In this document: positions 1-64,000 of the stretch, one piece after another
How positions within the stretch are numbered: the stretch's first letter is position 1
Layout: the number at the start of each line of letters is the position of its first letter
DNA from: Dyella lutea
GTDB taxonomy: Bacteria; Pseudomonadota; Gammaproteobacteria; Xanthomonadales; Rhodanobacteraceae
Reading direction: 5' to 3'
DNA length: 64,000 nucleotides
NCBI RefSeq assembly: GCF_024158035.1
Contig: NZ_JAMZEK010000001.1
Location: 248,001 to 312,000 of the forward strand
Program-made: the position numbers and the translations under genes
The notes under the pieces: generated by a model
Seen by the model: only the letters and a program-made list of their open reading frames with translations
Databases searched by the model: none
What the model was told of the DNA's origin: nothing

Positions 1-110
1 GCATCGTCACCACCTCGCGCGGGCGGCTGCTGCTGCGTATTATCGCCATGTGCTTCGATGCCTATCTGGATGCCGGCGCGCCGCCTACCCGTTATTCGCG
101 CGCGATCTGA
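1..110 (+). CDS. hemN: HemN, oxygen-independent coproporphyrinogen III oxidase (C-terminal end only)
   Basis: Only the last 35 codons lie in the window, read from base 3 to the TGA at 108-110. They encode GRLLLRIIAMCFDAYL followed by a short tail ending YSRAI. This matches the C-terminus of HemN, where E. coli has GRLLIRNICMCFDTYL and a terminal FSRVI. HemN is the radical-SAM enzyme that makes protoporphyrinogen precursors without oxygen, so it supplies haem for anaerobic respiration. Its position 31 bp before the FNR-type regulator is typical of denitrifying gammaproteobacteria. The rest of the gene and its promoter are outside the window. Confidence 0.8.
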   Translation, partial: IVTTSRGRLLLRIIAMCFDAYLDAGAPPTRYSRAI

Positions 111-141
111 CGCCATGGATCTTCGAGAGGCTGTACCCACG

Positions 142-903
142 ATGCGTTCCGATACGCGGGCCGGTCGCCTGCCCGATCCACCCAGTCCGATCGCCGACGA
201 CGGCGACGCCATCCGTTTCTGTCGCACCTGTGCGTTCGCCGGTGCGTGCCTGGCGGTGGGCTACGGCAAGCCCGAGCTGGAGGCGCTGCACTGCCTGGTC
301 GAGCACGTCGGCCCCTACCGCACCGGCGACCACGTGTTCCGCACCGGCGACCCGTTCCGCGCGATCTTCGCCGTGCGCGCCGGCACGGTGAAAACCAGCC
401 TGGTGGATCGCGAAGGCCGCGAACAGGTGCTTGGCTTCTACCTGCCGGGCGAGGTGATCGGCCTCAACGCGATCTACCCCGAGCAGTTTCCCTGCGATGC
501 GATCGCGCTGGAGAACGCGCAGTTCTGCCGTTTCTCGTTCCCGGCGATGAGTGCGCTGGCCACCCGTATGCCGGCGGTGCAGCAGCACCTGTTCCGCCTG
601 CTCAGCAAGGAGTTGGGCACGGCCAGCCTGCTGGCCGGCGACCACAGCGCCGACGAGCGCGTGGCTGCCTTCCTCTGCGACCTGGGCAGCCGTTACGCGG
701 CACGCGGTTTCTCCGGCACGCGTTTCGCGCTGAGCATGTCTCGCGGCGACATCGCCAACTACCTGCGGCTGGCCTCGGAGACCGTCAGCCGCGTGCTCAC
801 CCGCTTCCGCAGCCAGGACCTGATCGCGCTGGAAGGCCGGCAGGTCGAACTGCTGGACGCGGACGCGCTGCACCGGCTGGGCGAAGGCCTGCTGCCGGGC
901 TGA
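142..903 (+). CDS. fnr: FNR/Anr-type oxygen-sensing transcription regulator
   Basis: Crp/Fnr-family activator of 253 residues (E. coli FNR has 250). Cys27, Cys30 and Cys36 form the C-x2-C-x5-C pattern of FNR, and Cys129 aligns with FNR Cys122. All four ligands for an oxygen-labile [4Fe-4S] cluster therefore appear present. The cyclic-nucleotide-binding-like beta barrel follows, and the C-terminal helix-turn-helix carries SRGDIANYLRLASETVSR, with the E-x2-SR recognition motif that reads TTGAT half-sites. ATG at 142 is preferred because GAGAGG lies upstream at 125-130. ATG codons at 115 and 58 remain open, and 58 would overlap hemN. It is the obvious candidate to bind the palindromes found upstream of many genes here, although an NO-sensing Dnr encoded elsewhere may share those sites. 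Confidence 0.9.
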   Translation: MRSDTRAGRLPDPPSPIADDGDAIRFCRTCAFAGACLAVGYGKPELEALHCLVEHVGPYRTGDHVFRTGDPFRAIFAVRAGTVKTSLVDREGREQVLGFYLPGEVIGLNAIYPEQFPCDAIALENAQFCRFSFPAMSALATRMPAVQQHLFRLLSKELGTASLLAGDHSADERVAAFLCDLGSRYAARGFSGTRFALSMSRGDIANYLRLASETVSRVLTRFRSQDLIALEGRQVELLDADALHRLGEGLLPG

Positions 904-913
904 GACCCCTGCG

Positions 914-927
914 CTGATCTGGATCAG
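914..927 (+). promoter_or_regulatory. FNR/Dnr-type box upstream of nnrS
   Basis: CTGAT-CTGG-ATCAG is a perfect inverted repeat matching the FNR/Dnr consensus TTGAT-N4-ATCAA except for the outer base of each arm. Its centre is 63 bp before the preferred ATG at 984. Confidence 0.75.
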
Positions 928-983
928 GGTGCCGGCAACGCCCGGCGCCGAGCATGCGGCTTTCCGCCGACAGGCCCAGGCCG

Positions 984-2222
984 ATGTCCGATCTTTCCCT
1001 ACCCGCGCGACCCGCCCCCTGGTCGCCGGCGGTGCTGGCCCAGGCGCCGCACCGGCTGCTGTTCCTGGCCGGCGCCTGCACGGTGCTGACCAGCATGGCG
1101 TGGTGGGCGCTGGAACTGGGTGCGCTGCGCTTCGGCTGGACGGCCTGGCCGCAGCCGCCGGTGCCGCCGGCCTGGGGCCACGCCCTGCTGACCGCGTACG
1201 GGATGCTGCCGCTGTTCATGTTCGGCTTCCTGCTGACCGTGTTCCCGCGCTGGCTGGATCGCCCCGCGCTGCCGCGCCTGCGCTACGTGCCGGTAGCCGG
1301 CTCGGTGTTCGGCGGCTATGCGCTGGCGCACGCTGGCTTGCTGGGCAGCCTGCCGCTGCTGCGCTTCGGCGTCGCACTGATGCTGGTCGGCTACGGGCTG
1401 GCGCTGCTGCCGCTGGCCGGCGTGCTGCATGCCGCGACAGCGCGCAACGCCCACGCATGGTCGTGCCTGGCGGGGCTGGGCGTGGGAGCGCTCGGGCTGG
1501 CCGCCGGGCTGGCCGTGCTGTGCGGTGCGCCGGCGGCGTGGATGCCGCTGGCGATCCGCCTGGGCGTGTTCGGCTTCCTGCTGCCGGTGTACTTCAGCGT
1601 GTGCCACCGGATGATCCCGTTCTTCAGCGCCAACGTGGTGCCTGGCTACCGCATGGTGCGCCCGCGCTGGAGCCTGCCCGCGGCCTGGGCGCTGCTGCTC
1701 GCGCACATCGCGCTGGAAGCGGCCGGCGCCAGCGCCTGGCGCTGGCTGGCCGACTTGCCGCTGGCGCTGCTGTTCGGCTGGCACGCGCTGGCCTGGCAGC
1801 CGTGGAAGGCCCGGCGTCCCGGCCTGCTGTTCGCGCTGCACCTGGCGTTCGCCTGGCTGCCGGTGGCGATGGCGCTGTTCGCGGCACAGAGCCTGTGGCT
1901 GGCGCTGCGCGGCGAGGCGGTGCTCGGCCTGGTGCCGCTGCACGTGCTGACCATCGGCTACTTCGGCTCGATGCTGGTGGCGATGGTCACCCGCGTCACC
2001 CAGGGTCATGCCGGCCGCCTGCTGCAGATGGGCGCGGTGCCGTGGCTGTGCTTCATCTCGCTGCAGTGCGTGCTGGCGCTGCGCGTGCGCGCCGAGCTGG
2101 GCGCGGACGGCTACCGCTGGCTGGTGTTCGCGGCAGTCGGCTGGCTGCTGGCGTTCGCTCCCTGGGTGCTGCGCTCGGCCTGGATCTATCTGACCCCGCG
2201 CGCCGACGGCCGCCCGGGGTGA
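984..2222 (+). CDS. nnrS: NnrS family haem/copper membrane protein
   Basis: The product has 412 residues and is almost entirely hydrophobic, with about 12 predicted membrane segments. It has the NnrS signature region [19 protein letters not shown] followed by LLTVFPRW, and later a segment rich in conserved His and Arg around [17 protein letters not shown]. NnrS proteins are inner-membrane haem/copper proteins induced during denitrification. They protect against NO-related stress, probably by limiting iron-nitrosyl complex formation, but their chemistry is unsettled. ATG at 984 ([10 protein letters not shown]) is preferred to ATG at 954 because it removes a polar leader and gives the box-to-start spacing seen at the other genes. 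An FNR/Dnr box precedes it. Confidence 0.82.
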
Positions 2223-2271
2223 ACTAGCCGGCTGTGGCAGCTTGTCGCAGCCCAGGCGTATTCTTTTGCGA

Positions 2272-2285
2272 CTGATCTGTATCAG
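2272..2285 (+). promoter_or_regulatory. FNR/Dnr-type box upstream of nirK
   Basis: CTGAT-CTGT-ATCAG lies between nnrS and nirK, centred 65 bp before the nirK ATG. TAACCT at 2307-2312 is placed as a -10 element would be if the box is centred at -41.5. Confidence 0.78.
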
Positions 2286-2343
2286 GGGCGCCGTACGGCG
2301 CCTGCCTAACCTGTTCGTCACGGATAACGAAGGGGAAAAGATC

Positions 2344-3876
2344 ATGTCCACGCTGTTGCGCACCCTGCTGGCCACGGCCAGCGCCCTGGCGATCGCCGCC
2401 TGTTCGGGCAAGCCCGATGCCGCCACCCCCACCACCGGCGCCGCGCCACCGCAGGCGGCCGCGCAGAGCGGCATCCCCGGCGACTTCGGCCCACCGCAGG
2501 GCGCGCCGATCCACGCGGTGCTGACCAGCCCGCCGAACGTGCCGCCGCCGATCCACCGCAACTATCCGGCCAAGGTCATCGTCGACCTGGAAGTGATCGA
2601 GAAGGAGATGCCGATCTCCGAAGGCGTCACCTACACCTACTGGACCTTCGGCGGCACCGTGCCGGGCAGCTTCATCCGCGTACGCCAGGGCGACACGGTG
2701 GAGTTCCACCTGAAGAACTCGCCCGACTCCAAGATGCCGCACAACATCGACCTGCACGGCGTCACCGGCCCGGGCGGCGGCGCAGCCTCCAGCTTCACCG
2801 CGCCTGGCCACGAGTCGCAGTTCACCTTCAAGGCGCTCAACCAGGGCGTGTACGTGTATCACTGCGCCACCGCGCCGGTGGGCATGCACATCGCCAACGG
2901 CATGTACGGGCTGATCCTGGTGGAGCCGCCGGAAGGCATGCCCAAGGTCGACCACGAGTACTACGTGATGCAGGGCGACTTCTACACGGTGGGCAAGTAC
3001 CGCGAGAAGGGCCACCAGGCCTTCGACATGGACAAGGCGATCGACGAGAAGCCGACCTACGTGCTGTTCAACGGCCACGAAGGCGCGCTCACCGGCGACA
3101 AGGCGCTCACCGCCAAGGTCGGCGAGACGGTGCGGCTTTTCGTCGGCAACGGCGGTCCGAACCTGGTGTCCAGCTTCCACGTGATCGGCGAGATCTTCGA
3201 CACCGTGCGGCAGGAAGGCGGCACGGTCGAGCAGCACAACGTGCAGACCACGCTGATCCCGTCGGGCGGCGCCGCGATGGTCGAGTTCAGGACCCAGGTG
3301 CCGGGCAGCTACGTGCTGGTGGACCACTCGATCTTCCGCGCCTTCAACAAGGGCGCGCTGGGCATCCTCAAGGTGGACGGCCCGGAGAACAAGGCAATCT
3401 ACTCGGGCAAGGAGGTCGACTCGGTGTACCTCGGCGACCGCGCCGAGCCGAACCTGCACGCGGTGGCCACTGCCGCGAAGGCCAACGCCGCCGGCACGCT
3501 GAGCAAGGACGACCAGATCGCCGCCGGCAAGCAGCTGTTCACCGGCACCTGCTCGGTCTGCCACCAGGCCAACGGCGCCGGCCTGCCCAGCGTGTTCCCG
3601 CCGCTGGCCAAGTCGGACTACGTCGCGAAGCTGGCCGGCAAGGACAAGGACGCGCTGATCGCGATCCCGCTGCACGGCCTCAACGGCAAGGTCACCGTCA
3701 ACGGCGTCGAGTACGACTCGGTGATGCCGCCGATGACCCAGCTCACCGACGACGAGGTGGCCAACATCCTCACCTACGTGCTCAACAGCTGGGACAACCC
3801 CGGCGGCCAGGTGACCAAGGACGAGGTGACCAAGGTGCGCGCCACGCCGGCGCCTGCCGCGGGCGGGGAGCACTGA
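2344..3876 (+). CDS. nirK: Copper-containing nitrite reductase with fused C-terminal cytochrome c domain
   Basis: Reduces nitrite to nitric oxide in the periplasm. The 510-residue protein starts with a lipoprotein-type signal (IAAC, Cys20), so it may be membrane anchored. Two cupredoxin domains span roughly residues 60-345. The type 1 copper ligands are His133, Cys174, His182 and Met187. The type 2 copper ligands are His138, His173 and His328. Asp136 and His279 match the catalytic pair of the Alcaligenes enzyme. A cytochrome c domain follows at about 388-490, with CSVCH at 403-407 and a candidate axial Met in the VMPPM motif. This fused layout lets the tethered haem pass electrons to the type 1 copper. 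ATG at 2344 has a strong AAGGGGA ribosome-binding site; an upstream in-frame ATG at 2242 does not. First gene of a run with nirV, SCO and the next small gene. Confidence 0.95.
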
Positions 3877-3877
3877 G

Positions 3878-4660
3878 ATGCGCCGCCGGGCCATCGCGGC
3901 GGCCCTGCTGGCACTGGCCGTGGCCTGCGCCACGGCCAGCGCCGCCGAGTACGTGCCAATGCCCGGCGGGCGCTTCGCCAGCGTGCTGCCGGCCGACGGC
4001 AAGACCGCCCCGGCGCAGGTGGCGCCGTTCGCCCTGCGCACCGAACCGGTGACCAACGCCGAGTTCCTCGCCTTCGTGCGCCGCCACCCCGCGTGGCGGC
4101 GCGATCGCGTGCCGACCGTGTTCGCCGACGGCCGCTATCTCTCGCAGTGGGCCGGCCCGGACACGCTCGGTGCCGACGCGCTGCCGGCGCAGCCGGTGAC
4201 CCGGGTGAGCTGGTTCGCCGCCCAGGCCTACTGCGCGAGCGAACACGCCCGCCTGCCGAGCTGGTACGAGTGGGAGATGGCCGCCGCGGCCGATGCCACC
4301 CGCGCCGATGCGCGCAGCGACCCGGCCTGGCGCGAGCGCGTGCTGGACTGGTACAGCCGCCCGTCCGGCCACGCCTTGCCCGCCATCGGCGGCCCGCCCG
4401 ACCTGCACGGCGTGCGCGACCTCAACGGCCTGGTGTGGGAATGGGTCGACGACTTCAACGCGCTGCTGGTGGGCAGCGACAGCCGCGACCAGGACGGCGC
4501 CGACAAGCTGAAGTTCTGCGGCGCCGGCGCGATCAGCATGGAGCAGAAGGAGAACTACGCCACGCTGATGCGCATCGCCATGCTCTCCTCGCTGAAGGCC
4601 ACCGACACCACCGCCAACCTGGGCTTCCGCTGCGCGCGGCCCATCGGGGAAACGCCATGA
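3878..4660 (+). CDS. nirV: NirV-like formylglycine-generating-enzyme-fold protein
   Basis: The 260-residue protein has a signal peptide ending near ASA (about residue 23) followed by a SUMF1/FGE-type fold. Recognisable elements are the start EYVPMPGGRF, the helix EPVTNAEFLAF, VSWFAAQAYCASEHARLPS, and the end LGFRCARP. NirV proteins are encoded directly after nirK in Rhodobacter and other denitrifiers. No enzymatic activity has been shown for them, and a role in nitrite reductase maturation or electron supply is only suspected. The gene starts one base after the nirK stop and overlaps the next gene by ATGA, so it is almost certainly co-transcribed and translationally coupled. Confidence 0.85.
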   Translation: MRRRAIAAALLALAVACATASAAEYVPMPGGRFASVLPADGKTAPAQVAPFALRTEPVTNAEFLAFVRRHPAWRRDRVPTVFADGRYLSQWAGPDTLGADALPAQPVTRVSWFAAQAYCASEHARLPSWYEWEMAAAADATRADARSDPAWRERVLDWYSRPSGHALPAIGGPPDLHGVRDLNGLVWEWVDDFNALLVGSDSRDQDGADKLKFCGAGAISMEQKENYATLMRIAMLSSLKATDTTANLGFRCARPIGETP

Positions 4661-5220
4661 ACCGCCTGCTACTCCTGCTCTGCACCCTGTGCCTGGCGCT
4701 GCCGCTGCACGCCGCCGACGCGCTGCCTGGCGACTCGGTCTACCAGTTGCCGGTAACCCTCACCGACCAGGCCGGCCATGCCGCGCCACTGGCCGCGCGC
4801 CGCGGCCAGCCGCAGCTGGTCAGCATGTTCTACGCCTCGTGCACGATGGTCTGCCCGATGATCATCGAGACGATGAAGGCGACCCGCCACGCCGCCGGCG
4901 ATCCGGCCGCGCTGAAACTGCTGGCGGTGAGTTTCGATCCGGCCCGCGACAGCGTCGCCAGGCTCGCCGACTACGCCGGTCGTCACCAGCTCGATCCGCG
5001 CTGGTGGACACTGGCACGTGCGGAGCCGGCCGAGGTGCGGCCGCTGGCCGCGCTGCTCGGCGTGCAGTACCGGCAGCTGCCCGACGGCGACTTCAACCAC
5101 TCCAGCGTGCTGCTGCTGCTCGATGCCGACGGCCGCGTGGTGGCGCGCAGCACGATCATCGGCCGCACCGATCCCGACTTCGTCGCCGCCGTGCGCCGGC
5201 TCGCCGGAGGCCGGCCGTGA
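4657..5220 (+). CDS. SCO1/SenC/PrrC family copper chaperone
   Basis: The 187-residue protein has an N-terminal signal or anchor (about residues 1-20) and a thioredoxin-like SCO domain. The copper-binding CTMVC motif (Cys62, Cys66) and the conserved His148 in DFNHSS are present. SCO proteins deliver copper to, or reduce thiols in, copper enzymes such as the CuA centre of oxidases. Placed directly behind nirK-nirV, this copy probably serves maturation of the copper nitrite reductase, which is an inference from position. Start and stop overlap the neighbours by ATGA and GTGA. Confidence 0.88.
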   Translation: MNRLLLLLCTLCLALPLHAADALPGDSVYQLPVTLTDQAGHAAPLAARRGQPQLVSMFYASCTMVCPMIIETMKATRHAAGDPAALKLLAVSFDPARDSVARLADYAGRHQLDPRWWTLARAEPAEVRPLAALLGVQYRQLPDGDFNHSSVLLLLDADGRVVARSTIIGRTDPDFVAAVRRLAGGRP

Positions 5221-5678
5221 ACCGCGCCGCCCCGACCCTGGCGATGCTGCTGGCGCTGGGCCTATCCGCGCCGGTGCCCGCGCAGCACAGCCACCACGCG
5301 CAGCCCGCTGAGCCGGCGGCGCCCGCGCCGATGCCAGGCCAACGCTGGCCGGTCGACGCGGCGCTCGAGGACGGCATGGGCCGCATCCACGTGGCGCTGG
5401 ACGAACTGCGCCACTACGAGATGGGCCACATGGACGCCACGATGGCGCTGGATCGGGTCGGCCTGATCGAGCAGGCCGCCGCCGACATCTTCGCCAAGTG
5501 CAAGCTGCCGGAAGACCGCGACGCGGTGCTGCACCACATGCTGGTGCCGCTGCTCGCCGCCGCGCAGGCGCTGAAAGCACATCCGGACGACATGGCCCAG
5601 GTGCAGGCGATGCGCGACGCGGTCGCCGACTACCCGCGCTACTTCACCGATCCGGGTTGGGCGACGCCGGCGCACTGA
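5217..5678 (+). CDS. Small periplasmic protein, fourth gene of the nirK operon
   Basis: The 153-residue protein starts at GTG 5217, overlapping the SCO stop. A signal peptide ends near PVPAQ, followed by a His- and Pro-rich linker and then an all-helical domain with conserved-looking His and Met residues (GRIHVALDELRHYEMGHMDA). One Cys occurs in FAKCKLPED. The many His/Met residues suggest metal binding, but no recognised metal domain is visible. From memory it resembles small proteins labelled DnrO in xanthomonads, and I do not rely on that name. Translational coupling to the SCO gene suggests a role in nitrite reductase assembly or function. Confidence 0.7.
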   Translation: MNRAAPTLAMLLALGLSAPVPAQHSHHAQPAEPAAPAPMPGQRWPVDAALEDGMGRIHVALDELRHYEMGHMDATMALDRVGLIEQAAADIFAKCKLPEDRDAVLHHMLVPLLAAAQALKAHPDDMAQVQAMRDAVADYPRYFTDPGWATPAH

Positions 5679-5745
5679 GCGACCGTCTGCGTCGCCCGCC
5701 AGAACGCCGACTGCGACAACCCGTCCGACACCGGCTCACGCCGGG

Positions 5746-5759
5746 CTGATCCGGATCAG
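5746..5759 (+). promoter_or_regulatory. FNR/Dnr-type box upstream of the 100-residue Cys protein
   Basis: CTGAT-CCGG-ATCAG is a perfect palindrome centred 64 bp before the ATG at 5817, the same spacing as at nirK, fabA and norB. Confidence 0.75.
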
Positions 5760-5816
5760 CCCGGAGAACGCGCCGTCCGCCCAGCATGTCCGCCAACGTT
5801 CCCGCGGAGCGGCGAC

Positions 5817-6119
5817 ATGACCGACACCATCGAAGCCTGGCAATGCATCGGCTGCGGCCGCGTCGAGGCGCCGCAGACCTGCATCGGCGTGTGCCGCGAC
5901 CGCAAGGTGCAACTGGTCGGGCTGGCGGATTTCGAGCAGGCCCGCGCCGAGGCCGCCGCCCTGCGCGCGCGACTCGCCGACGTCCACGCACACCTGCAGC
6001 GCTTTGTCCTGGCCACACCGAACGAAGGCCGCTGGGAGGCCGCGTGGCTGGCGCTGCAGGCGCAGCTGCGCGAGGTGCTGGGTTCACTGACGGACGTGGT
6101 GATGCCGCCCGCCGGCTAG
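5817..6119 (+). CDS. Small Cys-rich protein of the predicted FNR/Dnr regulon, function unknown
   Basis: A 100-residue cytoplasmic protein. Its N-terminal third holds CIGCG, then Cys at QTCIGVC, giving C-x2-C and C-x3-C pairs (Cys10, Cys13, Cys22, Cys26) able to bind zinc or an iron-sulphur cluster. The remainder is a long amphipathic helix (DFEQARAEAAALRARLADVH) and a second helix. No domain is recognised. It is monocistronic, with its own FNR/Dnr box, between the nirK operon and pdxB. A regulatory or metal-handling role in denitrification is only inferred. Confidence 0.75.
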   Translation: MTDTIEAWQCIGCGRVEAPQTCIGVCRDRKVQLVGLADFEQARAEAAALRARLADVHAHLQRFVLATPNEGRWEAAWLALQAQLREVLGSLTDVVMPPAG

Positions 6120-6186
6120 CCCCTGCGCCACCGCGCCGGGCCACCTATCATGGCGCCCGCCGATACGGCGCTGGACACGGTGCGCG

Positions 6187-7338
6187 ATGAAGATCCTGGT
6201 CGACGAAAACATGCCGCTGGCGCGCGAACTGTTCGCCGGCTTCGGCGAGGTGGTGGCGCGGCCCGGCCGCGGTCTGGCGGCCGACGACGTGCGCGATGCC
6301 GACGTGCTGCTGGTGCGCTCGGTCACCCGGGTCGACGAAGCACTGCTCGCCGGCTCGCGCGTGCGCTTCGTCGGCACCGCCACCATCGGCACCGACCACG
6401 TCGACCTCGACTGGCTGCGCGCGCAGGGCATCGCTTTCGCCAGCGCACCGGGCTGCAACGCGATGTCGGTGGTCGATTACGTCGCCAGCGCCCTGCTGGA
6501 GCTGGCCGACCGCCACGGCTTCGCGCTGGCCGGCAAGCGCGCGGGCATCGTCGGGCTGGGCAACGTCGGCTCGCGTCTGCAGCGGCGGCTGCGGGCGATG
6601 GGGCTCGACGTGCTCGCCTGCGATCCGCCGCTGGCCGATGCCGGTTGCACCGGGCTGGTCGACATGGACGCGATCGCCGGCTGCGACATCGTCAGCTTCC
6701 ACACCCCGCTGGTCCGCGACGGCGCGCATCCGAGCTTCCACCTCGGCGATGCGGTGTTCCTCGCCCGCCTGAAACCCGGTGCGATCCTGCTCAACACCTC
6801 GCGCGGCGCCGTGGTCGACAACGTCGCGCTGCTGGCCGCGCTGGAACGACGCGACGACCTGCACGTGGTGCTCGACGTATGGGAAGGCGAGCCACTGGTC
6901 GATCGCCGGCTCGCCGCGCGGGTCGCGCTGGCCACGCCGCACATCGCCGGCTATTCGTACGACGGCAAGCTGCGCGGCACCTGGATGCTGTACGAAGCGC
7001 TCTGCGCCTTCCTCGGCCAGCCGCCGACGATGACGCTGGCGTCGCTGGTGCCCGAGTCTGCGCGGTGCGTGCTCGACGTGGCCCGGCTGGCGCCGCGGCG
7101 CGCGCTGGACCTGATGCGCGCGGCCTGGCGCATCACCGACGACGACGACGCCTTCCGCGCCACCCTCGATGCCGACGACGACACGCGCGCGGCCGCGTTC
7201 GACCGGCTGCGCAAGCAGTACCCGCTGCGTCGCGAGTTCGCCACGGTGGAGCTGGTTCACGACGAATCACTCGCTGCACGCCTGCCGGCCGACGAACGGG
7301 CGATGCTGCGCGCACAGGGCTTTGCCTGCGTCGATTGA
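6187..7338 (+). CDS. pdxB: Erythronate-4-phosphate dehydrogenase
   Basis: A 383-residue D-2-hydroxyacid dehydrogenase of the PdxB subfamily, starting MKILVDENMPLARELF as typical for PdxB. The NAD-binding Rossmann motif is GIVGLGNVGSRL (about residues 119-130). The catalytic Arg is in NTSRGAVVDN, a Glu in WEGEP, and the His in ATPHIAGYS. A C-terminal PdxB dimerisation region follows. The enzyme oxidises 4-phosphoerythronate in pyridoxal 5'-phosphate synthesis. It shows no obvious link to its denitrification neighbours and has no FNR-type box. Confidence 0.92.
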   Translation: MKILVDENMPLARELFAGFGEVVARPGRGLAADDVRDADVLLVRSVTRVDEALLAGSRVRFVGTATIGTDHVDLDWLRAQGIAFASAPGCNAMSVVDYVASALLELADRHGFALAGKRAGIVGLGNVGSRLQRRLRAMGLDVLACDPPLADAGCTGLVDMDAIAGCDIVSFHTPLVRDGAHPSFHLGDAVFLARLKPGAILLNTSRGAVVDNVALLAALERRDDLHVVLDVWEGEPLVDRRLAARVALATPHIAGYSYDGKLRGTWMLYEALCAFLGQPPTMTLASLVPESARCVLDVARLAPRRALDLMRAAWRITDDDDAFRATLDADDDTRAAAFDRLRKQYPLRREFATVELVHDESLAARLPADERAMLRAQGFACVD

Positions 7339-7351
7339 GCGCGGGCGCCGG

Positions 7352-7365
7352 CTGACCTGGATGAG
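7352..7365 (+). promoter_or_regulatory. Degenerate FNR/Dnr-like box before the DUF2249 gene
   Basis: CTGAC-CTGG-ATGAG keeps the spacing of the palindrome but the right arm carries G for C. Its centre is about 41 bp before the ATG at 7400, so a transcript driven from it would be nearly leaderless. This is weaker than the other boxes. Confidence 0.35.
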
Positions 7366-7399
7366 CGCCGCGCGACGCGCCGCGCGCTGCAATGGCGTC

Positions 7400-7639
7400 A
7401 TGCCCGTCGAACTCGACCTGCGCCACCTTTGCGCCCCCGAGCCCATGCTGCGCGCGCTCGCTGCCGCCGGCGAACTGGCGCCGGGCGCCTCGCTGGCGAT
7501 CATCGCGCCGCGACTGCCGCGTCCGCTGTTGATGGAGCTGGCCCAGCTCGGCTTCGACGCCGAGCCGGAGGCCGCCGCGGCGGATGGCAGCGTGCGGGTG
7601 CACATCCGTCGCCCCTGCGATGACCAAGCTGCGGCTTGA
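7400..7639 (+). CDS. DUF2249-like small protein
   Basis: A 79-residue protein with the TusA-like beta-alpha layout of DUF2249 domains: ELDLRHLCAPEPMLRALAA, then an APGASLAII strand, then a second helix LLMELAQLGF. DUF2249 proteins often sit beside NnrS-like or haem-copper-oxidase-like genes in denitrifiers, and their biochemical role is unknown. The start at 7400 gives the domain alone; an in-frame ATG at 7361 would add 13 Arg-rich residues. The stop overlaps the start region of the following membrane-protein gene (ATG 7620), which suggests translational coupling. Confidence 0.65.
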   Translation: MPVELDLRHLCAPEPMLRALAAAGELAPGASLAIIAPRLPRPLLMELAQLGFDAEPEAAAADGSVRVHIRRPCDDQAAA

Positions 7640-8927
7640 GCAGGCGCCGGCAGCGACGCTGCCGCTGCGCTTCCTGCTCGCCATGCCGTGCTGGGGCATC
7701 GTCGGCGGCGCGTTGCTGATGCTCGACGGCGACGCTGCGCTGCGCGTGCGCTGGCATCCGGCCACGCTGGCGCTGGTGCACGTGTGGACGCTCGGCGTGC
7801 TGGGCAACGCGATGATCGGCAGCGTGCTGCAGTTCCTGCCCGCCGCCGCGGGTGCCCCTTTGCGTGGCGCGCGCCACGCACCGTGGCTGCACGGGGCGTG
7901 GAACCTTGGCGCCCTGCTGCTGGTGATCGGGCTGCATCGTGGCGACCGTATCGCGCTGGCCACCGCCGGCGTGCTGCTGCCGCTGGCCTTGCTGGGACTG
8001 GGGGCGATGACGCTGCCCGGCCTGCTCAAGGCCGCGGGTGAACGGCTGCTGCGCGTCGGTCTCGGCACCGCGCTGGGTTACGGCATCGCGACCGCGCTGG
8101 CCGGCGGCCTGCTGGCGTGGCGGCTGGCCGGATATGGCCGGTGGCCGCTGGCGCTGGTCGATGTGCACGCGGCGTTCGGCGTACTGGGCTGGATGATCGC
8201 GCTGCTGGCCGCGGTGGCGCGGGTGGTGATGCCGATGTTCCAGGGCACTGGACGGGTGGCCACACCGGTGCAGGCCGGCTGGCTCGCCGCCGCGACCGTG
8301 GCGCTGCCGCTGGCGGCGGCCTGGCACCTGCACCGGCCGGACGGTGTTGCCTTGCCGTGGGTGGTTGCGTCGGGCGGCGGCGCCTTCGCGCTGGCCGCGC
8401 TGGCGCTGCAGTGGCCGGTGCCCGGCGAGCGACGACACGCGCTGTATCGGCACTGGCGGCTCGGCCTGGCCGCCCTCGTGGCCGCGGCCGTCGCGCTGGC
8501 GGGCGGCGCCGGCATGCTCGCCGGCGCGCTGGGGCTGGGTATCGGCATGCCGCTGCTGGTCGCCTCGATGACGCTGGAGATCGTGCCGTTCGTGGCCTGG
8601 ATCGACCTGCGTCGCCGGGTGCCGCGCGGCACGCGGATCCCGGGCGTGCAGCGTCTGCTGGACGAGCGGCAGAAGCAGGCGCTGCTCGCCGTCCATGGCA
8701 CCGCCGCCGTCTGGCTGCTGGCGGCCGTGCTGTGGCCGCAGCCCTGGCTGGCGCGCCTGGCCGGCGCGGCGCAGCTGGTGGCGTGGTTGCTGCATGCGCG
8801 GGCGCTGGCTGGATCGCTGCGCACCGCACGCGGATGTCTGCGGCGCCCGAACCGTACCGCCGCCCCCGTTGCCGGGGATCACCGCGTGCCCGTCGATGCG
8901 GCCCAGCCCGAGACCCCTCACGCCTGA
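7620..8927 (+). CDS. NnrS-like / haem-copper-oxidase-I-like polytopic membrane protein
   Basis: A 435-residue protein with about 12 hydrophobic segments. His residues sit at predicted membrane positions, for example [14 protein letters not shown] with [13 protein letters not shown], and [14 protein letters not shown]. The first resembles the H-x-L-G-x(n)-G pattern of NnrS, while the family also recalls subunit I of haem-copper oxidases. The C-terminus is a soluble tail rich in Pro and Arg. It overlaps the DUF2249 gene by 20 bases and is followed by fabA. A function in NO or haem handling is plausible from context but not shown by the sequence. Confidence 0.6.
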
Positions 8928-8988
8928 CGCCACACGAAGCCACCGGGACCCTCCACCGACCACTCGCCGCGCGGCCGCCCGTATCCGC

Positions 8989-9002
8989 TTGACCCGTGTC
9001 AG
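8989..9002 (+). promoter_or_regulatory. FNR/Dnr-type box upstream of fabA
   Basis: TTGAC-CCGT-GTCAG lies in the 130-bp gap before fabA, centred 62 bp before its ATG. The five-base arms are complementary except at the outermost position. Confidence 0.7.
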
Positions 9003-9057
9003 GGCGACCGCATCCGGCGCCGTCCACACTCGCCGGATACCCGCACGAGACGAGCCC

Positions 9058-9573
9058 ATGACCCGCCCCTCCGAGTTCAACCGCGACCAGCTGCTGGCCT
9101 GCGCCCGCGGCGAGCTGTTCGGCCCCGGCAACGCACGCCTGCCCGCCCCGCCGATGCTGATGTTCGACCGCATCACCCACGTCGACGACCACGGCGGCGC
9201 CTACGGCAAGGGCGTGCTGCGCGCCGAACTGGACATCCATCCGGAGCTCTGGTTCTTCGGCTGCCATTTCGCCGGCGATCCGGTGATGCCGGGCTGCCTG
9301 GGGCTGGACGCGATGTGGCAGCTGTCGGGGTTCTTCCTGCCCTGGCTGGGCGAGCCGGGACGCGGCCGCGCGCTCGGCGTGGGGCAGGTGAAGTTCAGCG
9401 GCCAGGTGCTGCCAGACGCCCGGCTGGTGCGCTACGAGATCGACATCCGCCGGGTGATGCGCGGCAGGCTCGCGCTGGTGGTGGCCGACGGCAAGACCTT
9501 CGTCGACGACCGGCTGATCTACGTCGCCAGCGACATGCGGGTGGGCCTGTTCCAGTCCACGGAGGGCTTCTGA
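9058..9573 (+). CDS. fabA: 3-hydroxydecanoyl-ACP dehydratase/isomerase
   Basis: A 171-residue protein (E. coli FabA has 172). The catalytic His70 in [20 protein letters not shown] and Asp84 fall at exactly the E. coli positions. FabA dehydrates 3-hydroxydecanoyl-ACP and isomerises it to cis-3-decenoyl-ACP, the oxygen-independent entry to unsaturated fatty acids. It overlaps fabB by TGATG. The FNR/Dnr box upstream suggests induction when oxygen-dependent desaturation is not possible. Its place between denitrification genes, rather than in a fatty acid locus, is unusual. Confidence 0.95.
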
Positions 9574-10781
9574 TGCGCCGTGTCGTCGTCACCGGATTCG
9601 GCATCACCTCGTGCCTGGGCAGCGTCGCCGATACCGTGTCGCGCGCCCTGCAGGAGCTGACCAGCGGCATCCGCGCGATGCCCGAGTACGTCGCCCGCGG
9701 CCTGCGCAGCCAGGTGGCCGGCGTGCCGCAGATCGAGCTGGAGACGGCGATCGACCGCAAGCTGCTGCGCTTCATGGGCGGCGCGGCCGCGTACGCCTAC
9801 GTGGCGATGCGCACGGCGATCGGCGATGCCGGACTGTCCGAGGAACAGGTGCGCCACCCGCGCACCGGCGTGGTCGCCGGCTCCGGCGGCGGCTCGGCGC
9901 ACTGGCAGATCGAGACCGCCGACCTGCTGCGCGGCAAGGGCGTGCGCCGGGTCGGTCCGTACATGGTGCCGCGCACGATGTGCTCCACCGTATCCGCCTC
10001 GCTGGCGACCGCGTTCGGCATCCTCGGCCTGAGCTATTCGATCGCCGCCGCCTGCGCCACCTCGGCGCACTGCATCGGCGCGGCGGCGGACCTGATCCGG
10101 CACGGCGCGCAGGACGTGGTGTTCGCCGGCGGCGGCGAGGAGGAGCACTGGGGCATGACCGCGCAGTTCGACGCGATGGGCGCGCTCGCCAGCCGCCGCA
10201 ACGACACCCCCGCCAGCGCCTCGCGTCCGTACGACGCCGGCCGCGACGGCTTCGTCATCGCCAGCGGCGGCGGCATGCTGGTGCTGGAGGACTACGAACA
10301 CGCCCGGGCGCGCGGGGCGCGCATCCATGCCGAACTGGTCGGCTACGGCGTCACCTCCGACGGCGCCGACATGGTCGCGCCGAGCGGCGAAGGCGCCGTG
10401 CGCTGCATGAAGATGGCGCTGGCCGGAGTCGCCGGTCCGGTCGACTACCTCAACACCCACGGCACCGCCACGCCGCTGGGCGACCTGACCGAACTGCACG
10501 CCGTGCGCGAGGTGTTCGGTGCACACGTGCCGCCGCTGTCCTCGACCAAGGCGCTGACCGGGCACTCGCTCGGCGCCGCCAGCGTGCACGAGGCGATCTA
10601 CAGCCTGCTGATGATGCGCGACGGGTTCATGGCCGGCTCGGCTCATATCGATGCACTCGACCCGCAGGCCGGGGGATTCCCCATCCTTCGCGAGAGCCAG
10701 CCGGCGCGGCTGTCCACGGTGATATCCAACAGCTTCGGTTTTGGCGGCACCAACGCCAGCCTGGTGTTCGCCCGGGTGTAG
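9573..10781 (+). CDS. fabB: 3-oxoacyl-ACP synthase I
   Basis: A 402-residue beta-ketoacyl synthase of the FabB type (E. coli 406). The catalytic triad is Cys161 in [10 protein letters not shown], His296 in [11 protein letters not shown] and His331 in [10 protein letters not shown]. FabB elongates cis-3-decenoyl-ACP made by FabA and is required for unsaturated fatty acids. Start and fabA stop overlap, so the pair forms one transcription unit. It ends with the Gly-rich [13 protein letters not shown] motif typical of the thiolase fold. It is convergent with the sirB2-like gene. Confidence 0.95.
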
Positions 10782-10804
10782 CCCGCCGGGTGCACCTGCC
10801 GCAC

Positions 10805-10823
10805 GACCCGGGACATCCGGGTC
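10805..10823. terminator. Possible hairpin between convergent fabB and sirB2-like genes
   Basis: GACCCGG-gacat-CCGGGTC is a 7-bp GC-rich stem with a 5-base loop, 23 bases after the fabB stop. No T-run follows on either strand, so factor-independent termination is uncertain. Confidence 0.35.
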
Positions 10824-10827
10824 GCGA

Positions 10828-11232
10828 TCAGCCCATCCAGGCGTGCAGCCAACCCAGCGGGTGATGCTCCCAGGCAATGCCGACGATGCCGACATACAGC
10901 AGCAGCGCCGCGACGAAGAAGCCGCGCTGCAGGGCCCGGCCACGCGCGCGCTTCAGCGCCAGGCTGCCGCAGATCACGTAGAGCACCACGCCCACCAGCT
11001 TCACCGTCAACCAGCCGTTGGCGAAATAGGCGCCGGGCAGGATGGTGAGCAGCATCAGGGCGGCGGTGAGCAGCACGGTGTCGACCGAGTAGCTCAGGTA
11101 GCGCAGCGGCGCCCAGTGCGCGACGGTGCTTCGACCGGCCTGGACCAGCGTGCCACGCAGCGCGAACAGCAGCCCGCTGAGGATCACGCAGGCGATGTGC
11201 ACGGCCTTGATCTGGGGATAGAACTCGAACAT
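10828..11232 (-). CDS. SirB2 family membrane protein
   Basis: A 134-residue protein with four predicted membrane helices, beginning MFEFYPQIKAVHIACVILSG. The YPxIKxxHxxxV start and a second His-containing hydrophobic segment are typical of the SirB2 (invasion gene expression up-regulator) family, whose molecular role is unknown. It lies 53 bp downstream of norB on the same strand, separated by a strong hairpin. It may be a read-through partner of norB. Confidence 0.8.
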   Translation of the reverse strand: MFEFYPQIKAVHIACVILSGLLFALRGTLVQAGRSTVAHWAPLRYLSYSVDTVLLTAALMLLTILPGAYFANGWLTVKLVGVVLYVICGSLALKRARGRALQRGFFVAALLLYVGIVGIAWEHHPLGWLHAWMG

Positions 11233-11252
11233 GGGGAACCGGATCCGTGAAG

Positions 11253-11280
11253 GCGGGGCGCGCCAGACGGCGCGCCCCGC
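11253..11280 (-). terminator. Strong hairpin downstream of norB
   Basis: A 12-bp perfect stem (GCGGGGCGCGCC pairing with GGCGCGCCCCGC) with a 4-base AGAC loop lies 5 bases past the norB stop. There is no clear T-run, so it may act as a terminator, attenuator or mRNA 3'-end stabiliser. Confidence 0.5.
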
Positions 11281-11285
11281 GGGGG

Positions 11286-13568
11286 TCAGGCACGCTCGCG
11301 TGCCGCCTGCGGCAACACCGCACCCTTCGGGCTGCGCCGGGGCGCCAGCCACAGCGAGGCGACGAACACCGAGGTGAGCAGGGCGCCGACCGCGAACAGG
11401 CTGTCGCCGGGCACGCGCATCCACACCAGCAGGTGTACCAGCGGCTGGTTCATGAAGTGCTCGGAGCGGGCGAACCAGTAGCCATGGTCCAGCGCCGCGC
11501 TGAGCTGCAGCACGCCCAGCGGCAGCAGGGTCAGCAGCGCCATCAGCGACAGGCCGATGTTGAGCGTCCAGAACGCGCCCTTCAGCCAGCCTTCGCTCCA
11601 CTCGGCCGCCGGCTTGATGCCGCGCAGGCAGAACAGCATCAGGCCCATGCCGAGCATGCCGTACACGCCCATCAGCGCGGTGTGGCCGTGCAGCGGGGTG
11701 AGGTTGAGGCCCTGCATGTAGTACAGCGCGATCGGCGTGTTGACCAGGAAACCGAACAGGCCCGCACCGACCAGATTCCAGAAGCTCACCGCCACGAAGA
11801 ACATGATCGGCCAGCGGTAGCGTGCCATCCACGGGGCGGCGTGCTGCTTGCGCCAGTTGTCGTAGGCCTCCAGCCCGATCAGCGCCAGCGGCACTACTTC
11901 CAGCGCCGAGAAGCTGGCGCCCAGCGCGATCACCGCCGTGGTGGTGCCGGTGAAGTACAGGTGATGCAAGGTGCCCAGCACGCCGCCGGCCATGAACACG
12001 ATGGTGGCGAACAGCACGCTGGTGGAGGCGCTGGCCGCACGCAGCAGGCCGAGCTTGACGAACAGGTAGGCGATCACCGCGGTGGCGAACACTTCGAAGA
12101 AGCCTTCCACCCACAGGTGCACCACCCACCAGCGCCAGTACTCGACCATCGCGATGTGGGTGTGCTCGCCCCACATCAGGCCGGCACCGTAGAGCAGGCC
12201 GATCGCGATGGTGGACAGGAACAACAGCCCCACGATGTGCGAGGTCTCGTCGTGACGCTTGATCGCCGGCATCAGCGCGCGGCCGACCAGGAACAGCCAC
12301 AGCATCAGCCCGATGAACAGGAAGATCTGCCAGAAGCGGCCCAGGTCGGTGTACTCCCAACCCTGGTGGCCGAACCAGAAGTTGTACTTCAGGCCCAGCT
12401 TGTCCATCACCGCGAACCACTGGCCGGCGAACGAGCCGACCACGATCAGCAGCAGGCACACCCACAGGAAGTTCACGCCCAGGCGCTGGAACTTCGGTTC
12501 CTTGCCGCCGATCAGCGGCGCCATGTACAGGCCGGTGGCCAGCCACGCGGTGGCGATCCACAGCACCGCCAGCTCGGTGTGCCAGGTGCGGGTGAGGCTG
12601 TACGGCAGCACGTTGGCCAGCGCAAAGCCGTAGGCCTGCTGGCCCTCCACCTGGAAGTGCGCGGTGGTGGCGCCGAGCAGGATCTGCACCAGGAACAGGC
12701 CCATCACCGTCCAGAAGTACTTCGCCGTCGCCTTCATCGAGGGCGTCGGCTTGAACTCGGCCAGCGGGTCGCGTGCCGGCACTGCAGCCGGTGCCTCCTT
12801 GTGGCTCTGCACGGCGTGATACCAGCCGAGCAGGCCGATGCCGAGGATCAGGAACAGCACGCTGAAGACCGACCAGATGAACGCGGTGCCGCTGGGCCGG
12901 TTGCCCACCAGCGGGTCGTACGGCCAGTTCTGCGTGTAGCTGACGCTGTGCCCGGGACGCTCGGCGGCGGCGGCCCAGCTGGTCCACCAGAAGAACGCGG
13001 TGACCGCGCGGCGGTGTTCCATCTCCGCGATGGTGTTCTCGCGCATGGCGTAGGTGACGCGCAGCGCGTGGGTGGCCGGGTCGTTGCTGAACAGACTCTC
13101 GTAGTGGCGTGCCACCACCTCCATCGCCTGCGCCCGCAGCGGCGAGACGGTGATGCTGCCGGTGGCCGCGTTCCAGGTGTTGTGCCGCTCCTCGGCCTGC
13201 ACGCGGGCCTTCAGCGCGGCCTGCCGCTCGACATCGAGCGCGGCGAACGAGGGCGCGCCCTCGTCGCGGGCCAGCAGCTCGAGCATGGCGTCGGCCTCGC
13301 GATGCAGCCAGTCGGCGCTCCAGTCCGGCGCCACCAGCGCGCCGTGGCCCCAGATCGAGCCGAGCTGCTGGCCGCCGATGCTCTGCCAGACCTCCCGGCC
13401 CAGTTCGATGTCGGCGCGGGTGTACAGCGTGGCGCCTTGGGTGGTGACCACCGCGTCGGGCAGCGGCGGTGCCTGCTGGTGCACCTCCTTGCCCACCCAC
13501 AGCAGCACCGAGAAGGAGGCCAGCAGCAATACCGCCAGCCCCAGCCAGAGTTTTCGGGTCGTCGTCAT
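11286..13568 (-). CDS. norB: Quinol-dependent nitric oxide reductase (single subunit qNor)
   Basis: A 760-residue protein that reduces two NO to N2O in the inner membrane with quinol as donor. The N-terminal 250 residues form the extra TM helix plus periplasmic domain of qNor (WVGKEVHQQAPPLP through GREVWQSIGGQQLGSIWGHG). Twelve helices homologous to haem-copper oxidase subunit I follow. His ligands are visible in RTWHTELAVLWIA, in HLWVEGFFEVFATA (including a Glu expected near the FeB site), in LHHLYFTGT and in PLHGHTALMGVYGMLG. The start at 13568 (MTTTRKLWLG) is preferred to one nine codons upstream because GGAG lies just before it. An FNR/Dnr box is centred 61 bp upstream. Confidence 0.95.
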   Translation of the reverse strand: MTTTRKLWLGLAVLLLASFSVLLWVGKEVHQQAPPLPDAVVTTQGATLYTRADIELGREVWQSIGGQQLGSIWGHGALVAPDWSADWLHREADAMLELLARDEGAPSFAALDVERQAALKARVQAEERHNTWNAATGSITVSPLRAQAMEVVARHYESLFSNDPATHALRVTYAMRENTIAEMEHRRAVTAFFWWTSWAAAAERPGHSVSYTQNWPYDPLVGNRPSGTAFIWSVFSVLFLILGIGLLGWYHAVQSHKEAPAAVPARDPLAEFKPTPSMKATAKYFWTVMGLFLVQILLGATTAHFQVEGQQAYGFALANVLPYSLTRTWHTELAVLWIATAWLATGLYMAPLIGGKEPKFQRLGVNFLWVCLLLIVVGSFAGQWFAVMDKLGLKYNFWFGHQGWEYTDLGRFWQIFLFIGLMLWLFLVGRALMPAIKRHDETSHIVGLLFLSTIAIGLLYGAGLMWGEHTHIAMVEYWRWWVVHLWVEGFFEVFATAVIAYLFVKLGLLRAASASTSVLFATIVFMAGGVLGTLHHLYFTGTTTAVIALGASFSALEVVPLALIGLEAYDNWRKQHAAPWMARYRWPIMFFVAVSFWNLVGAGLFGFLVNTPIALYYMQGLNLTPLHGHTALMGVYGMLGMGLMLFCLRGIKPAAEWSEGWLKGAFWTLNIGLSLMALLTLLPLGVLQLSAALDHGYWFARSEHFMNQPLVHLLVWMRVPGDSLFAVGALLTSVFVASLWLAPRRSPKGAVLPQAARERA

Positions 13569-13622
13569 GGCACGTCTCCGTAAGGACGTGCGCATCGTCG
13601 GCGGCGCGGGGGGCGGCTGCCC

Positions 13623-13636
13623 CTGACCTATATCAG
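13623..13636 (-). promoter_or_regulatory. FNR/Dnr-type box upstream of norB
   Basis: CTGAC-CTAT-ATCAG (plus-strand reading) lies in the gap between the TyrA-like gene and norB, centred 61 bp before the norB start codon. Confidence 0.75.
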
Positions 13637-13697
13637 GCGTGACGGCCCCGGCCTGCGCGGATTGTCGCAGCGGTCGGCCGCGTCACGCCGGCCCGGG

Positions 13698-14462
13698 TCA
13701 GTGGCGCTCGCTGATCGCCAGCCCGGTGTCGTCGCCGTCGGCGACCAGCCGGCGATGGATGCCCTGCAGGGTGGCGAGCAGTTCCGCCCGGGCTTCTTCG
13801 GCGAACGGGTTCTCCTGCTGGATCGCCGCGAACAGGTGGCCGGCATCGCCGCGCACCGCGGCAAGCATTGCCTTCAGGCCGAGGAACGACGGCGGCGCCA
13901 CCGCCAGTTCGTCGTCCACACCCATGTCGACCAGGCCCTTGGCGATGAAGAACGCCAGCGCGTGAGTGTGCGCCATGGCTCGGTCGTGCGCGGCCGGCTC
14001 CTGCGCAATCACCTCGCAGCCGAGCGAGGCGAACAGCGCGCTGGCGCGTTCGGCCGCCTCCGGATGGCGGGCGCTGGCGCAGACCACCACGCGCAGCGGG
14101 CGCTCGCCGCGGGCCAGGCTCAGGGGACCGAACAGCGGATGCGTGCCGACGTGCGGGATCGCATCGCCGAGCAGCTCGTCCATCAGCGCGCAGGGGTGCA
14201 GCTTCACGCTGCCCACGTCGATCACCGTCTGTCCCTGGCGCAGCCGCGGACGCAGGGCGCGCAGCGCCCCGTCCATCTGCGGCACCGGCATCGCCAGCAC
14301 CACCCACTGCGCATCGTCCACGGCCGCCTCGAGCGAGTCGGCGGCGTAGTCGGCCGGCACGTGGCCGCGCGGGTCCCAGGCGCGCACGGCATGGCCGGCC
14401 TCGCGCAGCAGGCCGGCGAGCGCCTGGCCGAAACGGCCGTGACCGAGGATGGCGAACGACAT
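13698..14462 (-). CDS. Prephenate dehydrogenase-like NAD(P) enzyme (TyrA family)
   Basis: A 254-residue protein with an N-terminal Rossmann motif GHGRFGQALAGLL (residues 6-18) and VIDVGSVK, then HPLFGPLSLARGERPLRVV. These match the TyrA/prephenate and arogenate dehydrogenase family, whose GxHPMFGP-type motif contacts substrate. A helical C-terminal domain contains HDRAMAHTHALAFF. It would convert prephenate or arogenate on the way to tyrosine. Proteins of this length without chorismate mutase or ACT domains occur in several proteobacteria. It starts 57 bp after the PLP-enzyme gene stops and may be the last gene of the cco-linked run. Confidence 0.75.
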   Translation of the reverse strand: MSFAILGHGRFGQALAGLLREAGHAVRAWDPRGHVPADYAADSLEAAVDDAQWVVLAMPVPQMDGALRALRPRLRQGQTVIDVGSVKLHPCALMDELLGDAIPHVGTHPLFGPLSLARGERPLRVVVCASARHPEAAERASALFASLGCEVIAQEPAAHDRAMAHTHALAFFIAKGLVDMGVDDELAVAPPSFLGLKAMLAAVRGDAGHLFAAIQQENPFAEEARAELLATLQGIHRRLVADGDDTGLAISERH

Positions 14463-14518
14463 CGGAGGACTCCGCGGCAAACCGTCAGGCACGGCGGAAG
14501 GCCGTGCGGACGTCCATG

Positions 14519-15622
14519 CTACGGCATCGGTTGGTCGAAGCCGCGGCCGTCACGCAGCACCGCGCGCAGGCGCGCCTCCCACGGCGCGGTATCGATGCCG
14601 CGCGCGGCGAGCCAGCCGCGATCGAACAATGTCTCGGCGTAACGCTCGCCGCGGTCGCACAGCAGGCTGACGATGCTGCCGCGCTCGCCGCACGCCTGCA
14701 TCGCCGCGGCCAGCCGCAGGCAGGCGACGAACTGGGTGCCCGACGAGCCGCCATAGCGGCGACCGAGCAACTCCTCCAGCAGCCAGGCGGCGGCGATCGA
14801 GGCGGCGTCGGGCACCTCCAGTACCTGGTCGACCACCTCGAACACGAAACCCGGCTCCACCCGCGACCGGCCGATGCCCTCGATCAGGGTCGGCTGGCTC
14901 GCCACGGCGGCGCGATCGTGGCGGCGCCAGCCCTCGACGAACGCGCTGCCGCCCGGCTCGGCCACGCACAGCCGGGTCGACAGGCGGCGGTAGCGCAGGT
15001 AGCGGCCGATCGTCGCCGAGGTGCCGCCGGTGCCCGCGCTGCAGACGATCCACGCCGGCTCGGGCGAGGCTTCGCGCGCCATCTGGCCGAGGATCGACTC
15101 GGCAATGTTGTTGTTGCCGCGCCAGTCGGTGGCGCGCTCGGCCAAGCCGAACTGGTCGAGGAAACAGGCGCCACGCGCGGCGTGGGCGGCGGCCACGGCC
15201 GGCACCTCGGCCGGGTTCTCGACCAGGTCGCACTGGCCGCCCAGCGCCTGCACGTCGCGGATCTTGCCCGGCGCGGTGCACGCCGGCATCACCGCGATGA
15301 ACGGCAGCCCGAGCAGGCGCGCGAACCACGCCTCGGAAATCGCCGTGCTGCCGGACGACGCGTCCACCACGGTCTGCCCCGCGTGCAGGCGGCCGTTGCA
15401 CAGCGCGTAGAGGAACAGCGAGCGCGCGAGCCGGTGCTTGAGGCTGCCGCTCGGATGCGCGGACTCGTCCTTCAGGTAGAGGTCGATGCCGGGGAAGGCC
15501 GGCAGGTCGAGCTTGAGCAGGTGGGTGTCGGCCGAGCGCGCCGCCTCCTGCGCCAGGCGCTCCAGCGCGCCGTGCACCCAGACGCGTCCGGTCGGCAGCG
15601 GGGGCAGGTCGTTGGAGAACAT
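14519..15622 (-). CDS. PLP-dependent cysteine synthase/desulfhydrase-fold protein
   Basis: A 367-residue fold-type II PLP enzyme. The Schiff-base Lys is in HPSGSLKHRLARSL, the phosphate-binding Gly loop in CSAGTGGTSATIGRYLRY, and the substrate loop in DASSGSTAISEAWFARL. This subgroup is longer than CysK/CysM (about 310 residues) and includes proteins annotated as cysteine desulfhydrases (Cds1-like). The substrate cannot be fixed from sequence. The start codon lies one base from the stop of the truncated haemoglobin gene, so the two are tightly linked. An H2S- or cysteine-related role beside an NO/O2-binding globin is an inference. Confidence 0.78.
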   Translation of the reverse strand: MFSNDLPPLPTGRVWVHGALERLAQEAARSADTHLLKLDLPAFPGIDLYLKDESAHPSGSLKHRLARSLFLYALCNGRLHAGQTVVDASSGSTAISEAWFARLLGLPFIAVMPACTAPGKIRDVQALGGQCDLVENPAEVPAVAAAHAARGACFLDQFGLAERATDWRGNNNIAESILGQMAREASPEPAWIVCSAGTGGTSATIGRYLRYRRLSTRLCVAEPGGSAFVEGWRRHDRAAVASQPTLIEGIGRSRVEPGFVFEVVDQVLEVPDAASIAAAWLLEELLGRRYGGSSGTQFVACLRLAAAMQACGERGSIVSLLCDRGERYAETLFDRGWLAARGIDTAPWEARLRAVLRDGRGFDQPMP

Positions 15623-15623
15623 C

Positions 15624-16049
15624 TCAGGACTCCCGCGCCTGCGCCGGCAGATGCATCACCGGCACGCCCAGGCGCCGCGAATGCGGACGCAGGCCGAGGC
15701 CAAGCTTGAGGGTGTGCGCGATGCGTTCGGCGTGATCGATCATCCGCGCCGCGCCAGCGGCGTCCAGCACCTCGGCGCAGGTCTCGCGCCACAGCTCCAG
15801 CCAACGGTCGAAATGGCCGGCGCGCACCGGATGGCGCAGGTGCGCGGCCATCGGGTTGCCGCGGTAGCTGCGCGTGCCGCGCTCCACCGAGCTCCAGAAG
15901 CGGCTCAGCAGCGCCTTGTGCTCGGGCCAGTCGTGCACGGCGGGGTTGAACACCGCACCGAGTTCGGGATCGCGCCGCACGCGCTCGTAGAAGCGGTCGA
16001 CGAGGGTGGCGATGGCCTCTTCGGAAGGGGCGTCGGGGGAAACGGTCAT
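15624..16049 (-). CDS. Group III truncated haemoglobin
   Basis: A 141-residue protein with the trHb3 pattern: FYERVRRDPELGAVFNP at the N-terminus with Tyr21 as the likely B10 residue, HKALLSRFWSSV, SYRGNPMAAH, and a proximal His79 in AGHFDRWLELW. Group III globins bind haem and O2/NO. In Campylobacter the homologue Ctb is tied to NO stress and microaerobic growth. Here it sits between ccoS and the PLP enzyme, 4 bp after ccoS, suggesting co-expression with the cbb3 oxidase. The start ATG at 16049 gives the family's usual length. Confidence 0.88.
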   Translation of the reverse strand: MTVSPDAPSEEAIATLVDRFYERVRRDPELGAVFNPAVHDWPEHKALLSRFWSSVERGTRSYRGNPMAAHLRHPVRAGHFDRWLELWRETCAEVLDAAGAARMIDHAERIAHTLKLGLGLRPHSRRLGVPVMHLPAQARES

Positions 16050-16053
16050 GCGT

Positions 16054-16302
16054 CTACTCGGGTGCCGGCGGCGGCACGTCGGAGGAACCGGCGCCGCCAT
16101 CGGGCGGCGGCGCAGCGTCGGGGGAGGAGGATGGCGCGGCATGGCCCGCCACGCCCTGACCTGGATCATCTTCCAGCAGCGGCAGGATGCCGGGGTTGTC
16201 CAGGTCGTCGAACTGCTGGTGGCTCACCGCCCAGAAGAACAGCGCCACGGCGATCGCCACCACCAGCAGCGTCACCGGGATCAGCACCAGGAGGATGTTC
16301 AT
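16054..16302 (-). CDS. ccoS: CcoS-type cbb3 oxidase maturation protein with a long acidic/proline tail
   Basis: An 82-residue protein. The first 40 residues (MNILLVLIPVTLLVVAIAVA, then FFWAVSHQQFDDLDNPG) are the single TM and FDDLD motif of CcoS, which is needed for insertion of haem and CuB into subunit I of cbb3 oxidase. The remaining 40 residues are a low-complexity Ser/Pro/Ala/Gly tail absent from typical CcoS (about 45-70 residues). It overlaps the preceding ccoI by four bases. An FNR-like palindrome lies inside the gene at 16156-16169. Confidence 0.85.
   Translation of the reverse strand: MNILLVLIPVTLLVVAIAVALFFWAVSHQQFDDLDNPGILPLLEDDPGQGVAGHAAPSSSPDAAPPPDGGAGSSDVPPPAPE
16156..16169 (-). 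promoter_or_regulatory. FNR-like box inside ccoS, upstream of the truncated haemoglobin gene
   Basis: CTGAC-CTGG-ATCAT (plus-strand reading) deviates from the palindrome by one outer base. It is centred about 113 bp before the globin start, farther than the 60-65 bp seen elsewhere. It could give the globin-PLP-TyrA genes a private promoter or be chance. Confidence 0.35.
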
Positions 16303-18518
16303 GCGCGCCACCCCGGCGCGGGCAGCCGGCGCCCGGTGCGCAGCGCGTTCAGTACCACGCCGAGCGAGCTCAGCGCCATGCCGATGCCGGCCAGCCACGG
16401 CGGCACCAGGCCGAACGCGGCGAACGGCACCGCCAGCAGGTTGTAGCCCAGCGCCCAGCGCCGGCTCTGCGCGACGATGCGCTGCATGTCGCCGGCGACC
16501 GCGCGCGCGGCGAGCAGGCCGTCGAGGCGGTCGCCGGTCAGCAGCAGCCCGGCATGCGCCTGCGCCAGCGCGGTGCCGCCGGCCAGCGCGGCGGACACGT
16601 CGGCCCCGGCCAGCACCGGGGCATCGTTGCTGCCGTCGCCCACCGCCAGCGTGACGTGGCCGCGGTCGCGCGCCTGCCGCAGCAGGGCGAGCTTGTCGGC
16701 GGGGGTCTGTTGCGCGGCGTGGTGGCCGATGCCCAGCGCCGCGGCAATCGTCGCCACCCGCGGCGGCGCGTCGCCGCTGGCCAGCATCAGCTGCACGCCC
16801 TGCGCCTGTAGTGCGGCCAGCGTGTCCACCGCGTCCTGGCGCAGTTGTTCACGCGGGCGGAAGCCGGCCAGCGGGCCGGCGGCGTCGGCCAGCGCCAGGC
16901 ACCCCTCCAGCGCCGGCGGCACGGCGCCGGCGAGCACCGCGTCGGCGCGTCCCAGTCGCAGCGCGCAGCCGTCGACGCGGCCGGCCAGGCCCACGCCGGG
17001 GAGCGCGCGCAGGTCGTCGAACACCGGCAGCGGCGCGGCCGCCGCCATGTCCGTGGCCATCCGGGCCAGCGCGCGCGACAGCGGATGGCTGCTGCCCTGC
17101 GCCAGCGCACCGGCCAGGCGCAGGGCGTCGTCGCGCGTGCCGCGGCAGACGACGATGTCGTCGGGCACGAAGCCCGGATGGGTCAGCGTGCCGGTCTTGT
17201 CGAACACGGCGAAGTCCACCTGCGCCAGCCGCTCCAGCGCGGCGCCGTCGGCGACCAGCACGCCGCGTGCGGCCAGCACGCCGAAGGCGCGGGCACGGGT
17301 CGCCGGCACGGTCAGCGCGAAAGCGCAGGGGCAGGCGATCACCAGCACCGCCACTGCCGCCTCGAACGCGCGCGGCGGATTGACCAGCAGCCAGCCCAGC
17401 GCGGTGAGCAGGGTGAGCACCAGTACGCGCTGGACGAACCGGGTGGCCTGCGGATCGGCGGTGGCCGCGGCGGTCATGCGGCCGCCTTGGGCGCGTCGCG
17501 CCAGCGCACCGATCCGCGCTGCCGCGGTGGCCTCGCCGCTGTGGCGCACGGTGAGCTGGACCGGCCCGGACAACAGCACGCTGCCGGCCACCAGGGTCTC
17601 TCCACGCTGTCGCCGCACCGGGCGCGACTCGCCCGACAGCAGCGCCTCGTCCAGCTCGGCGTGCGCGCTTTCCAGCACGCCGTCGGCCGGCACCGTGGCG
17701 CCCTCGGCCACGTGCACGCGGTCGCCCGGCAGCAGCGTGGTGGCCGCCACCCACTCGCGCCGACCGTTGCCACCGAGGCGCTCGGCCAGCAGCGGCGCGG
17801 CGTCCACCGTGGCGTCGCCCAGCGCGCCGCTGCGCTGGCGCGCACGCAGTTCGACGTAGCGCGCCACCAGCAGCAGGAACACGAACATGCTCACCGAATC
17901 GAAATAGATCTCGCCGGCGCCGCGCCAGGTGTTCCACGCGCTGCCGGCGAACACCAAGAGCACCGCCAGCGCCACCGGCAGGTCGATGCCGGGACGGCGC
18001 GCGCGCAGCTCGGCCAGCGCGCCGCGGTAGAACGGCAGCGCGGCGTAGCCGACGATCGGCAGCGTGGTGAGGAAACCCAGCCAGCGGAACAGGCCGCGCG
18101 TGCTGAAGTCGACGAAATCGACCACGCCGAGGTAGATCACGAAGGCGTAGGTCATCACCTGCATCGCGCACATGCCGGCCACCAGCAGGCGCTTGAGCAG
18201 GTCGTGCGCGGCGCGCTGCGCGTCGCCGTCGGCACGCGACCGCGGCAGCGGTTCGGCGCGGCAGCCGATGCCGCCCAGCGCGTCGAGCAGCGCCGGCAGC
18301 TGCTGGCGCGCCGGATCCCACACCACCGACACGCGCTGGCACGTGGCATCCACGCCCACGCGCTGCACCCCCGGCAGCGCGCGCAGCACCTGCTCGACGC
18401 GCAGCACGCGACGCGGATCGTCCAGCGGCGACACCCGCAGGCTCGCCTCGGCGCGGCCGTCACGGCGCGGCCGCAGCACCTGCGCGGCCAACTGCGGGTG
18501 GGCCCAGACCGCGTTCAT
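16299..18518 (-). CDS. ccoI: Copper-transporting P1B-type ATPase of the cbb3 cluster (CcoI/FixI)
   Basis: A 739-residue copper ATPase. It has an N-terminal HMA-like domain (about residues 20-90) lacking a CxxC pair, an eight-helix membrane region, an SGES actuator motif (usual TGES), the ion-binding IACPCAF motif, DKTGTLTHPGF with the phosphorylated Asp, SHPLSRAL with the P1B His-Pro pair, and GDGSNDAPVL at the hinge. FixI/CcoI pumps export copper slowly to the periplasm for assembly of the haem-CuB centre. It overlaps the CcoH-like gene by ATGA and ccoS by four bases, so it is the centre of a tightly coupled maturation module. Confidence 0.92.
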   Translation of the reverse strand: MNAVWAHPQLAAQVLRPRRDGRAEASLRVSPLDDPRRVLRVEQVLRALPGVQRVGVDATCQRVSVVWDPARQQLPALLDALGGIGCRAEPLPRSRADGDAQRAAHDLLKRLLVAGMCAMQVMTYAFVIYLGVVDFVDFSTRGLFRWLGFLTTLPIVGYAALPFYRGALAELRARRPGIDLPVALAVLLVFAGSAWNTWRGAGEIYFDSVSMFVFLLLVARYVELRARQRSGALGDATVDAAPLLAERLGGNGRREWVAATTLLPGDRVHVAEGATVPADGVLESAHAELDEALLSGESRPVRRQRGETLVAGSVLLSGPVQLTVRHSGEATAAARIGALARRAQGGRMTAAATADPQATRFVQRVLVLTLLTALGWLLVNPPRAFEAAVAVLVIACPCAFALTVPATRARAFGVLAARGVLVADGAALERLAQVDFAVFDKTGTLTHPGFVPDDIVVCRGTRDDALRLAGALAQGSSHPLSRALARMATDMAAAAPLPVFDDLRALPGVGLAGRVDGCALRLGRADAVLAGAVPPALEGCLALADAAGPLAGFRPREQLRQDAVDTLAALQAQGVQLMLASGDAPPRVATIAAALGIGHHAAQQTPADKLALLRQARDRGHVTLAVGDGSNDAPVLAGADVSAALAGGTALAQAHAGLLLTGDRLDGLLAARAVAGDMQRIVAQSRRWALGYNLLAVPFAAFGLVPPWLAGIGMALSSLGVVLNALRTGRRLPAPGWRA

Positions 18519-18733
18519 CGCGGCGACGCCGCGGTGCCTGCCGGGGCCGGATGCGCATGGCCATGCGAAGGCACCCCGAACACCGCGTGCGGCGCATCCA
18601 CCGGCACGTCGGCGTGGCGCGCGCCCATCGCGATGATCCACACGCAGCCGGCGAGCGAAGCGACGAACACCACCGCGCCCAGCCACAGCACCGGCTGGCG
18701 GTACCAGCGACTGCGCGGGTCAGCGCCCGGCAT
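18515..18733 (-). CDS. Short CcoH/FixH-like membrane protein
   Basis: A 72-residue protein with one predicted TM (PVLWLGAVVFVASLAGCVWI) preceded by SRWYRQ, which resembles the PWYRQ-TM start of CcoH/FixH. The large periplasmic domain of ordinary CcoH (about 160-200 residues) is missing and is replaced by a short His-rich tail (VPSHGHAHPAPAG). It lies exactly where ccoH lies in other clusters, overlapping ccoP and ccoI. I read it as a reduced CcoH, possibly keeping only the TM contact with the oxidase. Confidence 0.6.
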   Translation of the reverse strand: MPGADPRSRWYRQPVLWLGAVVFVASLAGCVWIIAMGARHADVPVDAPHAVFGVPSHGHAHPAPAGTAASPR

Positions 18734-19634
18734 CGCCGATGCCCGGGTGGGCCAGGTGATAGACGTAGGACGCCAGCACGCGCATCTGGTCGGCGCTCAG
18801 GCGCTTGTCCCAGGCCGGCATCGCGCCCTGGCGCCCGCCGCGGATGGTCTGCTCGATGTCGGCGACGCTGCCGCCGTGCAGCCAGATGTGGTCGGTGAGA
18901 TTGGGTGCGCCCAGCGCCTGGTTGCCCTTCCCCTCCGGCCCGTGGCACGCCGCGCAGGTGGCGAACAGCGGCCTGGCCGCGGCCGCCGCGGCCGCGTCGT
19001 GCGGCGATCCGGACAGGCTCAGCACGTACTGCGCCAGGTGCTTGACGTTCTGCTCGCCCAGGCTCGGTCCCCAGGGCGGCATCACGCCGGCGCGGCCGTG
19101 CTCGATGCTGGTGAGGATGTCCTTGCCGCTGCCGCCGTAGAGCCAGTCGTCGTCGGTGAGGTTGGGCGCGCCCAGCGGCACGTTGCCGTGCGCGGCCGGA
19201 CCGTGGCAGGCGGCGCAGTTGTCCATGAACAGGCGATGGCCCATCTGGATTGCCGCCGGATCGCCGGCGAGCTGCTCGATCGGGTACTGGCGGAAGCGCG
19301 CCAGCAGATCGTCCAGCTTGGCGTCGTTGGCGGCCACGTCCTTCGCCAGCTCGCCGTGCGCGGTCCAGTGCAGCGTGCCCCTGTGGTTGCCGAAGCCGGG
19401 GTACCGCACCAGGTAGGTGAAACCCGCCACGAACATCGCCGCGGAGAACACCACCCACCACAGCGGCAGCCGGCGCACGCCCTCGCGCAGCACGCCGTGC
19501 GCCCACACGTGGCCGCTGGTGCCGTCGGGCTGGGTCGGGATCTTCGCCCGCGGCGCCCACAGGAACAGGAAGAACGTGATGCCCAGGTTGAGCACGATCA
19601 GGAACATCACCCACATCGACCAGCCGGCGCTCAT
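18720..19634 (-). CDS. ccoP: cbb3-type cytochrome c oxidase subunit III (dihaem)
   Basis: A 304-residue protein with two N-terminal membrane segments (about 7-26 and 57-77) and two cytochrome c domains carrying CAACH at 140-144 and 227-231. Distal Met ligands are plausible in GVMPPWG and GAMPAWD. The LWWVVFSAAMF-type second helix and the YPGFGNHRGTLHWT loop are typical of CcoP. It passes electrons from soluble or membrane cytochromes to CcoO/CcoN. The gene overlaps both ccoQ and the CcoH-like gene. Confidence 0.95.
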   Translation of the reverse strand: MSAGWSMWVMFLIVLNLGITFFLFLWAPRAKIPTQPDGTSGHVWAHGVLREGVRRLPLWWVVFSAAMFVAGFTYLVRYPGFGNHRGTLHWTAHGELAKDVAANDAKLDDLLARFRQYPIEQLAGDPAAIQMGHRLFMDNCAACHGPAAHGNVPLGAPNLTDDDWLYGGSGKDILTSIEHGRAGVMPPWGPSLGEQNVKHLAQYVLSLSGSPHDAAAAAAARPLFATCAACHGPEGKGNQALGAPNLTDHIWLHGGSVADIEQTIRGGRQGAMPAWDKRLSADQMRVLASYVYHLAHPGIGDAGR

Positions 19635-19816
19635 CGCTGTTCTCCCGCGTCGTCATCGGCCGCCGCATCGACCGCGTCTTCCATCGGCAAGCCCGCCATG
19701 CGCTGGAACACCTCGCGGTGCCGCTTGCGCCAGGCCCAGACCCAGATGCCCACGAAGGTGAGCATCAGCACCACCGTCACCGCGCCGGCGAGGTGGCCCC
19801 ACGCTTCGTGGCTCAT
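19631..19816 (-). CDS. ccoQ: cbb3 oxidase small subunit CcoQ
   Basis: A 61-residue protein with one TM ([20 protein letters not shown]) followed by a basic stretch RKRHREVFQ and an acidic tail, the standard CcoQ layout. CcoQ stabilises the interaction of CcoP with the CcoNO core. It is translationally coupled to ccoO (overlap of four bases) and ccoP. Confidence 0.88.
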
Positions 19817-20463
19817 GGCGCACCTCCCGCGCTGGCCGGCGCCGCGGGCGGCTGCGGCTCGTTCTTGATGCCCAGGCCCTGCAGGTAGGCGATCAGCGCA
19901 TCCATCTCGGTCTTGCCGGCCACTGCGGCGGGCGCCGCGGCGATGTCCGCGTCGGTGTACGGATCGCCCAGCTCGCGCAGCACGCGCATGCGCGCCTGGA
20001 TGTCGGACGGGTCCAGCGTCGCCTTGGCCAGCCACGGGAAGCCCGGCATGTTGGAGGCAGGGACCAGCGCGCGCGGGTTCATCAGGTGCATGCGCTGCCA
20101 CTGGTCGGAGTACTTGCCGCCGACCCGCGCCAGGTCCGGACCGGTGCGCTTGGAGCCCCACTGGAACGGCCGGTCGTAGACCGACTCCTCCGCGGTGGAG
20201 TAGTGGCCGTAGCGCTGGGTCTCGGCACGCAGCGCGCGGATCATCTGCGAGTGGCACAGATAGCAGCCCTCGCGCACGTAGATGTCGCGCCCGGCCAGCC
20301 GCAGCGGGTCGTAGGGCTTCACCCCCGGCGGCGCCTTCACCGCGTGCGCCTCCATGAACAGCGGGGTGATCTCGGCCAGCCCGCCGATCGACACCATGAT
20401 CGCGATGAGGATGCCGAGCAGGCCGGCGTGCTTCTCGATCGCTTCGAAATGTTTGTAGGCCAT
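19813..20463 (-). CDS. ccoO: cbb3-type cytochrome c oxidase subunit II (monohaem)
   Basis: A 216-residue protein with an N-terminal anchor (about residues 13-33) and one cytochrome c domain with CYLCH at 67-71, followed by SQMIR as in all CcoO. The axial Met lies in the MPGFPWL region ([14 protein letters not shown]). It starts 10 bp after the end of ccoN. Confidence 0.95.
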
Positions 20464-20473
20464 GGTCGCCTCC

Positions 20474-21940
20474 TCAACCCGCGGCCGGCAGCGGCGCCGG
20501 CACCTGGTGCGGTACCGGCTCGGGGATCGGCACCGGGATCGGCTTGATCAGCCGCGCCCGCGCGTCGTCGGCGGTGTGCCACAGGTTCCACGCCATCACC
20601 CACATGCCGGACAGGATCAGCAGGCCGCCGCCCCAGCGGATCAGGTACATCGGCTTGATCGCTATCAGGCTGGCGATGAACGGATAGGTCAGCGCGCCGT
20701 CCGGCTGGGTGGCACGCCACATCACGCCCTCGGTGACACCGGCGGTCCACATCGAACCGACGTACATCAGCGTGCCCATCATGTGCAGCCAGAAATGCAG
20801 CTCCATGCCCCGGCGCGAATGCATCGCCGGCTTGCCCAGCGCACGCGGCGCCATCGCGTAGAGCGAGCCGATGGTGATCATCGCCACCCAGCCGAGCGAG
20901 CCGGAGTGCACGTGGGCGATGGTCCAGTCGGTGTAGTGCGAGAGCGAGTTGACGGTCTTGATCGCCATCATCGAGCCCTCGAAGGTGGCCGCCGCGTAGA
21001 ACACCAGCGACATCACCATGAACTTGGCCGCCGGGTCGGTGCGCAGCTTCTCCCACGAGCCGTTGAAGGTGAGCAGGCCGTTGGCCGCCGAGCCCCAGCT
21101 GGGCATCAGCAGGATCAGCGAGAACGCCATGCCCACCGACTGCACCCAGTCCGGCAGCGCGGTGTACATCAGGTGGTGCGAGCCGGCCCACATGTACACC
21201 GAGATCAGTGCCCAGAAGTTCACGATGGAGAAGCGGTAGCTCCACAGCGGCTGCTGCGCCTGGCGCGGCACGAAGTAGTACATCATCCCGAGGAAGCCGG
21301 CGGTGAGGAAGAACGCCACCGCGTTGTGGCCGTACCACCACTCCACCATCGCATCCACCACGCCGGAGTAGATCGGGTAGGACTTCCACAGCGACACCGG
21401 CACGGCCAGGTTGTTGACGATGTGCAGCAGCCCGACGGCGATGATGAACGCGCCGTAGTACCAGTTCGCCACGTAGATGTGTTGGATGCGCCGGCGCGCC
21501 AGGCTGGCAAAGAACACCGTGCCGAAGCTGACCCAGACGATCGCGATCAGGATGTCGATGAACCACTCCGGCTCGGCGTATTCCTTGCTCTGGGTGATCC
21601 CCAGCGGCATGGTCACCATCGCCAGCACGCAGATCAGCTGCCAGCCCCAGAAGGTGAATTCGGCCAGCCGGCCCAGCGCGAGGCGGGCATGTCCGGTGCG
21701 CTGCACCACGTAGTAGCAGGTGCCCATCAGCGCGGAGCCACCGAAGGCAAAAATCACGCCGAAGGTGTGGTCCGGGCGGATCCGGCTGAAGGTCATCCAG
21801 GGGATGTCGAAGTTCAGTGCCGGCCACATCAGCTCGGCCGCGGCGTAGACGCCGAAGGACATGCCGATGATGCCCCAGACGGCCGCGGCCAGCAGGAACT
21901 GCCGGACCACCTTGTCGTTGTAGTACTCGGTATTCGGCAT
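20474..21940 (-). CDS. ccoN: cbb3-type cytochrome c oxidase subunit I
   Basis: A 488-residue catalytic subunit with 12 membrane helices. Haem and CuB His ligands are visible in [46 protein letters not shown] and [14 protein letters not shown]; the [19 protein letters not shown] segment is typical of CcoN. The enzyme reduces O2 with high affinity and pumps protons. The start at 21940 ([12 protein letters not shown]) is chosen because GAGGG precedes it. The order ccoN-O-Q-P-H-I-S is complete, but no ccoG is in the window. An FNR/Dnr box is centred 60 bp upstream. Confidence 0.96.
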
Positions 21941-21993
21941 GGGATGCCCTCGGGAAAGTGGCGAAAGTGTCATGGCAGGTTTCGGCCGGATCG

Positions 21994-22007
21994 CTGATCT
22001 GGATCAG
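21994..22007 (-). promoter_or_regulatory. FNR/Dnr-type box upstream of ccoN
   Basis: CTGAT-CTGG-ATCAG is identical to the nnrS box. It is centred 60 bp before the ccoN start. Confidence 0.78.
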
Positions 22008-22133
22008 GGCCCTGCGACAAGCCACCGCGCCACGCTCCGGTGGACTGTCCCCTGGCCCGCCATCGTGGCGACCGGTCCGGGCAAGGTATGGAAGATTCCT
22101 GCCCGGCTTGTGCGATACCGCCCGTGCGCCGGA

Positions 22134-23198
22134 TCAGTGCCGGCAGGCGAGCGCCCTTGGATTCATCACCCTGCGCCACAGCGGCGGCGCCAGCGCCAGC
22201 ACGAACATCGTGGCGTAGCCGGCCGGCAGCTGCGGGCTGTCGTCGTGGTGGTGCAGTGCCTGGTAGCGGCGGCGCGCCACGGCATGGTGATCGGAATGGC
22301 GCTGCAGGTTGAACAGCAGCCAGTTGGTGTAGCGCTGCGGCGCGTTCCACGAGTGGTGATGGGTGACCCGCTCGTAGCGGCCGGGCGCGATCTCGCGCCG
22401 CTGCAGCCCGTAGTGCTCGACGTAGTTGATCACTTCCAGCGTGGCCGCCGCGATCAGGCCCTGCAGCAGGAAGAAGCCCAGCGCACGGAAGCCGCCCGCC
22501 ACGGCGAACGCCGCCATGAACGCCAGCCACAGCGCGTACCAGCGCACCATTTCGTTGCGGGCACTCCACAGCGAGTGCCCGCGCGCGCGCAGCCGCTGCG
22601 CCTCCAGTCGCCAGGCGTTGCGCACGTTGCGCCATAGCGCGCGGGGCACGAAGGCATACACCGATTCGCCGAGCCGGGCGCTGGAGGAATCCTCCGGCGT
22701 GGCCACGTGCAGGTGGTGCCCGCGCACGTGCTCCACCTTGAAGCCCGGGTAGCCCACGCTGGTCAGCAGCACGCCGCCGAGCAGCGGCTCCCAGCGCGTG
22801 GACTTGTGGATCAGCTCGTGCGCCGGGTTGATCGCCAGCACGCCGCCGATGACCCCGGTGGAGACCAGCCAGCCGAGTTGGCCGACCGGTCCGAACGGCT
22901 GCTGCGTGAACTGCCACGCGCACCAGCCCAGCAGGCCCAGCCACACCGGCAGCACCAGCGCGGTGAGCGTGCGGAAATAGCGGCTGTGCTCCAGCCGATG
23001 CCCCTCGTCGACGTCCGCCGGGTTATCCGTGTCCAGGCCGCAGGCCGCGTCGATCCAGGGCACCACGCCGAAGATGAAGGCGATCGGAAACCACGCGGCG
23101 AGATCCAGCGGCAGGCCCAGGCGCGCAAGCAACAAGCCGCCCGCCGGCAGCGCGGCGGTGGAGAAGGCCAGCAGAAACCCGAGGTCACGGGTGCGCAT
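22134..23198 (-). CDS. AlkB-type alkane 1-monooxygenase family protein
   Basis: A 354-residue integral membrane di-iron hydroxylase. The His clusters are HELIH, EHVRGHHLHVATPED, NYVEHYGLQRRE and LQRHSDHHA, the last being the AlkB signature. Six hydrophobic helices surround them. AlkB proteins hydroxylate the terminal carbon of alkanes or related chains using O2 and rubredoxin. No rubredoxin gene is adjacent, so substrate and electron donor are open. It shares its strand with the upstream hydrolase gene (43-bp gap) and has no FNR-type box. Confidence 0.85.
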   Translation of the reverse strand: MRTRDLGFLLAFSTAALPAGGLLLARLGLPLDLAAWFPIAFIFGVVPWIDAACGLDTDNPADVDEGHRLEHSRYFRTLTALVLPVWLGLLGWCAWQFTQQPFGPVGQLGWLVSTGVIGGVLAINPAHELIHKSTRWEPLLGGVLLTSVGYPGFKVEHVRGHHLHVATPEDSSSARLGESVYAFVPRALWRNVRNAWRLEAQRLRARGHSLWSARNEMVRWYALWLAFMAAFAVAGGFRALGFFLLQGLIAAATLEVINYVEHYGLQRREIAPGRYERVTHHHSWNAPQRYTNWLLFNLQRHSDHHAVARRRYQALHHHDDSPQLPAGYATMFVLALAPPLWRRVMNPRALACRH

Positions 23199-23241
23199 GG
23201 GGGGTCAGCCTATGCCTGCGCGGCCGGGCTGTCACCTGGGT

Positions 23242-24117
23242 TCAGCCTGGCAGGCGCGCCAGCCAGTCGCCGAGCTGCTTCATCACTTGGCTGCGGCCCG
23301 GCTCGGACTCGTTGAACAGCTCGTGGTAGAGCGTGTCGAAGTGCCGCGTGGTGAGGTGTGGCGACGACCAGGCGGCCGACGCGAACTCGCGGCTGCCGGC
23401 CGGATCGACCAGCCGGTCGGCCCCGGCGGCGAGCAGCAGGGTCGGCACCGGCAGGCGCGCGGCATCGGCGATGCAGGAAGGGCCAGCGCGGAGGATGAAG
23501 TCCGCCATGCGCGGGGTGATGCGACCGCTGCACAGCGGATCGTCGCGGTAGGCGGCGATCACCGCCGCGTCGTGCGACAGGTGGTCCAGCGCCAGTCCGG
23601 TGCGCAGCGGCAGATTGGGCAGGGTGCGCGAGAGCACCGCCGCCAGCGATTGCAGCCAGGGCGCCTCGTGGCTGCGGAACGCCGGCGAGGACAGCACCAG
23701 CGCCGCCGGCGTCACCCGCCCGTCGAGCACGGCGCGGGCCGCGACCAGGCCACCCATGCTGTGGCCCAGCAGCAGTGGCAGCGCGGGTGCCTGCGCGGCG
23801 TAGTCGGCGTACACCGCGGCCAGGTCGGACAGCAGGTCGTCCTCGCGCGACAGCGCACCGCGCGGCCCGGGCGTGAGGCCATGCCCGCGCTGGTCGTACG
23901 CCATCACGTCATAGCCGCGCGCGTTGAACCAGGTGGCGACGTGGCGGTAGCGGCCGCTGTGTTCACCCAGCCCGTGCACCAGCAGCACCGCGCGGTGCGC
24001 ACCCGGCAAGGCCCAGTGGCGACGGACCAGCACCTGGCCATCGGGCAGCCGCTGCTCGTCGCGCTCGCCTTCCGGCGCGCGGGCGTGGGGCGGTTGCGGG
24101 CGCGTGGCCACATCCAT
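23242..24117 (-). CDS. Alpha/beta hydrolase, monoacylglycerol lipase/lysophospholipase-like
   Basis: A 291-residue alpha/beta-hydrolase. The oxyanion region is LLVHGLGEHSGRYRH, a motif of the PldB/monoglyceride lipase group. The nucleophile Ser is in LLGHSMGGLVAARA, an acid follows in LLAAGADRLVDP, and the His lies in TLYHELFNE. It probably cleaves lysophospholipids or monoglycerides. ATG at 24117 is favoured by GGGGGAG six bases upstream; an in-frame ATG at 24138 is possible. It may be co-transcribed with the AlkB-type gene downstream, which would fit a lipid-chain catabolic pair. Confidence 0.82.
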   Translation of the reverse strand: MDVATRPQPPHARAPEGERDEQRLPDGQVLVRRHWALPGAHRAVLLVHGLGEHSGRYRHVATWFNARGYDVMAYDQRGHGLTPGPRGALSREDDLLSDLAAVYADYAAQAPALPLLLGHSMGGLVAARAVLDGRVTPAALVLSSPAFRSHEAPWLQSLAAVLSRTLPNLPLRTGLALDHLSHDAAVIAAYRDDPLCSGRITPRMADFILRAGPSCIADAARLPVPTLLLAAGADRLVDPAGSREFASAAWSSPHLTTRHFDTLYHELFNESEPGRSQVMKQLGDWLARLPG

Positions 24118-24247
24118 GGATGGCTCCCCCAGCGACATGCATAAAGATCGGATGATGCTACGGGTGACCGCGTTGCGCCAACCTCGCGCCGGTCGCCGTC
24201 GACGACATGCGGCACACTGGGGGACTCGCTTGCCGCGGAGTCGCGTG

Positions 24248-24406
24248 ATGGGTTGTCTGCCCCTGCCCCTGTTGTTTCTGGCCGGCTTCGGCCTCGGCTG
24301 GCTCATCGACGGTTCGACCGGTGCCCTGTGGGGCGCCAGCATCGGGCTGGTGCTGGGCTTGCTGGCGATGGGCTGGCTGGTCCGGGCGATCCGCGGCCGG
24401 CGCTGA
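24248..24406 (+). CDS. Small two-helix membrane protein
   Basis: A 52-residue protein of two Gly-rich hydrophobic helices (LPLLFLAGFGLGWLI and LWGASIGLVLGLLAMGWLV) separated by DGSTGA and ending in a basic RAIRGRR. GGAG lies before the ATG. It belongs to no family I can name. It is divergent from the hydrolase gene and ends 35 bp before a REP palindrome. Confidence 0.5.
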   Translation: MGCLPLPLLFLAGFGLGWLIDGSTGALWGASIGLVLGLLAMGWLVRAIRGRR

Positions 24407-24441
24407 TCCGCCCGCAAGACGCCGGTGTCGTCCCCCACCCG

Positions 24442-24521
24442 GTAGGAGCCCGCTCGCGGGCGATGCCCTTGCTCCTGATCACCATCGAAAGAAAAGGCAT
24501 CGCCCGCGAGCGGGCTCCTAC
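24442..24521. repeat. Pair of inverted GTAG-type REP elements (SMAG-like)
   Basis: Two 26-base arms are perfect inverted copies, starting GTAGGAGCCCGCTCGCGGGC on the left and ending in its complement on the right, with a 28-base spacer. Each arm also folds on itself (GCCCGC/GCGGGC). A GTAG tetranucleotide at the base of the stem is the hallmark of REPs mobilised by RAYT transposases, such as the SMAG elements of Stenotrophomonas. It lies between convergent genes and may also act as a terminator. Confidence 0.75.
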
Positions 24522-24539
24522 GGGCGGCGGACGATGGCT

Positions 24540-26804
24540 TCAGTGCGCGACGGGCGTGCAGGCCTCGATCGTGCAGGTGGCCGCCGGCAAGCCCATCGAC
24601 AGGTCGGCCTTCAGCATCGACGTGGCGTCCGTGCCCAGCTGGAAACGATAGCGGCCGGCATCGCGCACCCAGCCGTGCCTCGCCGCGTCGTAGTGCGCCA
24701 GCCGCACCGGGCTGGCCGCGATGCGCACGTCACGGCTCTCGCCCGGCTTCAGGCTCACCCGCTGCCAGCCGGCCAGGCGATGGGTGGTGTCGCCCTGCGG
24801 CGGCGCCACGTAGAGCTGCGGCACGGCCACGCCGGCGCGCTTGCCGGTGTTGGTGACGCGCACGCTGACGCTGATCGTGCCGTCGTGGTTCTCCAGCTTC
24901 GGCGTGCCATACGCGAACGTGGTGTAGCTCAGGCCATGGCCGAACGCGAACAGCGGCTCGAGGTGACGCTTCTCGAACCAGCGGTAGCCGACGTCGGCAC
25001 CCTCGATGTCGTAGTCGATGTCCTGCTGCGGCTGGCCCTGCGGCGGGATACCGATCGCCGCCAGTCCGGCACCCGGAATGGTCGGGCGCGGCAGCTGCGA
25101 CTCGTCCTTCGGCCACGTCACCGGCAGCCGGCCGGACGCATCGACCTCGCCGAACAGCACGCGGGCGATCGCCTCGCCGCCATTGGCGCCGGGATACCAG
25201 GCCTCCAGCACGCCCTGCACCTGATCCAGCCAGGGCATCTTCACCGCACCGTTGGTCTCCAGCACCACGATGGTGTGCGGATTGGCCCTGGCCACCGCGG
25301 CGATCAGCGCGTCCTGGTTGCCCGGCAGGTCCATCGTCGGCACGTCGAACGACTCCGCGGTCCACTGCTCGGCGAACACGATGGCGACCTTCGACTGCGC
25401 CGCCAGCTTCGCCGCCGCGGCGATGTCCTCGCCGCTGGCATAGGCCACCTTGCCGCCGTTGCGCCGGGCGATCGCCTGCATCGGCGAGGAGCGCTGGTAC
25501 ACCTTCGGGCCCGGCCAGGCGGTGGGCGCCACGCCGGTGACCGGGCTGCCGCCGCGCGGCTTCACTCCGGACGAGCCGCCACCGGTGGTCACGCCCACGT
25601 CGGCATGGCTGCCGATGACGGCGACCTGGCCCACTGCGCCGACCAGCGGCAACGCGTGATCCTGGTTGCGCAGCAGCACGATGCCCTCCTCGGCGGCACG
25701 CTGCGACACCTTCGCGTCGGCGGCGTAGTCGATCGGCGCCACCTTGGCCGGGTGCTCGAACGCGCCCACCGCGAAGAAGCTGCGCAGGATGCGGTGGACC
25801 ATGTCGTCGATGCGCGAGGGCGGCACTTCGCCCTTGGCCACCGCCTCGCGCAGCGGCTGGTCGAAGTACACCTCCTTGTCGAAGCGCTCGCCGGCGGACT
25901 CCTGGTCCAGCCCGGCCAGCGCCGACTTCGCCGCGCTGTGCACCGCGCCCCAGTCAGACATCACGAAGCCCGGGTACTTCCAGTCGCGCTTGAGCACCTG
26001 GTTGAGCAGCCAGTCGTTCTCGCAGGCGTAGACGCTGTTGATGCGGTTGTACGAGCACATCACCGAACCCGGGTGGCCGTCGGCAATGGCGATCTCGAAG
26101 GCGAGCAGGTCGGACTCGTGCGCGGCGGTCTCGTCGATGTTCGCGCTGAGCGTGGTGCGCGCGGTCTCCAGGTCGTTCATCGCGTAGTGCTTGACGGTGG
26201 ACACCTCGTGCTCGCTCTGGATGCCGGCGATCGCCGCGCCGACGATGCGGCCGGCCAGCAGCGGATCCTCGCCGGCGTATTCGAAGTTGCGGCCGTTGCG
26301 CGGGTCGCGCGCCAGGTTCACGCCGCCGGCCAGCAGCACGGCGAAGCCCATGCGGTGCGCTTCGCGGCCGATCATCGCGCCGCCGGCGTGGGCCACCTGC
26401 GGATCGAAGCTGGCCGCCACCGCCAACCCCGCAGGCAGCGCGGTATCGCCGTCGCCGAACAGCAGCGGACGGGCCACGCCCTGGCCGGCATCGGTCTCGT
26501 GGATCGCCGGCAGGCCCAGCCGCGGCATCGCCGGGATGAAGCCGGCGGTGCCCAGCGAGCCGGCGGGCTTGTTGTGCTGGCCCTCGAAATCCGCGCCGTA
26601 CTCGCTGCGCAGCAGCCGGAACTTCTCGTCCTGGGTCATCGCCTTCACCAGCAGGTCGGCGCGCTGGTCGGGCGATAGCGAAGCGTTCATCCACGGCCGG
26701 GCGACCGGAGCCTCGGCGGCCGCAACGGTGCCGGCCAGTCCGGCCAGGGAGGCGGCGATGCCGGCGGTGAGCAGGGTGCGCAGCAGGCGCGGACGGAAGG
26801 CCAT
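24540..26804 (-). CDS. Glycoside hydrolase family 3 beta-glucosidase
   Basis: A 754-residue secreted or periplasmic enzyme with a signal peptide (cleavage near VAAAE, residue 31), an N-terminal GH3 TIM barrel, a GH3 C-terminal domain and a fibronectin-III-like domain (about 650-735). The catalytic nucleophile is Asp284 in GFVMSDWGAVHS. The substrate loops KHYAMNDLETAR and GRNFEYAGEDPLLAG are conserved. The general acid is expected in the C-terminal (alpha/beta)6 domain. It hydrolyses beta-glucosides or oligosaccharides. A strong AAGGAGG precedes the ATG, and the gene is divergent from lhr. Confidence 0.9.
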   Translation of the reverse strand: MAFRPRLLRTLLTAGIAASLAGLAGTVAAAEAPVARPWMNASLSPDQRADLLVKAMTQDEKFRLLRSEYGADFEGQHNKPAGSLGTAGFIPAMPRLGLPAIHETDAGQGVARPLLFGDGDTALPAGLAVAASFDPQVAHAGGAMIGREAHRMGFAVLLAGGVNLARDPRNGRNFEYAGEDPLLAGRIVGAAIAGIQSEHEVSTVKHYAMNDLETARTTLSANIDETAAHESDLLAFEIAIADGHPGSVMCSYNRINSVYACENDWLLNQVLKRDWKYPGFVMSDWGAVHSAAKSALAGLDQESAGERFDKEVYFDQPLREAVAKGEVPPSRIDDMVHRILRSFFAVGAFEHPAKVAPIDYAADAKVSQRAAEEGIVLLRNQDHALPLVGAVGQVAVIGSHADVGVTTGGGSSGVKPRGGSPVTGVAPTAWPGPKVYQRSSPMQAIARRNGGKVAYASGEDIAAAAKLAAQSKVAIVFAEQWTAESFDVPTMDLPGNQDALIAAVARANPHTIVVLETNGAVKMPWLDQVQGVLEAWYPGANGGEAIARVLFGEVDASGRLPVTWPKDESQLPRPTIPGAGLAAIGIPPQGQPQQDIDYDIEGADVGYRWFEKRHLEPLFAFGHGLSYTTFAYGTPKLENHDGTISVSVRVTNTGKRAGVAVPQLYVAPPQGDTTHRLAGWQRVSLKPGESRDVRIAASPVRLAHYDAARHGWVRDAGRYRFQLGTDATSMLKADLSMGLPAATCTIEACTPVAH

Positions 26805-27002
26805 GGAATTCCTCCTTGAGCGGGGAAGCGGGATGGGGGCGGGGCAACCTCCCGAGCATGTGCAAAGCGTGTCGCAAGCACAAGGTACGCGGGCGCAAGC
26901 CGTGCATCGCGTCTCGTGCGACGGTCGCTTGCCACGCTCGACGCCAGGCCCTATATCCAGTGGGTGACGCCCGCCGCTTCCGCCGCCCCGTCGAGGCCGG
27001 AC

Positions 27003-30000
27003 ATGGACACCCTGCTCGCCGACTTCCACCCCGCCGTCGCGGCCTGGTTCCGCGGCCGTTTCGCCGCGCCCACCGCGGCGCAGGCGGCGGCGTGGCCGGC
27101 GATCCGCCGGGGCGAACACACCCTGGTCGCCGCGCCCACCGGCTCGGGCAAGACGCTGACTGCCTTCCTTGCCGCGATCGACGCGCTGGTGCGCGAGGGC
27201 GTGGCGCACGGCGGCGCGCTGCCGGACGAGACGCGGGTGGTCTACGTGTCGCCGCTGAAGGCGCTGTCCAACGACATCCAGGTCAACCTGGAGTCGCCGC
27301 TGGAGGGCATCCGTAACGAGCTGAAAGCGCTAGGCCTGCCCGACGTGGCGATCCGCACCGCGGTGCGCACCGGCGACACGCCGCAGGCCGCGCGCCACCT
27401 GATGCGCAAGCACCCGCCGCACATCCTGGTCACCACACCGGAGTCGCTCTACATCCTGCTCGGCTCGGCCTCCGGCCGCGAGGCGCTGAAGCACGTGCGC
27501 GAGGTGATCGTGGACGAGATCCACGCGCTGGCCGACAGCAAGCGCGGCGCGCACCTGGCGCTGAGCCTGGAGCGGCTGGAAGCGCTGTGCCAGCGGCCGC
27601 TGCTGCGCATCGGCCTGTCCGCCACGCAGAAGCCGATCGAGGCGGTGGCGCGCTTCCTGGTCGGCGAGGGCGAACGCGCCGCGCTGGCGCCGCTGGCCGA
27701 CGACACCGCGCCGAACGCTGCAGCTGACCCCGCCTGCACCATCGTCGATATCGGCCACAGCCGCCCGCGCGACCTCGCCATCGAGGTGCCGCCGGTGCCG
27801 CTGGAAGCGGTGATGTCCAACGACACCTGGGCGCTGGTCTACGACCGCCTCGCCACGCTGGCCCAGGCGCACCGCACCACGCTGATCTTCGTCAACACGC
27901 GGCGGATGGCCGAGCGCGCCGCGCGGCACCTGTCCGAACGGCTGGGCAAGGAACTCGTCGCCGCGCACCACGGCAGCCTGTCGCGCGAGCAGCGGCTGGA
28001 CGCCGAGCAGCGGCTCAAGCGCGGCGAGCTGCGCGCGCTGGTCGCCACCGCCTCGCTGGAGCTGGGCATCGACATCGGCGACGTTGACCTGGTCTGCCAG
28101 CTCGGCTCGCCGCGCTCGATCGCCGCCTTCCTGCAGCGCGCCGGACGCAGCGGCCATGCGGTCGACGGCACGCCGAAGGCGCGGCTGTTCGCCACCTCGC
28201 GCGACGACCTGGTGGAATGCGCGGCCCTGCTCGACTGCGTGCGTCGCGGCGAACTGGACACCCTCAGGATGCCGGCACAGCCGCTGGACGTGCTGGCGCA
28301 GCAGATCGTTGCCGAGGTTGCCTGCAGCGAATGGGACGAGGACGCGCTGTACGCGCTGGTGCGTCGCGCGCACCCGTACCGCGCGCTGGCACGCAAGGAC
28401 TTCGACGCCATCGTGCGCATGCTCGCCGACGGCTTCACCACCCGCCGCGGCGCGCGTGCCGCCTACCTGCACCGCGACGCCGTGCACCGGCAGCTGCGCG
28501 GCCGGCGCGGTGCGCGGCTCACCGCGGTCACCTCCGGCGGCACCATCCCCGATACCGCCGACTACCAGGTGGTGCTGGAACCGCAGGCGACCATCGTCGG
28601 CACCGTCAACGAGGATTTCGCCATCGAAAGCTTCGCCGGCGACGTGTTCCAGCTCGGCAACACCAGCTACCGCATCCAGCGCGTGGAGCCGGGCAAGCTG
28701 CGGGTGGAAGACGCCAGGGGCGTGCCGCCGAACATCCCGTTCTGGCTGGGCGAGGCGCCCGGGCGCAGCGACGAGCTGTCCTTCGGCGTGTCGCGGCTGC
28801 GCGGGGAGATCGGCACCCAGCTCGCCGCCGGCTGCGTGGATGCGGCCAAGGCGTGGCTGCGCGACACCCTCGGCCTGAACGAATCCGCCGCCCAGCAGCT
28901 GGCCGACTACCTTGCCCGCGCCCGCGCCGCGCTGGGCGAACTGCCCACGCAGTCCACCATCGTCATCGAGCGCTTCTTCGACGAATCCGGCGGCACCCAG
29001 CTGGTGATCCACACGCCCTACGGCAGCCGGCTCAACCGCGCTTGGGGGCTGGCGCTGCGCAAGCGCTTCTGCCGCCAGTTCAACTTCGAGCTGCAGGCCG
29101 CGGCCACCGAGGATGCGATCGTGCTGTCGCTGTCCACCAGCCACAGCTTTCCGCTGATCGAGGTGGCGCACTACCTGCATTCGTCCAGCGCCGAGCACGT
29201 GCTGACCCAGGCCTTGCTGGACGCGCCGCTGTTCCCCACGCGCATGCGCTGGGCGGCGGTCACCGCGCTGGCGCTGCCGCGCTTCGCCGGCGGCAAGAAG
29301 GTGCCGCCGCAGCTGCAGCGCATGAAGAGCGAAGACCTGCTCGCCACCGTGTTCCCCGACCAGGTCGCCTGCCTGGAGAACATTGTCGGCGAGCGCGAGG
29401 TGCCCGATCACCCGCTGGTCAACCAGACCCTGCACGACTGCCTGCGCGAGGCGATGGACACCGACGGCCTGCTCGCCCTGCTGCACGGCATGGAGGACGG
29501 TCGCATCACCGTGATCGCGCGCGACCTGGCCGCGCCCAGCCCGCTGGCCAGCGAAGTGCTGACCGCCGCGCCCTACGCCTTCCTCGACGACGCGCCGCTG
29601 GAGGAACGCCGCACCCAGGCGGTGCAGGCGCGCCGCTGGGGTGACGTGGAGGACGCCGACGACCTCGGCCGGCTCGATCCCGACGCCATCGCCGCGGTGC
29701 GCGAGGAAGCCTGGCCGCAGGCGCGCGACGCCGACGAGATGCACGACGCGCTGACCGTGCTCGGCGGCATCACCGACGCGGAAGTGGCCGCCAACACCGG
29801 CTGGGACGCGCACCTGCGCGCGCTGGCCAAGGCACATCGCGCCACCCGGCTCAGCCTCGCCCCGGCCACTGCCGTGTGGGTCGCCGCCGAACGACTGCCA
29901 CTGTGGCAGGCGGTGCATCCGCAGGCCACGCGGCAACCGGCCATCGACGCGCCCGCCGAATACGCCGCGCCATCCTGGACACCCGAAGACGCCCTGCGCG

Positions 30001-31415
30001 AACTGCTGCGCGGTCGCCTCGGCGGGCTGGGTCCGATCCCGGTGCCGCCGCTGGCCGCCGCGCTGGGCGTGGACACCGGCGACGTCGAACTGGCGCTGAT
30101 CCGCCTGCAGTCCGAGGGCTACGTGATGCAGGGGCACTTCAGCCCCGACACGCCCGCCATCGAATGGTGCGAGCGCCACCTGCTGGCGCGCATCCACCGC
30201 TACACGCTGGGCCGGCTGCGCCGCGAGATCGCCCCGGTAAGCCGGCGCGACTTCCTGCGCTTCCTGCTCGACTGGCAGCACGTCACCCCGGCCACGCGCA
30301 TGAGCGGCCCGGACGCACTGCCCGCCGCGCTGGCGCAGCTGGAAGGCTACGAAGCCGCCGCCGGCGCCTGGGAAACCGAACTGCTGCCCGCCCGCCTCGA
30401 CGATTACGGCAGCCGCTGGCTGGACGAACAATGCCGCGCCGGCCGCATCGGCTGGAGCCGGCTGCGCCCCGGCGGCAGCGGCGGCGGACCGGTGCGCGCC
30501 ACGCCCATCGTGCTGCTGGCGCGACGGCAGATGGGCGTGTGGGCCGCGGTCGCCGAACGCGACGATGCCGACGCCCCCGCGCTGTCCTCCCGCGCCCAGG
30601 CGGTGGCCGAAGCGCTGCGCGACGAGGGCGCGCTGTTCTTCGACGAGCTGATGGCCAGCACCCGCCTGCTGCGCACCGAGCTGGAAGACGCGCTGGGCGA
30701 AGCGGTCGCCGCCGGCCGCGTCACCGCCGACAGCTTCGCCGGCCTGCGCGCCCTGCTGCTGCCCGCGGCCAAGCGCGAAAACCCGCGCCACCGCCGCGTG
30801 CGCCACCACAGCCTAAGCAGCCTGGAAGACGCCGGCCGCTGGGCGCTGGTGCGCGCCCGCGCACCGCGCGAGGAAAGCGACGAAGCGCACCGCCGCGAGC
30901 AGGTCGAGCACGTCGCCCGCACCCTGCTGCAACGCTACGGCGTGGTGTTCTGGAAACTGCTGGAACGCGAAGCCGCCTGGCTACCGAGCTGGCGCGAGCT
31001 GCGCCAGGTCTACCAGCGGCTGGAAGCGCGGGGCGAAATCCGCGGCGGCCGCTTTGTCGACGGCCTGGTCGGTGAGCAGTTCGCCCTGCCCGACGCTATC
31101 CCCGCCCTGCGATCCATCGCCCGCCGCGATGCGAGCGGCGAGCTCGTGGTCGTCAGTGGCTGCGATCCGCTCAATCTCACTGGAAGCGTGCTTGCCGGGG
31201 AGCGCATCCCTGCTGTCATCGGTACTCGAATTCTGTTCGAGGATGGTGTGGCGGTGGCTGCGTGGGTGAGTGGCAAGGTGCAGTGGTTGGTGGAGGGGGA
31301 TGGGGAGAAGCAGCAGCGGTGGCGAGAAGCCTTGGGCGTGAGGGGGGCCGCTAGTCGTGGGTGGGCGCCAGGTACGCAGTCCGAGGACGCGGCGCAGGTA
31401 CGACTCGGGGAGTGA
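27003..31415 (+). CDS. lhr: Lhr-family large ATP-dependent helicase
   Basis: A 1470-residue protein (E. coli Lhr is 1538). It carries superfamily 2 helicase motifs: [13 protein letters not shown] (Walker A Lys50), [20 protein letters not shown], and [14 protein letters not shown] in the second RecA domain. The Lhr-core winged-helix and beta-barrel domains follow, and a long C-terminal part (about 900-1470) resembles the Lhr-CTD. Lhr unwinds DNA and RNA-DNA hybrids 3' to 5' and is linked to DNA repair. The start at 27003 ([13 protein letters not shown]) places the helicase domain at the N-terminus as in relatives. The last 100 codons lose the extreme GC bias and end in a divergent tail, at the border of an accessory patch. 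Confidence 0.9.
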
Positions 31416-31507
31416 GCGCGACCAGATTAGGCTGGTTCGTCCGCCGCGGAAGTCCTCCACTGGCGAAACCGATTCACTTGCCGTTTTTAGCTGTCAAATA
31501 AAAGCTA

Positions 31508-31536
31508 TTGACCTCCAGTTTTAGGCCTGATAGCCT
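31508..31536 (+). promoter_or_regulatory. Candidate sigma70-type promoter for the 239-residue orphan gene
   Basis: TTGACC (31508-31513) and TAGCCT (31531-31536) are separated by 17 bases in an AT-richer stretch, 22 bases before the start codon. No footprint or transcript data support it. Confidence 0.3.
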
Positions 31537-31558
31537 GCGAAAAGACTGGAGGAAAGCC

Positions 31559-32278
31559 ATGCCCAAGATCGTCGAATACCCGCGTGCGTCCCTCGCGAAT
31601 AGCCTGGAGCTTGCGGAGGCTGTGAGTAGCCTCGGTGGTAGCAGCACAGTGCCCATGGCTGCGGAACGACTTAACCGAAAGCAGGGGGGAGCTTTTACTG
31701 CCCTCATTTCCGCAGCGACCAAGTACGGCCTGATCAGCTCCAAGGGCGGGCGGCTCACAGCTCAAGAGACCTTCCGCAACTACAAGTTGGCTTACAACGA
31801 GAACGAGAAGAAGGCTGCTCTGCGGACAGCGCTCCTCGCGCCACCGATGTTTGCTGCGGTGTACCGGCGGTTCGAGGGGAGCGTCCTTCCCGTTGAACAC
31901 TTCGAAAAACTACTGATCCGGGAGTTTGATGTTCCTGAGGATCAAGCGTCGAAGGTGAGTAGCTACTTCCTTGAAGGGCTGGAACAAGCAGGACTCATTG
32001 AGACTGGCAACAAGCTCATTCCATTGAACGACTCGGATGATCTGAACGCAGATGCGGATCCTGTAGCCGATCGAGAAACCAGTGAGGTCTTAGGACAGTC
32101 CGGAACGAGTGCACGACCCCAGCCGGGTCAGCACAAGTCAAATGAGTTCGCTGTGACGTTCAAGGGGCCGGGTCTCGATTCGACCATCGTTATCGTCGAA
32201 GAGGAGGACCTGGAGATCGTGCAGGTGATGCTGAAGAAGGTGAGGAAGGCTCTTCTTTCCCGCAGTAGCGATCAATAA
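31559..32278 (+). CDS. Orphan protein of the accessory patch, function unknown
   Basis: A 239-residue cytoplasmic protein starting MPKIVEYPRASLANSLELAE with a GGAGG site in front. Residues 1-75 look like a winged-helix-type DNA-binding fold (LELAEAVSSLGGSSTVPMAA, then LISAATKYGLISSKGGRLTA). The middle (about 80-150) is helical. A disordered acidic linker (about 165-200) leads to a short C-terminal domain ending in EEDLEIVQVMLKKVRKALL. I recognise no named family. Lower GC content and relaxed codon use compared with the flanks point to recent acquisition. Confidence 0.65.
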   Translation: MPKIVEYPRASLANSLELAEAVSSLGGSSTVPMAAERLNRKQGGAFTALISAATKYGLISSKGGRLTAQETFRNYKLAYNENEKKAALRTALLAPPMFAAVYRRFEGSVLPVEHFEKLLIREFDVPEDQASKVSSYFLEGLEQAGLIETGNKLIPLNDSDDLNADADPVADRETSEVLGQSGTSARPQPGQHKSNEFAVTFKGPGLDSTIVIVEEEDLEIVQVMLKKVRKALLSRSSDQ

Positions 32279-32281
32279 AAA

Positions 32282-32309
32282 AGCCGCCAGCTGTTTCCAG
32301 CTGGCGGCT
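32282..32309 (-). terminator. Hairpin after the 239-residue gene, oriented for minus-strand transcripts
   Basis: AGCCGCCAGCTG-TTTC-CAGCTGGCGGCT is a 12-bp perfect stem. The six-A run lies on its left, so only minus-strand transcripts would meet a U-tract after the stem. It could still stabilise the plus-strand mRNA end. Confidence 0.55.
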
Positions 32310-32333
32310 CCCGAATTCCCAAGGGGTGTAGAT

Positions 32334-32429
32334 AGGCGCTGCCCTGAGGGAGCTCTAGCTTCCCCTGTAGTCTTTCGGTCTAGGCCCCGTAAGTTTGCGA
32401 TCAGGGTGGCGGAGCGTCAAGGAGCGCCT
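32334..32429 (+). ncRNA. Candidate structured RNA leader before a 43-residue small ORF
   Basis: Nested complementarity suggests a closed multi-branch structure. AGGCGCT (32334-32340) pairs with AGCGCCT (32423-32429), CCCTGA (32342-32347) with TCAGGG (32401-32406). An internal hairpin joins GGGAGCT (32348-32354) to AGCTTCCC (32357-32364), with one bulge. A further small hairpin surrounds TTTC near 32373. The closing helix ends 12 bases before the small-ORF ATG, overlapping its ribosome-binding region. No known riboswitch signature was recognised; the pairing was found by eye. Confidence 0.4.
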
Positions 32430-32441
32430 GGAGAACACGCC

Positions 32442-32573
32442 ATGAACAGGCACCGTCCTCCTGCCCCACCTGGTTTTAGGTGGGTGTTCGTGAAGTGCTT
32501 TAAGCACTATCGGACAGGAAAGCTCGTCTATCCGAAGACGGCTGATTGCTTTTGCTTCCTGGTTCGTTGCTGA
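32442..32573 (+). CDS. 43-residue basic, aromatic small protein
   Basis: The ORF reads MNRHRPPAPPGFRWVFVKCF and continues KHYRTGKLVYPKTADCFCFL to VRC, with GGAG before the ATG. The pattern F-R/K-H-x-R-T-G-K-x-x-x-P-K-x-A-x-x-F-x-F-x-V-R reads like a compact conserved small protein rather than random sequence. Four Cys occur in the second half. It sits between a structured leader and a strong terminator, forming a complete small transcription unit. The function is unknown. Confidence 0.5.
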   Translation: MNRHRPPAPPGFRWVFVKCFKHYRTGKLVYPKTADCFCFLVRC

Positions 32574-32576
32574 TCG

Positions 32577-32601
32577 AAACGGGGGCCTCTGGCCCCCGTT
32601 T
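32577..32601. terminator. Strong bidirectional terminator after the small ORF
   Basis: AAACGGGGGCC-TCT-GGCCCCCGTTT is an 11-bp perfect stem with a 3-base loop, flanked by A and T runs on the two sides, starting 4 bases after the small-ORF stop. Confidence 0.75.
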
Positions 32602-32668
32602 CTCCTTCAGCCAGCTAACACATCTAAGGGGACGTCGGATGCACGGAATCATGCGGGCACCGAAAACA

Positions 32669-32822
32669 GGGGTCAGAGTGCACTTTCGGGACGAAGCGAG
32701 CACCTCTGACCAGTTAGCCGCGACTAGTCCATCTCCTGCGTGCCCGCTCAAGTTGCACGTCGTCGTGGAACGGAAGCGCTTCCGCTGCCCACGCCAGGAA
32801 TGCCGATACGGCGTCGATCTGT
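32669..32822. repeat. 154-bp segment duplicated at 35138-35291 (copy A)
   Basis: This segment and 35138-35291 align without gaps over 154 bases, at roughly 80-85 % identity by eye, including an identical final stretch through GCCGATACGGCGTCGATCTG. In the minus direction it covers the last third of the gene at 32714-33094 plus about 45 bases beyond its stop. Confidence 0.8.
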
Positions 32823-33094
32823 AGCGGGGAGCAGCGGTAGCGGAAGTTCAGATGCTCAATGCCCGGCTGCTGGCATCGACCGTACTCGGCCAGAGCGCGG
32901 AGCGTGAAGTCGCCGACCAGCGCAGGGTCATTGGGATGTCTGACGCACCAGAGCATGTAGAGCGAAACGACGCGGAGCAGGTCCACCGGCGCGGGCAGCT
33001 CCATGACGTTCGGGTTGGCTCGAATGAAGGCATCATCCATCGCCGGAGCATCCGCTTCGGGGAAGGCTTCGGTCAGGCGATTAGCGATGCTCAC
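32714..33094 (-). CDS. Orphan 126-residue protein with duplicated C-terminal segment
   Basis: The GTG start at 33094 is chosen because GGAGGA lies six bases upstream; ATG at 33115 would add seven residues. The protein is helical and acidic in its first half (LTEAFPEADAPAMDDAFIRA) and ends in IDAVSAFLAWAAEALPFHDD, then VQLERARRRWTSRG. It lies 32 bp behind a DUF2019-type gene on the same strand. The last 34 residues are shared with the shorter gene at 35183-35419. No family is recognised. Pairing with DUF2019, a family proposed to include immunity proteins, hints at a toxin/immunity or stress setting, but no toxin is visible nearby. Confidence 0.6.
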   Translation of the reverse strand: MSIANRLTEAFPEADAPAMDDAFIRANPNVMELPAPVDLLRVVSLYMLWCVRHPNDPALVGDFTLRALAEYGRCQQPGIEHLNFRYRCSPLQIDAVSAFLAWAAEALPFHDDVQLERARRRWTSRG

Positions 33095-33126
33095 AGGCGC
33101 TCCTCCGACTCCCATGCCTGGCGTGC

Positions 33127-33462
33127 TCAAGGGCCGTAGCCACGATCCGACAACCACAATGCTGCCCCGGCCCCGCTTGGATCCGTCGCTGATGCCATCG
33201 CGCGAACGACGCGAAGACAGTGCGCTTCGTTCTGCGGATCGAGTTGCAGGCTCTCCAGCGCGCAGAAGGCAATCCAGGGGCCGGCCTGCGGGTGATCGAG
33301 CAGCGACATCAGCTGCTCGGTCTGTGCCGGGTCCTTGAAAGCTTCCAACATGGCCGATCGCAATTTGTCGGCGATGCGGTTGGCTCGTTTCACCGACTCC
33401 GATGAGTCGTAGCCGACTTCGGCATGCGCGTTTGCAAGCCTGACGAACTCGTTGATCTCCAT
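33127..33462 (-). CDS. DUF2019-like helical repeat protein
   Basis: A 111-residue protein: MEINEFVRLANAHAEVGYDS, then a helix ANRIADKLRSAMLEAF, then LMSLLDHPQAGPWIAFCALE and the end GAGAALWLSDRGYGP. The HPxAxVR/W-type repeat followed by an AG-x-x-LW-x-x-D-x-G ending is characteristic of DUF2019, a HEAT-like fold sometimes classed with polymorphic-toxin immunity proteins. The ribosome-binding site is a G-run immediately upstream. It probably forms an operon with the following orphan gene. Confidence 0.6.
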   Translation of the reverse strand: MEINEFVRLANAHAEVGYDSSESVKRANRIADKLRSAMLEAFKDPAQTEQLMSLLDHPQAGPWIAFCALESLQLDPQNEAHCLRVVRAMASATDPSGAGAALWLSDRGYGP

Positions 33463-33627
33463 ACCCCCCCCGCGTCCTGGTTGCGCAATGTATCGAAAAA
33501 GCGAAAAAGGGGACGGAGGTAATTAAGTCCTTCCCTGCAGCCAACCGGGTCAGGTTCGCTTACACGCCCAGATCGAGTGAGCCCGGCCCCGCTATGCAGC
33601 GTAAGCCGCATTACGTCCTGCTCGCCA

Positions 33628-34881
33628 TCACGGCGATGGCACCGCCAGGTCGCTGGTGTAGGTGCGGGCCAGGGCGATCACGCGGGCGGTGAAGTCGTCG
33701 TAGCCGTAGGGCCACGGGCCTTTGCCGTCGTAGCTGGGGTCGGCCTCGATCTGGCGCACGGCGACCAGGTGCGCCTTGGGTACCACCACGATGTACTGGC
33801 CGAGATAGCCGTTGGCCTCGTAGGCCACGATCGGGCCGGAGCGGTCCTCGATGAGGTCGTCCATGCCGCGGCCGTGCGCGTTGATGTCCTTGGCCAAGGT
33901 GGGCAGCTCCGCGCCCAGCGCCTGCGTGAACGCCGGCCGCAGTTCGCTGGGCTGGGTGAAGGTGCGCGGCACCAGCGGACGCAGTTTCTCCAGGCCGACC
34001 CGATCGATGCCCTGCTGCTCCATCGCGTCGATCGCCTTGGCACTGACACCCATCTTGCGGTCGGCGCTGCGGCGCCACCAGAGCAGGCCATAGCTGGGCG
34101 TGAAGGGCTGGCTCTGACCGACCATGGCGCGGATGTACGCCGGGTCGATCAGCTGCTTGCCGTGCCAGCGGCCGTCGGCCAGCACCAGCTCGCCGATCTT
34201 CGCCGCGTCGGCGGCGGTGGCCTTCCAGCCGGCCATCGCATAGGGGTGACCGGCATGATCGAAGCCGCCGTCCGTGTTCCAGGCCGGTCCCGGGATGCCC
34301 ATCGGCTGCAGGATCGTGCGCTCGATGTAGTGATCCATGCGCATGCCGGACGCCTGCTCGATGACGCCGGCGAGCAGGTTCATCGCCTTGTTGTTGTAGC
34401 TGAAGCGGGTGCCGGGCGGGCTGCTCAGCTCCGCCGCCAGCGCGAGCTTGATGCCATCCGGCGCGGGATAGATCTCCACGGTGGTGTTGGGCACGTTCTG
34501 CAGGCCGGAGGTGTGGTCGAGCAGCATCCGCACCGTGATCTTGGCCTTCTGGCCCTGCTTCCACTCCGGATAGAAATCGCTGACCGGCTCGTCGATCGAC
34601 TTGATCTTGCCTTCGGTGACCAGGCGCCCGACGACGAGGCCCACCAGCGACTTGGTCGCCGACATCATCTCGATCGCGTGCGGCGTCTCACCGGGCTTGG
34701 TGTAGGAAGCGAGCACCTTGCCGTCGCGCAGCACCAGCATGGTGTCGCTGTGCGAAGCCTTGGCGCCCTCGACCAGCGCGTTCAACGCCGTATCGGACGC
34801 GCGGCCGGCGTGCGCGGTGGAGACCATCAGCAGGCTGGCAAACAAGGGGAGTAACCATCGGGGCGTGCGCATTCGTTTCAT
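33628..34881 (-). CDS. Serine hydrolase of the class C beta-lactamase/esterase family
   Basis: A 417-residue exported protein (signal peptide ending near STAHA, residue 25). The S-x-x-K motif is SATK (Ser74, Lys77), and the Y-x-N motif is FSYNNKAMN. LLDHTSGLQNVP is typical of the family. Members act as esterases, D-amino-acid peptidases or beta-lactamases, and the substrate cannot be told from sequence. It is a single gene flanked by accessory DNA on both sides, with normal codon use, so it may be core sequence interrupting the patch. Confidence 0.85.
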   Translation of the reverse strand: MKRMRTPRWLLPLFASLLMVSTAHAGRASDTALNALVEGAKASHSDTMLVLRDGKVLASYTKPGETPHAIEMMSATKSLVGLVVGRLVTEGKIKSIDEPVSDFYPEWKQGQKAKITVRMLLDHTSGLQNVPNTTVEIYPAPDGIKLALAAELSSPPGTRFSYNNKAMNLLAGVIEQASGMRMDHYIERTILQPMGIPGPAWNTDGGFDHAGHPYAMAGWKATAADAAKIGELVLADGRWHGKQLIDPAYIRAMVGQSQPFTPSYGLLWWRRSADRKMGVSAKAIDAMEQQGIDRVGLEKLRPLVPRTFTQPSELRPAFTQALGAELPTLAKDINAHGRGMDDLIEDRSGPIVAYEANGYLGQYIVVVPKAHLVAVRQIEADPSYDGKGPWPYGYDDFTARVIALARTYTSDLAVPSP

Positions 34882-35182
34882 TCCTTTTCACGAGGCTCGT
34901 TCACGGAAGGGCTCTCATGGCGCCCAGGACTTTGCAGCCTGGCTACTCGCTTCGACTGGCTCCGCAGCGCAAAGCCTGCAGGTCGCGGCGCGGAGAGGGC
35001 GACTGCCGGTAAGCGGGAATATAAGGGGCACTACGGGCGGTTCCGGAAGTGACAGTCGGCCTATACGGACGTGAGGCCGAGTGGTGGGGCCAACTAGCGA
35101 GCGACATCAGGTTCACTTCATTTCGTGCGCGGAAGCAGGGGCCACGGTGCTCATTCGGGGCGAAGCGGGCACCTCTGACCAG
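34882..35182. other. 301-bp gap without a recognised gene
   Basis: The stretch holds the upstream region of the serine hydrolase gene and the first 45 bases of the duplicated 154-bp segment. No credible ORF with a ribosome-binding site or structured RNA was seen. Confidence 0.5.
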
Positions 35183-35291
35183 TCAGCTGCCACTCGTCCA
35201 TCTCAGTAGCGCCCGCTCGAGTTGCACCTCGTTATGGAACGGAAGTGTTTCCAATGCCCACGCCAGGAATGCCGATACGGCGTCGATCTGT
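35138..35291. repeat. 154-bp duplicated segment (copy B)
   Basis: Gapless partner of 32669-32822, same orientation, 2.47 kb away. Most differences within the coding part keep the shared C-terminal protein sequence. Confidence 0.8.
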
Positions 35292-35419
35292 GCGTCGGTC
35301 TGCACCACTGCTTTGGGGGGAGCAGATGCAGTAGTTGATCGCAGGGCGTCGAGAGCGGAGGCATGTGGGGCCATGCTCAACGAAGGGCCGGCATTCCCGT
35401 CCAGAGCTCCAATCACCAC
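35183..35419 (-). pseudogene. Truncated relative of the 32714-33094 gene
   Basis: An open frame of 78 residues. The last 34 (IDAVSAFLAWALETLPFHNE, then VQLERALLRWTSGS) are clearly homologous to the end of the protein at 32714-33094. The preceding 44 residues share nothing with it and look like fortuitous coding. Synonymous and conservative changes dominate the shared part, so it diverged while still coding. It is now most likely a remnant, although a short expressed protein cannot be excluded. Confidence 0.55.
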
Positions 35420-35455
35420 ATCGAGCGGCGGTCAAGGCTGCCAACAGCCTTCGGC

Positions 35456-35737
35456 TCAGAGGCGAAGCGCTCGGGCCCCCGCTTTTTTCTTGGACTTCAA
35501 CTCTCGCTCGAACTCAGCGACAAAGTCAGTCAGCGACTGCCCGCATGCGCTGCAGAACTCCTGAAGTTGCAGGAGATCCATTCGCCTGGACCCGCGCTCG
35601 ACGTCGCTTACATAGGATTGCGGGCGCTTTAGTACCGCGCTCAGATCGACTTGGGTTAAGCCGGCCTGTGTCCGTAGTGCACGCAGGTGGCGCAGCAACA
35701 CCACGTACTCGCTCTTATGTATGGACTTCGAAGACAT
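35456..35737 (-). CDS. Small XRE-family (Cro/C1) helix-turn-helix regulator
   Basis: A 93-residue protein with a Cro/C1 HTH at residues 13-70: LRHLRALRTQAGLTQVDLSA, then VLKRPQSYVSDVERGSRRMD. A C-terminal helix ends in a basic tail. Repressors of this size usually control neighbouring genes and themselves. An operator-like cluster of ATATCTG repeats lies between it and the divergent 84-residue gene. AT-richer than its surroundings. Confidence 0.85.
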   Translation of the reverse strand: MSSKSIHKSEYVVLLRHLRALRTQAGLTQVDLSAVLKRPQSYVSDVERGSRRMDLLQLQEFCSACGQSLTDFVAEFERELKSKKKAGARALRL

Positions 35738-35768
35738 GATCGCGGCCGCAGGAGACGGCGACGACGCT

Positions 35769-35802
35769 ATATCTGCTTTTCAAATATCTGAAAAAGAGAT
35801 AT
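35769..35802. promoter_or_regulatory. Operator-like repeats for the XRE regulator
   Basis: ATATCTG occurs at 35769-35775 and 35784-35790, and its complement AGATAT at 35797-35802. This gives a direct repeat with 15-bp phasing plus an inverted repeat with a 7-base gap. The cluster is 32-65 bp upstream of the XRE start codon and 49-82 bp from the divergent gene. Confidence 0.5.
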
Positions 35803-35850
35803 TGTGTAATTGAACGTACAAGTCCTCGCATGCCGCCAGGGAGCCACGCC

Positions 35851-36105
35851 ATGACCCAGGAACGCCTTTCCTTCGGAGTCACCCTCAACCAGATCGATGA
35901 GCTTCACGGTTTGCTTCGCACGATCACCGCCAACGGCGACATGGTGACCGTGGGTTGCCAGGAACCGCTGCACCCACAGACCGTCTCGGCGCTGGGTGAA
36001 GGCATTTTCAACGCGGCACTGAGCGTGCGCGAGATCGTCGACCGGATCGAGGAACAGCGGCTAGCGCCGGAACCGGTGTCGAAGGTCGTCGACCCGGCGC
36101 TGTGA
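35851..36105 (+). CDS. Small protein divergent from the XRE regulator, function unknown
   Basis: An 84-residue soluble protein starting MTQERLSFGVTLNQIDELHG with GGGAG before the ATG. An ATG seven codons upstream is less likely. It contains a predicted helix-strand core and a C-terminal amphipathic helix (AALSVREIVDRIEEQRL). No recognised domain; layout and size recall small Pseudomonas-type DUF proteins of unknown role. Codon use is like the host's. Confidence 0.55.
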   Translation: MTQERLSFGVTLNQIDELHGLLRTITANGDMVTVGCQEPLHPQTVSALGEGIFNAALSVREIVDRIEEQRLAPEPVSKVVDPAL

Positions 36106-36128
36106 CGTAGGCACCGGAACGCGGGCGT

Positions 36129-36659
36129 TCATCGCCGCGGCTTGCGGGTGGCGCGCTTCTTTGGCGCCATCGACTGTGTTGCCGTGCCCGCTGTGCCCAA
36201 CTGCTCCAGCCACGCCAGCTCATCCACGTAGGCGAGGAACGCGCGCAGGTAGCCGGGCGACAGCTCGCGCATCAGCGCGATGGCGCGGCTGGCGAGAGCG
36301 GTGGAATTGAGCGGGCCGGCGTCGGCGGGGATGTGCGCGACCGCGTGCTGCAGCTGGCTGTCGGCGCGCAGGGTGGACCAGCGCTGGCGGAAGTCGGCGA
36401 GGGCAGGGAGTTCCGGATAACGGCTGCGGTCGGTCGGCGCCTCGCGGGCGAGCTGGTCTGCCAGTTCACGCAGGGGGCCGAACTGGCGTTCCGACGGCTC
36501 GACTTCTGCCGTGTCACCGGAGGCTTCGGCATCGCGCGCACGCAGTGCGGCCAGTCGCGCATCGAGCACGCGGCGCGCTTCACCGTCGAGGCCGGCGGCG
36601 CGCTGTTCCAGCGCCGCGATCAGCTGCGCGCGGATGGCCGTGGCGGTATCAGGGCCCAT
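36129..36659 (-). CDS. DUF2894 family protein, last gene of the motor-like operon
   Basis: A 176-residue soluble protein starting MGPDTATAIRAQLIAALEQR with a coiled-coil N-terminus. The C-terminal half contains the DUF2894 core: ELPALADFRQRWSTLRADSQ, then SPGYLRAFLAYVDELAWLEQ. It ends in a basic tail (KKRATRKPRR). It overlaps the end of the OmpA-like gene by 11 bases, so the two are coupled. DUF2894 genes occur next to DUF802 and DUF3348 genes in Xanthomonas- and Burkholderia-type genomes. The function is unknown. Confidence 0.8.
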   Translation of the reverse strand: MGPDTATAIRAQLIAALEQRAAGLDGEARRVLDARLAALRARDAEASGDTAEVEPSERQFGPLRELADQLAREAPTDRSRYPELPALADFRQRWSTLRADSQLQHAVAHIPADAGPLNSTALASRAIALMRELSPGYLRAFLAYVDELAWLEQLGTAGTATQSMAPKKRATRKPRR

Positions 36660-37314
36660 GGCCGGGGGCGACGTCTTTCGTGGCGGTGTTGCCGGCCGAG
36701 GAGCGCGGGATCGGGGCGATCTCGACGCGGCGGTTCTTCGCGCGGCTGGCTTCGTCGGTGTTGGCGCTGACCGGCTGCTGCGCGCCGAAGGCAGCGGCGA
36801 ACACGGCATTGGCGGGCACGCCGGCGGCGATCAGCGCACGGGTGACGGTGAGCGCGCGCTGGGCGGACAGCTCCCAGTTGTCGGCGAACTGGCGGTTGTC
36901 GCCGTGCACCGGCTGGTCGTCGGTGAAGCCACTGACCATCAGCAGCTCGTCGCGCGATTGCAGGTACTGCGCCAGCGGCGCAGCGAGACTCTGGATCAGC
37001 TGCCGGCCCTCGGGCTGCAGCTGGTCGGAGTTGAGCGCGAACAGCAGGTTGCCGCGGATGCCGATACGGCCGTTGACCAGGGTGACGCGGCCCTGCGCCA
37101 GCGGGGTGGCGAGCGCCTTCTCCAGCGTGGTGCGGCGTTGCAGTTCAGCCTGGCGCTGCTTCTCGGCCACTTCCAGTTTGTGCGAGAGCTGCAGCTGCAC
37201 GCCGATGACGCCGACCAGGATCAGCACGAAGGCACCGAGCAGCACCGACATCAGGTCGCCGAAGGCCCAGATCGGCGCGGTGGATTCGGGCTCGAGTTCG
37301 ACTTCGTCGGTCAT
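36649..37314 (-). CDS. MotB/ZorB-like OmpA-family membrane protein
   Basis: A 221-residue protein with a single TM (about 15-38) bearing an acidic residue in the MotB-type context AFGDLMSVLLGAFVLIL (Asp20, the position of the proton-binding Asp in MotB/ZorB). A coiled-coil linker (about 40-65) and a C-terminal OmpA-like peptidoglycan-binding domain (about 85-205) follow, with FTDDQPVHG, NWELSAQRALTVTRAL and RRVEIAPIP. By analogy it would be the stator partner anchoring the MotA/TolQ-like protein encoded upstream to the cell wall. ATG at 37314 is preferred over one 26 codons earlier that would run into a REP element. Confidence 0.82.
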   Translation of the reverse strand: MTDEVELEPESTAPIWAFGDLMSVLLGAFVLILVGVIGVQLQLSHKLEVAEKQRQAELQRRTTLEKALATPLAQGRVTLVNGRIGIRGNLLFALNSDQLQPEGRQLIQSLAAPLAQYLQSRDELLMVSGFTDDQPVHGDNRQFADNWELSAQRALTVTRALIAAGVPANAVFAAAFGAQQPVSANTDEASRAKNRRVEIAPIPRSSAGNTATKDVAPGHGP

Positions 37315-37377
37315 GGGGTGGGGCGGGCGATGAGCGGATGGTTCGTGCCGGTCGAGGCCACGGGCTCCCCACGGCTT

Positions 37378-37444
37378 CCTGTAGGAGCGCACCCTGTGCG
37401 CGACTGGACGCTTGGTGGTCGCGCACAGGGTGCGCTCCTACAGG
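37378..37444. repeat. GTAG-type REP palindrome inside the operon
   Basis: Two perfect 27-base inverted arms (CCTGTAGGAGCGCACCCTGT...) around a 13-base spacer, with GTAG near the stem base. It lies between the DUF802-type gene and the OmpA-like gene. It is a second member of the family at 24442-24521 with a different inner sequence. Confidence 0.75.
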
Positions 37445-37453
37445 GGTTTGGGT

Positions 37454-39550
37454 TCATGCCTTGGCCGCCTTGGCCGGGGTGCGGCGGCCGGCGAGTTGCT
37501 GCATGTCGTCGAGGATCTGCTGCTGCGAGAGCACGCTGAGTTCGACCACTTCCTTCGCCTGTGCGACGTAGTAGGCGAGCTGCTCGTCGCTGCGCGCGAG
37601 CGAGGCGTCGAGCGCGCCGGCGATCTGCTGCAGGCGTTCCATCAGCGCGTCGTTGGTCTGCGCGAACTGCGCCACGCCGGCACCAAAGGCTTCGCCCAGG
37701 CCGGCCACTTCGGCGGCGCTGGCGGTGAGCTGGGCGGCGGCGTGGTCGAGCTTGCCGGTCTCGCTTTCGATCTGCGCGGCGAAGCGGCTGCCGACGCGGT
37801 CGAGCAGCTCGGCCGAGGTGCTGACCAGCGCGTCGACCGCGCTGCGCTGTTCGGTGGACGCGTGGTTGACCGCGTCGAGCAGGGTTTCCAGCGTCGCCAG
37901 CAGGCGGCTGCGTTCCTCCAGCATGGCGGTGTCGCGCACCATCGAGTCGGACAGCTTCTGGCGCAGCTCACCGACCACTTCGGCGGCCACGCGCGGCGCC
38001 TCGGAGGCCGCCTCGACCAGCCGGCCGATCTCGGCGAGGGTCTGGCCGGCGTGGGCCTGGGTCTGTTCGGCGATGCCGGCGGCGGTGGCCTCCAGCGTGT
38101 CGCAGATCGCCTGCTGGCGCTGGGCGGTGGCGTCGCCGGTGGCGGTCCATTGCGCGCCGAGGTCGGCGCTGATGGCGTCGAGCTTCTGCGCCCAGGCGGC
38201 GAGGCGCTGCTCGTCGCCCGCGGCCAGCGCCGACCGCAGCTCCGCATGCGAGCGGTTCACCGCCTGCACCAGCGCGGCGGCGTGCGACGCGAAGGCTTCG
38301 CCCGCGGCGGCCAGCGCCTGCTGGTTGCGGGTGGCGAGTTCGGCGTGGGTGGCATCCTGTTTCGCCAGCGCGGCGTTCCACGCCTCGGCGGCCCGTTCGG
38401 CTCCGGCGTCGAGGCGGCTGGCGACGCCGTCCAGCAAGGTGGACGAGCGCTGCTCGAAGGTGTCGGCAAAGCGGGTGAGCGTGTCCCCCAGCGCCTGCGC
38501 GTGCGCTGCGTTGGTCTGGCGATGCTGGACGAGTGCGTCGTTCCAGATGCCGGTGACGGTGCGCGCGGTATCGTCGAAACCGGCGGCGACGCCGTCGAGC
38601 TGGCGCTGCACCGCGGCGCTGACGCTGGCCTGGATCGCCGCGGATTCGCGGGCGAGGCTGGCCAGGGTGGATTCCACCACCGGCTGCAGCACACCGCTGG
38701 CGGTGCGCGCGCTGGCGACCACGCTGTCCTTCAGCGACTGCTCGACCGACTGCGCCAGGCGCGTGTACGCCGTTTCGGTGTGGCGATGAAAGGCCTCCTG
38801 CTCGGCCTGCTGGCGCGCGTGCGCTTCGGCGCTGTGCTGTTCCAGCGTGGTGGCCATCGCCTGCAGGCGATCGACGATCGTCGGCATCGCCGCAGCCTGC
38901 TGCTGCAGCAGACGGAAGGCTTCCTCGCGCTGGTGCGCCTGCGAGTGGACCCGCAGGGTGGTGGCGATGCGCGCGTCCAGACCCTGCACCGCGAGCAACC
39001 GCTCGCGACGGACCAGCGCGGAGAACAGGCCGAGCATCGCCGAGCTGGCGACACCGGCGATCGAGGTGCCGAAGGCGAAGCCCAGGCCGTTCACCGGCGC
39101 GGCCAGCGAGCCGCGGATCGCCGCGATATCGCTGGCGCTCTCGAGCGCCATGCCGGTGCCGCGCAGCGTGGCCATCATGCCGAGCAGGGTGCCGAGCATG
39201 CCCAGCAGCACCAGCAGGCCGACCAGGTACGGCGTCATCGCCGGTGCCGGCAGCGCGACGCGCTCGCCTTCCACGCGCAGCCGCACGGCGTGGCGCAGGC
39301 CGGGATGCAGGCGCTGCAACCAGCTGCCGAGATCGGCCGGGGCTTCGTCCAGGTCATCCACCGCATGACGCAACGAAGCGGTGGCCTGGCGGTAGCGGAA
39401 CAACTCGGACGCGCCGGCGAGATAGCAGGCGCCGATCAGCAACGCGACCGCCATGCCGAGCGGGTTGGAACCGACATAGCCGACGGCGATCCAGCCGATG
39501 GCGGCGAGGCCCAGCGCAAAGACGGCAGCGAGGAGGAGATTCTTGATCAT
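37454..39550 (-). CDS. DUF802 protein: MotA/TolQ/ZorA-like channel with a very long helical tail
   Basis: A 698-residue protein. Two TM helices (about 3-25, 31-49) are followed by a pair of TolQ/MotA-type helices: LVGLLVLLGMLGTLLGMMAT (about 109-128) and VNGLGFAFGTSIAGVASSAM (about 153-172). The GxLGTxLG and F-x-x-S-x-x-G motifs match the proton-channel helices of MotA, TolQ and especially ZorA. About 500 residues of heptad-like Ala/Glu/Gln-rich helix follow, containing DUF802 repeats. ATG at 39550 overlaps the DUF3348 stop by ATGA. Paired with the OmpA-like gene, it should form an ion-driven inner-membrane complex; its task is unknown. Confidence 0.82.
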   Translation of the reverse strand: MIKNLLLAAVFALGLAAIGWIAVGYVGSNPLGMAVALLIGACYLAGASELFRYRQATASLRHAVDDLDEAPADLGSWLQRLHPGLRHAVRLRVEGERVALPAPAMTPYLVGLLVLLGMLGTLLGMMATLRGTGMALESASDIAAIRGSLAAPVNGLGFAFGTSIAGVASSAMLGLFSALVRRERLLAVQGLDARIATTLRVHSQAHQREEAFRLLQQQAAAMPTIVDRLQAMATTLEQHSAEAHARQQAEQEAFHRHTETAYTRLAQSVEQSLKDSVVASARTASGVLQPVVESTLASLARESAAIQASVSAAVQRQLDGVAAGFDDTARTVTGIWNDALVQHRQTNAAHAQALGDTLTRFADTFEQRSSTLLDGVASRLDAGAERAAEAWNAALAKQDATHAELATRNQQALAAAGEAFASHAAALVQAVNRSHAELRSALAAGDEQRLAAWAQKLDAISADLGAQWTATGDATAQRQQAICDTLEATAAGIAEQTQAHAGQTLAEIGRLVEAASEAPRVAAEVVGELRQKLSDSMVRDTAMLEERSRLLATLETLLDAVNHASTEQRSAVDALVSTSAELLDRVGSRFAAQIESETGKLDHAAAQLTASAAEVAGLGEAFGAGVAQFAQTNDALMERLQQIAGALDASLARSDEQLAYYVAQAKEVVELSVLSQQQILDDMQQLAGRRTPAKAAKA

Positions 39551-40212
39551 GCGGACTCTTGGGTAGTGCACAGCGCCGCAAGCAGCGCGTCGACCGGTTG
39601 AAAACGGAGCTCCAGCTCGGCCAGCAACACGCTTTGCATGTCGCGGCGGAAGGTGTCGAGCCAGTGGGTCTGCCCGGCGCTGCGCAGGGATTCGAAGCGC
39701 CGCTCCAGCAGCGTCGGCACCTTGGCCAGCAGGCTGTGTTCGCGAGGGCTGAGCGTCACTTCCATCACCGCGTCGACTTCGGCCAGCCGCGCGGCATCGG
39801 TCGAGGCCTGCGCCAGGGCATCGCGCAGCTTGCCGCGCAGACGGCCGGTGGTGGCCTGCATCGCACGCTGGTGGGTGAGACAGCTCTGGCGCATCGCCGC
39901 GTAGTCGGCCTCGTCCGCCGTCGCGGTGCCTGCGGCGAGCAACGGGTCATTCCGGATAGCGGAATCGAGCACCTCGCGGGCCCGCGCGCACCCGGCCGCC
40001 AGCTCGTCCGACGGCGTCACGGCACCCCCGCACACGACCGGACACGCATCCAGTGCGGACGAGAGCGCCAGCGCATGTTTCCAGTCCAGCCACTGGCCAA
40101 GCCGATCAGGCAGCGACGCGCCCGGTGCGGCCACGTCCACCTCTGCCAGGCGCGCCAGCAGACGGATGAAGGTAGGTCCGCGGACCGTTGGGCGGAGGGC
40201 TGCTTGCGCCAT
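39547..40212 (-). CDS. DUF3348 family protein, first gene of the motor-like operon
   Basis: A 221-residue soluble protein with the DUF3348 start RGPTFIRLLARLAEVDV, then LPDRLGQWLDWKHALALSSA. The rest is helical, and the end includes LAKVPTLLERRFESLR and QSVLLAELELRFQPVDALLA. No catalytic motif is seen. It overlaps the DUF802-type gene by four bases and heads the four-gene operon. Confidence 0.8.
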   Translation of the reverse strand: MAQAALRPTVRGPTFIRLLARLAEVDVAAPGASLPDRLGQWLDWKHALALSSALDACPVVCGGAVTPSDELAAGCARAREVLDSAIRNDPLLAAGTATADEADYAAMRQSCLTHQRAMQATTGRLRGKLRDALAQASTDAARLAEVDAVMEVTLSPREHSLLAKVPTLLERRFESLRSAGQTHWLDTFRRDMQSVLLAELELRFQPVDALLAALCTTQESA

Positions 40213-40341
40213 GTTTCGCCGGGCAAAACCGGCAGTTTACCGCGCCAGCGGGGCTGCGGCCCGCCCGGTCGTCGCAGCGAGCGCGCGGTCGCTCACGCTT
40301 CGGGAGCTGCGCCCCTCCGTCAGCTCGCCCGACCGGCCCGG

Positions 40342-41517
40342 TCAGGCCACGCTGGCGCGCCGCGTGAGATGGGCGGCTACCAGCCGGCGGAACAGCGGCA
40401 CGCGCCCGGCAGCGCCCAGCAGGGCACCCCGCAGGAAGCACGCGGGCGGACGATCGTCGGTGTACAGCGAGGCGATCAGCCCGGTGGCGAGATAGAGCGG
40501 TGCCGTGGCGCGGCGGTGCGCCTGTTCGTAGGCCGCCAGCACATGCGGGCTGCCGATGTCCCGCCCGCTCTGCACGGCGGCACGCAGGTGGGCGGCCAGC
40601 GTCTCCGCACTCTGCAGGCCGAAATTGAAGCCGTGCGCGGTGACCGGGTGCATGCCGACCGCGGCATCGCCGACCAGCGCACAGCGCGGCGCCACGAAGC
40701 GCTGTGCATAGGTGCCGACCAGCGGATAGACATGGCGCTCGCCGAGCAGGCGCATGCTGCCGAGGCGATGGTCGAAGCGCTCCTGCATGGCCCGGGCGAA
40801 ATCCTCCGGCGGCAGGTCCTGCATCGCCTGGGCGAGCTGGTGCGGCAAGGTCAGCACCACCGAGGATTGCCCCTCCCACAGCGGCAGCAGGGCCAGCGTC
40901 TGGCCGTAGCCGAACCACTCCCAGGCTTCCTGCCGGTGCGGCTGCTCGTGCGCCATGCGGCACACCAGCATGCTGCGGCCGAAGTCGCGCATGCGCGCAC
41001 CGATGCCGAGCAGCCGGCGCATGGCCGAGAAGCGGCTGTCCGCCGCCACCGCCAACCGCGCCAGCACGGACAGATCGCCGGCGCAGTGCAGGCGCACGCC
41101 ACTGCCTTCGATGGCGATGTCCTGCACGTCGGCATGGTTTACCACCTGCACCGAGGCGCGGCTGTTGGCCGCCTCGAACGCGGCGCGGCGGATCTGGGCG
41201 TTGCTCACCAGGTGTCCGAGCAGGCCGTGGTCCGGCGCGGCGATCTCCATCGGACGGGCACCGCGGCCGTCCATCACCCGCGCCGCGCGCAGCGGATGGA
41301 TGTAGGCCGGATCGATCCGCGACCACACGTCCAGCCGCTCCAGTCGTTCGCGGGAGGCCTTGGTCAGCGCGATCTCGCGGCCGTCGTCAACCGGCTCGGC
41401 CAGCGCCAGCAGCGACTGCCGCTCCAGCACCGCCACCTCGAGCCCCGCATCGGCCAGCGCGCTGGCCAGGCACAAGCCGGCCGGTCCGCCCCCCACCACC
41501 GCTACGTCCACACGCAT
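40342..41517 (-). CDS. ubiM: UbiM-type FAD-dependent ubiquinone hydroxylase
   Basis: A 391-residue flavoprotein monooxygenase of the UbiH/UbiF/UbiM group. It has the FAD dinucleotide motif VVGGGPAGLCLASALADAGL (residues 7-26), and in the second FAD motif ALVGDAAVGMHPVTAHGFNF followed by GLQSAETLA. The HPVTAHGFNFGL variant, rather than HPxAGQGxNLGL of UbiH/UbiI, points to UbiM, which hydroxylates the quinone ring at C5 or more positions. It stands alone, and a clean FNR/Dnr-type box lies 61 bp upstream, which is surprising for an O2-using enzyme. Confidence 0.75.
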   Translation of the reverse strand: MRVDVAVVGGGPAGLCLASALADAGLEVAVLERQSLLALAEPVDDGREIALTKASRERLERLDVWSRIDPAYIHPLRAARVMDGRGARPMEIAAPDHGLLGHLVSNAQIRRAAFEAANSRASVQVVNHADVQDIAIEGSGVRLHCAGDLSVLARLAVAADSRFSAMRRLLGIGARMRDFGRSMLVCRMAHEQPHRQEAWEWFGYGQTLALLPLWEGQSSVVLTLPHQLAQAMQDLPPEDFARAMQERFDHRLGSMRLLGERHVYPLVGTYAQRFVAPRCALVGDAAVGMHPVTAHGFNFGLQSAETLAAHLRAAVQSGRDIGSPHVLAAYEQAHRRATAPLYLATGLIASLYTDDRPPACFLRGALLGAAGRVPLFRRLVAAHLTRRASVA

Positions 41518-41571
41518 CGCGCTTCTCCGTCCGGAAAGACGGGAGGCTAGGACTGGCGGGGGACGGCCGCG

Positions 41572-41585
41572 CTGACGCGGATCAA
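41572..41585 (-). promoter_or_regulatory. FNR/Dnr-type box upstream of ubiM
   Basis: CTGAC-GCGG-ATCAA (plus-strand reading; TTGAT-CCGC-GTCAG on the gene strand) is centred 61 bp before the ubiM ATG. TAGCCT at 41549-41544 on the gene strand is correctly placed for a -10 element. Confidence 0.65.
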
Positions 41586-41604
41586 GCGGGTGCGGCGAAG
41601 CGCT

Positions 41605-41976
41605 CTACGCGCTGTGATCGGCGATGTAGACCAGCAGGCCGTCGAACACGCGGTATTCGGAGCGGCCTGGCATGGCGATGCGCTGGCCGGCGCGGATACC
41701 GTTGGGCAGGTCGAGGGCGAAGGTGCCTTCGAACTGGATCTCGGCCCAGGCGGTGTCACCCTGTTCGCGGTAGGCGGTGATCACCTGCCGGCGTGCGCTG
41801 AACAGCGGCTGCGTGCTGCGGGCGAGGCGGTCGAAGTCCAGCAACCCCTCGGTGCGCAGCGTGCGCTGGCCGCCGGCATGGTTCTCGAACACGATCGTCG
41901 GATGCAGAGTGAGCAGCATCGCGTCGACGTCGATACGGTTGTAGGCGTCGATGTAGCGGTCGATCAGGGGGCGCAT
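41605..41976 (-). CDS. SnoaL/NTF2-like fold protein
   Basis: A 123-residue protein starting MRPLIDRYIDAYNRIDVDAM, the helix-turn of SnoaL-like polyketide-cyclase/ketosteroid-isomerase folds. FENHAGGQRTLRTEGLLDFD, then a beta-rich end (EIQFEGTFALDLPNG, SEYRVFDGLLVYIADHSA). These cone-shaped barrels bind small hydrophobic ligands, and function is not predictable here. Monocistronic. Confidence 0.8.
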   Translation of the reverse strand: MRPLIDRYIDAYNRIDVDAMLLTLHPTIVFENHAGGQRTLRTEGLLDFDRLARSTQPLFSARRQVITAYREQGDTAWAEIQFEGTFALDLPNGIRAGQRIAMPGRSEYRVFDGLLVYIADHSA

Positions 41977-42039
41977 GGCGGGTGGCTCGACATTCGGGAC
42001 GACAGTGCGGCCATTATCCCGGGCCGGCCGGCCGATCGA

Positions 42040-42336
42040 CTAGCTGGCCGGATAAAAGACGTACCCCATTCGCACGGGCGAGCGCCATGCCGTGAACCAC
42101 CCCACGGGCCGGACGCTCTCGGCACGGACATGCGGTGCATCGGCACGATTCACCGCGCCCCACTTTCCTTCCGGATGCCAATCGGCCATCAGCGCAGCGC
42201 GGGCCTGCAGCACAGCGGCGTCCGCGTGGGGCGCGCGCACGGTAAAGGTGACGTAGAAGCCGACGATCGGCTCGGAACCGTCCTCCGCCGGTACCTCGAC
42301 ATGCTCGCCGTGCAACATCACCCGGAAGAATGGCAT
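42040..42336 (-). CDS. Small conserved-looking hypothetical protein
   Basis: A 98-residue protein starting MPFFRVMLHGEHVEVPAEDG. A short alpha-beta fold follows (GFYVTFTVRAPHADAAVLQA, WHPEGKWGAVNRAD) and an aromatic end (GYVFYPAS). No domain is recognised. It lies between the SnoaL-like gene and the S10 peptidase gene on the same strand, with ordinary codon use. Confidence 0.65.
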   Translation of the reverse strand: MPFFRVMLHGEHVEVPAEDGSEPIVGFYVTFTVRAPHADAAVLQARAALMADWHPEGKWGAVNRADAPHVRAESVRPVGWFTAWRSPVRMGYVFYPAS

Positions 42337-42392
42337 CGCGACTCCCCCGCACCGGGTGGAAAGGGCGGGCCGCAAACGGCCCGCCCGCGGAC

Positions 42393-43976
42393 TTACTTCA
42401 CGTTGTCGGTAGCCTGGATGAACTTCACCACATTGTCGTGCAGCGTCTTCAGCGAGGCGGTGTGGGCGTAGACCATGTGGCCGGACGGGTACCAGGCGTA
42501 GCTGATGTTCTTCTGCAGCGAGTCCGGGATCGGCAGGTGGTCCATCTCGTACTTGGCGGCGTAGAACGGCGTGGCCAGGTCGTAGTAGCCACTGTTGAGG
42601 AAGACCTTCAGATCCGGGTTGGTCTTCATCGCCATCGCCAGGTCGCCCATCACGTTCATGGCGCCGTCGTGGCCGTCGTGCTTCATGCCCCAGTCGTCGA
42701 TGTCGGCGAACAGGCGATAGGTCTGGTTCTTGCCGAACTTCAGCTGCTGGCGCACGTAGTCGTTGAACACCGCCACATAGGCCGAGCTGATCGCCGAGGA
42801 CTGCGGGTCGTACTCGGAGCTCTTGCTCAGCGGATCGATCGAGGGGCCGGAGAAGCGGCTGTCGAGGCGACCGGTGGTGATGTCGCCATCGGCCTGCAGC
42901 TCGTGCTCGAACATGCCGCCGGTGACGCGCAGGTCGGCCTTCAGCAGGTAGGCCACCGGCAGGCCGGTGTACTGGTGCAGCTTCTCGGCGATCGCCTGCT
43001 TGCGCGCGGCGTCCAGCGCGGCGCCGGCGAACAGCGCGCTGGCATAGTCGCCCGCGGCGAACTGCTCCACCTCGGCCAGGAACGGCTCGAGCGCGGCCGG
43101 CTGCTGCGGCAGCTTGTGGTGGTAGTAGGCGGTGGCGGCGAACGTGGGCAGGGCCAGCGCGTAAGGCAGGTCCATGCCCGGGTTGCGCTCGGGGCCGTCG
43201 ATGGAGTTGTCGAAGTTGAGGATCTGCGAGAGCAGGATCACGCCGTTGAGATCGACGCTGTCCTCGTTCTCCAGGTCGTTGGCCAGCACCGCCGAGCGGG
43301 TGGTGCCGTAGCTCTCGCCGAACAGGTACTTCGGCGAGTTCCAGCGACCGTACTTGGACAGGAACTGGGTGATGAACTGGGCGAAGGCGTGGCCGTCGCC
43401 GTCGACGCTGTAGATGTCCTTCTTGCGCTCCTTCATCTGGTCGGCGCGCTTGGCCGGATCCTTGTCGTCGGCGATCAGCCGGCTGAAGCCGGCGCCGGGC
43501 GCGTCGATGAACACCAGATCGGAAGCGTCGAGCAGGCTGTAGTCGTTGTTGACCAGGCCGTAGGGAGCGGCGGGCGTGTGGGTGTCGTCATTGGTGACCA
43601 CGCGCTTGGGACCGAACGCGCCCATGTGCAGCCACACCGTGGCCGAGCCGGGACCGCCGTTGTAGATGAAGGTGACCGGACGCGAACCTGGCGCCACGCC
43701 CTTCTTGAAGTAGGCGGTGTAGAACATGCTCACCGTCGGCTCGTTCTCCTTGTCGCCCTTGCCGTGCAGCACCAGGGTGCCGGCAACCGCCTTGTAGTCG
43801 ATGCGCTTGCCTTCGACGGTGACGCTGCCTTCGGTTTCGGACGACTGCGGCTTGACCAGCGCGGCGTCGGGCGCGTCGGCCTTGGCCTTGGCGTCGTCGT
43901 GCTTGTCGTCGTGGGCGAAGGCGGCGGTGCTGATCAGTGCGCTGGCGAGCGCGGCGGCAAGAGCGAGTCGACGCAT
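42393..43976 (-). CDS. Peptidase S10-like (serine carboxypeptidase family) exported protein
   Basis: A 527-residue protein with a signal peptide (cleavage near AAFAH, residue 21) and a His/Asp/Lys-rich mature start. The oxyanion motif is YNGGPGSATVWLHMGAFGPK (residues 105-124), the nucleophile Ser222 in LFGESYGTTRSA, and the acid and His lie in the C-terminal region (NSGYYDLATPF; YPSGHMVYAH). This bacterial S10 branch is common in Xanthomonadales and may remove C-terminal residues from peptides in the periplasm. ATG at 43976 is chosen because it begins the signal peptide. Confidence 0.88.
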   Translation of the reverse strand: MRRLALAAALASALISTAAFAHDDKHDDAKAKADAPDAALVKPQSSETEGSVTVEGKRIDYKAVAGTLVLHGKGDKENEPTVSMFYTAYFKKGVAPGSRPVTFIYNGGPGSATVWLHMGAFGPKRVVTNDDTHTPAAPYGLVNNDYSLLDASDLVFIDAPGAGFSRLIADDKDPAKRADQMKERKKDIYSVDGDGHAFAQFITQFLSKYGRWNSPKYLFGESYGTTRSAVLANDLENEDSVDLNGVILLSQILNFDNSIDGPERNPGMDLPYALALPTFAATAYYHHKLPQQPAALEPFLAEVEQFAAGDYASALFAGAALDAARKQAIAEKLHQYTGLPVAYLLKADLRVTGGMFEHELQADGDITTGRLDSRFSGPSIDPLSKSSEYDPQSSAISSAYVAVFNDYVRQQLKFGKNQTYRLFADIDDWGMKHDGHDGAMNVMGDLAMAMKTNPDLKVFLNSGYYDLATPFYAAKYEMDHLPIPDSLQKNISYAWYPSGHMVYAHTASLKTLHDNVVKFIQATDNVK

Positions 43977-44061
43977 GCGGGTTCCCCTGGGGTAGTGGTG
44001 GGCCAAGCCTTCGAGACTAGGCGCCACCGCGCGGTCAGCCATCCCCCGGAAGTCACGCTTC

Positions 44062-44919
44062 TCAACCCAGTGTGAGCAGCGCGATCGCGGCGGCGGCCAG
44101 CAGCACGCCCAGCGCATTCAAGCGCCCAAGCCGTTCGCGGAACGCGACGACGCCCACCAGCGTGCCCAGCGCGACCACGCCGAGGTTCATCGCGGCGAAC
44201 ACAAACGCAGGATTTTGCGCCAGCGCGACGTGCGCGCGCAGGTAGAAAAGGATGTTGGCGAAGTTGAACACCCCCAGCAGCAGGCCACCGGCCAGGCTGC
44301 GTGCAGTGAAGCGTTCGCCGCTGCGCTGGCGGGCGACGAGGGCGAAGCCCAGCGCCACCGGCAGCGCCAACGCGAACATCGCCTGCAGCGAGGCGGCGAT
44401 CGGCACGCCCGCGGCGGCGACGCGCTTGAGCAGGATGTCGATCGCGCCGAAGCCGGCGAACACCACCAGCGGCCACAGCCAGGCCGCCGCACCGTGATCG
44501 CCAGTGGCACGTCCGCTGCGCCAGACCATCGCCAGCAACGCCGCCAGGCCGAGGGCCAGGCCGGCCAGCATGCGCAACGTCGGCACCTGGCCGAACAGCG
44601 CGAAGGCGGCCAGCAGCGAGAGCAACAGCGACAGCCGCTGCGCCACCTCCGAGCGCACGATGCCGGCGTGGCGCACCGAGGCGCCCAGCGCCAGGAAGAT
44701 TGCCGGCAGCAGCACCGCCAGCGCGAGCAGCGTGTAGCGAGGCGCAGCCGGCTGGCGCAGCGGCTCCAGCGACGGGTGCAGCACCAACGCCACCAGCGCG
44801 CCGGCGGAAAGATAGTTCCACGCCACCATCTGCGGCACGTCGAGCCGGTAGCGCCGGGCCAGTTTCAGCCAGACCGACACCAGCACGCTGCAGACGATGG
44901 CAAGGCAGAGGTAAGGCAT
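44062..44919 (-). CDS. DMT-superfamily (EamA-like) transporter
   Basis: A 285-residue protein with 9-10 hydrophobic helices arranged as two EamA-like halves; the second half ends FAAMNLGVVALGTLVGVVAF followed by RERLGRLNALG, the typical last-pair signature. Substrate unknown. It stands alone, 86 bp upstream of the S10 gene on the same strand. Confidence 0.82.
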   Translation of the reverse strand: MPYLCLAIVCSVLVSVWLKLARRYRLDVPQMVAWNYLSAGALVALVLHPSLEPLRQPAAPRYTLLALAVLLPAIFLALGASVRHAGIVRSEVAQRLSLLLSLLAAFALFGQVPTLRMLAGLALGLAALLAMVWRSGRATGDHGAAAWLWPLVVFAGFGAIDILLKRVAAAGVPIAASLQAMFALALPVALGFALVARQRSGERFTARSLAGGLLLGVFNFANILFYLRAHVALAQNPAFVFAAMNLGVVALGTLVGVVAFRERLGRLNALGVLLAAAAIALLTLG

Positions 44920-45000
44920 GGCGTCAGGATCCGCGAAAACCCGGAACGATAGCCGGAGCGGGCGTCCCGTGCATCGCTAACGACGGCGCCGGCGACGAAT

Positions 45001-45038
45001 TTACCCGGGTGATATTGACGGCGGCATTTTATCCGGGT
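45001..45038 (+). promoter_or_regulatory. Direct repeat upstream of the DUF2239 gene
   Basis: TTACCCGGGT (45001-45010) and TTATCCGGGT (45029-45038) are near-identical ten-mers 28 bp apart in an AT-rich context. The second ends 13 bases before the ATG. They look like paired operator sites; the binding protein is unknown. Confidence 0.45.
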
Positions 45039-45051
45039 CAAATACGTCGCC

Positions 45052-45648
45052 ATGACGCCTGCCGACTGCCTACGCTGCACCGCCTTCGATGGCCACCACC
45101 GCATCGCCTCCGGCACGCCGGAGAAGGTGGCGCTGGCGGTGCACGCCCACCTCGCCGGACATCGCCGGAGTACGCCACTAGTGCTGGACGACGCCACCGG
45201 CGAGGCGCTGGAGTTCGACCTGCGCGGCAGCGCCGACGAGGTGCGGGCGCGCCTGCGCTCCGCGCCGACGGAGGTCTCGCCCGCACCGCGCGGCCCCGGG
45301 CGACCGAAGCTCGGCGTGGTGCCGAAGGAGGTCACCCTGCTGCCGCGCCACTGGGAGTGGCTCTCCCGCCAGCCCGGCGGCGCCTCGGTAACCCTGCGGC
45401 GACTGGTCGAAGAGGCGCGACGGGCCGGCAGCGCGAGGGACCGGGCGCGCCAGGCGGGCGAGGCGCTGGACCGCGCCATGCGCACCCTGGCCGGCGACCT
45501 GCCCGGTTACGAGGATGCCTCGCGTGCGTTCTGGCGCGGCGAGCAGGCCGCCTTCGAACGACTGACCAAACCCTGGCCGGCCGACGTGCGCAGCTACGTG
45601 CGCCGGCTGGCCAAGCCCGCGTGGACCGAACCCGCGCACGACGATTGA
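45052..45648 (+). CDS. DUF2239 family protein
   Basis: A 198-residue protein starting MTPADCLRCTAFDGHHRIAS. It has the DUF2239 core LVLDDATGEALEFDLRGSAD, then GRPKLGVVPKEVTLLPRHWE and WLSRQPGGASVTLRRLVEEA. The VTLLPRHWEWL-x(n)-SVTLRRLVEEA part resembles a ribbon-helix-helix/arginine-rich module, so DNA binding is possible. It is followed after 29 bp by an MFS transporter gene, with which it probably forms an operon. Paired ten-mer repeats precede it and may be its own operator. Confidence 0.8.
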   Translation: MTPADCLRCTAFDGHHRIASGTPEKVALAVHAHLAGHRRSTPLVLDDATGEALEFDLRGSADEVRARLRSAPTEVSPAPRGPGRPKLGVVPKEVTLLPRHWEWLSRQPGGASVTLRRLVEEARRAGSARDRARQAGEALDRAMRTLAGDLPGYEDASRAFWRGEQAAFERLTKPWPADVRSYVRRLAKPAWTEPAHDD

Positions 45649-45677
45649 GCGTTACCCCCTATCGAAAGGATGCCCCC

Positions 45678-46961
45678 ATGTCGCGCCACCCGCTCGCTAC
45701 CAACGCCAACTTCCGCCTGCTGTTCGGCGGCAGCACGGTGTCGATGTTCGGCGACCAGTTCACCCTGGTCGCGCTGCCCTGGCTGGTGCTCAAGCTCACC
45801 GGCGATCCCGGCGCGCTGGGGCTGGTGCTGGCCACCATGGCGGTACCGCGCGCGGTGTTCATGCTGATCGGCGGCGCGGTGGTCGACCACTTCTCCGCGC
45901 GGGCCGTGCTGCTGCTGGCGCGCGGCGCCAACGCGGTGATGGTGGCGGTGCTGGCGGCGATGGTGCTCACCGGCACCATCAGCATGCCGTGGGTGTACGC
46001 ACTGGCGCTCGGCATCGGCCTGGCCACCGCCTTCGCCTACCCGGCCAGCACCGCGCTGCTGCCGTCGGTGATCGATCCGCGGGAACTGCAGCAGGCCAAC
46101 GGCTCGATGATGGGGATGCGCCAGCTCAGCCTGTTCATCGGCCCGGCACTGGCCGGTGTGGTGATCGGCACCGGCGCCCACGCGCCCACCGCGGGCAGCG
46201 CGCTGGCCGACGCCTACGGGCTCGGCCGGGCGTTCGCCATCGATGCGGCCAGTTTTTGTGCGTCGCTGCTGTCGCTGGCGTTGATCCGCGTGCCCGCCGC
46301 CGCGGAGCCGGGCCCCGTGCAGCACGGCGTATTCGGCAAGCTGCTCGGCGGCCTGCGCAGCATCGCGGCCGATCCGCCGCTGCGCGCGTTCATGTTCTAC
46401 GCGGCGGTGGTGTCGGTGTTCGTCGGCGGACCGACCCAGGTCGGCCTGCCGGTGCTGGCGGACATGCGGCTGGACCACGGCGCCACCTCGCTGGGCATTG
46501 TGATGGCCGCCAGCGGCGGTGGCATGCTGCTTGGCGGCCTCGCCTCCGGCGCGGTGGCGAAACTGGTGCGCGGCCACCTGGGGGCGATGATCCTGTGCTT
46601 CGACGCCTGCATCGGCCTGGCCCTGGTGGCGCTGGCCGGGGTGCATTCGACGGTGCTGGCCGCGTTGCTGCTCGGCGTGACCGGCCTGTTCGGCGGCATC
46701 GCCCAGATCACCCTGGTCAGCTGGATCCAGCGGCGGGTGCCGCGGGAGCTGCTCGGCCGTACGATGAGCGTGCTGATGTTCACCTTCCTCGGCCTGGGAC
46801 CGCTGTCCGCCGCCGGCGTCGGCGCCCTGCTCAAGGTGATCTCGCTGCCGACGCTGTTCGTGATCGCCGGCCTCACGCTCACCGCGATCGCGCTGGGCTG
46901 CATGACCAGCCCGGCGCTGCGCGGCATCCGCGCGCAGGATGCCGCGCCGACGGTGGCCTGA
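45678..46961 (+). CDS. MFS transporter (EntS/MFS_3 type)
   Basis: A 427-residue protein with 12 TM helices. It begins with LLFGGSTVSMFGDQFTLVAL and LPWLVLKLTGDPGALGLVLA, characteristic of the MFS_3/EntS-like efflux branch. AAAGGA lies before the ATG at 45678. The substrate is unknown; a multidrug or siderophore exporter is likely. Coupled to the DUF2239 gene by position. Confidence 0.85.
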   Translation: MSRHPLATNANFRLLFGGSTVSMFGDQFTLVALPWLVLKLTGDPGALGLVLATMAVPRAVFMLIGGAVVDHFSARAVLLLARGANAVMVAVLAAMVLTGTISMPWVYALALGIGLATAFAYPASTALLPSVIDPRELQQANGSMMGMRQLSLFIGPALAGVVIGTGAHAPTAGSALADAYGLGRAFAIDAASFCASLLSLALIRVPAAAEPGPVQHGVFGKLLGGLRSIAADPPLRAFMFYAAVVSVFVGGPTQVGLPVLADMRLDHGATSLGIVMAASGGGMLLGGLASGAVAKLVRGHLGAMILCFDACIGLALVALAGVHSTVLAALLLGVTGLFGGIAQITLVSWIQRRVPRELLGRTMSVLMFTFLGLGPLSAAGVGALLKVISLPTLFVIAGLTLTAIALGCMTSPALRGIRAQDAAPTVA

Positions 46962-47021
46962 CCGGCTGGCTCGACGAAGGCTTCGGCCACGAGCATGGCC
47001 ACTGAACGAAGGAGTCCCCGG

Positions 47022-47309
47022 ATGCTGGTACTGCGCCCCACCTGCGAACACTGCAACACCGCGCTGCCCGCGGACTCGACGGCGGCGATGATCTGCGGGT
47101 TCGAATGCACGTTCTGCCGCGACTGCGTGGAGCGGCTGGACAACGTCTGCCCGAATTGCGGGGGTGGCTTCGCGCCACGCCCGATCCGCCCGGCCGCCAT
47201 GCGGGCGAAGTACCCGCCCAGTACGGAGGTGGTCCACAAGCCGGTGGATCTCGAGGCGCATGCAGCACGCGCGGAACAGCTGCGGGGGATTCCGCCGGAA
47301 CGGCGATGA
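47022..47309 (+). CDS. DUF1272 family zinc-ribbon-like protein
   Basis: A 95-residue protein: PTCEHCNTALPADS, then CTFCRDCVERL and CPNCGGGF, the eight-Cys pattern of DUF1272, which probably binds two zinc ions. GAAGGAG precedes the ATG at 47022. Its stop overlaps the start of the GNAT remnant (ATGA), so the pair was once a coupled operon. Confidence 0.85.
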   Translation: MLVLRPTCEHCNTALPADSTAAMICGFECTFCRDCVERLDNVCPNCGGGFAPRPIRPAAMRAKYPPSTEVVHKPVDLEAHAARAEQLRGIPPERR

Positions 47310-47787
47310 GCGTCGAAGCGGCCACCCTGCGCCGAGCCGGCGGTGCGGAGCTCGACGCGCTGCTGCCGCCATGTACCGAGCACGCCACCTAGGAGCGCCT
47401 CGCACACGACAAGGCCGGCGAACATCAGCTGTTGGCCGCGGCGCTGAATGCGGCGCCACCGAAGCTCTCGCCTGGCTGGCATTCGTTACGGAGACAGCAG
47501 TCGACTACGCCCGCGCCACCCTGGACTTCTCCACGCTGGATCGCACCCCGTTCCTGCACCTGGACTGCTTCTACGTGTGCAAAGCCTGGCGCAGCCGTGC
47601 GATCGGCCGGCGCCTGTGGCAACTCGCCCGAGACCACGCCGTCCAGTTGCGTTTTCGCCCGCGGCAATGGCAGACGCCGGACTGGAACGAGGCTGCGATC
47701 CGCTTCTGTCGCAGGCTGGGCGCCACGGCCCGTGCCAAACAGCGCTTCACACCGGATCTCGGTGCCGGACCCGCCGCCGCGTCCTAA
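47306..47787 (+). pseudogene. GNAT-family acetyltransferase, disrupted by a stop and a frameshift
   Basis: Translation from ATG 47306 gives MSVEAATLRRAGGAELDALL and then stops at TAG 47390-47392. The same frame continues as ERLAHDKAGEHQLLAAALNA. Coding then shifts to another frame at about 47440-47465, giving ALAWLAFVTETAVDYARATL, LHLDCFYVCKAWRSRAIGRR and WQTPDWNEAAIRFCRRLGAT. The last segment holds the acetyl-CoA-binding and WxTxxWNxxAIRFYxxxGA-type motifs of GNAT enzymes. At least one nonsense and one frameshift change separate the parts. It is a decayed gene unless the base calls are wrong. Confidence 0.75.
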
Positions 47788-48431
47788 CGCAACGAGGCCG
47801 CCTCGCGAGCGAGCAACTCGATGGCGGCCCAGTCGCCGGCCCTGAGCTTGTCCGCCGGGGTCAGCCAGGAGCCGCCCACGCACAGCACGTTGGGCAGGGT
47901 GAGGAAGTCCGAGGCGGTGCTCAGGCTGATGCCGCCGGTGGGGCAGAACTTCACCTGCGGCAGCGGGCTGGCCCAGGCGCCGATCAGCTTGGTGCCGCCG
48001 GCGGGCACGGCTGGAAAGAATTTCAGGAAGCGGTAGCCGCGCTCGATCAGGGTCATCACTTCGCTGGCGGTAGCCGCGCCGGGCAGCAGCGGCAGCTCGC
48101 TGTCGTCGGCCGCATCGAGCAGTTTCGGTGACACGCCCGGCGACACCGCGAAGCGCGCGCCCGCGGCCTTGGCGGCGGCCAGATGCCCGGCGTTGAGGAC
48201 GGTGCCGACGCCGACCACGGCGCCTTCCACTTCCTGCGCGATGGCACGGATCGCATCCAGCGCGGCAGGGGTGCGCAGGGTCACCTCGATCGCCGGCGTG
48301 CCGCCGGCGACCAGGGCGCGGGCCATCGGCACGGCGGCAGCCACGTCGTCGATGATCACCACCGGGATCACCGGCGCCAGCCGCATGGTGGCCTCGACCT
48401 GGGCCTGCTTGGTTTCCATCGATTGCGTCAC
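47784..48431 (-). CDS. eda: 2-keto-3-deoxy-6-phosphogluconate aldolase
   Basis: A 215-residue class I aldolase splitting KDPG to pyruvate and glyceraldehyde 3-phosphate. The Schiff-base Lys137 is in RFLKFFPAVPAGG and the catalytic Glu49 in AIEVTLRT. The CPTGGIS motif and FAVSPG strand are present. GTG at 48431 is chosen because GGAG lies eight bases upstream; the internal ATG at 48419 has no ribosome-binding site. Last gene of the zwf-pgl-edd-eda block. Confidence 0.93.
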   Translation of the reverse strand: MTQSMETKQAQVEATMRLAPVIPVVIIDDVAAAVPMARALVAGGTPAIEVTLRTPAALDAIRAIAQEVEGAVVGVGTVLNAGHLAAAKAAGARFAVSPGVSPKLLDAADDSELPLLPGAATASEVMTLIERGYRFLKFFPAVPAGGTKLIGAWASPLPQVKFCPTGGISLSTASDFLTLPNVLCVGGSWLTPADKLRAGDWAAIELLAREAASLR

Positions 48432-48457
48432 GGCTTCACTCCGGGAATGCGGGGGGA

Positions 48458-50275
48458 TCAGAGCACGCCGGCGCCGAGATCGGCGGTGACGGCGTTGTTG
48501 CGGAACAGGCCGAACAGCTCGCGGCCCATGCCGACGTGGTGCGAGTGGTCGGGCAGGGTGACGCTGGGGCGTGCGGCGAATTCGGCGGCGTCGACCAGCA
48601 CGTCGAGCGTGCCGTTCACTGCATCGAGGCGGATCAGGTCGCCATCGCGAACCTTGGCCAGCGCGCCGCCAGCCTCGGCCTCGGGGGTGACGTGGATCGC
48701 CGCCGGCACGCGTCCGGACGCGCCGGACATGCGCCCGTCGGTGAGCAGCGCGATGCGGTGGCCGCGGTCCTGCAGCAGGGCCAGCGTCGGGGTGAGCTTG
48801 TGCAGCTCCGGCATGCCGTTGGCGCGCGGCCCCTGGAAGCGCACCACGGCGACAAAGTCGCGGTTGAGCTCGCCGCGCTCGAACGCGCCGCGCACCTCGT
48901 CCTGGTCGTTGAACACGATCGCCGGCGCTTCGATCACCATGCGGTCGTCGGGTACCGAGGACACCTTGATCACGCCGCGGCCGAGGTTGCCGTCGAGCAG
49001 GCGCAGGCCGCCGTCGGGTCGGAACGGCTCGCTGATCGCGCGCAGCACGCCGCGGTTGCCGCTCTCGCCGGACACCTTCTGCCAGGCCAGCTTGCCGCTG
49101 GCGTCGAGCACCGGCACCTGGGCATAGCCGTCCAGGCCGGTGCCGTTGACCGTGTTCACGTCGGCATGCAGCAGGCCCTGCGAGAGCAGCTGATCGATCA
49201 GGAACGCCATGCCGCCGGCCTCGTGGAACTGGTTCACGTCTGCGTAGCCGTTCGGGTATACGCGCGCCAGTAGCGGCACCACCGAGGACAATGCGTCGAA
49301 GTCTTCCCAGCGCAATTCCACGCCGGCCGCGCGCGCCATCGCCACCAGATGCAGCAGATGGTTGGTGGAACCGCCGGTGGCGTGCAGGCCGATCACGCCG
49401 TTGATCACCGACTTCTCGTCGACGATGTGGCCCACCGGCAGGTAGTGCTCGCCCAGCGCGCTCATCGCGGCCGCACGGCGCACCGCCTCGGCGGTGAGCG
49501 CGTCGCGCAGCGGGGTATCCGGCGGCACGAAGCTCGCCCCGGGCAAATGCATGCCCATGATCTCCATCAGCATCTGGTTGGAGTTGGCGGTGCCGTAGAA
49601 CGTGCAGGTGCCGGGCGCGTGGTACGCAGCGGCCTCGGCTTCCAGCAGCTCCTCGCGGCTGGCCTTGCCCTCGGCATAGGCCTGGCGCACCTTGGATTTC
49701 GCCTCGTTGGTGATGCCGCTGGGCATCGGGCCAGAGGGCACGAACACGCCGGGCAGGTGGCCAAAGGCCAGCGCGCCGATCAGCAGGCCCGGCACGATCT
49801 TGTCGCAGATGCCCAGGTACAGGCCCGCGTCGAACATGTCGTGCGACAGCGCCACCGCGGTGGCCATGGCGATCAGGTCGCGCGAGAACAGCGAGAGTTC
49901 CATGCCGGCACGGCCCTGGGTGACGCCGTCGCACATCGCCGGCACGCCGCCGGCCACCTGCGCGGTGGCGCCCGCCTCGCGCGCGATGGCGCGGATCAGC
50001 TCGGGGTAGCGCTCATACGGCTGGTGCGCCGAGAGCATGTCGTTGTACGCGGTGACGATGCCGAGGTTCGGCGCGCGACCGGCGCGCAGCGCAGCCTTGT
50101 CGTCGGCGCCGCAGGCGGCGAAGCCGTGGGCGAGGTTACCGCACGACAAGTGCTGGCGGTGGGTGCCGTCGCCGCGGGCGGCGGCGATCTTCGCCAGGTA
50201 CGCCGCGCGCGAGGCGCGGCTGCGCTCGCGCAAGCGCTCGGTGACTTCACGGAGGACGGGGTGCAAGGAACTCAT
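48458..50275 (-). CDS. edd: 6-phosphogluconate dehydratase
   Basis: A 605-residue IlvD/Edd-type [4Fe-4S] dehydratase producing KDPG. Cluster Cys residues are plausible in [27 protein letters not shown] and [12 protein letters not shown]. Length and the N-terminus ([20 protein letters not shown]) match Edd rather than IlvD. It lies 26 bp upstream of eda. Confidence 0.95.
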
Positions 50276-50332
50276 GGTTTCACTCCTGGAACGGATGGCA
50301 GCAGCCCGCCGCGGCGGGCGCTGCGCAGTGCC

Positions 50333-51037
50333 TTACGGGCACCAGTAGACCGAAACGGGCACGCGGGTCTGTTCGAGCACCGCGCGCACCGGGTAATCGC
50401 GACCTTCGGCCAGGCCCAGCTGCGCGTCGGCGAGCACGCGGCGCTTGGCGTCGCCTTCGATGTGCAGGAACAGCGCGCGGGTGTCGAGCAGCGCCGGCAG
50501 CGTGAAGGTGATGCGCGGCTCGCCGGCGCCGTCGGCGCGCATCGGGATCACCCGCACGGTGCCGGCCGGGTCCAGCGCCTCGGCGAGGCGGTCGCCACCC
50601 GGGAAGAACGACGCGGTGTGGCCGTCCGGCCCCATGCCGAGGACGACCACGTCGAACGGCAGGGCCAGCGCGTCGACCTGCGCCTCCAGTGCGGCGAGGC
50701 CTTCCTCGGGCGTCGGTGTGTCCTGATGCAGCGGCACGAAAGTGGCCGCGGCGGCGCGATCGGTCAGCAGCATCGCCTTGACCAGGCGCGCGTTGGAACG
50801 ATCGCTGCTCTCCGGTACCCAGCGTTCGTCGACCAGGGTGACCTGCACCTTCGACCAGTCCAGCCCGGCGTGCGACAGGTGTTCGAAGAAATGTTTCGGC
50901 GTGCTGCCGCCGGACACCGCGAGCACGGCACGGCCGCGTGTGGCGATGGCTTCGCGCAGCAGGTCGGCGACGCGTTCGGCGAGCGAGGCGGCGAGCGCCT
51001 GGCAATCGGTGAAGCTGTGAGTGGCGATGTTCAGCAT
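50333..51037 (-). CDS. pgl: 6-phosphogluconolactonase (DevB/SOL type)
   Basis: A 234-residue protein with the SOL/DevB signature: VSGGSTPKHFFEHLS (phosphate loop), LVDERWVPESSDRSNARL, VVLGMGPDGHTASFFPG. It hydrolyses 6-phosphogluconolactone between Zwf and Edd. It sits 37 bp after zwf on the same strand. Confidence 0.93.
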   Translation of the reverse strand: MLNIATHSFTDCQALAASLAERVADLLREAIATRGRAVLAVSGGSTPKHFFEHLSHAGLDWSKVQVTLVDERWVPESSDRSNARLVKAMLLTDRAAAATFVPLHQDTPTPEEGLAALEAQVDALALPFDVVVLGMGPDGHTASFFPGGDRLAEALDPAGTVRVIPMRADGAGEPRITFTLPALLDTRALFLHIEGDAKRRVLADAQLGLAEGRDYPVRAVLEQTRVPVSVYWCP

Positions 51038-51074
51038 GACGTTCCGTGGGGCAGCAGGGATGGCACGACGGGGT

Positions 51075-52538
51075 TTACTCGCCGCCGTCGTTCCAGGTGC
51101 GGCCGTCGCGCTCGATCAACGCGACCGAGGCGCTCGGGCCCCAGGTGCCGGCGGTATAGGGCTTGGGCGATTCGCCGCTGCAGGCCCACGCGTCGAGGAT
51201 CGGGTCGGCCCAGAGCCAGGCCGCCTCCACCTCGTCGCGGCGCATGAACAGCGTGGGGTTGCCGCGTACCACGTCGAGCAGCAGCCGCTCGTAGGCATCC
51301 GGCTGCGACACGCCGAAGGCCTCGGCGAAGCTCATGTCCAGCGGCACGTGGCGCAGGCGCAGGCCGCCCGGGCCCGGATGCTTGATGGTCAGCCACAGCT
51401 TCACGCCCTCGTCCGGCTGCAGGCGCAACACCAGCCGGTTGTTGGCGATCGCGCCGGCGGACGCGTCGAAGATCGAGTGCGGCACCGACTTGAACGCCAC
51501 CACGATCTCGGACACGCGCTCGGGCAGGCGCTTGCCGGTACGCAGGTAGAACGGTACGCCGGCCCAGCGCCAGTTGGCGATCTCGGCCTTCAGCGCGACG
51601 AAGGTTTCGGTATCGCTCTTGCCACCCAGCTCCTCGAGGTAACCGGGCACGCCCTGTCCCTCGGCCGCACCGGCGCGGTACTGGCCGCGCACGGTGAGGT
51701 GGGCGGCGTTGGAGGCGTCGATCGGCTTGAGCGAGCGCAGCACCTTGAGCTTCTCGTCGCGCACCGCGTCGGGCGACAGCGAGGCCGGTGGTTCCATCGC
51801 CACCATGCAGACCAGCTGCAGGATGTGGTTCTGCACCATGTCGCGCAGCGCACCGGCGCGGTTGTAGTAGGCGGCGCGGTTGCCCACGCCCAGCGTCTCG
51901 GCCACGGTGATCTGTACGTGGTCGATGTGCTCGGCATTCCACAGCGGCTCGAACAGCGCATTGCCGAAGCGCAGCGCCAGCAGGTTCTGCACAGTTTCCT
52001 TGCCGAGGTAGTGGTCGATCCGGTAGGTCTGCGATTCGTTGAAGACCTGGCCGACCGCGTCGTTGATCTGGTTGGCGCTCTCAAGGTCGCGGCCGATCGG
52101 CTTTTCCAGCACCACGCGCGAGGCGCCCTCGTTGAGACGGTGGCTGCCCAGCCGGGTGCAGATGTCGATGAACAGGTCCGGCGAGGTGGACAGATAGAAC
52201 ACCCGCACGTTGTCCGGACGCTCGGCCATCAGCGCGGCGAAGTCGTCCCAGCCGGCGTCCTTGCGCGCGTCGAGCGAGCGATAGAACACCTGCTTGAGGA
52301 AGGCGTCGACCTTCTCCGCCTTCGGGCCCTCGGCATTGAGCGCCTTGCGCATCTGCTCGCGGTAGCCGGCGTCGTCGGTGGCCTCGCGGGCGATGCCGAT
52401 GATGCGGCTGTTTTCCGGGATCTGGCCGTCGACGAAGCGATGGAACATCGCCGGCAGCAGCTTGCGCGCCGCCAGGTCGCCGGTGCCGCCGAAGATCACC
52501 AGGTCGAAGGATTGCACCTGCGGGTTGGGGGAGCTCAC
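51075..52538 (-). CDS. zwf: Glucose-6-phosphate 1-dehydrogenase
   Basis: A 487-residue protein (E. coli 491). The coenzyme motif is IFGGTGDLAARKLLP, the substrate-binding motif RIDHYLGKE, with EKPIGRD between. It makes NADPH (or NADH) and 6-phosphogluconolactone and heads the Entner-Doudoroff operon. GTG at 52538 has GAGG eight bases upstream; a GTG six codons further upstream (52556) is also possible. A repeat like that before the divergent GntR gene lies about 80-95 bp upstream of zwf. Confidence 0.95.
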   Translation of the reverse strand: MSSPNPQVQSFDLVIFGGTGDLAARKLLPAMFHRFVDGQIPENSRIIGIAREATDDAGYREQMRKALNAEGPKAEKVDAFLKQVFYRSLDARKDAGWDDFAALMAERPDNVRVFYLSTSPDLFIDICTRLGSHRLNEGASRVVLEKPIGRDLESANQINDAVGQVFNESQTYRIDHYLGKETVQNLLALRFGNALFEPLWNAEHIDHVQITVAETLGVGNRAAYYNRAGALRDMVQNHILQLVCMVAMEPPASLSPDAVRDEKLKVLRSLKPIDASNAAHLTVRGQYRAGAAEGQGVPGYLEELGGKSDTETFVALKAEIANWRWAGVPFYLRTGKRLPERVSEIVVAFKSVPHSIFDASAGAIANNRLVLRLQPDEGVKLWLTIKHPGPGGLRLRHVPLDMSFAEAFGVSQPDAYERLLLDVVRGNPTLFMRRDEVEAAWLWADPILDAWACSGESPKPYTAGTWGPSASVALIERDGRTWNDGGE

Positions 52539-52616
52539 TGCGGACACCTCGCGCACATCGGTTGCTTGGCAGGGCGGCCGCGACAGTCGCGCGGCGCGCC
52601 GGGAAAGGCCCTGATC

Positions 52617-52634
52617 GTACCAGTGTCATACCAG
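52617..52634 (-). promoter_or_regulatory. Candidate GntR/UTRA operator, zwf side
   Basis: Read toward zwf, it is CTGGTATGACACTGGTAC, a TGGTA direct repeat. It has the form TGGTAT-N5-YGGTAY, shared with the site at 52777-52793. Confidence 0.5.
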
Positions 52635-52776
52635 CGCCGACCAGCTTTCGACGACGACCGCCGTCGATCGGCAGGATGTATTCGTTTGCATTTGTAACTA
52701 ACTGGCGCGGCCCGGACGCCGCGGCCAGGCACTGGCATGTCCAGACACGCCCATGTTGCGGCCATTGGTTTGAAAT

Positions 52777-52791
52777 TGGTATTGTCCCGGT

Positions 52792-52793
<2 letters not shown>
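52777..52793 (+). promoter_or_regulatory. Candidate GntR/UTRA operator overlapping the regulator's start codon
   Basis: TGGTATTGTCCCGGTAT is a second copy of the TGGTAT-N5-YGGTAY motif. Its end overlaps the ATG at 52792, consistent with autorepression. Confidence 0.45.
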
Positions 52794-53544
<751 letters not shown>

Positions 53545-53600
53545 GACGTCGGCCCGGCCGCAGATTGCCGCGATCCCGGGCGACCGCTATCGTAGGCGGC

Positions 53601-53809
53601 GTTTCGGGTGTCCCCGCGGCCTGTCCGGGGGATGAAACGGGAAGCCGGTGCGTCGCGTGTCCTCACGCAGCCAGGCCGGCGCTGCCCCCGCAACGGTAGG
53701 CGGATGATCCGCCGGACGTCGACAAGACCACTGTGCTTCGGCATGGGAAGGTGTCGTCCGGTACATGCTTTCGAAGGCATGTCGTCCGCGAGCCCGGAGA
53801 CCGGCCCGA
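53601..53809 (+). promoter_or_regulatory. Cobalamin (AdoCbl) riboswitch
   Basis: The conserved AdoCbl riboswitch elements occur in order: GGGAAGCCGGTG (53638-53649), the B12 box region GCTGCCCCCGCAACGGTAGG (53681-53700), AAGACCACTG, CATGGGAAGGTGTCG, and GCGAGCCCGGAGACCGGCC near 53789-53807. The spacing to btuB (about 150 bases) leaves room for an expression platform that hides its ribosome-binding site when cobalamin is bound. Confidence 0.93.
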
Positions 53810-53956
53810 TTCACTGTCCTGACGGCTCGCGGTGGGCGAGGCTGCGGTTTCGTGCGCGGCCCTCGCCCGTGCCCGCGTCGCTGCCCCGCTCCCGCCTGCC
53901 GCCAGCTCGTTCCTCTTCGAGCCGCGCGTGGGCGCACGGCAAAGGGCTTTGACTTC

Positions 53957-55813
53957 ATGAATCGCACATTCCTCGCAGCGGCGCTGATCGCCGCCCTTCC
54001 GGCCACCGGGGCCATTGCGGCGCCGGCCGACGCCGGCCAGTCGCTCGACCCGGTGATCGTCACCGCCACGCGCACGGCCATCACCGTGGACGACGCGCTT
54101 TCCTCGGTGACCGTGATCACCCGCGACGACATCGAACGACTGCAGCCGGTCTCGCTGGTGGATCTGCTGACCGGCCTGCCCGGCGTGACGCTCACCCAGG
54201 CCGGCGGCATGGGCGAGCAGACCTCGCTGTTCCTGCGTGGCACCAATTCCTCGCACACCCTGCTGCTGGTCGATGGCGTGCGGGTGGGCACGGTCAGCGC
54301 CGGCTTGCCGGCGTTCGAGCAGATCCCGGTGGAGCAGATCGAGCGGATCGAGATCGTGCGCGGACCGCGTTCCAGCCTCTACGGCGCTGATGCGATCGGT
54401 GGCGTGATCCAGATCTTCACCCGCCACGGCCACGCCGGCGCCGGGCTGGTGCCCTCGCTCAGCGTGACCACCGGCAGCCGGCATACCGTGGGCGGCCAGT
54501 TCGGCCTCTCCGGCGGAAGCCGGCACGCCTGGTACAACCTCAGCCTGGGCGGCGAGTACACCCACGGCATCAACGCCTGCCGGGTCGGTGCGGGCACCGT
54601 GTTCGCCGGCTGCTTCGCCAACGAGCCGGACAGCGACGGCTACCGCAACTACAACGCGCTGGCCAATGCCGGCTACCGCTGGGACGGCGGCACCGAGCTG
54701 GCCGCCACGTACCTGCGCAGCCGCAACTTCGTCTATTTCGACGGCGCACCCTACGGCAACCAGGCGCTCAACCAGCAACAGGTCGCCGGCGCGCGGCTGT
54801 CGTTCCGGCCGCTGTCGTTCTGGCAGGTCACGCTGGGCGCCGGGCAGAACCTGGACAAGGCCACCACCTACAACGACGGCGCCTATGTGCGCTATTCGGA
54901 CTCGCGTCGCAACCAGGCCTCGTGGCAGAACGACCTGACCCTGGCCGACAACCAGTTGCTGACCCTGGGCACCGACTACCAGCTGGAGCACCTGTCCAGC
55001 GACACCGGCTACCTGGCCAGCCGGCGCCAGGACACCGGCGTGTTCGTGCAATACCAGGGCACCTTCGGCCGCAACGAGTTGCAGGCCTCGGCGCGGCACG
55101 ACCACAACGGCCAGTTCGGCAACCACGATACCGGTGCGCTGGCCTGGGGCTACCGGCTGGATCATGGGCTGCGCCTCTCGGCCAGCGTCGGCAGCGCGTT
55201 CCACGCGCCGACCTTCAACGACCTGTACTACCCGTACGGCAGCGGCAATCCGGACCTGAAGCCGGAAACCTCGCGCAGTGCCGAACTGGGGCTGGCCCAG
55301 CAGGGCGAGGGCTGGAACTGGGCGCTGAACGCCTACCAGACCCGGATCCACCAGCTGATCACGCTGGATGCGAACTACTACCCGCGCAACCTCAGCCGCG
55401 CCCGCATCCGTGGCCTGGAAGGCCAGCTCGGCCTGACCCTGGCCGGCTGGCGCTGGCAGGGCTACCTGACCCTGCAGCAGCCGCGCAACGACGACGGTGG
55501 CATCAACGACGGCCACTGGCTGCCACGCCGCCCGGAGCGGACCGCCCGCATCGACGTTGACCGCCGCTTCGGCACGTTCGGGATCGGCGCCACCTTCAAC
55601 GCCGCCGGTGCGCGCTACGACGACCTGGCCAACGTGCATCGCCTGGGCGGCTATGCCACCACCGACCTGCGCGCCAGCGTGGCGTTCGCGCCGCACTGGG
55701 AACTGGAGGGACGGCTGGCCAATGCCTTCGACCGGCGCTACGAGACGATCTACTACTTCAACCAGCCCGGTCGCAGCTGGTACCTGACCCTGCGCTACCG
55801 TCCCGGCGGCTGA
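53957..55813 (+). CDS. btuB: TonB-dependent vitamin B12 receptor
   Basis: A 618-residue outer-membrane receptor (E. coli BtuB 614). The signal peptide ends near AIAAP. A TonB box is plausible at DPVIVTATR, then the plug domain (LPGVTLTQAGGMGEQTSLFL; VRGPRSSLYGADAIGGVIQI) and a 22-strand barrel ending in Trp-Tyr-Leu (RSWYLTLRYRPGG). It imports cobalamin with TonB and periplasmic BtuF. The riboswitch upstream settles its substrate. No other btu or cob genes are in the window. Confidence 0.93.
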   Translation: MNRTFLAAALIAALPATGAIAAPADAGQSLDPVIVTATRTAITVDDALSSVTVITRDDIERLQPVSLVDLLTGLPGVTLTQAGGMGEQTSLFLRGTNSSHTLLLVDGVRVGTVSAGLPAFEQIPVEQIERIEIVRGPRSSLYGADAIGGVIQIFTRHGHAGAGLVPSLSVTTGSRHTVGGQFGLSGGSRHAWYNLSLGGEYTHGINACRVGAGTVFAGCFANEPDSDGYRNYNALANAGYRWDGGTELAATYLRSRNFVYFDGAPYGNQALNQQQVAGARLSFRPLSFWQVTLGAGQNLDKATTYNDGAYVRYSDSRRNQASWQNDLTLADNQLLTLGTDYQLEHLSSDTGYLASRRQDTGVFVQYQGTFGRNELQASARHDHNGQFGNHDTGALAWGYRLDHGLRLSASVGSAFHAPTFNDLYYPYGSGNPDLKPETSRSAELGLAQQGEGWNWALNAYQTRIHQLITLDANYYPRNLSRARIRGLEGQLGLTLAGWRWQGYLTLQQPRNDDGGINDGHWLPRRPERTARIDVDRRFGTFGIGATFNAAGARYDDLANVHRLGGYATTDLRASVAFAPHWELEGRLANAFDRRYETIYYFNQPGRSWYLTLRYRPGG

Positions 55814-55821
55814 ACCACGGC

Positions 55822-55848
55822 GGCACGGGGGCGCTTCGTCCCCGTGCC
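55822..55848 (+). terminator. Terminator after btuB
   Basis: GGCACGGGG-(9-base loop)-CCCCGTGCC forms a 9-bp stem beginning 8 bases after the btuB stop and is followed by TT. Confidence 0.5.
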
Positions 55849-56006
55849 TTCCGGCACGGTGGGGACTTCAGGCACATACACTATGACGGGCACGCGGGCA
55901 TAAAAGCGCGCATGCCTGTCACCCTGAACCCTGCGGCCCTCACCGTGCCCGTGGCGCCTCGCTGGCGCGCCGGTCGGTCGCAACCTCCGCGGGCCACGGA
56001 AGCGCC

Positions 56007-59000
56007 ATGAACATTTTTGCTCCACTGATCCGCCGTCCCGTCGGCACCTCTTTGCTGGCTGCCGGCCTGGTGCTGGCGGGCATCTGCGCCTACCTGTTGC
56101 TGGGCGTGGCCGCGCTGCCGTCGCTGGAGTTTCCCGGCGTGTACGTGGTGGCGCAGCAGCCGGGGGCCAGTGCGCAGACCATGGCCAGCACCGTGCTGGC
56201 GCCGCTGGAGCGCCACCTCGGCCGGATTCCCGGCGTGGACGAGATGTACGGCAACGCCAGCGAGGGTTCGGCCTCGGTGATGGTGCGCTTCACCTTCGAC
56301 CGCACCGCCGACAAGGCGGCGCGCGACGTGCAGGCGGCGATCAACGCGGCCGCCCCGGATCTGCCCTCCGGCATGCCCTCGCCGCCGCAGTACTTCAAGT
56401 TCGACACCTCGCAGATCCCGATCCTGTTCATCACGCTGACCTCGACCGGGCTGCCGCAGGACAAGCTGTTCGACCTGGCCGATACCCTGCTCAACCCGGC
56501 GATCGCGCAGATCCCCGGCGTCGCCCAGGTGCAGGTGTTCGGCGGTACCCCCCACGCGGTGCGGGTGGAGCTGGACAACGCCGCGCTCGCGGCCAAGGGA
56601 CTGACCCCGACTGACGTCAGCAATGCGCTGCGCGCGGCCAACGTGACCTCACCGCAGGGCACGCTGAGCAACGGCGTGACCCAGATGACGGTGGTGGCCA
56701 ACGATGCCCTGCACGAGCCGGAGGAATTCGCCCGGCTGCTGATTGCAAGCAAGAACGGCACGGCGGTGCGGCTGTCCGACGTCGCCAAGGTCTACGGCGG
56801 CCAGCAGGACAAGTACCAGGGCGCCTGGTTCAACGGCCATGACACGGTGGGTCTGCAGATCACCAAACGGCCCGAAGCCAACGCCGTGGCGACGGTGGAG
56901 GCGATCCGCGCCAAGCTGCCGCAACTGGAGGCCTCGCTGCCGGCGAACATCACCGTGACGCCGGTGTTCGACCTGACCCAGACCACCAAGTCCGCGCTGC
57001 ACGAGGTGGAGACCGCGCTGCTGATCTCGATCGCGATGGTGGCGATGGTGATGCTGGTGTTCCTGCGCCGGTTGCGTCCGACCCTGATCGCCATGCTCAG
57101 CGTGCCGCTGTCGCTGGCCGGCGCCTTCGTCGCGATGTGGGCGCTGGATTACACGCTCAACACGCTGTCGCTGGTCGCGCTGGTGCTGTGCATCGGCTTC
57201 GTGGTCGACGACGCGATCGTGGTGATCGAGAACATCGTGCGCCACATGGAGAAGGGTGACGCACCGCTGGAGGCCTCGCTCAAGGGCGTGCGCGAGATCG
57301 GCTTCACGGTGATCTCGATCACCCTGTCGCTGGTGGCGGTGTTCGCGCCGCTGCTGTTCGGCAACAACATGCTGGTGGTGCTGCTGCGCGAGTTCTCGGT
57401 GACGCTGACCGCGGCGGTGGTGATCTCGGCGGTGGTCTCGCTCACCCTCACGCCGGCACTGTGCGGCCGCGTGCTCAAGCACGAGAACGAGCACGAACGC
57501 TCGCCGGGTCGGCTCGAACAGGCCGTCGCCCGCTTCGACCGCACCCTGCTGCGCGTGTACGAGCGCGCACTGGACTGGGCGATGCACCATCGCCACCTGA
57601 TGCGCTGGCAGCCGCTGCTGCTGATCTTCCTCACCTTCGCGCTCGGTTTCGCCGTGGTGAAGACCGCCGGCGGCACCTTCATGCCGGACGAGGACACCGG
57701 CCAGCTGCAGGTGTTCATCAGCGCCGACACCAACATCTCGCCGGCACTGCTGACCGAGCGCGCGCGCGAAGTGAGCCGGATCATGGCGAAGGATCCGGCG
57801 GTACTGGACCAGCTCACCATGCTCGGCGGCAACGGCTTCGGCGGCGCGGTGGGCAACTCGGCCCAGATGTTCGTCGACCTCAAGCCGCTCGGCGACGGCC
57901 CGGGGATGCGCAAGGAAGGCATCAAGACGGTGATCGAGCGCCTCTCCAAGCAGTACAACGCGCTGCCCAACGTGCAGGTGTCGCTCAGCGCCGCGCAGTT
58001 CCTCGGCGGCGGTGGCAGCGGCGGCAACGGCGGCCAGTACGAGTTCCAGCTGATCAGCGACAGCGGCGCCGACCTGCAGCCGTGGGCGCTGAAGATGGTC
58101 CGCTACATGCGCACGGTGAAGGACTTCCAGGACGTCAGCAGCGAGTTCGACCAGACCGGCAAGCAGCAGCTGATCAGGATCGACCGCGAAGCGGCCGGTC
58201 GCCTGCACGTGGGCGTCGGCACGATCGACTCGGCGCTGTACAACGCGTTCGGCCAGAACCAGGTGTCGGTGATCTACTCGGACATCAACCAGTACCGCGT
58301 GATCCTCACCTCCGACTCGGCCGAGGACCTGAGCCCGCAGGCGCTGCTGAACATCCACGTGCGCAGCACGCTGGGCCAGATGATTCCGCTGTCGGCACTG
58401 GCGACGATCCAGCCCACGGTCAGCCCGATGCGCATCCGTCACCACAACCAGCTGCAGGCGGCGACGATCAGCTACAACCTGGCCAAGGGCGTGACCCAGG
58501 ACCGCGGCATCGCGCTGGTCAACCAGGCGGCCTATGCCGCGCACCTGCCGGACGGCATCCGGGTCGAGTTCACCGGCAACAACCAGCGTCTGCAGCAGGC
58601 ACAGAACAACGGCATGATCCTGCTGCTCGCCTCGATCGTGGCGATGTACATCGTGCTGGGCATCCTCTACGAGAGCCTCGGCCATCCGCTGACCATCCTG
58701 TCGACGCTGCCCGCCGCCGGCATGGGCGCCTTCCTGGCCATGCTGGTGACGCAGACCCAGCTGTCGCTGATGGCGATCATCGCGATCCTGATGCTGATCG
58801 GTATCGTGAAAAAGAACGCGATCCTGATGGTGGATTTCGCCCTGGTCGGCGAGCGCGAGCACGGGCTCACCCCGCCGGAAGCGATCCGCGAGGCCGCACT
58901 GGTGCGCTTCCGCCCGATCACCATGACCACGCTGGTCGCGCTCGGCGCGGCGCTGCCGCTGGCGATCGGCTTCGGCATCGGCTCGGAGATGCGCCAGCCG

Positions 59001-59570
59001 TTAGGGATAGCCATCGTCGGCGGCCTGCTGGTGTCGCAGCTGCTGACCCTGCTCAGCACCCCGGCGATCTACTTGTTCGATTACGACCGGCTGGCCCGGC
59101 ACGCGAAGGGCCTGATGCCGAACCGGCTGAAGTGGTGGGCGATCGGCTGCATCGTGCTTGGCGCAGTGCAGGTGCTCGGCGGCCTGGCCGTGGCCCTGGT
59201 GCCGAAGCTGGGCGAGAAATTCGCCGGCAAGGGCCCGGTGGTCGGTATCGCGATGGTGCTGCTGGGCGCCGTGCTGCTGACCTTCGCGATCCGCCTGCTC
59301 AAGCACAAGCGACGCGCGCGCTTCGTGCTGTTCGGCATATTCGCCGTGGCGCTCGGCCTGCCTGCGCTCGCCCAGATCGCCGCGCTGGCGACGGCGCCAC
59401 CGGGTGCGCCGGGCGGCAACCCGGCCGGCATCGTGCTGATGCTGGTGCTGCTCGGCGTGTTTGCCTGGGCGACCTTCAGCGCGCGCACCAAGGCCTACTT
59501 CGGCGAGCCGCCGCAGGGTTTCCTGGCGCGTCGGTTGGCGCGCCTGAAGCCCGCTCGCCAACACGGCTGA
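56007..59570 (+). CDS. RND-superfamily (HAE1) efflux pump with extra C-terminal membrane domain
   Basis: A 1187-residue inner-membrane pump. The standard RND part covers about residues 1-1030: N-terminal TM1, two periplasmic loops, TM4 with the proton-relay pair in GFVVDDAIVVIEN, TM10 Lys in IGIVKKNAILMVDFA, and a Gly/Ser-rich turn GGGGSGGNGG in the second loop. It then runs on for about 155 residues with four further hydrophobic segments (for example WWAIGCIVLGAVQVLGGLAV and GIVLMLVLLGVFAWATF), absent from AcrB/MdtC-type proteins. No periplasmic adaptor or outer-membrane factor gene adjoins it. Drug class cannot be predicted. Confidence 0.9.
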   Translation: MNIFAPLIRRPVGTSLLAAGLVLAGICAYLLLGVAALPSLEFPGVYVVAQQPGASAQTMASTVLAPLERHLGRIPGVDEMYGNASEGSASVMVRFTFDRTADKAARDVQAAINAAAPDLPSGMPSPPQYFKFDTSQIPILFITLTSTGLPQDKLFDLADTLLNPAIAQIPGVAQVQVFGGTPHAVRVELDNAALAAKGLTPTDVSNALRAANVTSPQGTLSNGVTQMTVVANDALHEPEEFARLLIASKNGTAVRLSDVAKVYGGQQDKYQGAWFNGHDTVGLQITKRPEANAVATVEAIRAKLPQLEASLPANITVTPVFDLTQTTKSALHEVETALLISIAMVAMVMLVFLRRLRPTLIAMLSVPLSLAGAFVAMWALDYTLNTLSLVALVLCIGFVVDDAIVVIENIVRHMEKGDAPLEASLKGVREIGFTVISITLSLVAVFAPLLFGNNMLVVLLREFSVTLTAAVVISAVVSLTLTPALCGRVLKHENEHERSPGRLEQAVARFDRTLLRVYERALDWAMHHRHLMRWQPLLLIFLTFALGFAVVKTAGGTFMPDEDTGQLQVFISADTNISPALLTERAREVSRIMAKDPAVLDQLTMLGGNGFGGAVGNSAQMFVDLKPLGDGPGMRKEGIKTVIERLSKQYNALPNVQVSLSAAQFLGGGGSGGNGGQYEFQLISDSGADLQPWALKMVRYMRTVKDFQDVSSEFDQTGKQQLIRIDREAAGRLHVGVGTIDSALYNAFGQNQVSVIYSDINQYRVILTSDSAEDLSPQALLNIHVRSTLGQMIPLSALATIQPTVSPMRIRHHNQLQAATISYNLAKGVTQDRGIALVNQAAYAAHLPDGIRVEFTGNNQRLQQAQNNGMILLLASIVAMYIVLGILYESLGHPLTILSTLPAAGMGAFLAMLVTQTQLSLMAIIAILMLIGIVKKNAILMVDFALVGEREHGLTPPEAIREAALVRFRPITMTTLVALGAALPLAIGFGIGSEMRQPLGIAIVGGLLVSQLLTLLSTPAIYLFDYDRLARHAKGLMPNRLKWWAIGCIVLGAVQVLGGLAVALVPKLGEKFAGKGPVVGIAMVLLGAVLLTFAIRLLKHKRRARFVLFGIFAVALGLPALAQIAALATAPPGAPGGNPAGIVLMLVLLGVFAWATFSARTKAYFGEPPQGFLARRLARLKPARQHG

Positions 59571-59586
59571 GCACGCCAGGCGGCGA

Positions 59587-61176
59587 TCAGCCGCCGGCGG
59601 AACCCAACGCCCGCCGCAGCGGCTCGAGCTGCGATTCGTAGCGTCGCCACTGCTCCAGGGCGCGCCGATGCAGCGGCTCACGCACCTGCGCGCTGCTCGG
59701 GGTCGCCACCGCGCCGCGGTTGGCTTCCGGATGGAGACAGCGGATGTCCATGGACAACCCGCAGTGGTCAAGGACGCGTGCCAGCGTCGCCTCCGGATCC
59801 GTCACCAGGTCCTCGTAGGCGACCTCCAGCATGGCGTCGGCGTCGAGCTGGCGCCACCGCTCGACGATCCGCCTGTACAGGCCGTGGTAATGCGCCATCG
59901 CCTGCATGTCGTAGCAGTAGGGCGAGGCGCTGCCGAACATCACCTTGAGGTTGGAATAGCAGACGTCCATCGGCGGCCGCACGATGTGGATGATCCGCGC
60001 CCGCGGCAGCGCCCGGCGGATGAAGGGAACCAGCCGCACGTTGATCGGCAGCTTGTCGATGAAGTAGCGCGCACCGGCGGCACGCCATGCGGTCCGCTCC
60101 AGGTAGCGCCGGCCAACCAGCGGCAGATCGAGTGACGGCATACGCTGCATCACCGCCCGCAGGCTGCGATGCCCGGCCTGGGCGACGTCGGCGACCCAGT
60201 GCAGCTGGCGCTGGAAGTCGCTGATCTCGCCCGCGGAGACGATCTCCGGATGCGCCGAAAGCATGTGGTCCAGCAGGGTACTGCCGGAACGCGGCAGACC
60301 CACGATAAACAGTGGCGCGGGAGCGCCCGCCTGCGGCAACTGCTCCGGCGGAACCGGACCGAGGCGATCGGCGGCCTGCTCGAGCGCCTCCACGGTGGCG
60401 AGTTCGTCGTCCCCATCGTAGGGATGCAGCTCACGCATGACGGCATTGCAACGTTCCAGCGCGGCCCAGGCAGGTCCGTATTGGCCCAGGTCGTCATGCA
60501 CCTTGAACCGCGCCGAGTCGTACTCGGCCAGGGCGAAGCGGCCGCGGGAATCGCTCGGCGAACCCAGCCGTGCGCGCCACCGATCGATCCGGTCGAGCAG
60601 GTTGTCGTCCACCGTCTGCCGACGCAGGTTGGCGAGGATCACCACGGCGTCGGCGTGGCCCGGCCAGCGCTCGAGCAGACCGGTAAGCACGGCCTCGGCC
60701 TCGTCCAGACGCCCGGTGAACTGGAGCAGCATGCCACGAAGGTAATACTCGCCCGGTCCATCCAGACCCAGCGCGTTTGCACGCTCGATCGAGCCGGCGG
60801 CGGCCTCGATGTCACCCAGCATCCAGTGCAGATGCGCCTGTTCGACCAGCACGTGCGATGGCGGATTCGGCGCCCGTGCCAGATGGGCGAGGCAGGCACG
60901 CGCCCCCGGCGCCTCGCCCTGCAGCGCGAGTTGCCAGGCGAGCCGCGCGATCAGCTCGGCGTGGTTCGGCAGGCAGGGGACCGCTTCCAGCAGGTGTCGC
61001 GTGGCCTCGCGCATGCGTCCCTGCCGGAGGATCGCACCGGCAAGTTCCATCCTGACCGGAACATCATCCGGCTCGCTCTCGGCCAATCGCCGCAGCAGGG
61101 TTTCGGCAAGCGCGTGCTGCCCCGCCGCGATGGCCTCGCTGGCCTGCCGGCGCAATTCCGGTCCGCTGGCAATCAA
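59587..61176 (-). CDS. TPR-sulfotransferase fusion protein, copy 1
   Basis: A 529-residue protein: TPR-like repeats in residues 1-240 (for example LAETLLRRLAESEPDDVPVR) and a C-terminal sulfotransferase domain (about 270-525). Its PAPS 5'-phosphosulfate loop is FIVGLPRSGSTLLDHMLSAH and its 3'-phosphate region is in IIHIVRPPMDVCYSNLKVMF. The start is read as TTG at 61176, because GGGAGGG lies seven bases upstream and no ATG in frame follows the previous stop. Such fusions resemble tyrosyl-protein sulfotransferases, but the acceptor is unknown. It ends 16 bp from the convergent RND gene. Confidence 0.82.
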   Translation of the reverse strand: MIASGPELRRQASEAIAAGQHALAETLLRRLAESEPDDVPVRMELAGAILRQGRMREATRHLLEAVPCLPNHAELIARLAWQLALQGEAPGARACLAHLARAPNPPSHVLVEQAHLHWMLGDIEAAAGSIERANALGLDGPGEYYLRGMLLQFTGRLDEAEAVLTGLLERWPGHADAVVILANLRRQTVDDNLLDRIDRWRARLGSPSDSRGRFALAEYDSARFKVHDDLGQYGPAWAALERCNAVMRELHPYDGDDELATVEALEQAADRLGPVPPEQLPQAGAPAPLFIVGLPRSGSTLLDHMLSAHPEIVSAGEISDFQRQLHWVADVAQAGHRSLRAVMQRMPSLDLPLVGRRYLERTAWRAAGARYFIDKLPINVRLVPFIRRALPRARIIHIVRPPMDVCYSNLKVMFGSASPYCYDMQAMAHYHGLYRRIVERWRQLDADAMLEVAYEDLVTDPEATLARVLDHCGLSMDIRCLHPEANRGAVATPSSAQVREPLHRRALEQWRRYESQLEPLRRALGSAGG

Positions 61177-61234
61177 GCGGCAGCCCTCCCGGAGACGATA
61201 AGGGTGCGGATCATTCCACGGGACATTCCATCGC

Positions 61235-62836
61235 TCATGAGCCAAGTGCCCGCTGCAACGGCCCGAGGTGCTGCGCATACCGCCGCCACTCGCCGATACT
61301 TCGTGCATGAACGGGCTCGCGTACCTGGCTGCTGCTCGGCGTGGCGACCGGAGCCTCATTGCGCTCGGGCTGCAGGCATTCCGGCACGAATGCCAGGCCG
61401 CAGCGCGCGAGAATGTTCCGCAGCAGCGGTTCCGGATCGCGCACGAGATCTTCGTAGCGGACGTCGATGACGGCCCCGGGATCGCGCCCGGACCACGGCC
61501 CGACGCAACGGCGATACAGGCCGTGGTAGTGCGCCAGCGAATCCATGTCGTAACTGTAGGCCGAAGCGGGTCCAAGCATCGCCTTCAGGTTCGAGTAGCA
61601 GACATCCATCGGCTCTCGGTGGATATGCACGATGACCGCGTCGGGCAGGGCGCGGCGGATGAAGGGAACCATGCGGAAGTTGATCGGCATTTTGTCGATC
61701 AGGTAGCGCGCCTCCGGCGCGCGCCATCGGGTCTGCTGGCGATAGCGCTCGCCGAGCAACCGGAAGTCGGTGCCCGGCAGCCGCTCCAGCACGGCGAGCA
61801 TGCCGGCGACACCGTCGGCGGGCACATCGGTGACCCAGCGCATCTGGCGACGGAAATCGTTGATCTCGCCGGCGGAGGCGATCTGCGGGTGGCGCGAAAG
61901 CATGCGGTCGAGCAACGTCGTCCCGGAACGAGGCAGGCCGACGATGAAGACCGGCCTCGGGCCGACGCTGCTCTCGTCGGGTACTTCCGCGGAGATGGGG
62001 ATTCCGGACCCGGCACCGATCAGCGCGTCGACGACCGCACTCTCGCCAGACCGGTCATAAGGAGCATGCCGGTGCATCAGTGCGTTGCTCCGTTCGAGAT
62101 GGGACCAGGCTTGGTCGTAGTCGCCCAGATCGTCGTGGATCTTGAACAGCGCCGATTCGAAGTTGGCCAGCGCGAGACGGTCAACCGGATGGTCCGGCAT
62201 GGCCGGCAGGCCCTTGACCAGGCCGCGGATCCGATCGACATGGTCCGCCGCGGTCTGAGGGCGCAGGTGCACCAGCGCTACCGCTGCATCTCCGAAGCGT
62301 CGCCATGTACGCAGACATCGCAGCAGCACCTCCTCCGCCTGGCCGACACGTCCGTGGAACTGCAGCAGCATGGCGTAGAGGTAGTGCGCATCCGGCGCCT
62401 CAATGCCCTGCCTGACCGACCGTCCGATCAGCGTCAGGGCCTCGCCGAACTCCCCCAGCAGCCAGCGCATGCGCCCCGCTTCGGCAAGGGTCGCCGGAGC
62501 GCCGACCTCTTCCCACGAGATGCGGGCCAGACATCCTCGAGCAGCCTGGAGCTCGCCAGCGAAATACAGATGCCGTGCCAGGGTGAGCATCACAGCCGGC
62601 TGGGCGGAGGCGAGCTCCGCCGCACGCAACCACTGACCGATTGCACCCCGCAGCCGCCCTCCCGCCATCAGCACGGCGGCCAGATCCGCCCGCACGGCGG
62701 CATCCTCCCCACCCTCGCGCAGCACCGCCTCGAGGCTGGATCGGGCCGCGTCCCACTGGCCCAGTTCGACGTGCCGGGCCGCAAGGCGACGGTGCCGCTG
62801 CAGCGATATTTCCCGTTGGATGGAGCCAGGTTCCAT
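61235..62836 (-). CDS. TPR-sulfotransferase fusion protein, copy 2
   Basis: A 533-residue paralogue of both neighbours. The TPR part is about 1-270 and the sulfotransferase domain about 285-530, with FIVGLPRSGTTLLDRMLSRH and VIVHIHREPMDVCYSNLKAM. It also shares the family end signature TPSSSQVREPVHARSIGEWR. ATG 62836 is used; TTG at 62848 is possible. The genes are spaced 55-60 bp apart in the same direction, so one transcript is likely. Confidence 0.83.
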   Translation of the reverse strand: MEPGSIQREISLQRHRRLAARHVELGQWDAARSSLEAVLREGGEDAAVRADLAAVLMAGGRLRGAIGQWLRAAELASAQPAVMLTLARHLYFAGELQAARGCLARISWEEVGAPATLAEAGRMRWLLGEFGEALTLIGRSVRQGIEAPDAHYLYAMLLQFHGRVGQAEEVLLRCLRTWRRFGDAAVALVHLRPQTAADHVDRIRGLVKGLPAMPDHPVDRLALANFESALFKIHDDLGDYDQAWSHLERSNALMHRHAPYDRSGESAVVDALIGAGSGIPISAEVPDESSVGPRPVFIVGLPRSGTTLLDRMLSRHPQIASAGEINDFRRQMRWVTDVPADGVAGMLAVLERLPGTDFRLLGERYRQQTRWRAPEARYLIDKMPINFRMVPFIRRALPDAVIVHIHREPMDVCYSNLKAMLGPASAYSYDMDSLAHYHGLYRRCVGPWSGRDPGAVIDVRYEDLVRDPEPLLRNILARCGLAFVPECLQPERNEAPVATPSSSQVREPVHARSIGEWRRYAQHLGPLQRALGS

Positions 62837-62890
62837 CAATGAGTCCAAGGCGAAGGTGAGCCGTGGTCCGGTTGCGTCTCGATCATCCGC

Positions 62891-64000
62891 CTACACAGCC
62901 GCATCACGGTTTTGGGTGGGTTCGAGCGCTTTTCGAAGCGGCTCGAGATGATCGGCGTAGCGCTTCCATCCGGCAACGCCGCGGCGATTGAGCGGCTCGC
63001 GCACCTGCGCGGCACTCGGTGTCGTCACCGGAAAGGGATTCCGCTCCGGATGCAGGCAGGCGTCGTTGAACGGGAGGCCGCAGTCGTGCATCAGTTCGCG
63101 CAGCACCGACTCGGGATCGGCCACCAGGTCCGCGTAGGAGACCTCGATCATGGCGCCGGGATAGTCCTTCCGCCACGCCTCGACGATGCGCTCGTAGCAG
63201 ACATGGAAGTGGGCGACCCAGGCCAGCTCGTTGCACCAGGGCGACACGTCGCCGAACATCGCGCGGTAATTCGAGAAGCACACGTCCATCGGATCGCGCA
63301 CGAGGTGCAGGATGGGCGCATGGGGCAACGCCCGGCGGATCAGCGGCACCAGCTGAACGTTGATGGGCAGCTTGTCGACGAAATACTTCCGGCCACCCGC
63401 CCGCCAGGCGGTCTGTTCGAGGTAGCGACGTCCGAGTTCGACTGGATCGACCCGGTCCAGCCGCTCGAGCGCCCGGTGCATACCGGCATGGCCGGACGGC
63501 GGCACGTTGGCCAATCGATGCAACTGGCGCAGGAAGTCGTTGATCTCGCCTGCCGGCGCCACGTCGGGGTGCGCGGAGATCATCCGGTCCAGCAGGGTGC
63601 TGCCCGATCGCGGCATGCCCACGATGAAGATCGGCGTCGGCCGGCCGTGCACGTGGCCGGGCTGGAAAGCCGCCGGCTGCACGTGGCGGCGCATCGAGGC
63701 GACGATGTGCCCGGTGATGGCCGATTCGGCCTCCGCGTCATAGGGGTTGAGGTTCCGCAGAATACCCTTGCTGCGGGACAGGGCCTCCCACGCGCCGGAA
63801 ACATCCCCCAGATCGTCAAGTTCCTTCGACAAGGCTGCCTCGAACTGCGCGAGGTTCAGCATGTGGGCGGGTGCTTTCTCCGTGCGCGCATGCAACTCCT
63901 TCAGGCGCATCTGCAGTGCGGTCACGTGATTGCTGCCTGGCGTCTGGCGACGCAGGTTTGCACGCGCCTGGGCCGCCGTCCCGAAGTTGGGCGCCAGCCT
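62891..64000 (-). CDS. TPR-sulfotransferase fusion protein, copy 3 (5' end outside window)
   Basis: The frame is open to the window edge; 369 codons are visible. The edge sequence ARANLRRQTPGSNH aligns with the ILANLRRQTVDDN segment of copy 1, so the N-terminal TPR part lies beyond the window and an internal ATG is not the start. The sulfotransferase domain has FIVGMPRSGSTLLDRMISAH and ILHLVRDPMDVCFSNYRAMF. Sequence differs from copies 1 and 2 in the acceptor-facing region (GDVSPWCNELAWVAHFHVCY), suggesting a different acceptor. Confidence 0.82.
   Translation of the reverse strand, partial: RLAPNFGTAAQARANLRRQTPGSNHVTALQMRLKELHARTEKAPAHMLNLAQFEAALSKELDDLGDVSGAWEALSRSKGILRNLNPYDAEAESAITGHIVASMRRHVQPAAFQPGHVHGRPTPIFIVGMPRSGSTLLDRMISAHPDVAPAGEINDFLRQLHRLANVPPSGHAGMHRALERLDRVDPVELGRRYLEQTAWRAGGRKYFVDKLPINVQLVPLIRRALPHAPILHLVRDPMDVCFSNYRAMFGDVSPWCNELAWVAHFHVCYERIVEAWRKDYPGAMIEVSYADLVADPESVLRELMHDCGLPFNDACLHPERNPFPVTTPSAAQVREPLNRRGVAGWKRYADHLEPLRKALEPTQNRDAAV

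Follow-up and report, generated by a model that had tools for sequence, protein, structure and literature searches.

Seven FNR-type boxes as very probable class II promoter operators in a 64-kb window of Dyella lutea

In the window, that is, the whole 64-kb stretch of DNA analysed here, seven transcription units are preceded by a YTGAYN4RTCAR box, and comparisons of sequences make it very probable that these boxes are the operators of class II FNR-type promoters under low-oxygen control. The boxes themselves, how far they lie from a -10-like element and from the start codon, and how all of this is conserved can be read directly in the DNA (Table 1). The preliminary description based the class II reading on a fixed spacing; this reading is now supported by the position of the -10 and by relatives that keep box, spacing and -10 alike.

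Protein profiles confirm the functions that had been assigned to the genes. We take the FGE-sulfatase-like gene that follows nirK to be nirV-like, norB to be of the quinol type, and the frame that overlaps the stop of fabA to be fabB-like. The Cys protein gives no Pfam or NCBIfam match, and its structural model (pLDDT 73) no PDB match at E <= 0.001.

Table 1. Genes, boxes and -10-like elements in the window
Feature	Position	Strand	Remarks
fnr, FNR-like regulator, 253 aa	142..903	+	PF13545/PF00027; start taken from relatives
nnrS	984..2222	+	PF05940
nirK, copper nitrite reductase with C-terminal cytochrome-c-like part	2344..3876	+	TIGR02376; ccoP-type match at C-terminus
FGE-sulfatase-like gene after nirK	3878..4660	+	PF03781
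100-aa Cys protein	5817..6119	+	conserved WQCIGCG...CIGVCRDRK-like N-terminus, then two predicted helices
fabA	9058..9573	+	PF07977
fabB-like frame overlapping fabA stop	9573..10781	+	frame reading
norB, NO reductase with fused cytochrome-c-like domain	11286..13568	-	PF22085, PF00115
ccoNOP	18720..21940	-	ccoN 20474-21940, ccoO 19813-20463, ccoP 18720-19634; TIGR00780, PF02433, PF14715
ubiM, ubiquinone hydroxylase described as O2-dependent	40342..41517	-	NF006593
FNR-type box, nnrS	914..927	+	centre 63 bp from ATG 984; kept in relatives
FNR-type box, nirK	2272..2285	+	centre 65 bp from ATG 2344
FNR-type box, Cys protein gene	5746..5759	+	64 bp from ATG 5817
FNR-type box, fabA	8989..9002	+	62 bp from ATG 9058
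FNR-type box, norB	13623..13636	-	61 bp from ATG 13568
FNR-type box, ccoN	21994..22007	-	60 bp from ATG 21940
FNR-type box, ubiM	41572..41585	-	61 bp from ATG 41517; kept in relatives
-10-like GAGCAT, nnrS	950..955	+	
-10-like TAACCT, nirK	2307..2312	+	one base closer than most
-10-like CAGCAT, Cys protein gene	5782..5787	+	
-10-like CACACT, fabA	9025..9030	+	
-10-like GACGAT, norB	13594..13599	-	one base further than most
-10-like GACACT, ccoN	21966..21971	-	
-10-like TAGCCT, ubiM	41544..41549	-	
Box match inside ccoN coding sequence	20655..20668		probably chance
Box match inside long + ORF	27882..27895		probably chance

Boxes, spacing and -10 elements

A motif scan of the window recovers all seven boxes of the preliminary description, to the base pair and with the same distances from box centre to ATG; both strands are used, four boxes being on the forward strand and three on the reverse. 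The motif has nine matches in the window, while 100 dinucleotide shuffles of the window give a mean of 0.37 and a maximum of 3. The two additional matches fall inside open frames, namely ccoN and a forward ORF of 1499 aa. Taking as a base the genome count of 96 sites in 4.40 Mb, 1.4 matches are expected in 64 kb, and the Poisson probability of the observed density is 1.6e-5. The reversed pattern, used as a control, has 25 sites in the genome.

The fixed distance between box and ATG had been offered as an argument that the boxes are centred near -41.5: the spacing stands, but distance alone is no proof of this, and it is the -10 that carries the point. At the place that a box at -41.5 demands, a -10-like ANNNT is found exactly in five of the seven cases and one base off in the other two; with A and T required at -11 and -7, a count of five was reached in none of 20,000 shuffles. 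In a profile pooled over 47 distinct promoters, a further conserved block stands out from -11 to -7; at the predicted +1, A is found in 40% of cases, versus a background of 17%. In three nirK relatives the box is 76-78 bp away and the -10 is still in place in all three, which points to longer leaders.

Conservation and the genome-wide scan

Allowing one mismatch, boxes are present in 51 of the 56 target upstream regions, which come from the window and from 19 relatives represented by 20 loci. Of these boxes 41 match perfectly and the other 10 contain a single mismatch, and each of the 51 has its -10 within one base. Among 70 control upstream regions, only one has a box: it lies before a globin gene, in locus L056, at 69 bp, and likewise comes with a -10. 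When the half-sites were shuffled 300 times, 283 shuffles scored 0, seven scored 4, seven scored 11 and three scored 38, the last because they recreated the same motif with two Y positions swapped.

These counts bear on the objection that the boxes are chance matches arising from codon usage and GC content, their equal distances being a coincidence. The objection can draw on the 96 genome occurrences, since a heuristic based on frame and GC3 flags 51 of the 76 examined sites as coding, though it also wrongly flags four of the seven promoter boxes; the 20 sites left out are C5:173827 and C6:76227, of form CTGAY..RTCAA, and 18 sites of form TTGAY..RTCAA. Yet conservation at a fixed position in the targets, absent from the controls, together with the aligned -10, makes chance extremely improbable. 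The frequency of the motif inside genes, proposed earlier as a test of the promoter reading, calls for caution, as the bare motif is indeed common in coding sequence.

Since most of the bare-motif sites examined look coding, the consensus by itself is not enough to recognise a promoter, and we rejected a scan with it as a means of finding the regulon; the combination of box, -10 and start distance does better. The practical rule for GC-rich genomes is to call FNR sites by box plus -10, never by box alone. When a -10 and a start 50-94 bp away are demanded as well, 24 oriented combinations remain among the 76 sites, seven of them already named; from the other 17, we picked hemN, a second ccoN and an acyltransferase by plausible function, and the rest may include chance hits. 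The box of hemN, which has its -10, lies outside the window, 1.34 kb to its left; that of the second ccoN is on another contig. The expression "local regulon" of the preliminary description is thus too narrow.

Candidate regulators and proposed mechanism

The activator of the boxes is probably the [4Fe-4S]-type FNR encoded by the fnr gene of the window. Its predicted product has a CX2CX5C motif and a fourth Cys, the four cluster cysteines being aligned with those of solved FNR; E209, S212 and R213 of the FNR recognition helix, whose role is described in an excerpt of PMC4505428, are also aligned. A Dnr, as in the "FNR/Dnr-type" of the preliminary description, is not indicated: besides having FNR's cluster cysteines, the product is far closer to FNR, its best PDB match (4.7e-48), than to DNR (1.1e-8). 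It scores 192 bits with the curated NCBIfam Fnr profile NF008365, below the cut-off of 228, and for this reason we name it FNR-like rather than a certified Fnr. The stop of hemN, at 108-110, is directly upstream, so that fnr is possibly the second gene of a hemN-fnr operon.

The genome encodes two more FNR-like proteins, one Cys-bearing (C3:731673) and one Cys-less (C3:512586), and a fourth Crp/Fnr-family protein, CRP-like (C5:171526), which we take to be Clp. Either of the first two might be the main activator of the same class II FNR-type promoters, perhaps responding to NO as DNR does, the window fnr having a minor or overlapping role. Both retain the ExxSR recognition residues and have FNR as best PDB match; moreover, excerpts report that the three FNRs of P. 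putida, of differing O2 sensitivity, can all bind one FNR box (PMC4505428), and that NO-responsive DNR often controls denitrification genes (PMC1274295). However, the window fnr adjoins hemN, nnrS and nirK, an fnr relative is present in 9 of 20 nirK loci, and neither of the two proteins is as similar to DNR as to FNR: we hold this alternative to be rather unlikely. As for the CRP-like protein, its family membership is what would make it a candidate, but its recognition region reads SREMVGR, not ExxSR, and CRP half-sites are TGTGA with N6, unlike these boxes, which makes its binding here highly improbable.

With the window's FNR-like protein as activator, the proposed mechanism is the following: at low oxygen, a dimer of the FNR family would bind YTGAYN4RTCAR centred at -41.5 and recruit RNA polymerase to a weak -10. 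It is from the sequences that we infer binding, oxygen control and transcription start for the seven promoters. Falling O2 would then have three effects: respiration of nitrite and NO through nirK, norB and nnrS; respiration on traces of O2 through ccoNOP; and a remodelling of those biosyntheses that depend on O2, in which fabAB would make unsaturated fatty acids and hemN haem without O2, while ubiM would supply an additional hydroxylase of quinones when O2 is low. If fnr does belong to the boxed hemN-fnr operon, it would activate itself.

fabA, ubiM and known systems

A perfect box precedes fabA in 24 of the 34 family loci examined. For fabA in family f2, 14 of 15 loci are without a perfect box, one of these having a box with one mismatch. 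Fisher and Mantel-Haenszel tests, in which relatedness is handled only by genus strata and the nirK set was compiled by hand at E <= 2e-127, associate fabA with nirK. Through its box, fabA would connect a denitrifying way of life with whether members of a single bacterial family use a desaturase or FabAB.

The product of ubiM scores 522 bits with the UbiM profile NF006593, above its cut-off of 420. Across the order, 39 of the 50 loci examined have a perfect box before ubiM, counting one at 77 bp (L234) and scoring as none a locus with only 78 bp of upstream sequence (L265). Among 78 named ubiM loci, 30 have a perfect box, against about 0.1 expected, and 48 do not; a -10 accompanies 27 of these 30 boxes on the ubiM strand, and one of the 30 on the opposite strand. 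No FNR-type promoter was seen before the UbiH and UbiH/F-like genes of the window's genome, and this genome, rated 100% complete, has no match to UbiU/UbiV (U32, PF01136). The idea that UbiM and UbiUV are mutually exclusive is unsupported: among 200 genomes of the order, UbiM is found in 59 and a U32 protein in 68, and many have both. One would not expect an anaerobic activator to control a UbiM described as O2-dependent, unless that activator works at low, not zero, O2.

It is tempting to conjecture, tentatively, that UbiM is a low-oxygen isozyme of ubiquinone hydroxylation, comparable to cbb3 among oxidases, with a higher affinity for O2 or another oxidant, which might let a denitrifier without UbiUV make ubiquinone at nanomolar O2. 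FNR control would then explain why part of Lysobacterales retains UbiM in addition to enzymes of the UbiH/UbiI type, and fabAB would be a further member of the set switched by FNR, gained or retained along with nirK for membranes without desaturase. It is just as conceivable, whichever protein is the activator, that the box serves an anaerobic standby rather than work at low O2, UbiM doing nothing while O2 is absent but being in place for its return. The cbb3 oxidase of the same regulon, however, also uses O2 and functions at low O2. What speaks for a standby is that FNR is most active without O2 and that UbiM is described as O2-dependent in an excerpt of PMC6747719. The boxes kept on ubiM and fabA in many relatives suggest how such denitrifiers remodel their membranes and their electron carriers when oxygen runs short.

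The promoter mechanism is already known from textbooks; ubiM and fabA are new as targets, and no earlier report of either as an FNR-type target was found in the literature searched. The E. coli FNR class II promoters (FF-41.5 type) are alike in having a box at -41.5, a weak -10 and a [4Fe-4S] FNR-like regulator, whereas here the half-site often begins with C instead of T, and ubiM and fabA are among the targets. In the Sphingopyxis granuli Fnr regulon, as excerpted from PMC7713065, there are two fnr genes, and boxes near -41.5 also precede ccoN (-41.5), hemN2 (-42.5) and the quinone gene ubiT (-40.5); the last belongs to an O2-independent route, whereas in the window's genome it is ubiM that is boxed and there is no U32 protein. 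The DNR regulons of Pseudomonas and betaproteobacteria, in the part of PMC1274295 consulted, have an FNR-like box before nirK, norB and the P. stutzeri nnrS, as here, but our regulator has cluster cysteines and is FNR-like, and all three FNR-like proteins compared resemble FNR more than DNR. According to an excerpt of PMC3462791, P. aeruginosa Anr expressed in E. coli activates a fabA fusion, and an anr deletion in P. aeruginosa itself has an effect of about 25%, judged minor and probably indirect; here, in contrast, the family keeps a box at the class II position. Finally, the ubiTUV systems across Pseudomonadota, in excerpts of PMC11707229 and PMC10470549, share with this regulon an FNR box before quinone-biosynthesis genes, but their hydroxylases are O2-independent, whereas UbiM is O2-dependent.

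Geometry of the predicted promoters

The preliminary description had placed an FNR-type box, YTGAYN4RTCAR, ahead of nnrS, nirK, a gene for a 100-residue Cys protein, fabA, norB, ccoN and ubiM, and a motif scan of the window reproduces exactly the seven boxes and their centre-to-ATG distances (63, 65, 64, 62, 61, 60 and 61 bp). Profile searches identify NnrS (PF05940), NirK (TIGR02376), FabA (PF07977), NorB (PF22085/PF00115), CcoN (TIGR00780) and UbiM (NF006593), and return no family match for the Cys protein. The window, which spans C1:248001-312000 and has a GC content of 70%, is enriched in boxes: it contains 9 matches, against a mean of 0.37 in shuffles and 1.4 expected at the density of the genome (4.40 Mb, 8 contigs). 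The consensus alone is weak evidence: 51 of the 76 sites examined, out of 96 genome-wide, were flagged as coding. The heuristic used for this flag was also wrong on four of the seven promoter boxes. Judged from the sequence, it is the geometry, not the bare motif, that marks the seven boxes as real.

A box centred at -41.5 predicts a -10 element, ANNNT, with A at -11 and T at -7. The element is found exactly there in five of the seven promoters (nnrS, the Cys protein gene, fabA, ccoN and ubiM), one base closer to the box for nirK, and one base further for norB; any other offset yields at most one in seven, and none of 20,000 shuffling trials gave five.

Relatives were sampled around nirK, which is present in 69 of 147 genomes of the family (E <= 2e-127, hand count): 20 loci of at most 20 kb, from 19 relatives, with orthologues located by tblastn. 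This gives 56 target upstream regions, 7 of them our own and 49 from relatives, and, as controls, 70 regions that precede other genes. A perfect box is found at 59-66 bp in 38 targets and in no control; with up to one mismatch, at 57-79 bp, in 51 targets and one control. All 51 boxed target regions have a -10 within one base of its predicted place. By gene, the boxed regions are 5/5 for ccoN, 8/9 for the Cys protein gene, 10/10 for fabA, 17/20 for nirK, 7/8 for nnrS, 3/3 for norB (relatives of the same genus) and 1/1 for ubiM (own copy only). The lone control match, a perfect box with a -10, stands 69 bp ahead of a globin-like gene in locus L056, and may be a true site.

When 47 distinct promoters are pooled, conservation outside the box is strongest at -11 (A, 66%) and -7 (T, 64%), with -9 and -8 alongside; the predicted +1 is A in 40%, and a purine-rich tract precedes the start codon. 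In three nirK relatives the box lies 76-78 bp from the ATG and the -10 is still in place, so the box-to-ATG distance would be a by-product of promoter geometry and a short leader. Both the -10 offset and the conservation against controls thus back the predicted class II placement near -41.5; the original observation was real, and its interpretation sound.

The probable regulator and further candidate targets

The genome encodes four Crp/Fnr proteins. The product of fnr, whose start was placed from relatives, matches a solved FNR at 4.7e-48; the motif CX2CX5C, a fourth Cys and the recognition-helix E..SR all align. DNR matches only at 1.1e-8. The protein's 192 bits do not reach the cut-off of 228 of the NCBIfam Fnr profile, and it is therefore labelled FNR-like. 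The end of hemN, 31 bp ahead of the fnr start, and its own box make a putative self-activating hemN-fnr operon plausible. Two further proteins, one a Cys-bearing FNR and the other FNR-like but Cys-less, could share the predicted sites.

The second ccoN and the acyltransferase gene in the table, candidate targets with box and -10, were chosen by function among 17 combinations outside the window.

Features and their positions (C1-C3, contigs of the genome; L, loci of relatives or of the genome itself)
Feature	Position	Start codon from box	Remarks
hemN	within C1:246646 to window 142; stop at window 108-110	GTG, 66 bp	box and -10
fnr	window 142-903 (+)		FNR-like regulator
Cys protein gene	window 5817-6119		orthologues in L050, L051, L053, L054, L056-L058, L061
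Fatty-acid desaturase gene	window 22134-23198		
Second ccoN	C2:2780	GTG, 66 bp	box and -10
YihG-type acyltransferase gene	C2:577742	ATG, 60 bp	box and -10
Second NirK-like gene	C2:956649-957545		49% identical; box match about 600 bp away
ccmA	C3:96397	ATG, 62 bp	box without -10
FNR-like protein without cluster cysteines	C3:512586 (L016)		adjoins response-regulator-like ORF

The four N-terminal Cys of the Cys protein are kept in eight relatives' copies (9 sequences), and together with its upstream box they suggest a conserved, putative member of the low-oxygen response. The protein and its orthologues are 94-111 amino acids long; CxxC-x8-CxxxC is invariant at their N-terminus, and two helices are predicted.

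Boxes ahead of fabA and ubiM

Among 34 family fabA loci, sampled from the 70 genomes with fabA and partly from the same genomes as the nirK loci, 24 have a perfect box (one at 90 bp), five carry a box with a single mismatch, placed at 59-63 bp, and the other five have no box. In other families, a perfect box precedes fabA at both loci of f3, at 75 bp in one of them, and at 1/2 of f4, 1/15 of f2 and 0/1 of f8. In the window's family, fabA is accessory and tends to be present together with nirK: it is found in 53 of the 69 genomes with nirK and in 17 of the 78 without (Fisher P 1.5e-11, 147 genomes), and the association holds under stratification by genus (P 8.6e-4, odds ratio ~7).

The closest named relative seen is Dyella ginsengisoli, with 93% UbiM identity, in a scan that possibly excluded records very near the window. 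In named genomes that scan turned up 80 ubiM loci. Of the 78 whose upstream sequence was long enough, 30 have a perfect box 49-93 bp ahead of the match start, against ~0.1 expected from the same loci, and 48 lack one. A -10 accompanies 27 of the 30 boxes on the ubiM strand and one on the opposite strand. Several Pseudomonas ubiM loci have a one-mismatch box at 65-71 bp; such imperfect conserved boxes, often present (among L133-L177, for instance CTGATCCACGGCAA), are perhaps weak ANR sites.

UbiM occurs in 59 of 200 genomes of the order. At 50 of its loci (the best-scoring 30 and 20 more, our own left out, with species possibly shared with the named sample), 39 boxes are perfect and two have one mismatch; family f10 has a box at 6 of 12. 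The -10 test is passed by 33 of 38 perfect boxes; the remaining five, all of f9 (L230-L233, L236), have TYTAAT at the -10 place and fail solely because -11 is not A.

No U32 protein was found in the window genome, which thus has no UbiU/V. For its UbiH (L242) and its UbiH/F-like gene (L243), the 350 bp preceding the match contain no box. Mutual exclusion of UbiM and U32 proteins in the order was rejected by co-occurrence counts. UbiM is described as O2-dependent in the text seen of PMC6747719; the simplest reading is that it would serve low, not zero, oxygen, like cbb3.

Comparison with known systems

In the parts available, PMC5069965 mentions neither FNR nor 'regulat', and PMC6747719 does not mention FNR. 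No Lysobacterales FNR regulon paper was among the matches listed, and no report of FNR-type control of ubiM or of a class II box at fabA was found in the sources seen, partly as excerpts; both searches covered literature other than subscription papers and regulon databases. The promoter mechanism is ordinary; worth following are two predicted FNR-type promoters, that of ubiM, found in several of the order's families, and that of fabA, which is linked to denitrifiers. In the excerpts seen of earlier work, FNR is treated for ubiTUV (PMC11707229) and ubiM is used as a control (PMC10470549). FabAB allows unsaturated fatty acids to be synthesised in the absence of O2, and the effect of Anr on P. 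aeruginosa fabA is reported as minor and probably indirect (PMC3462791).
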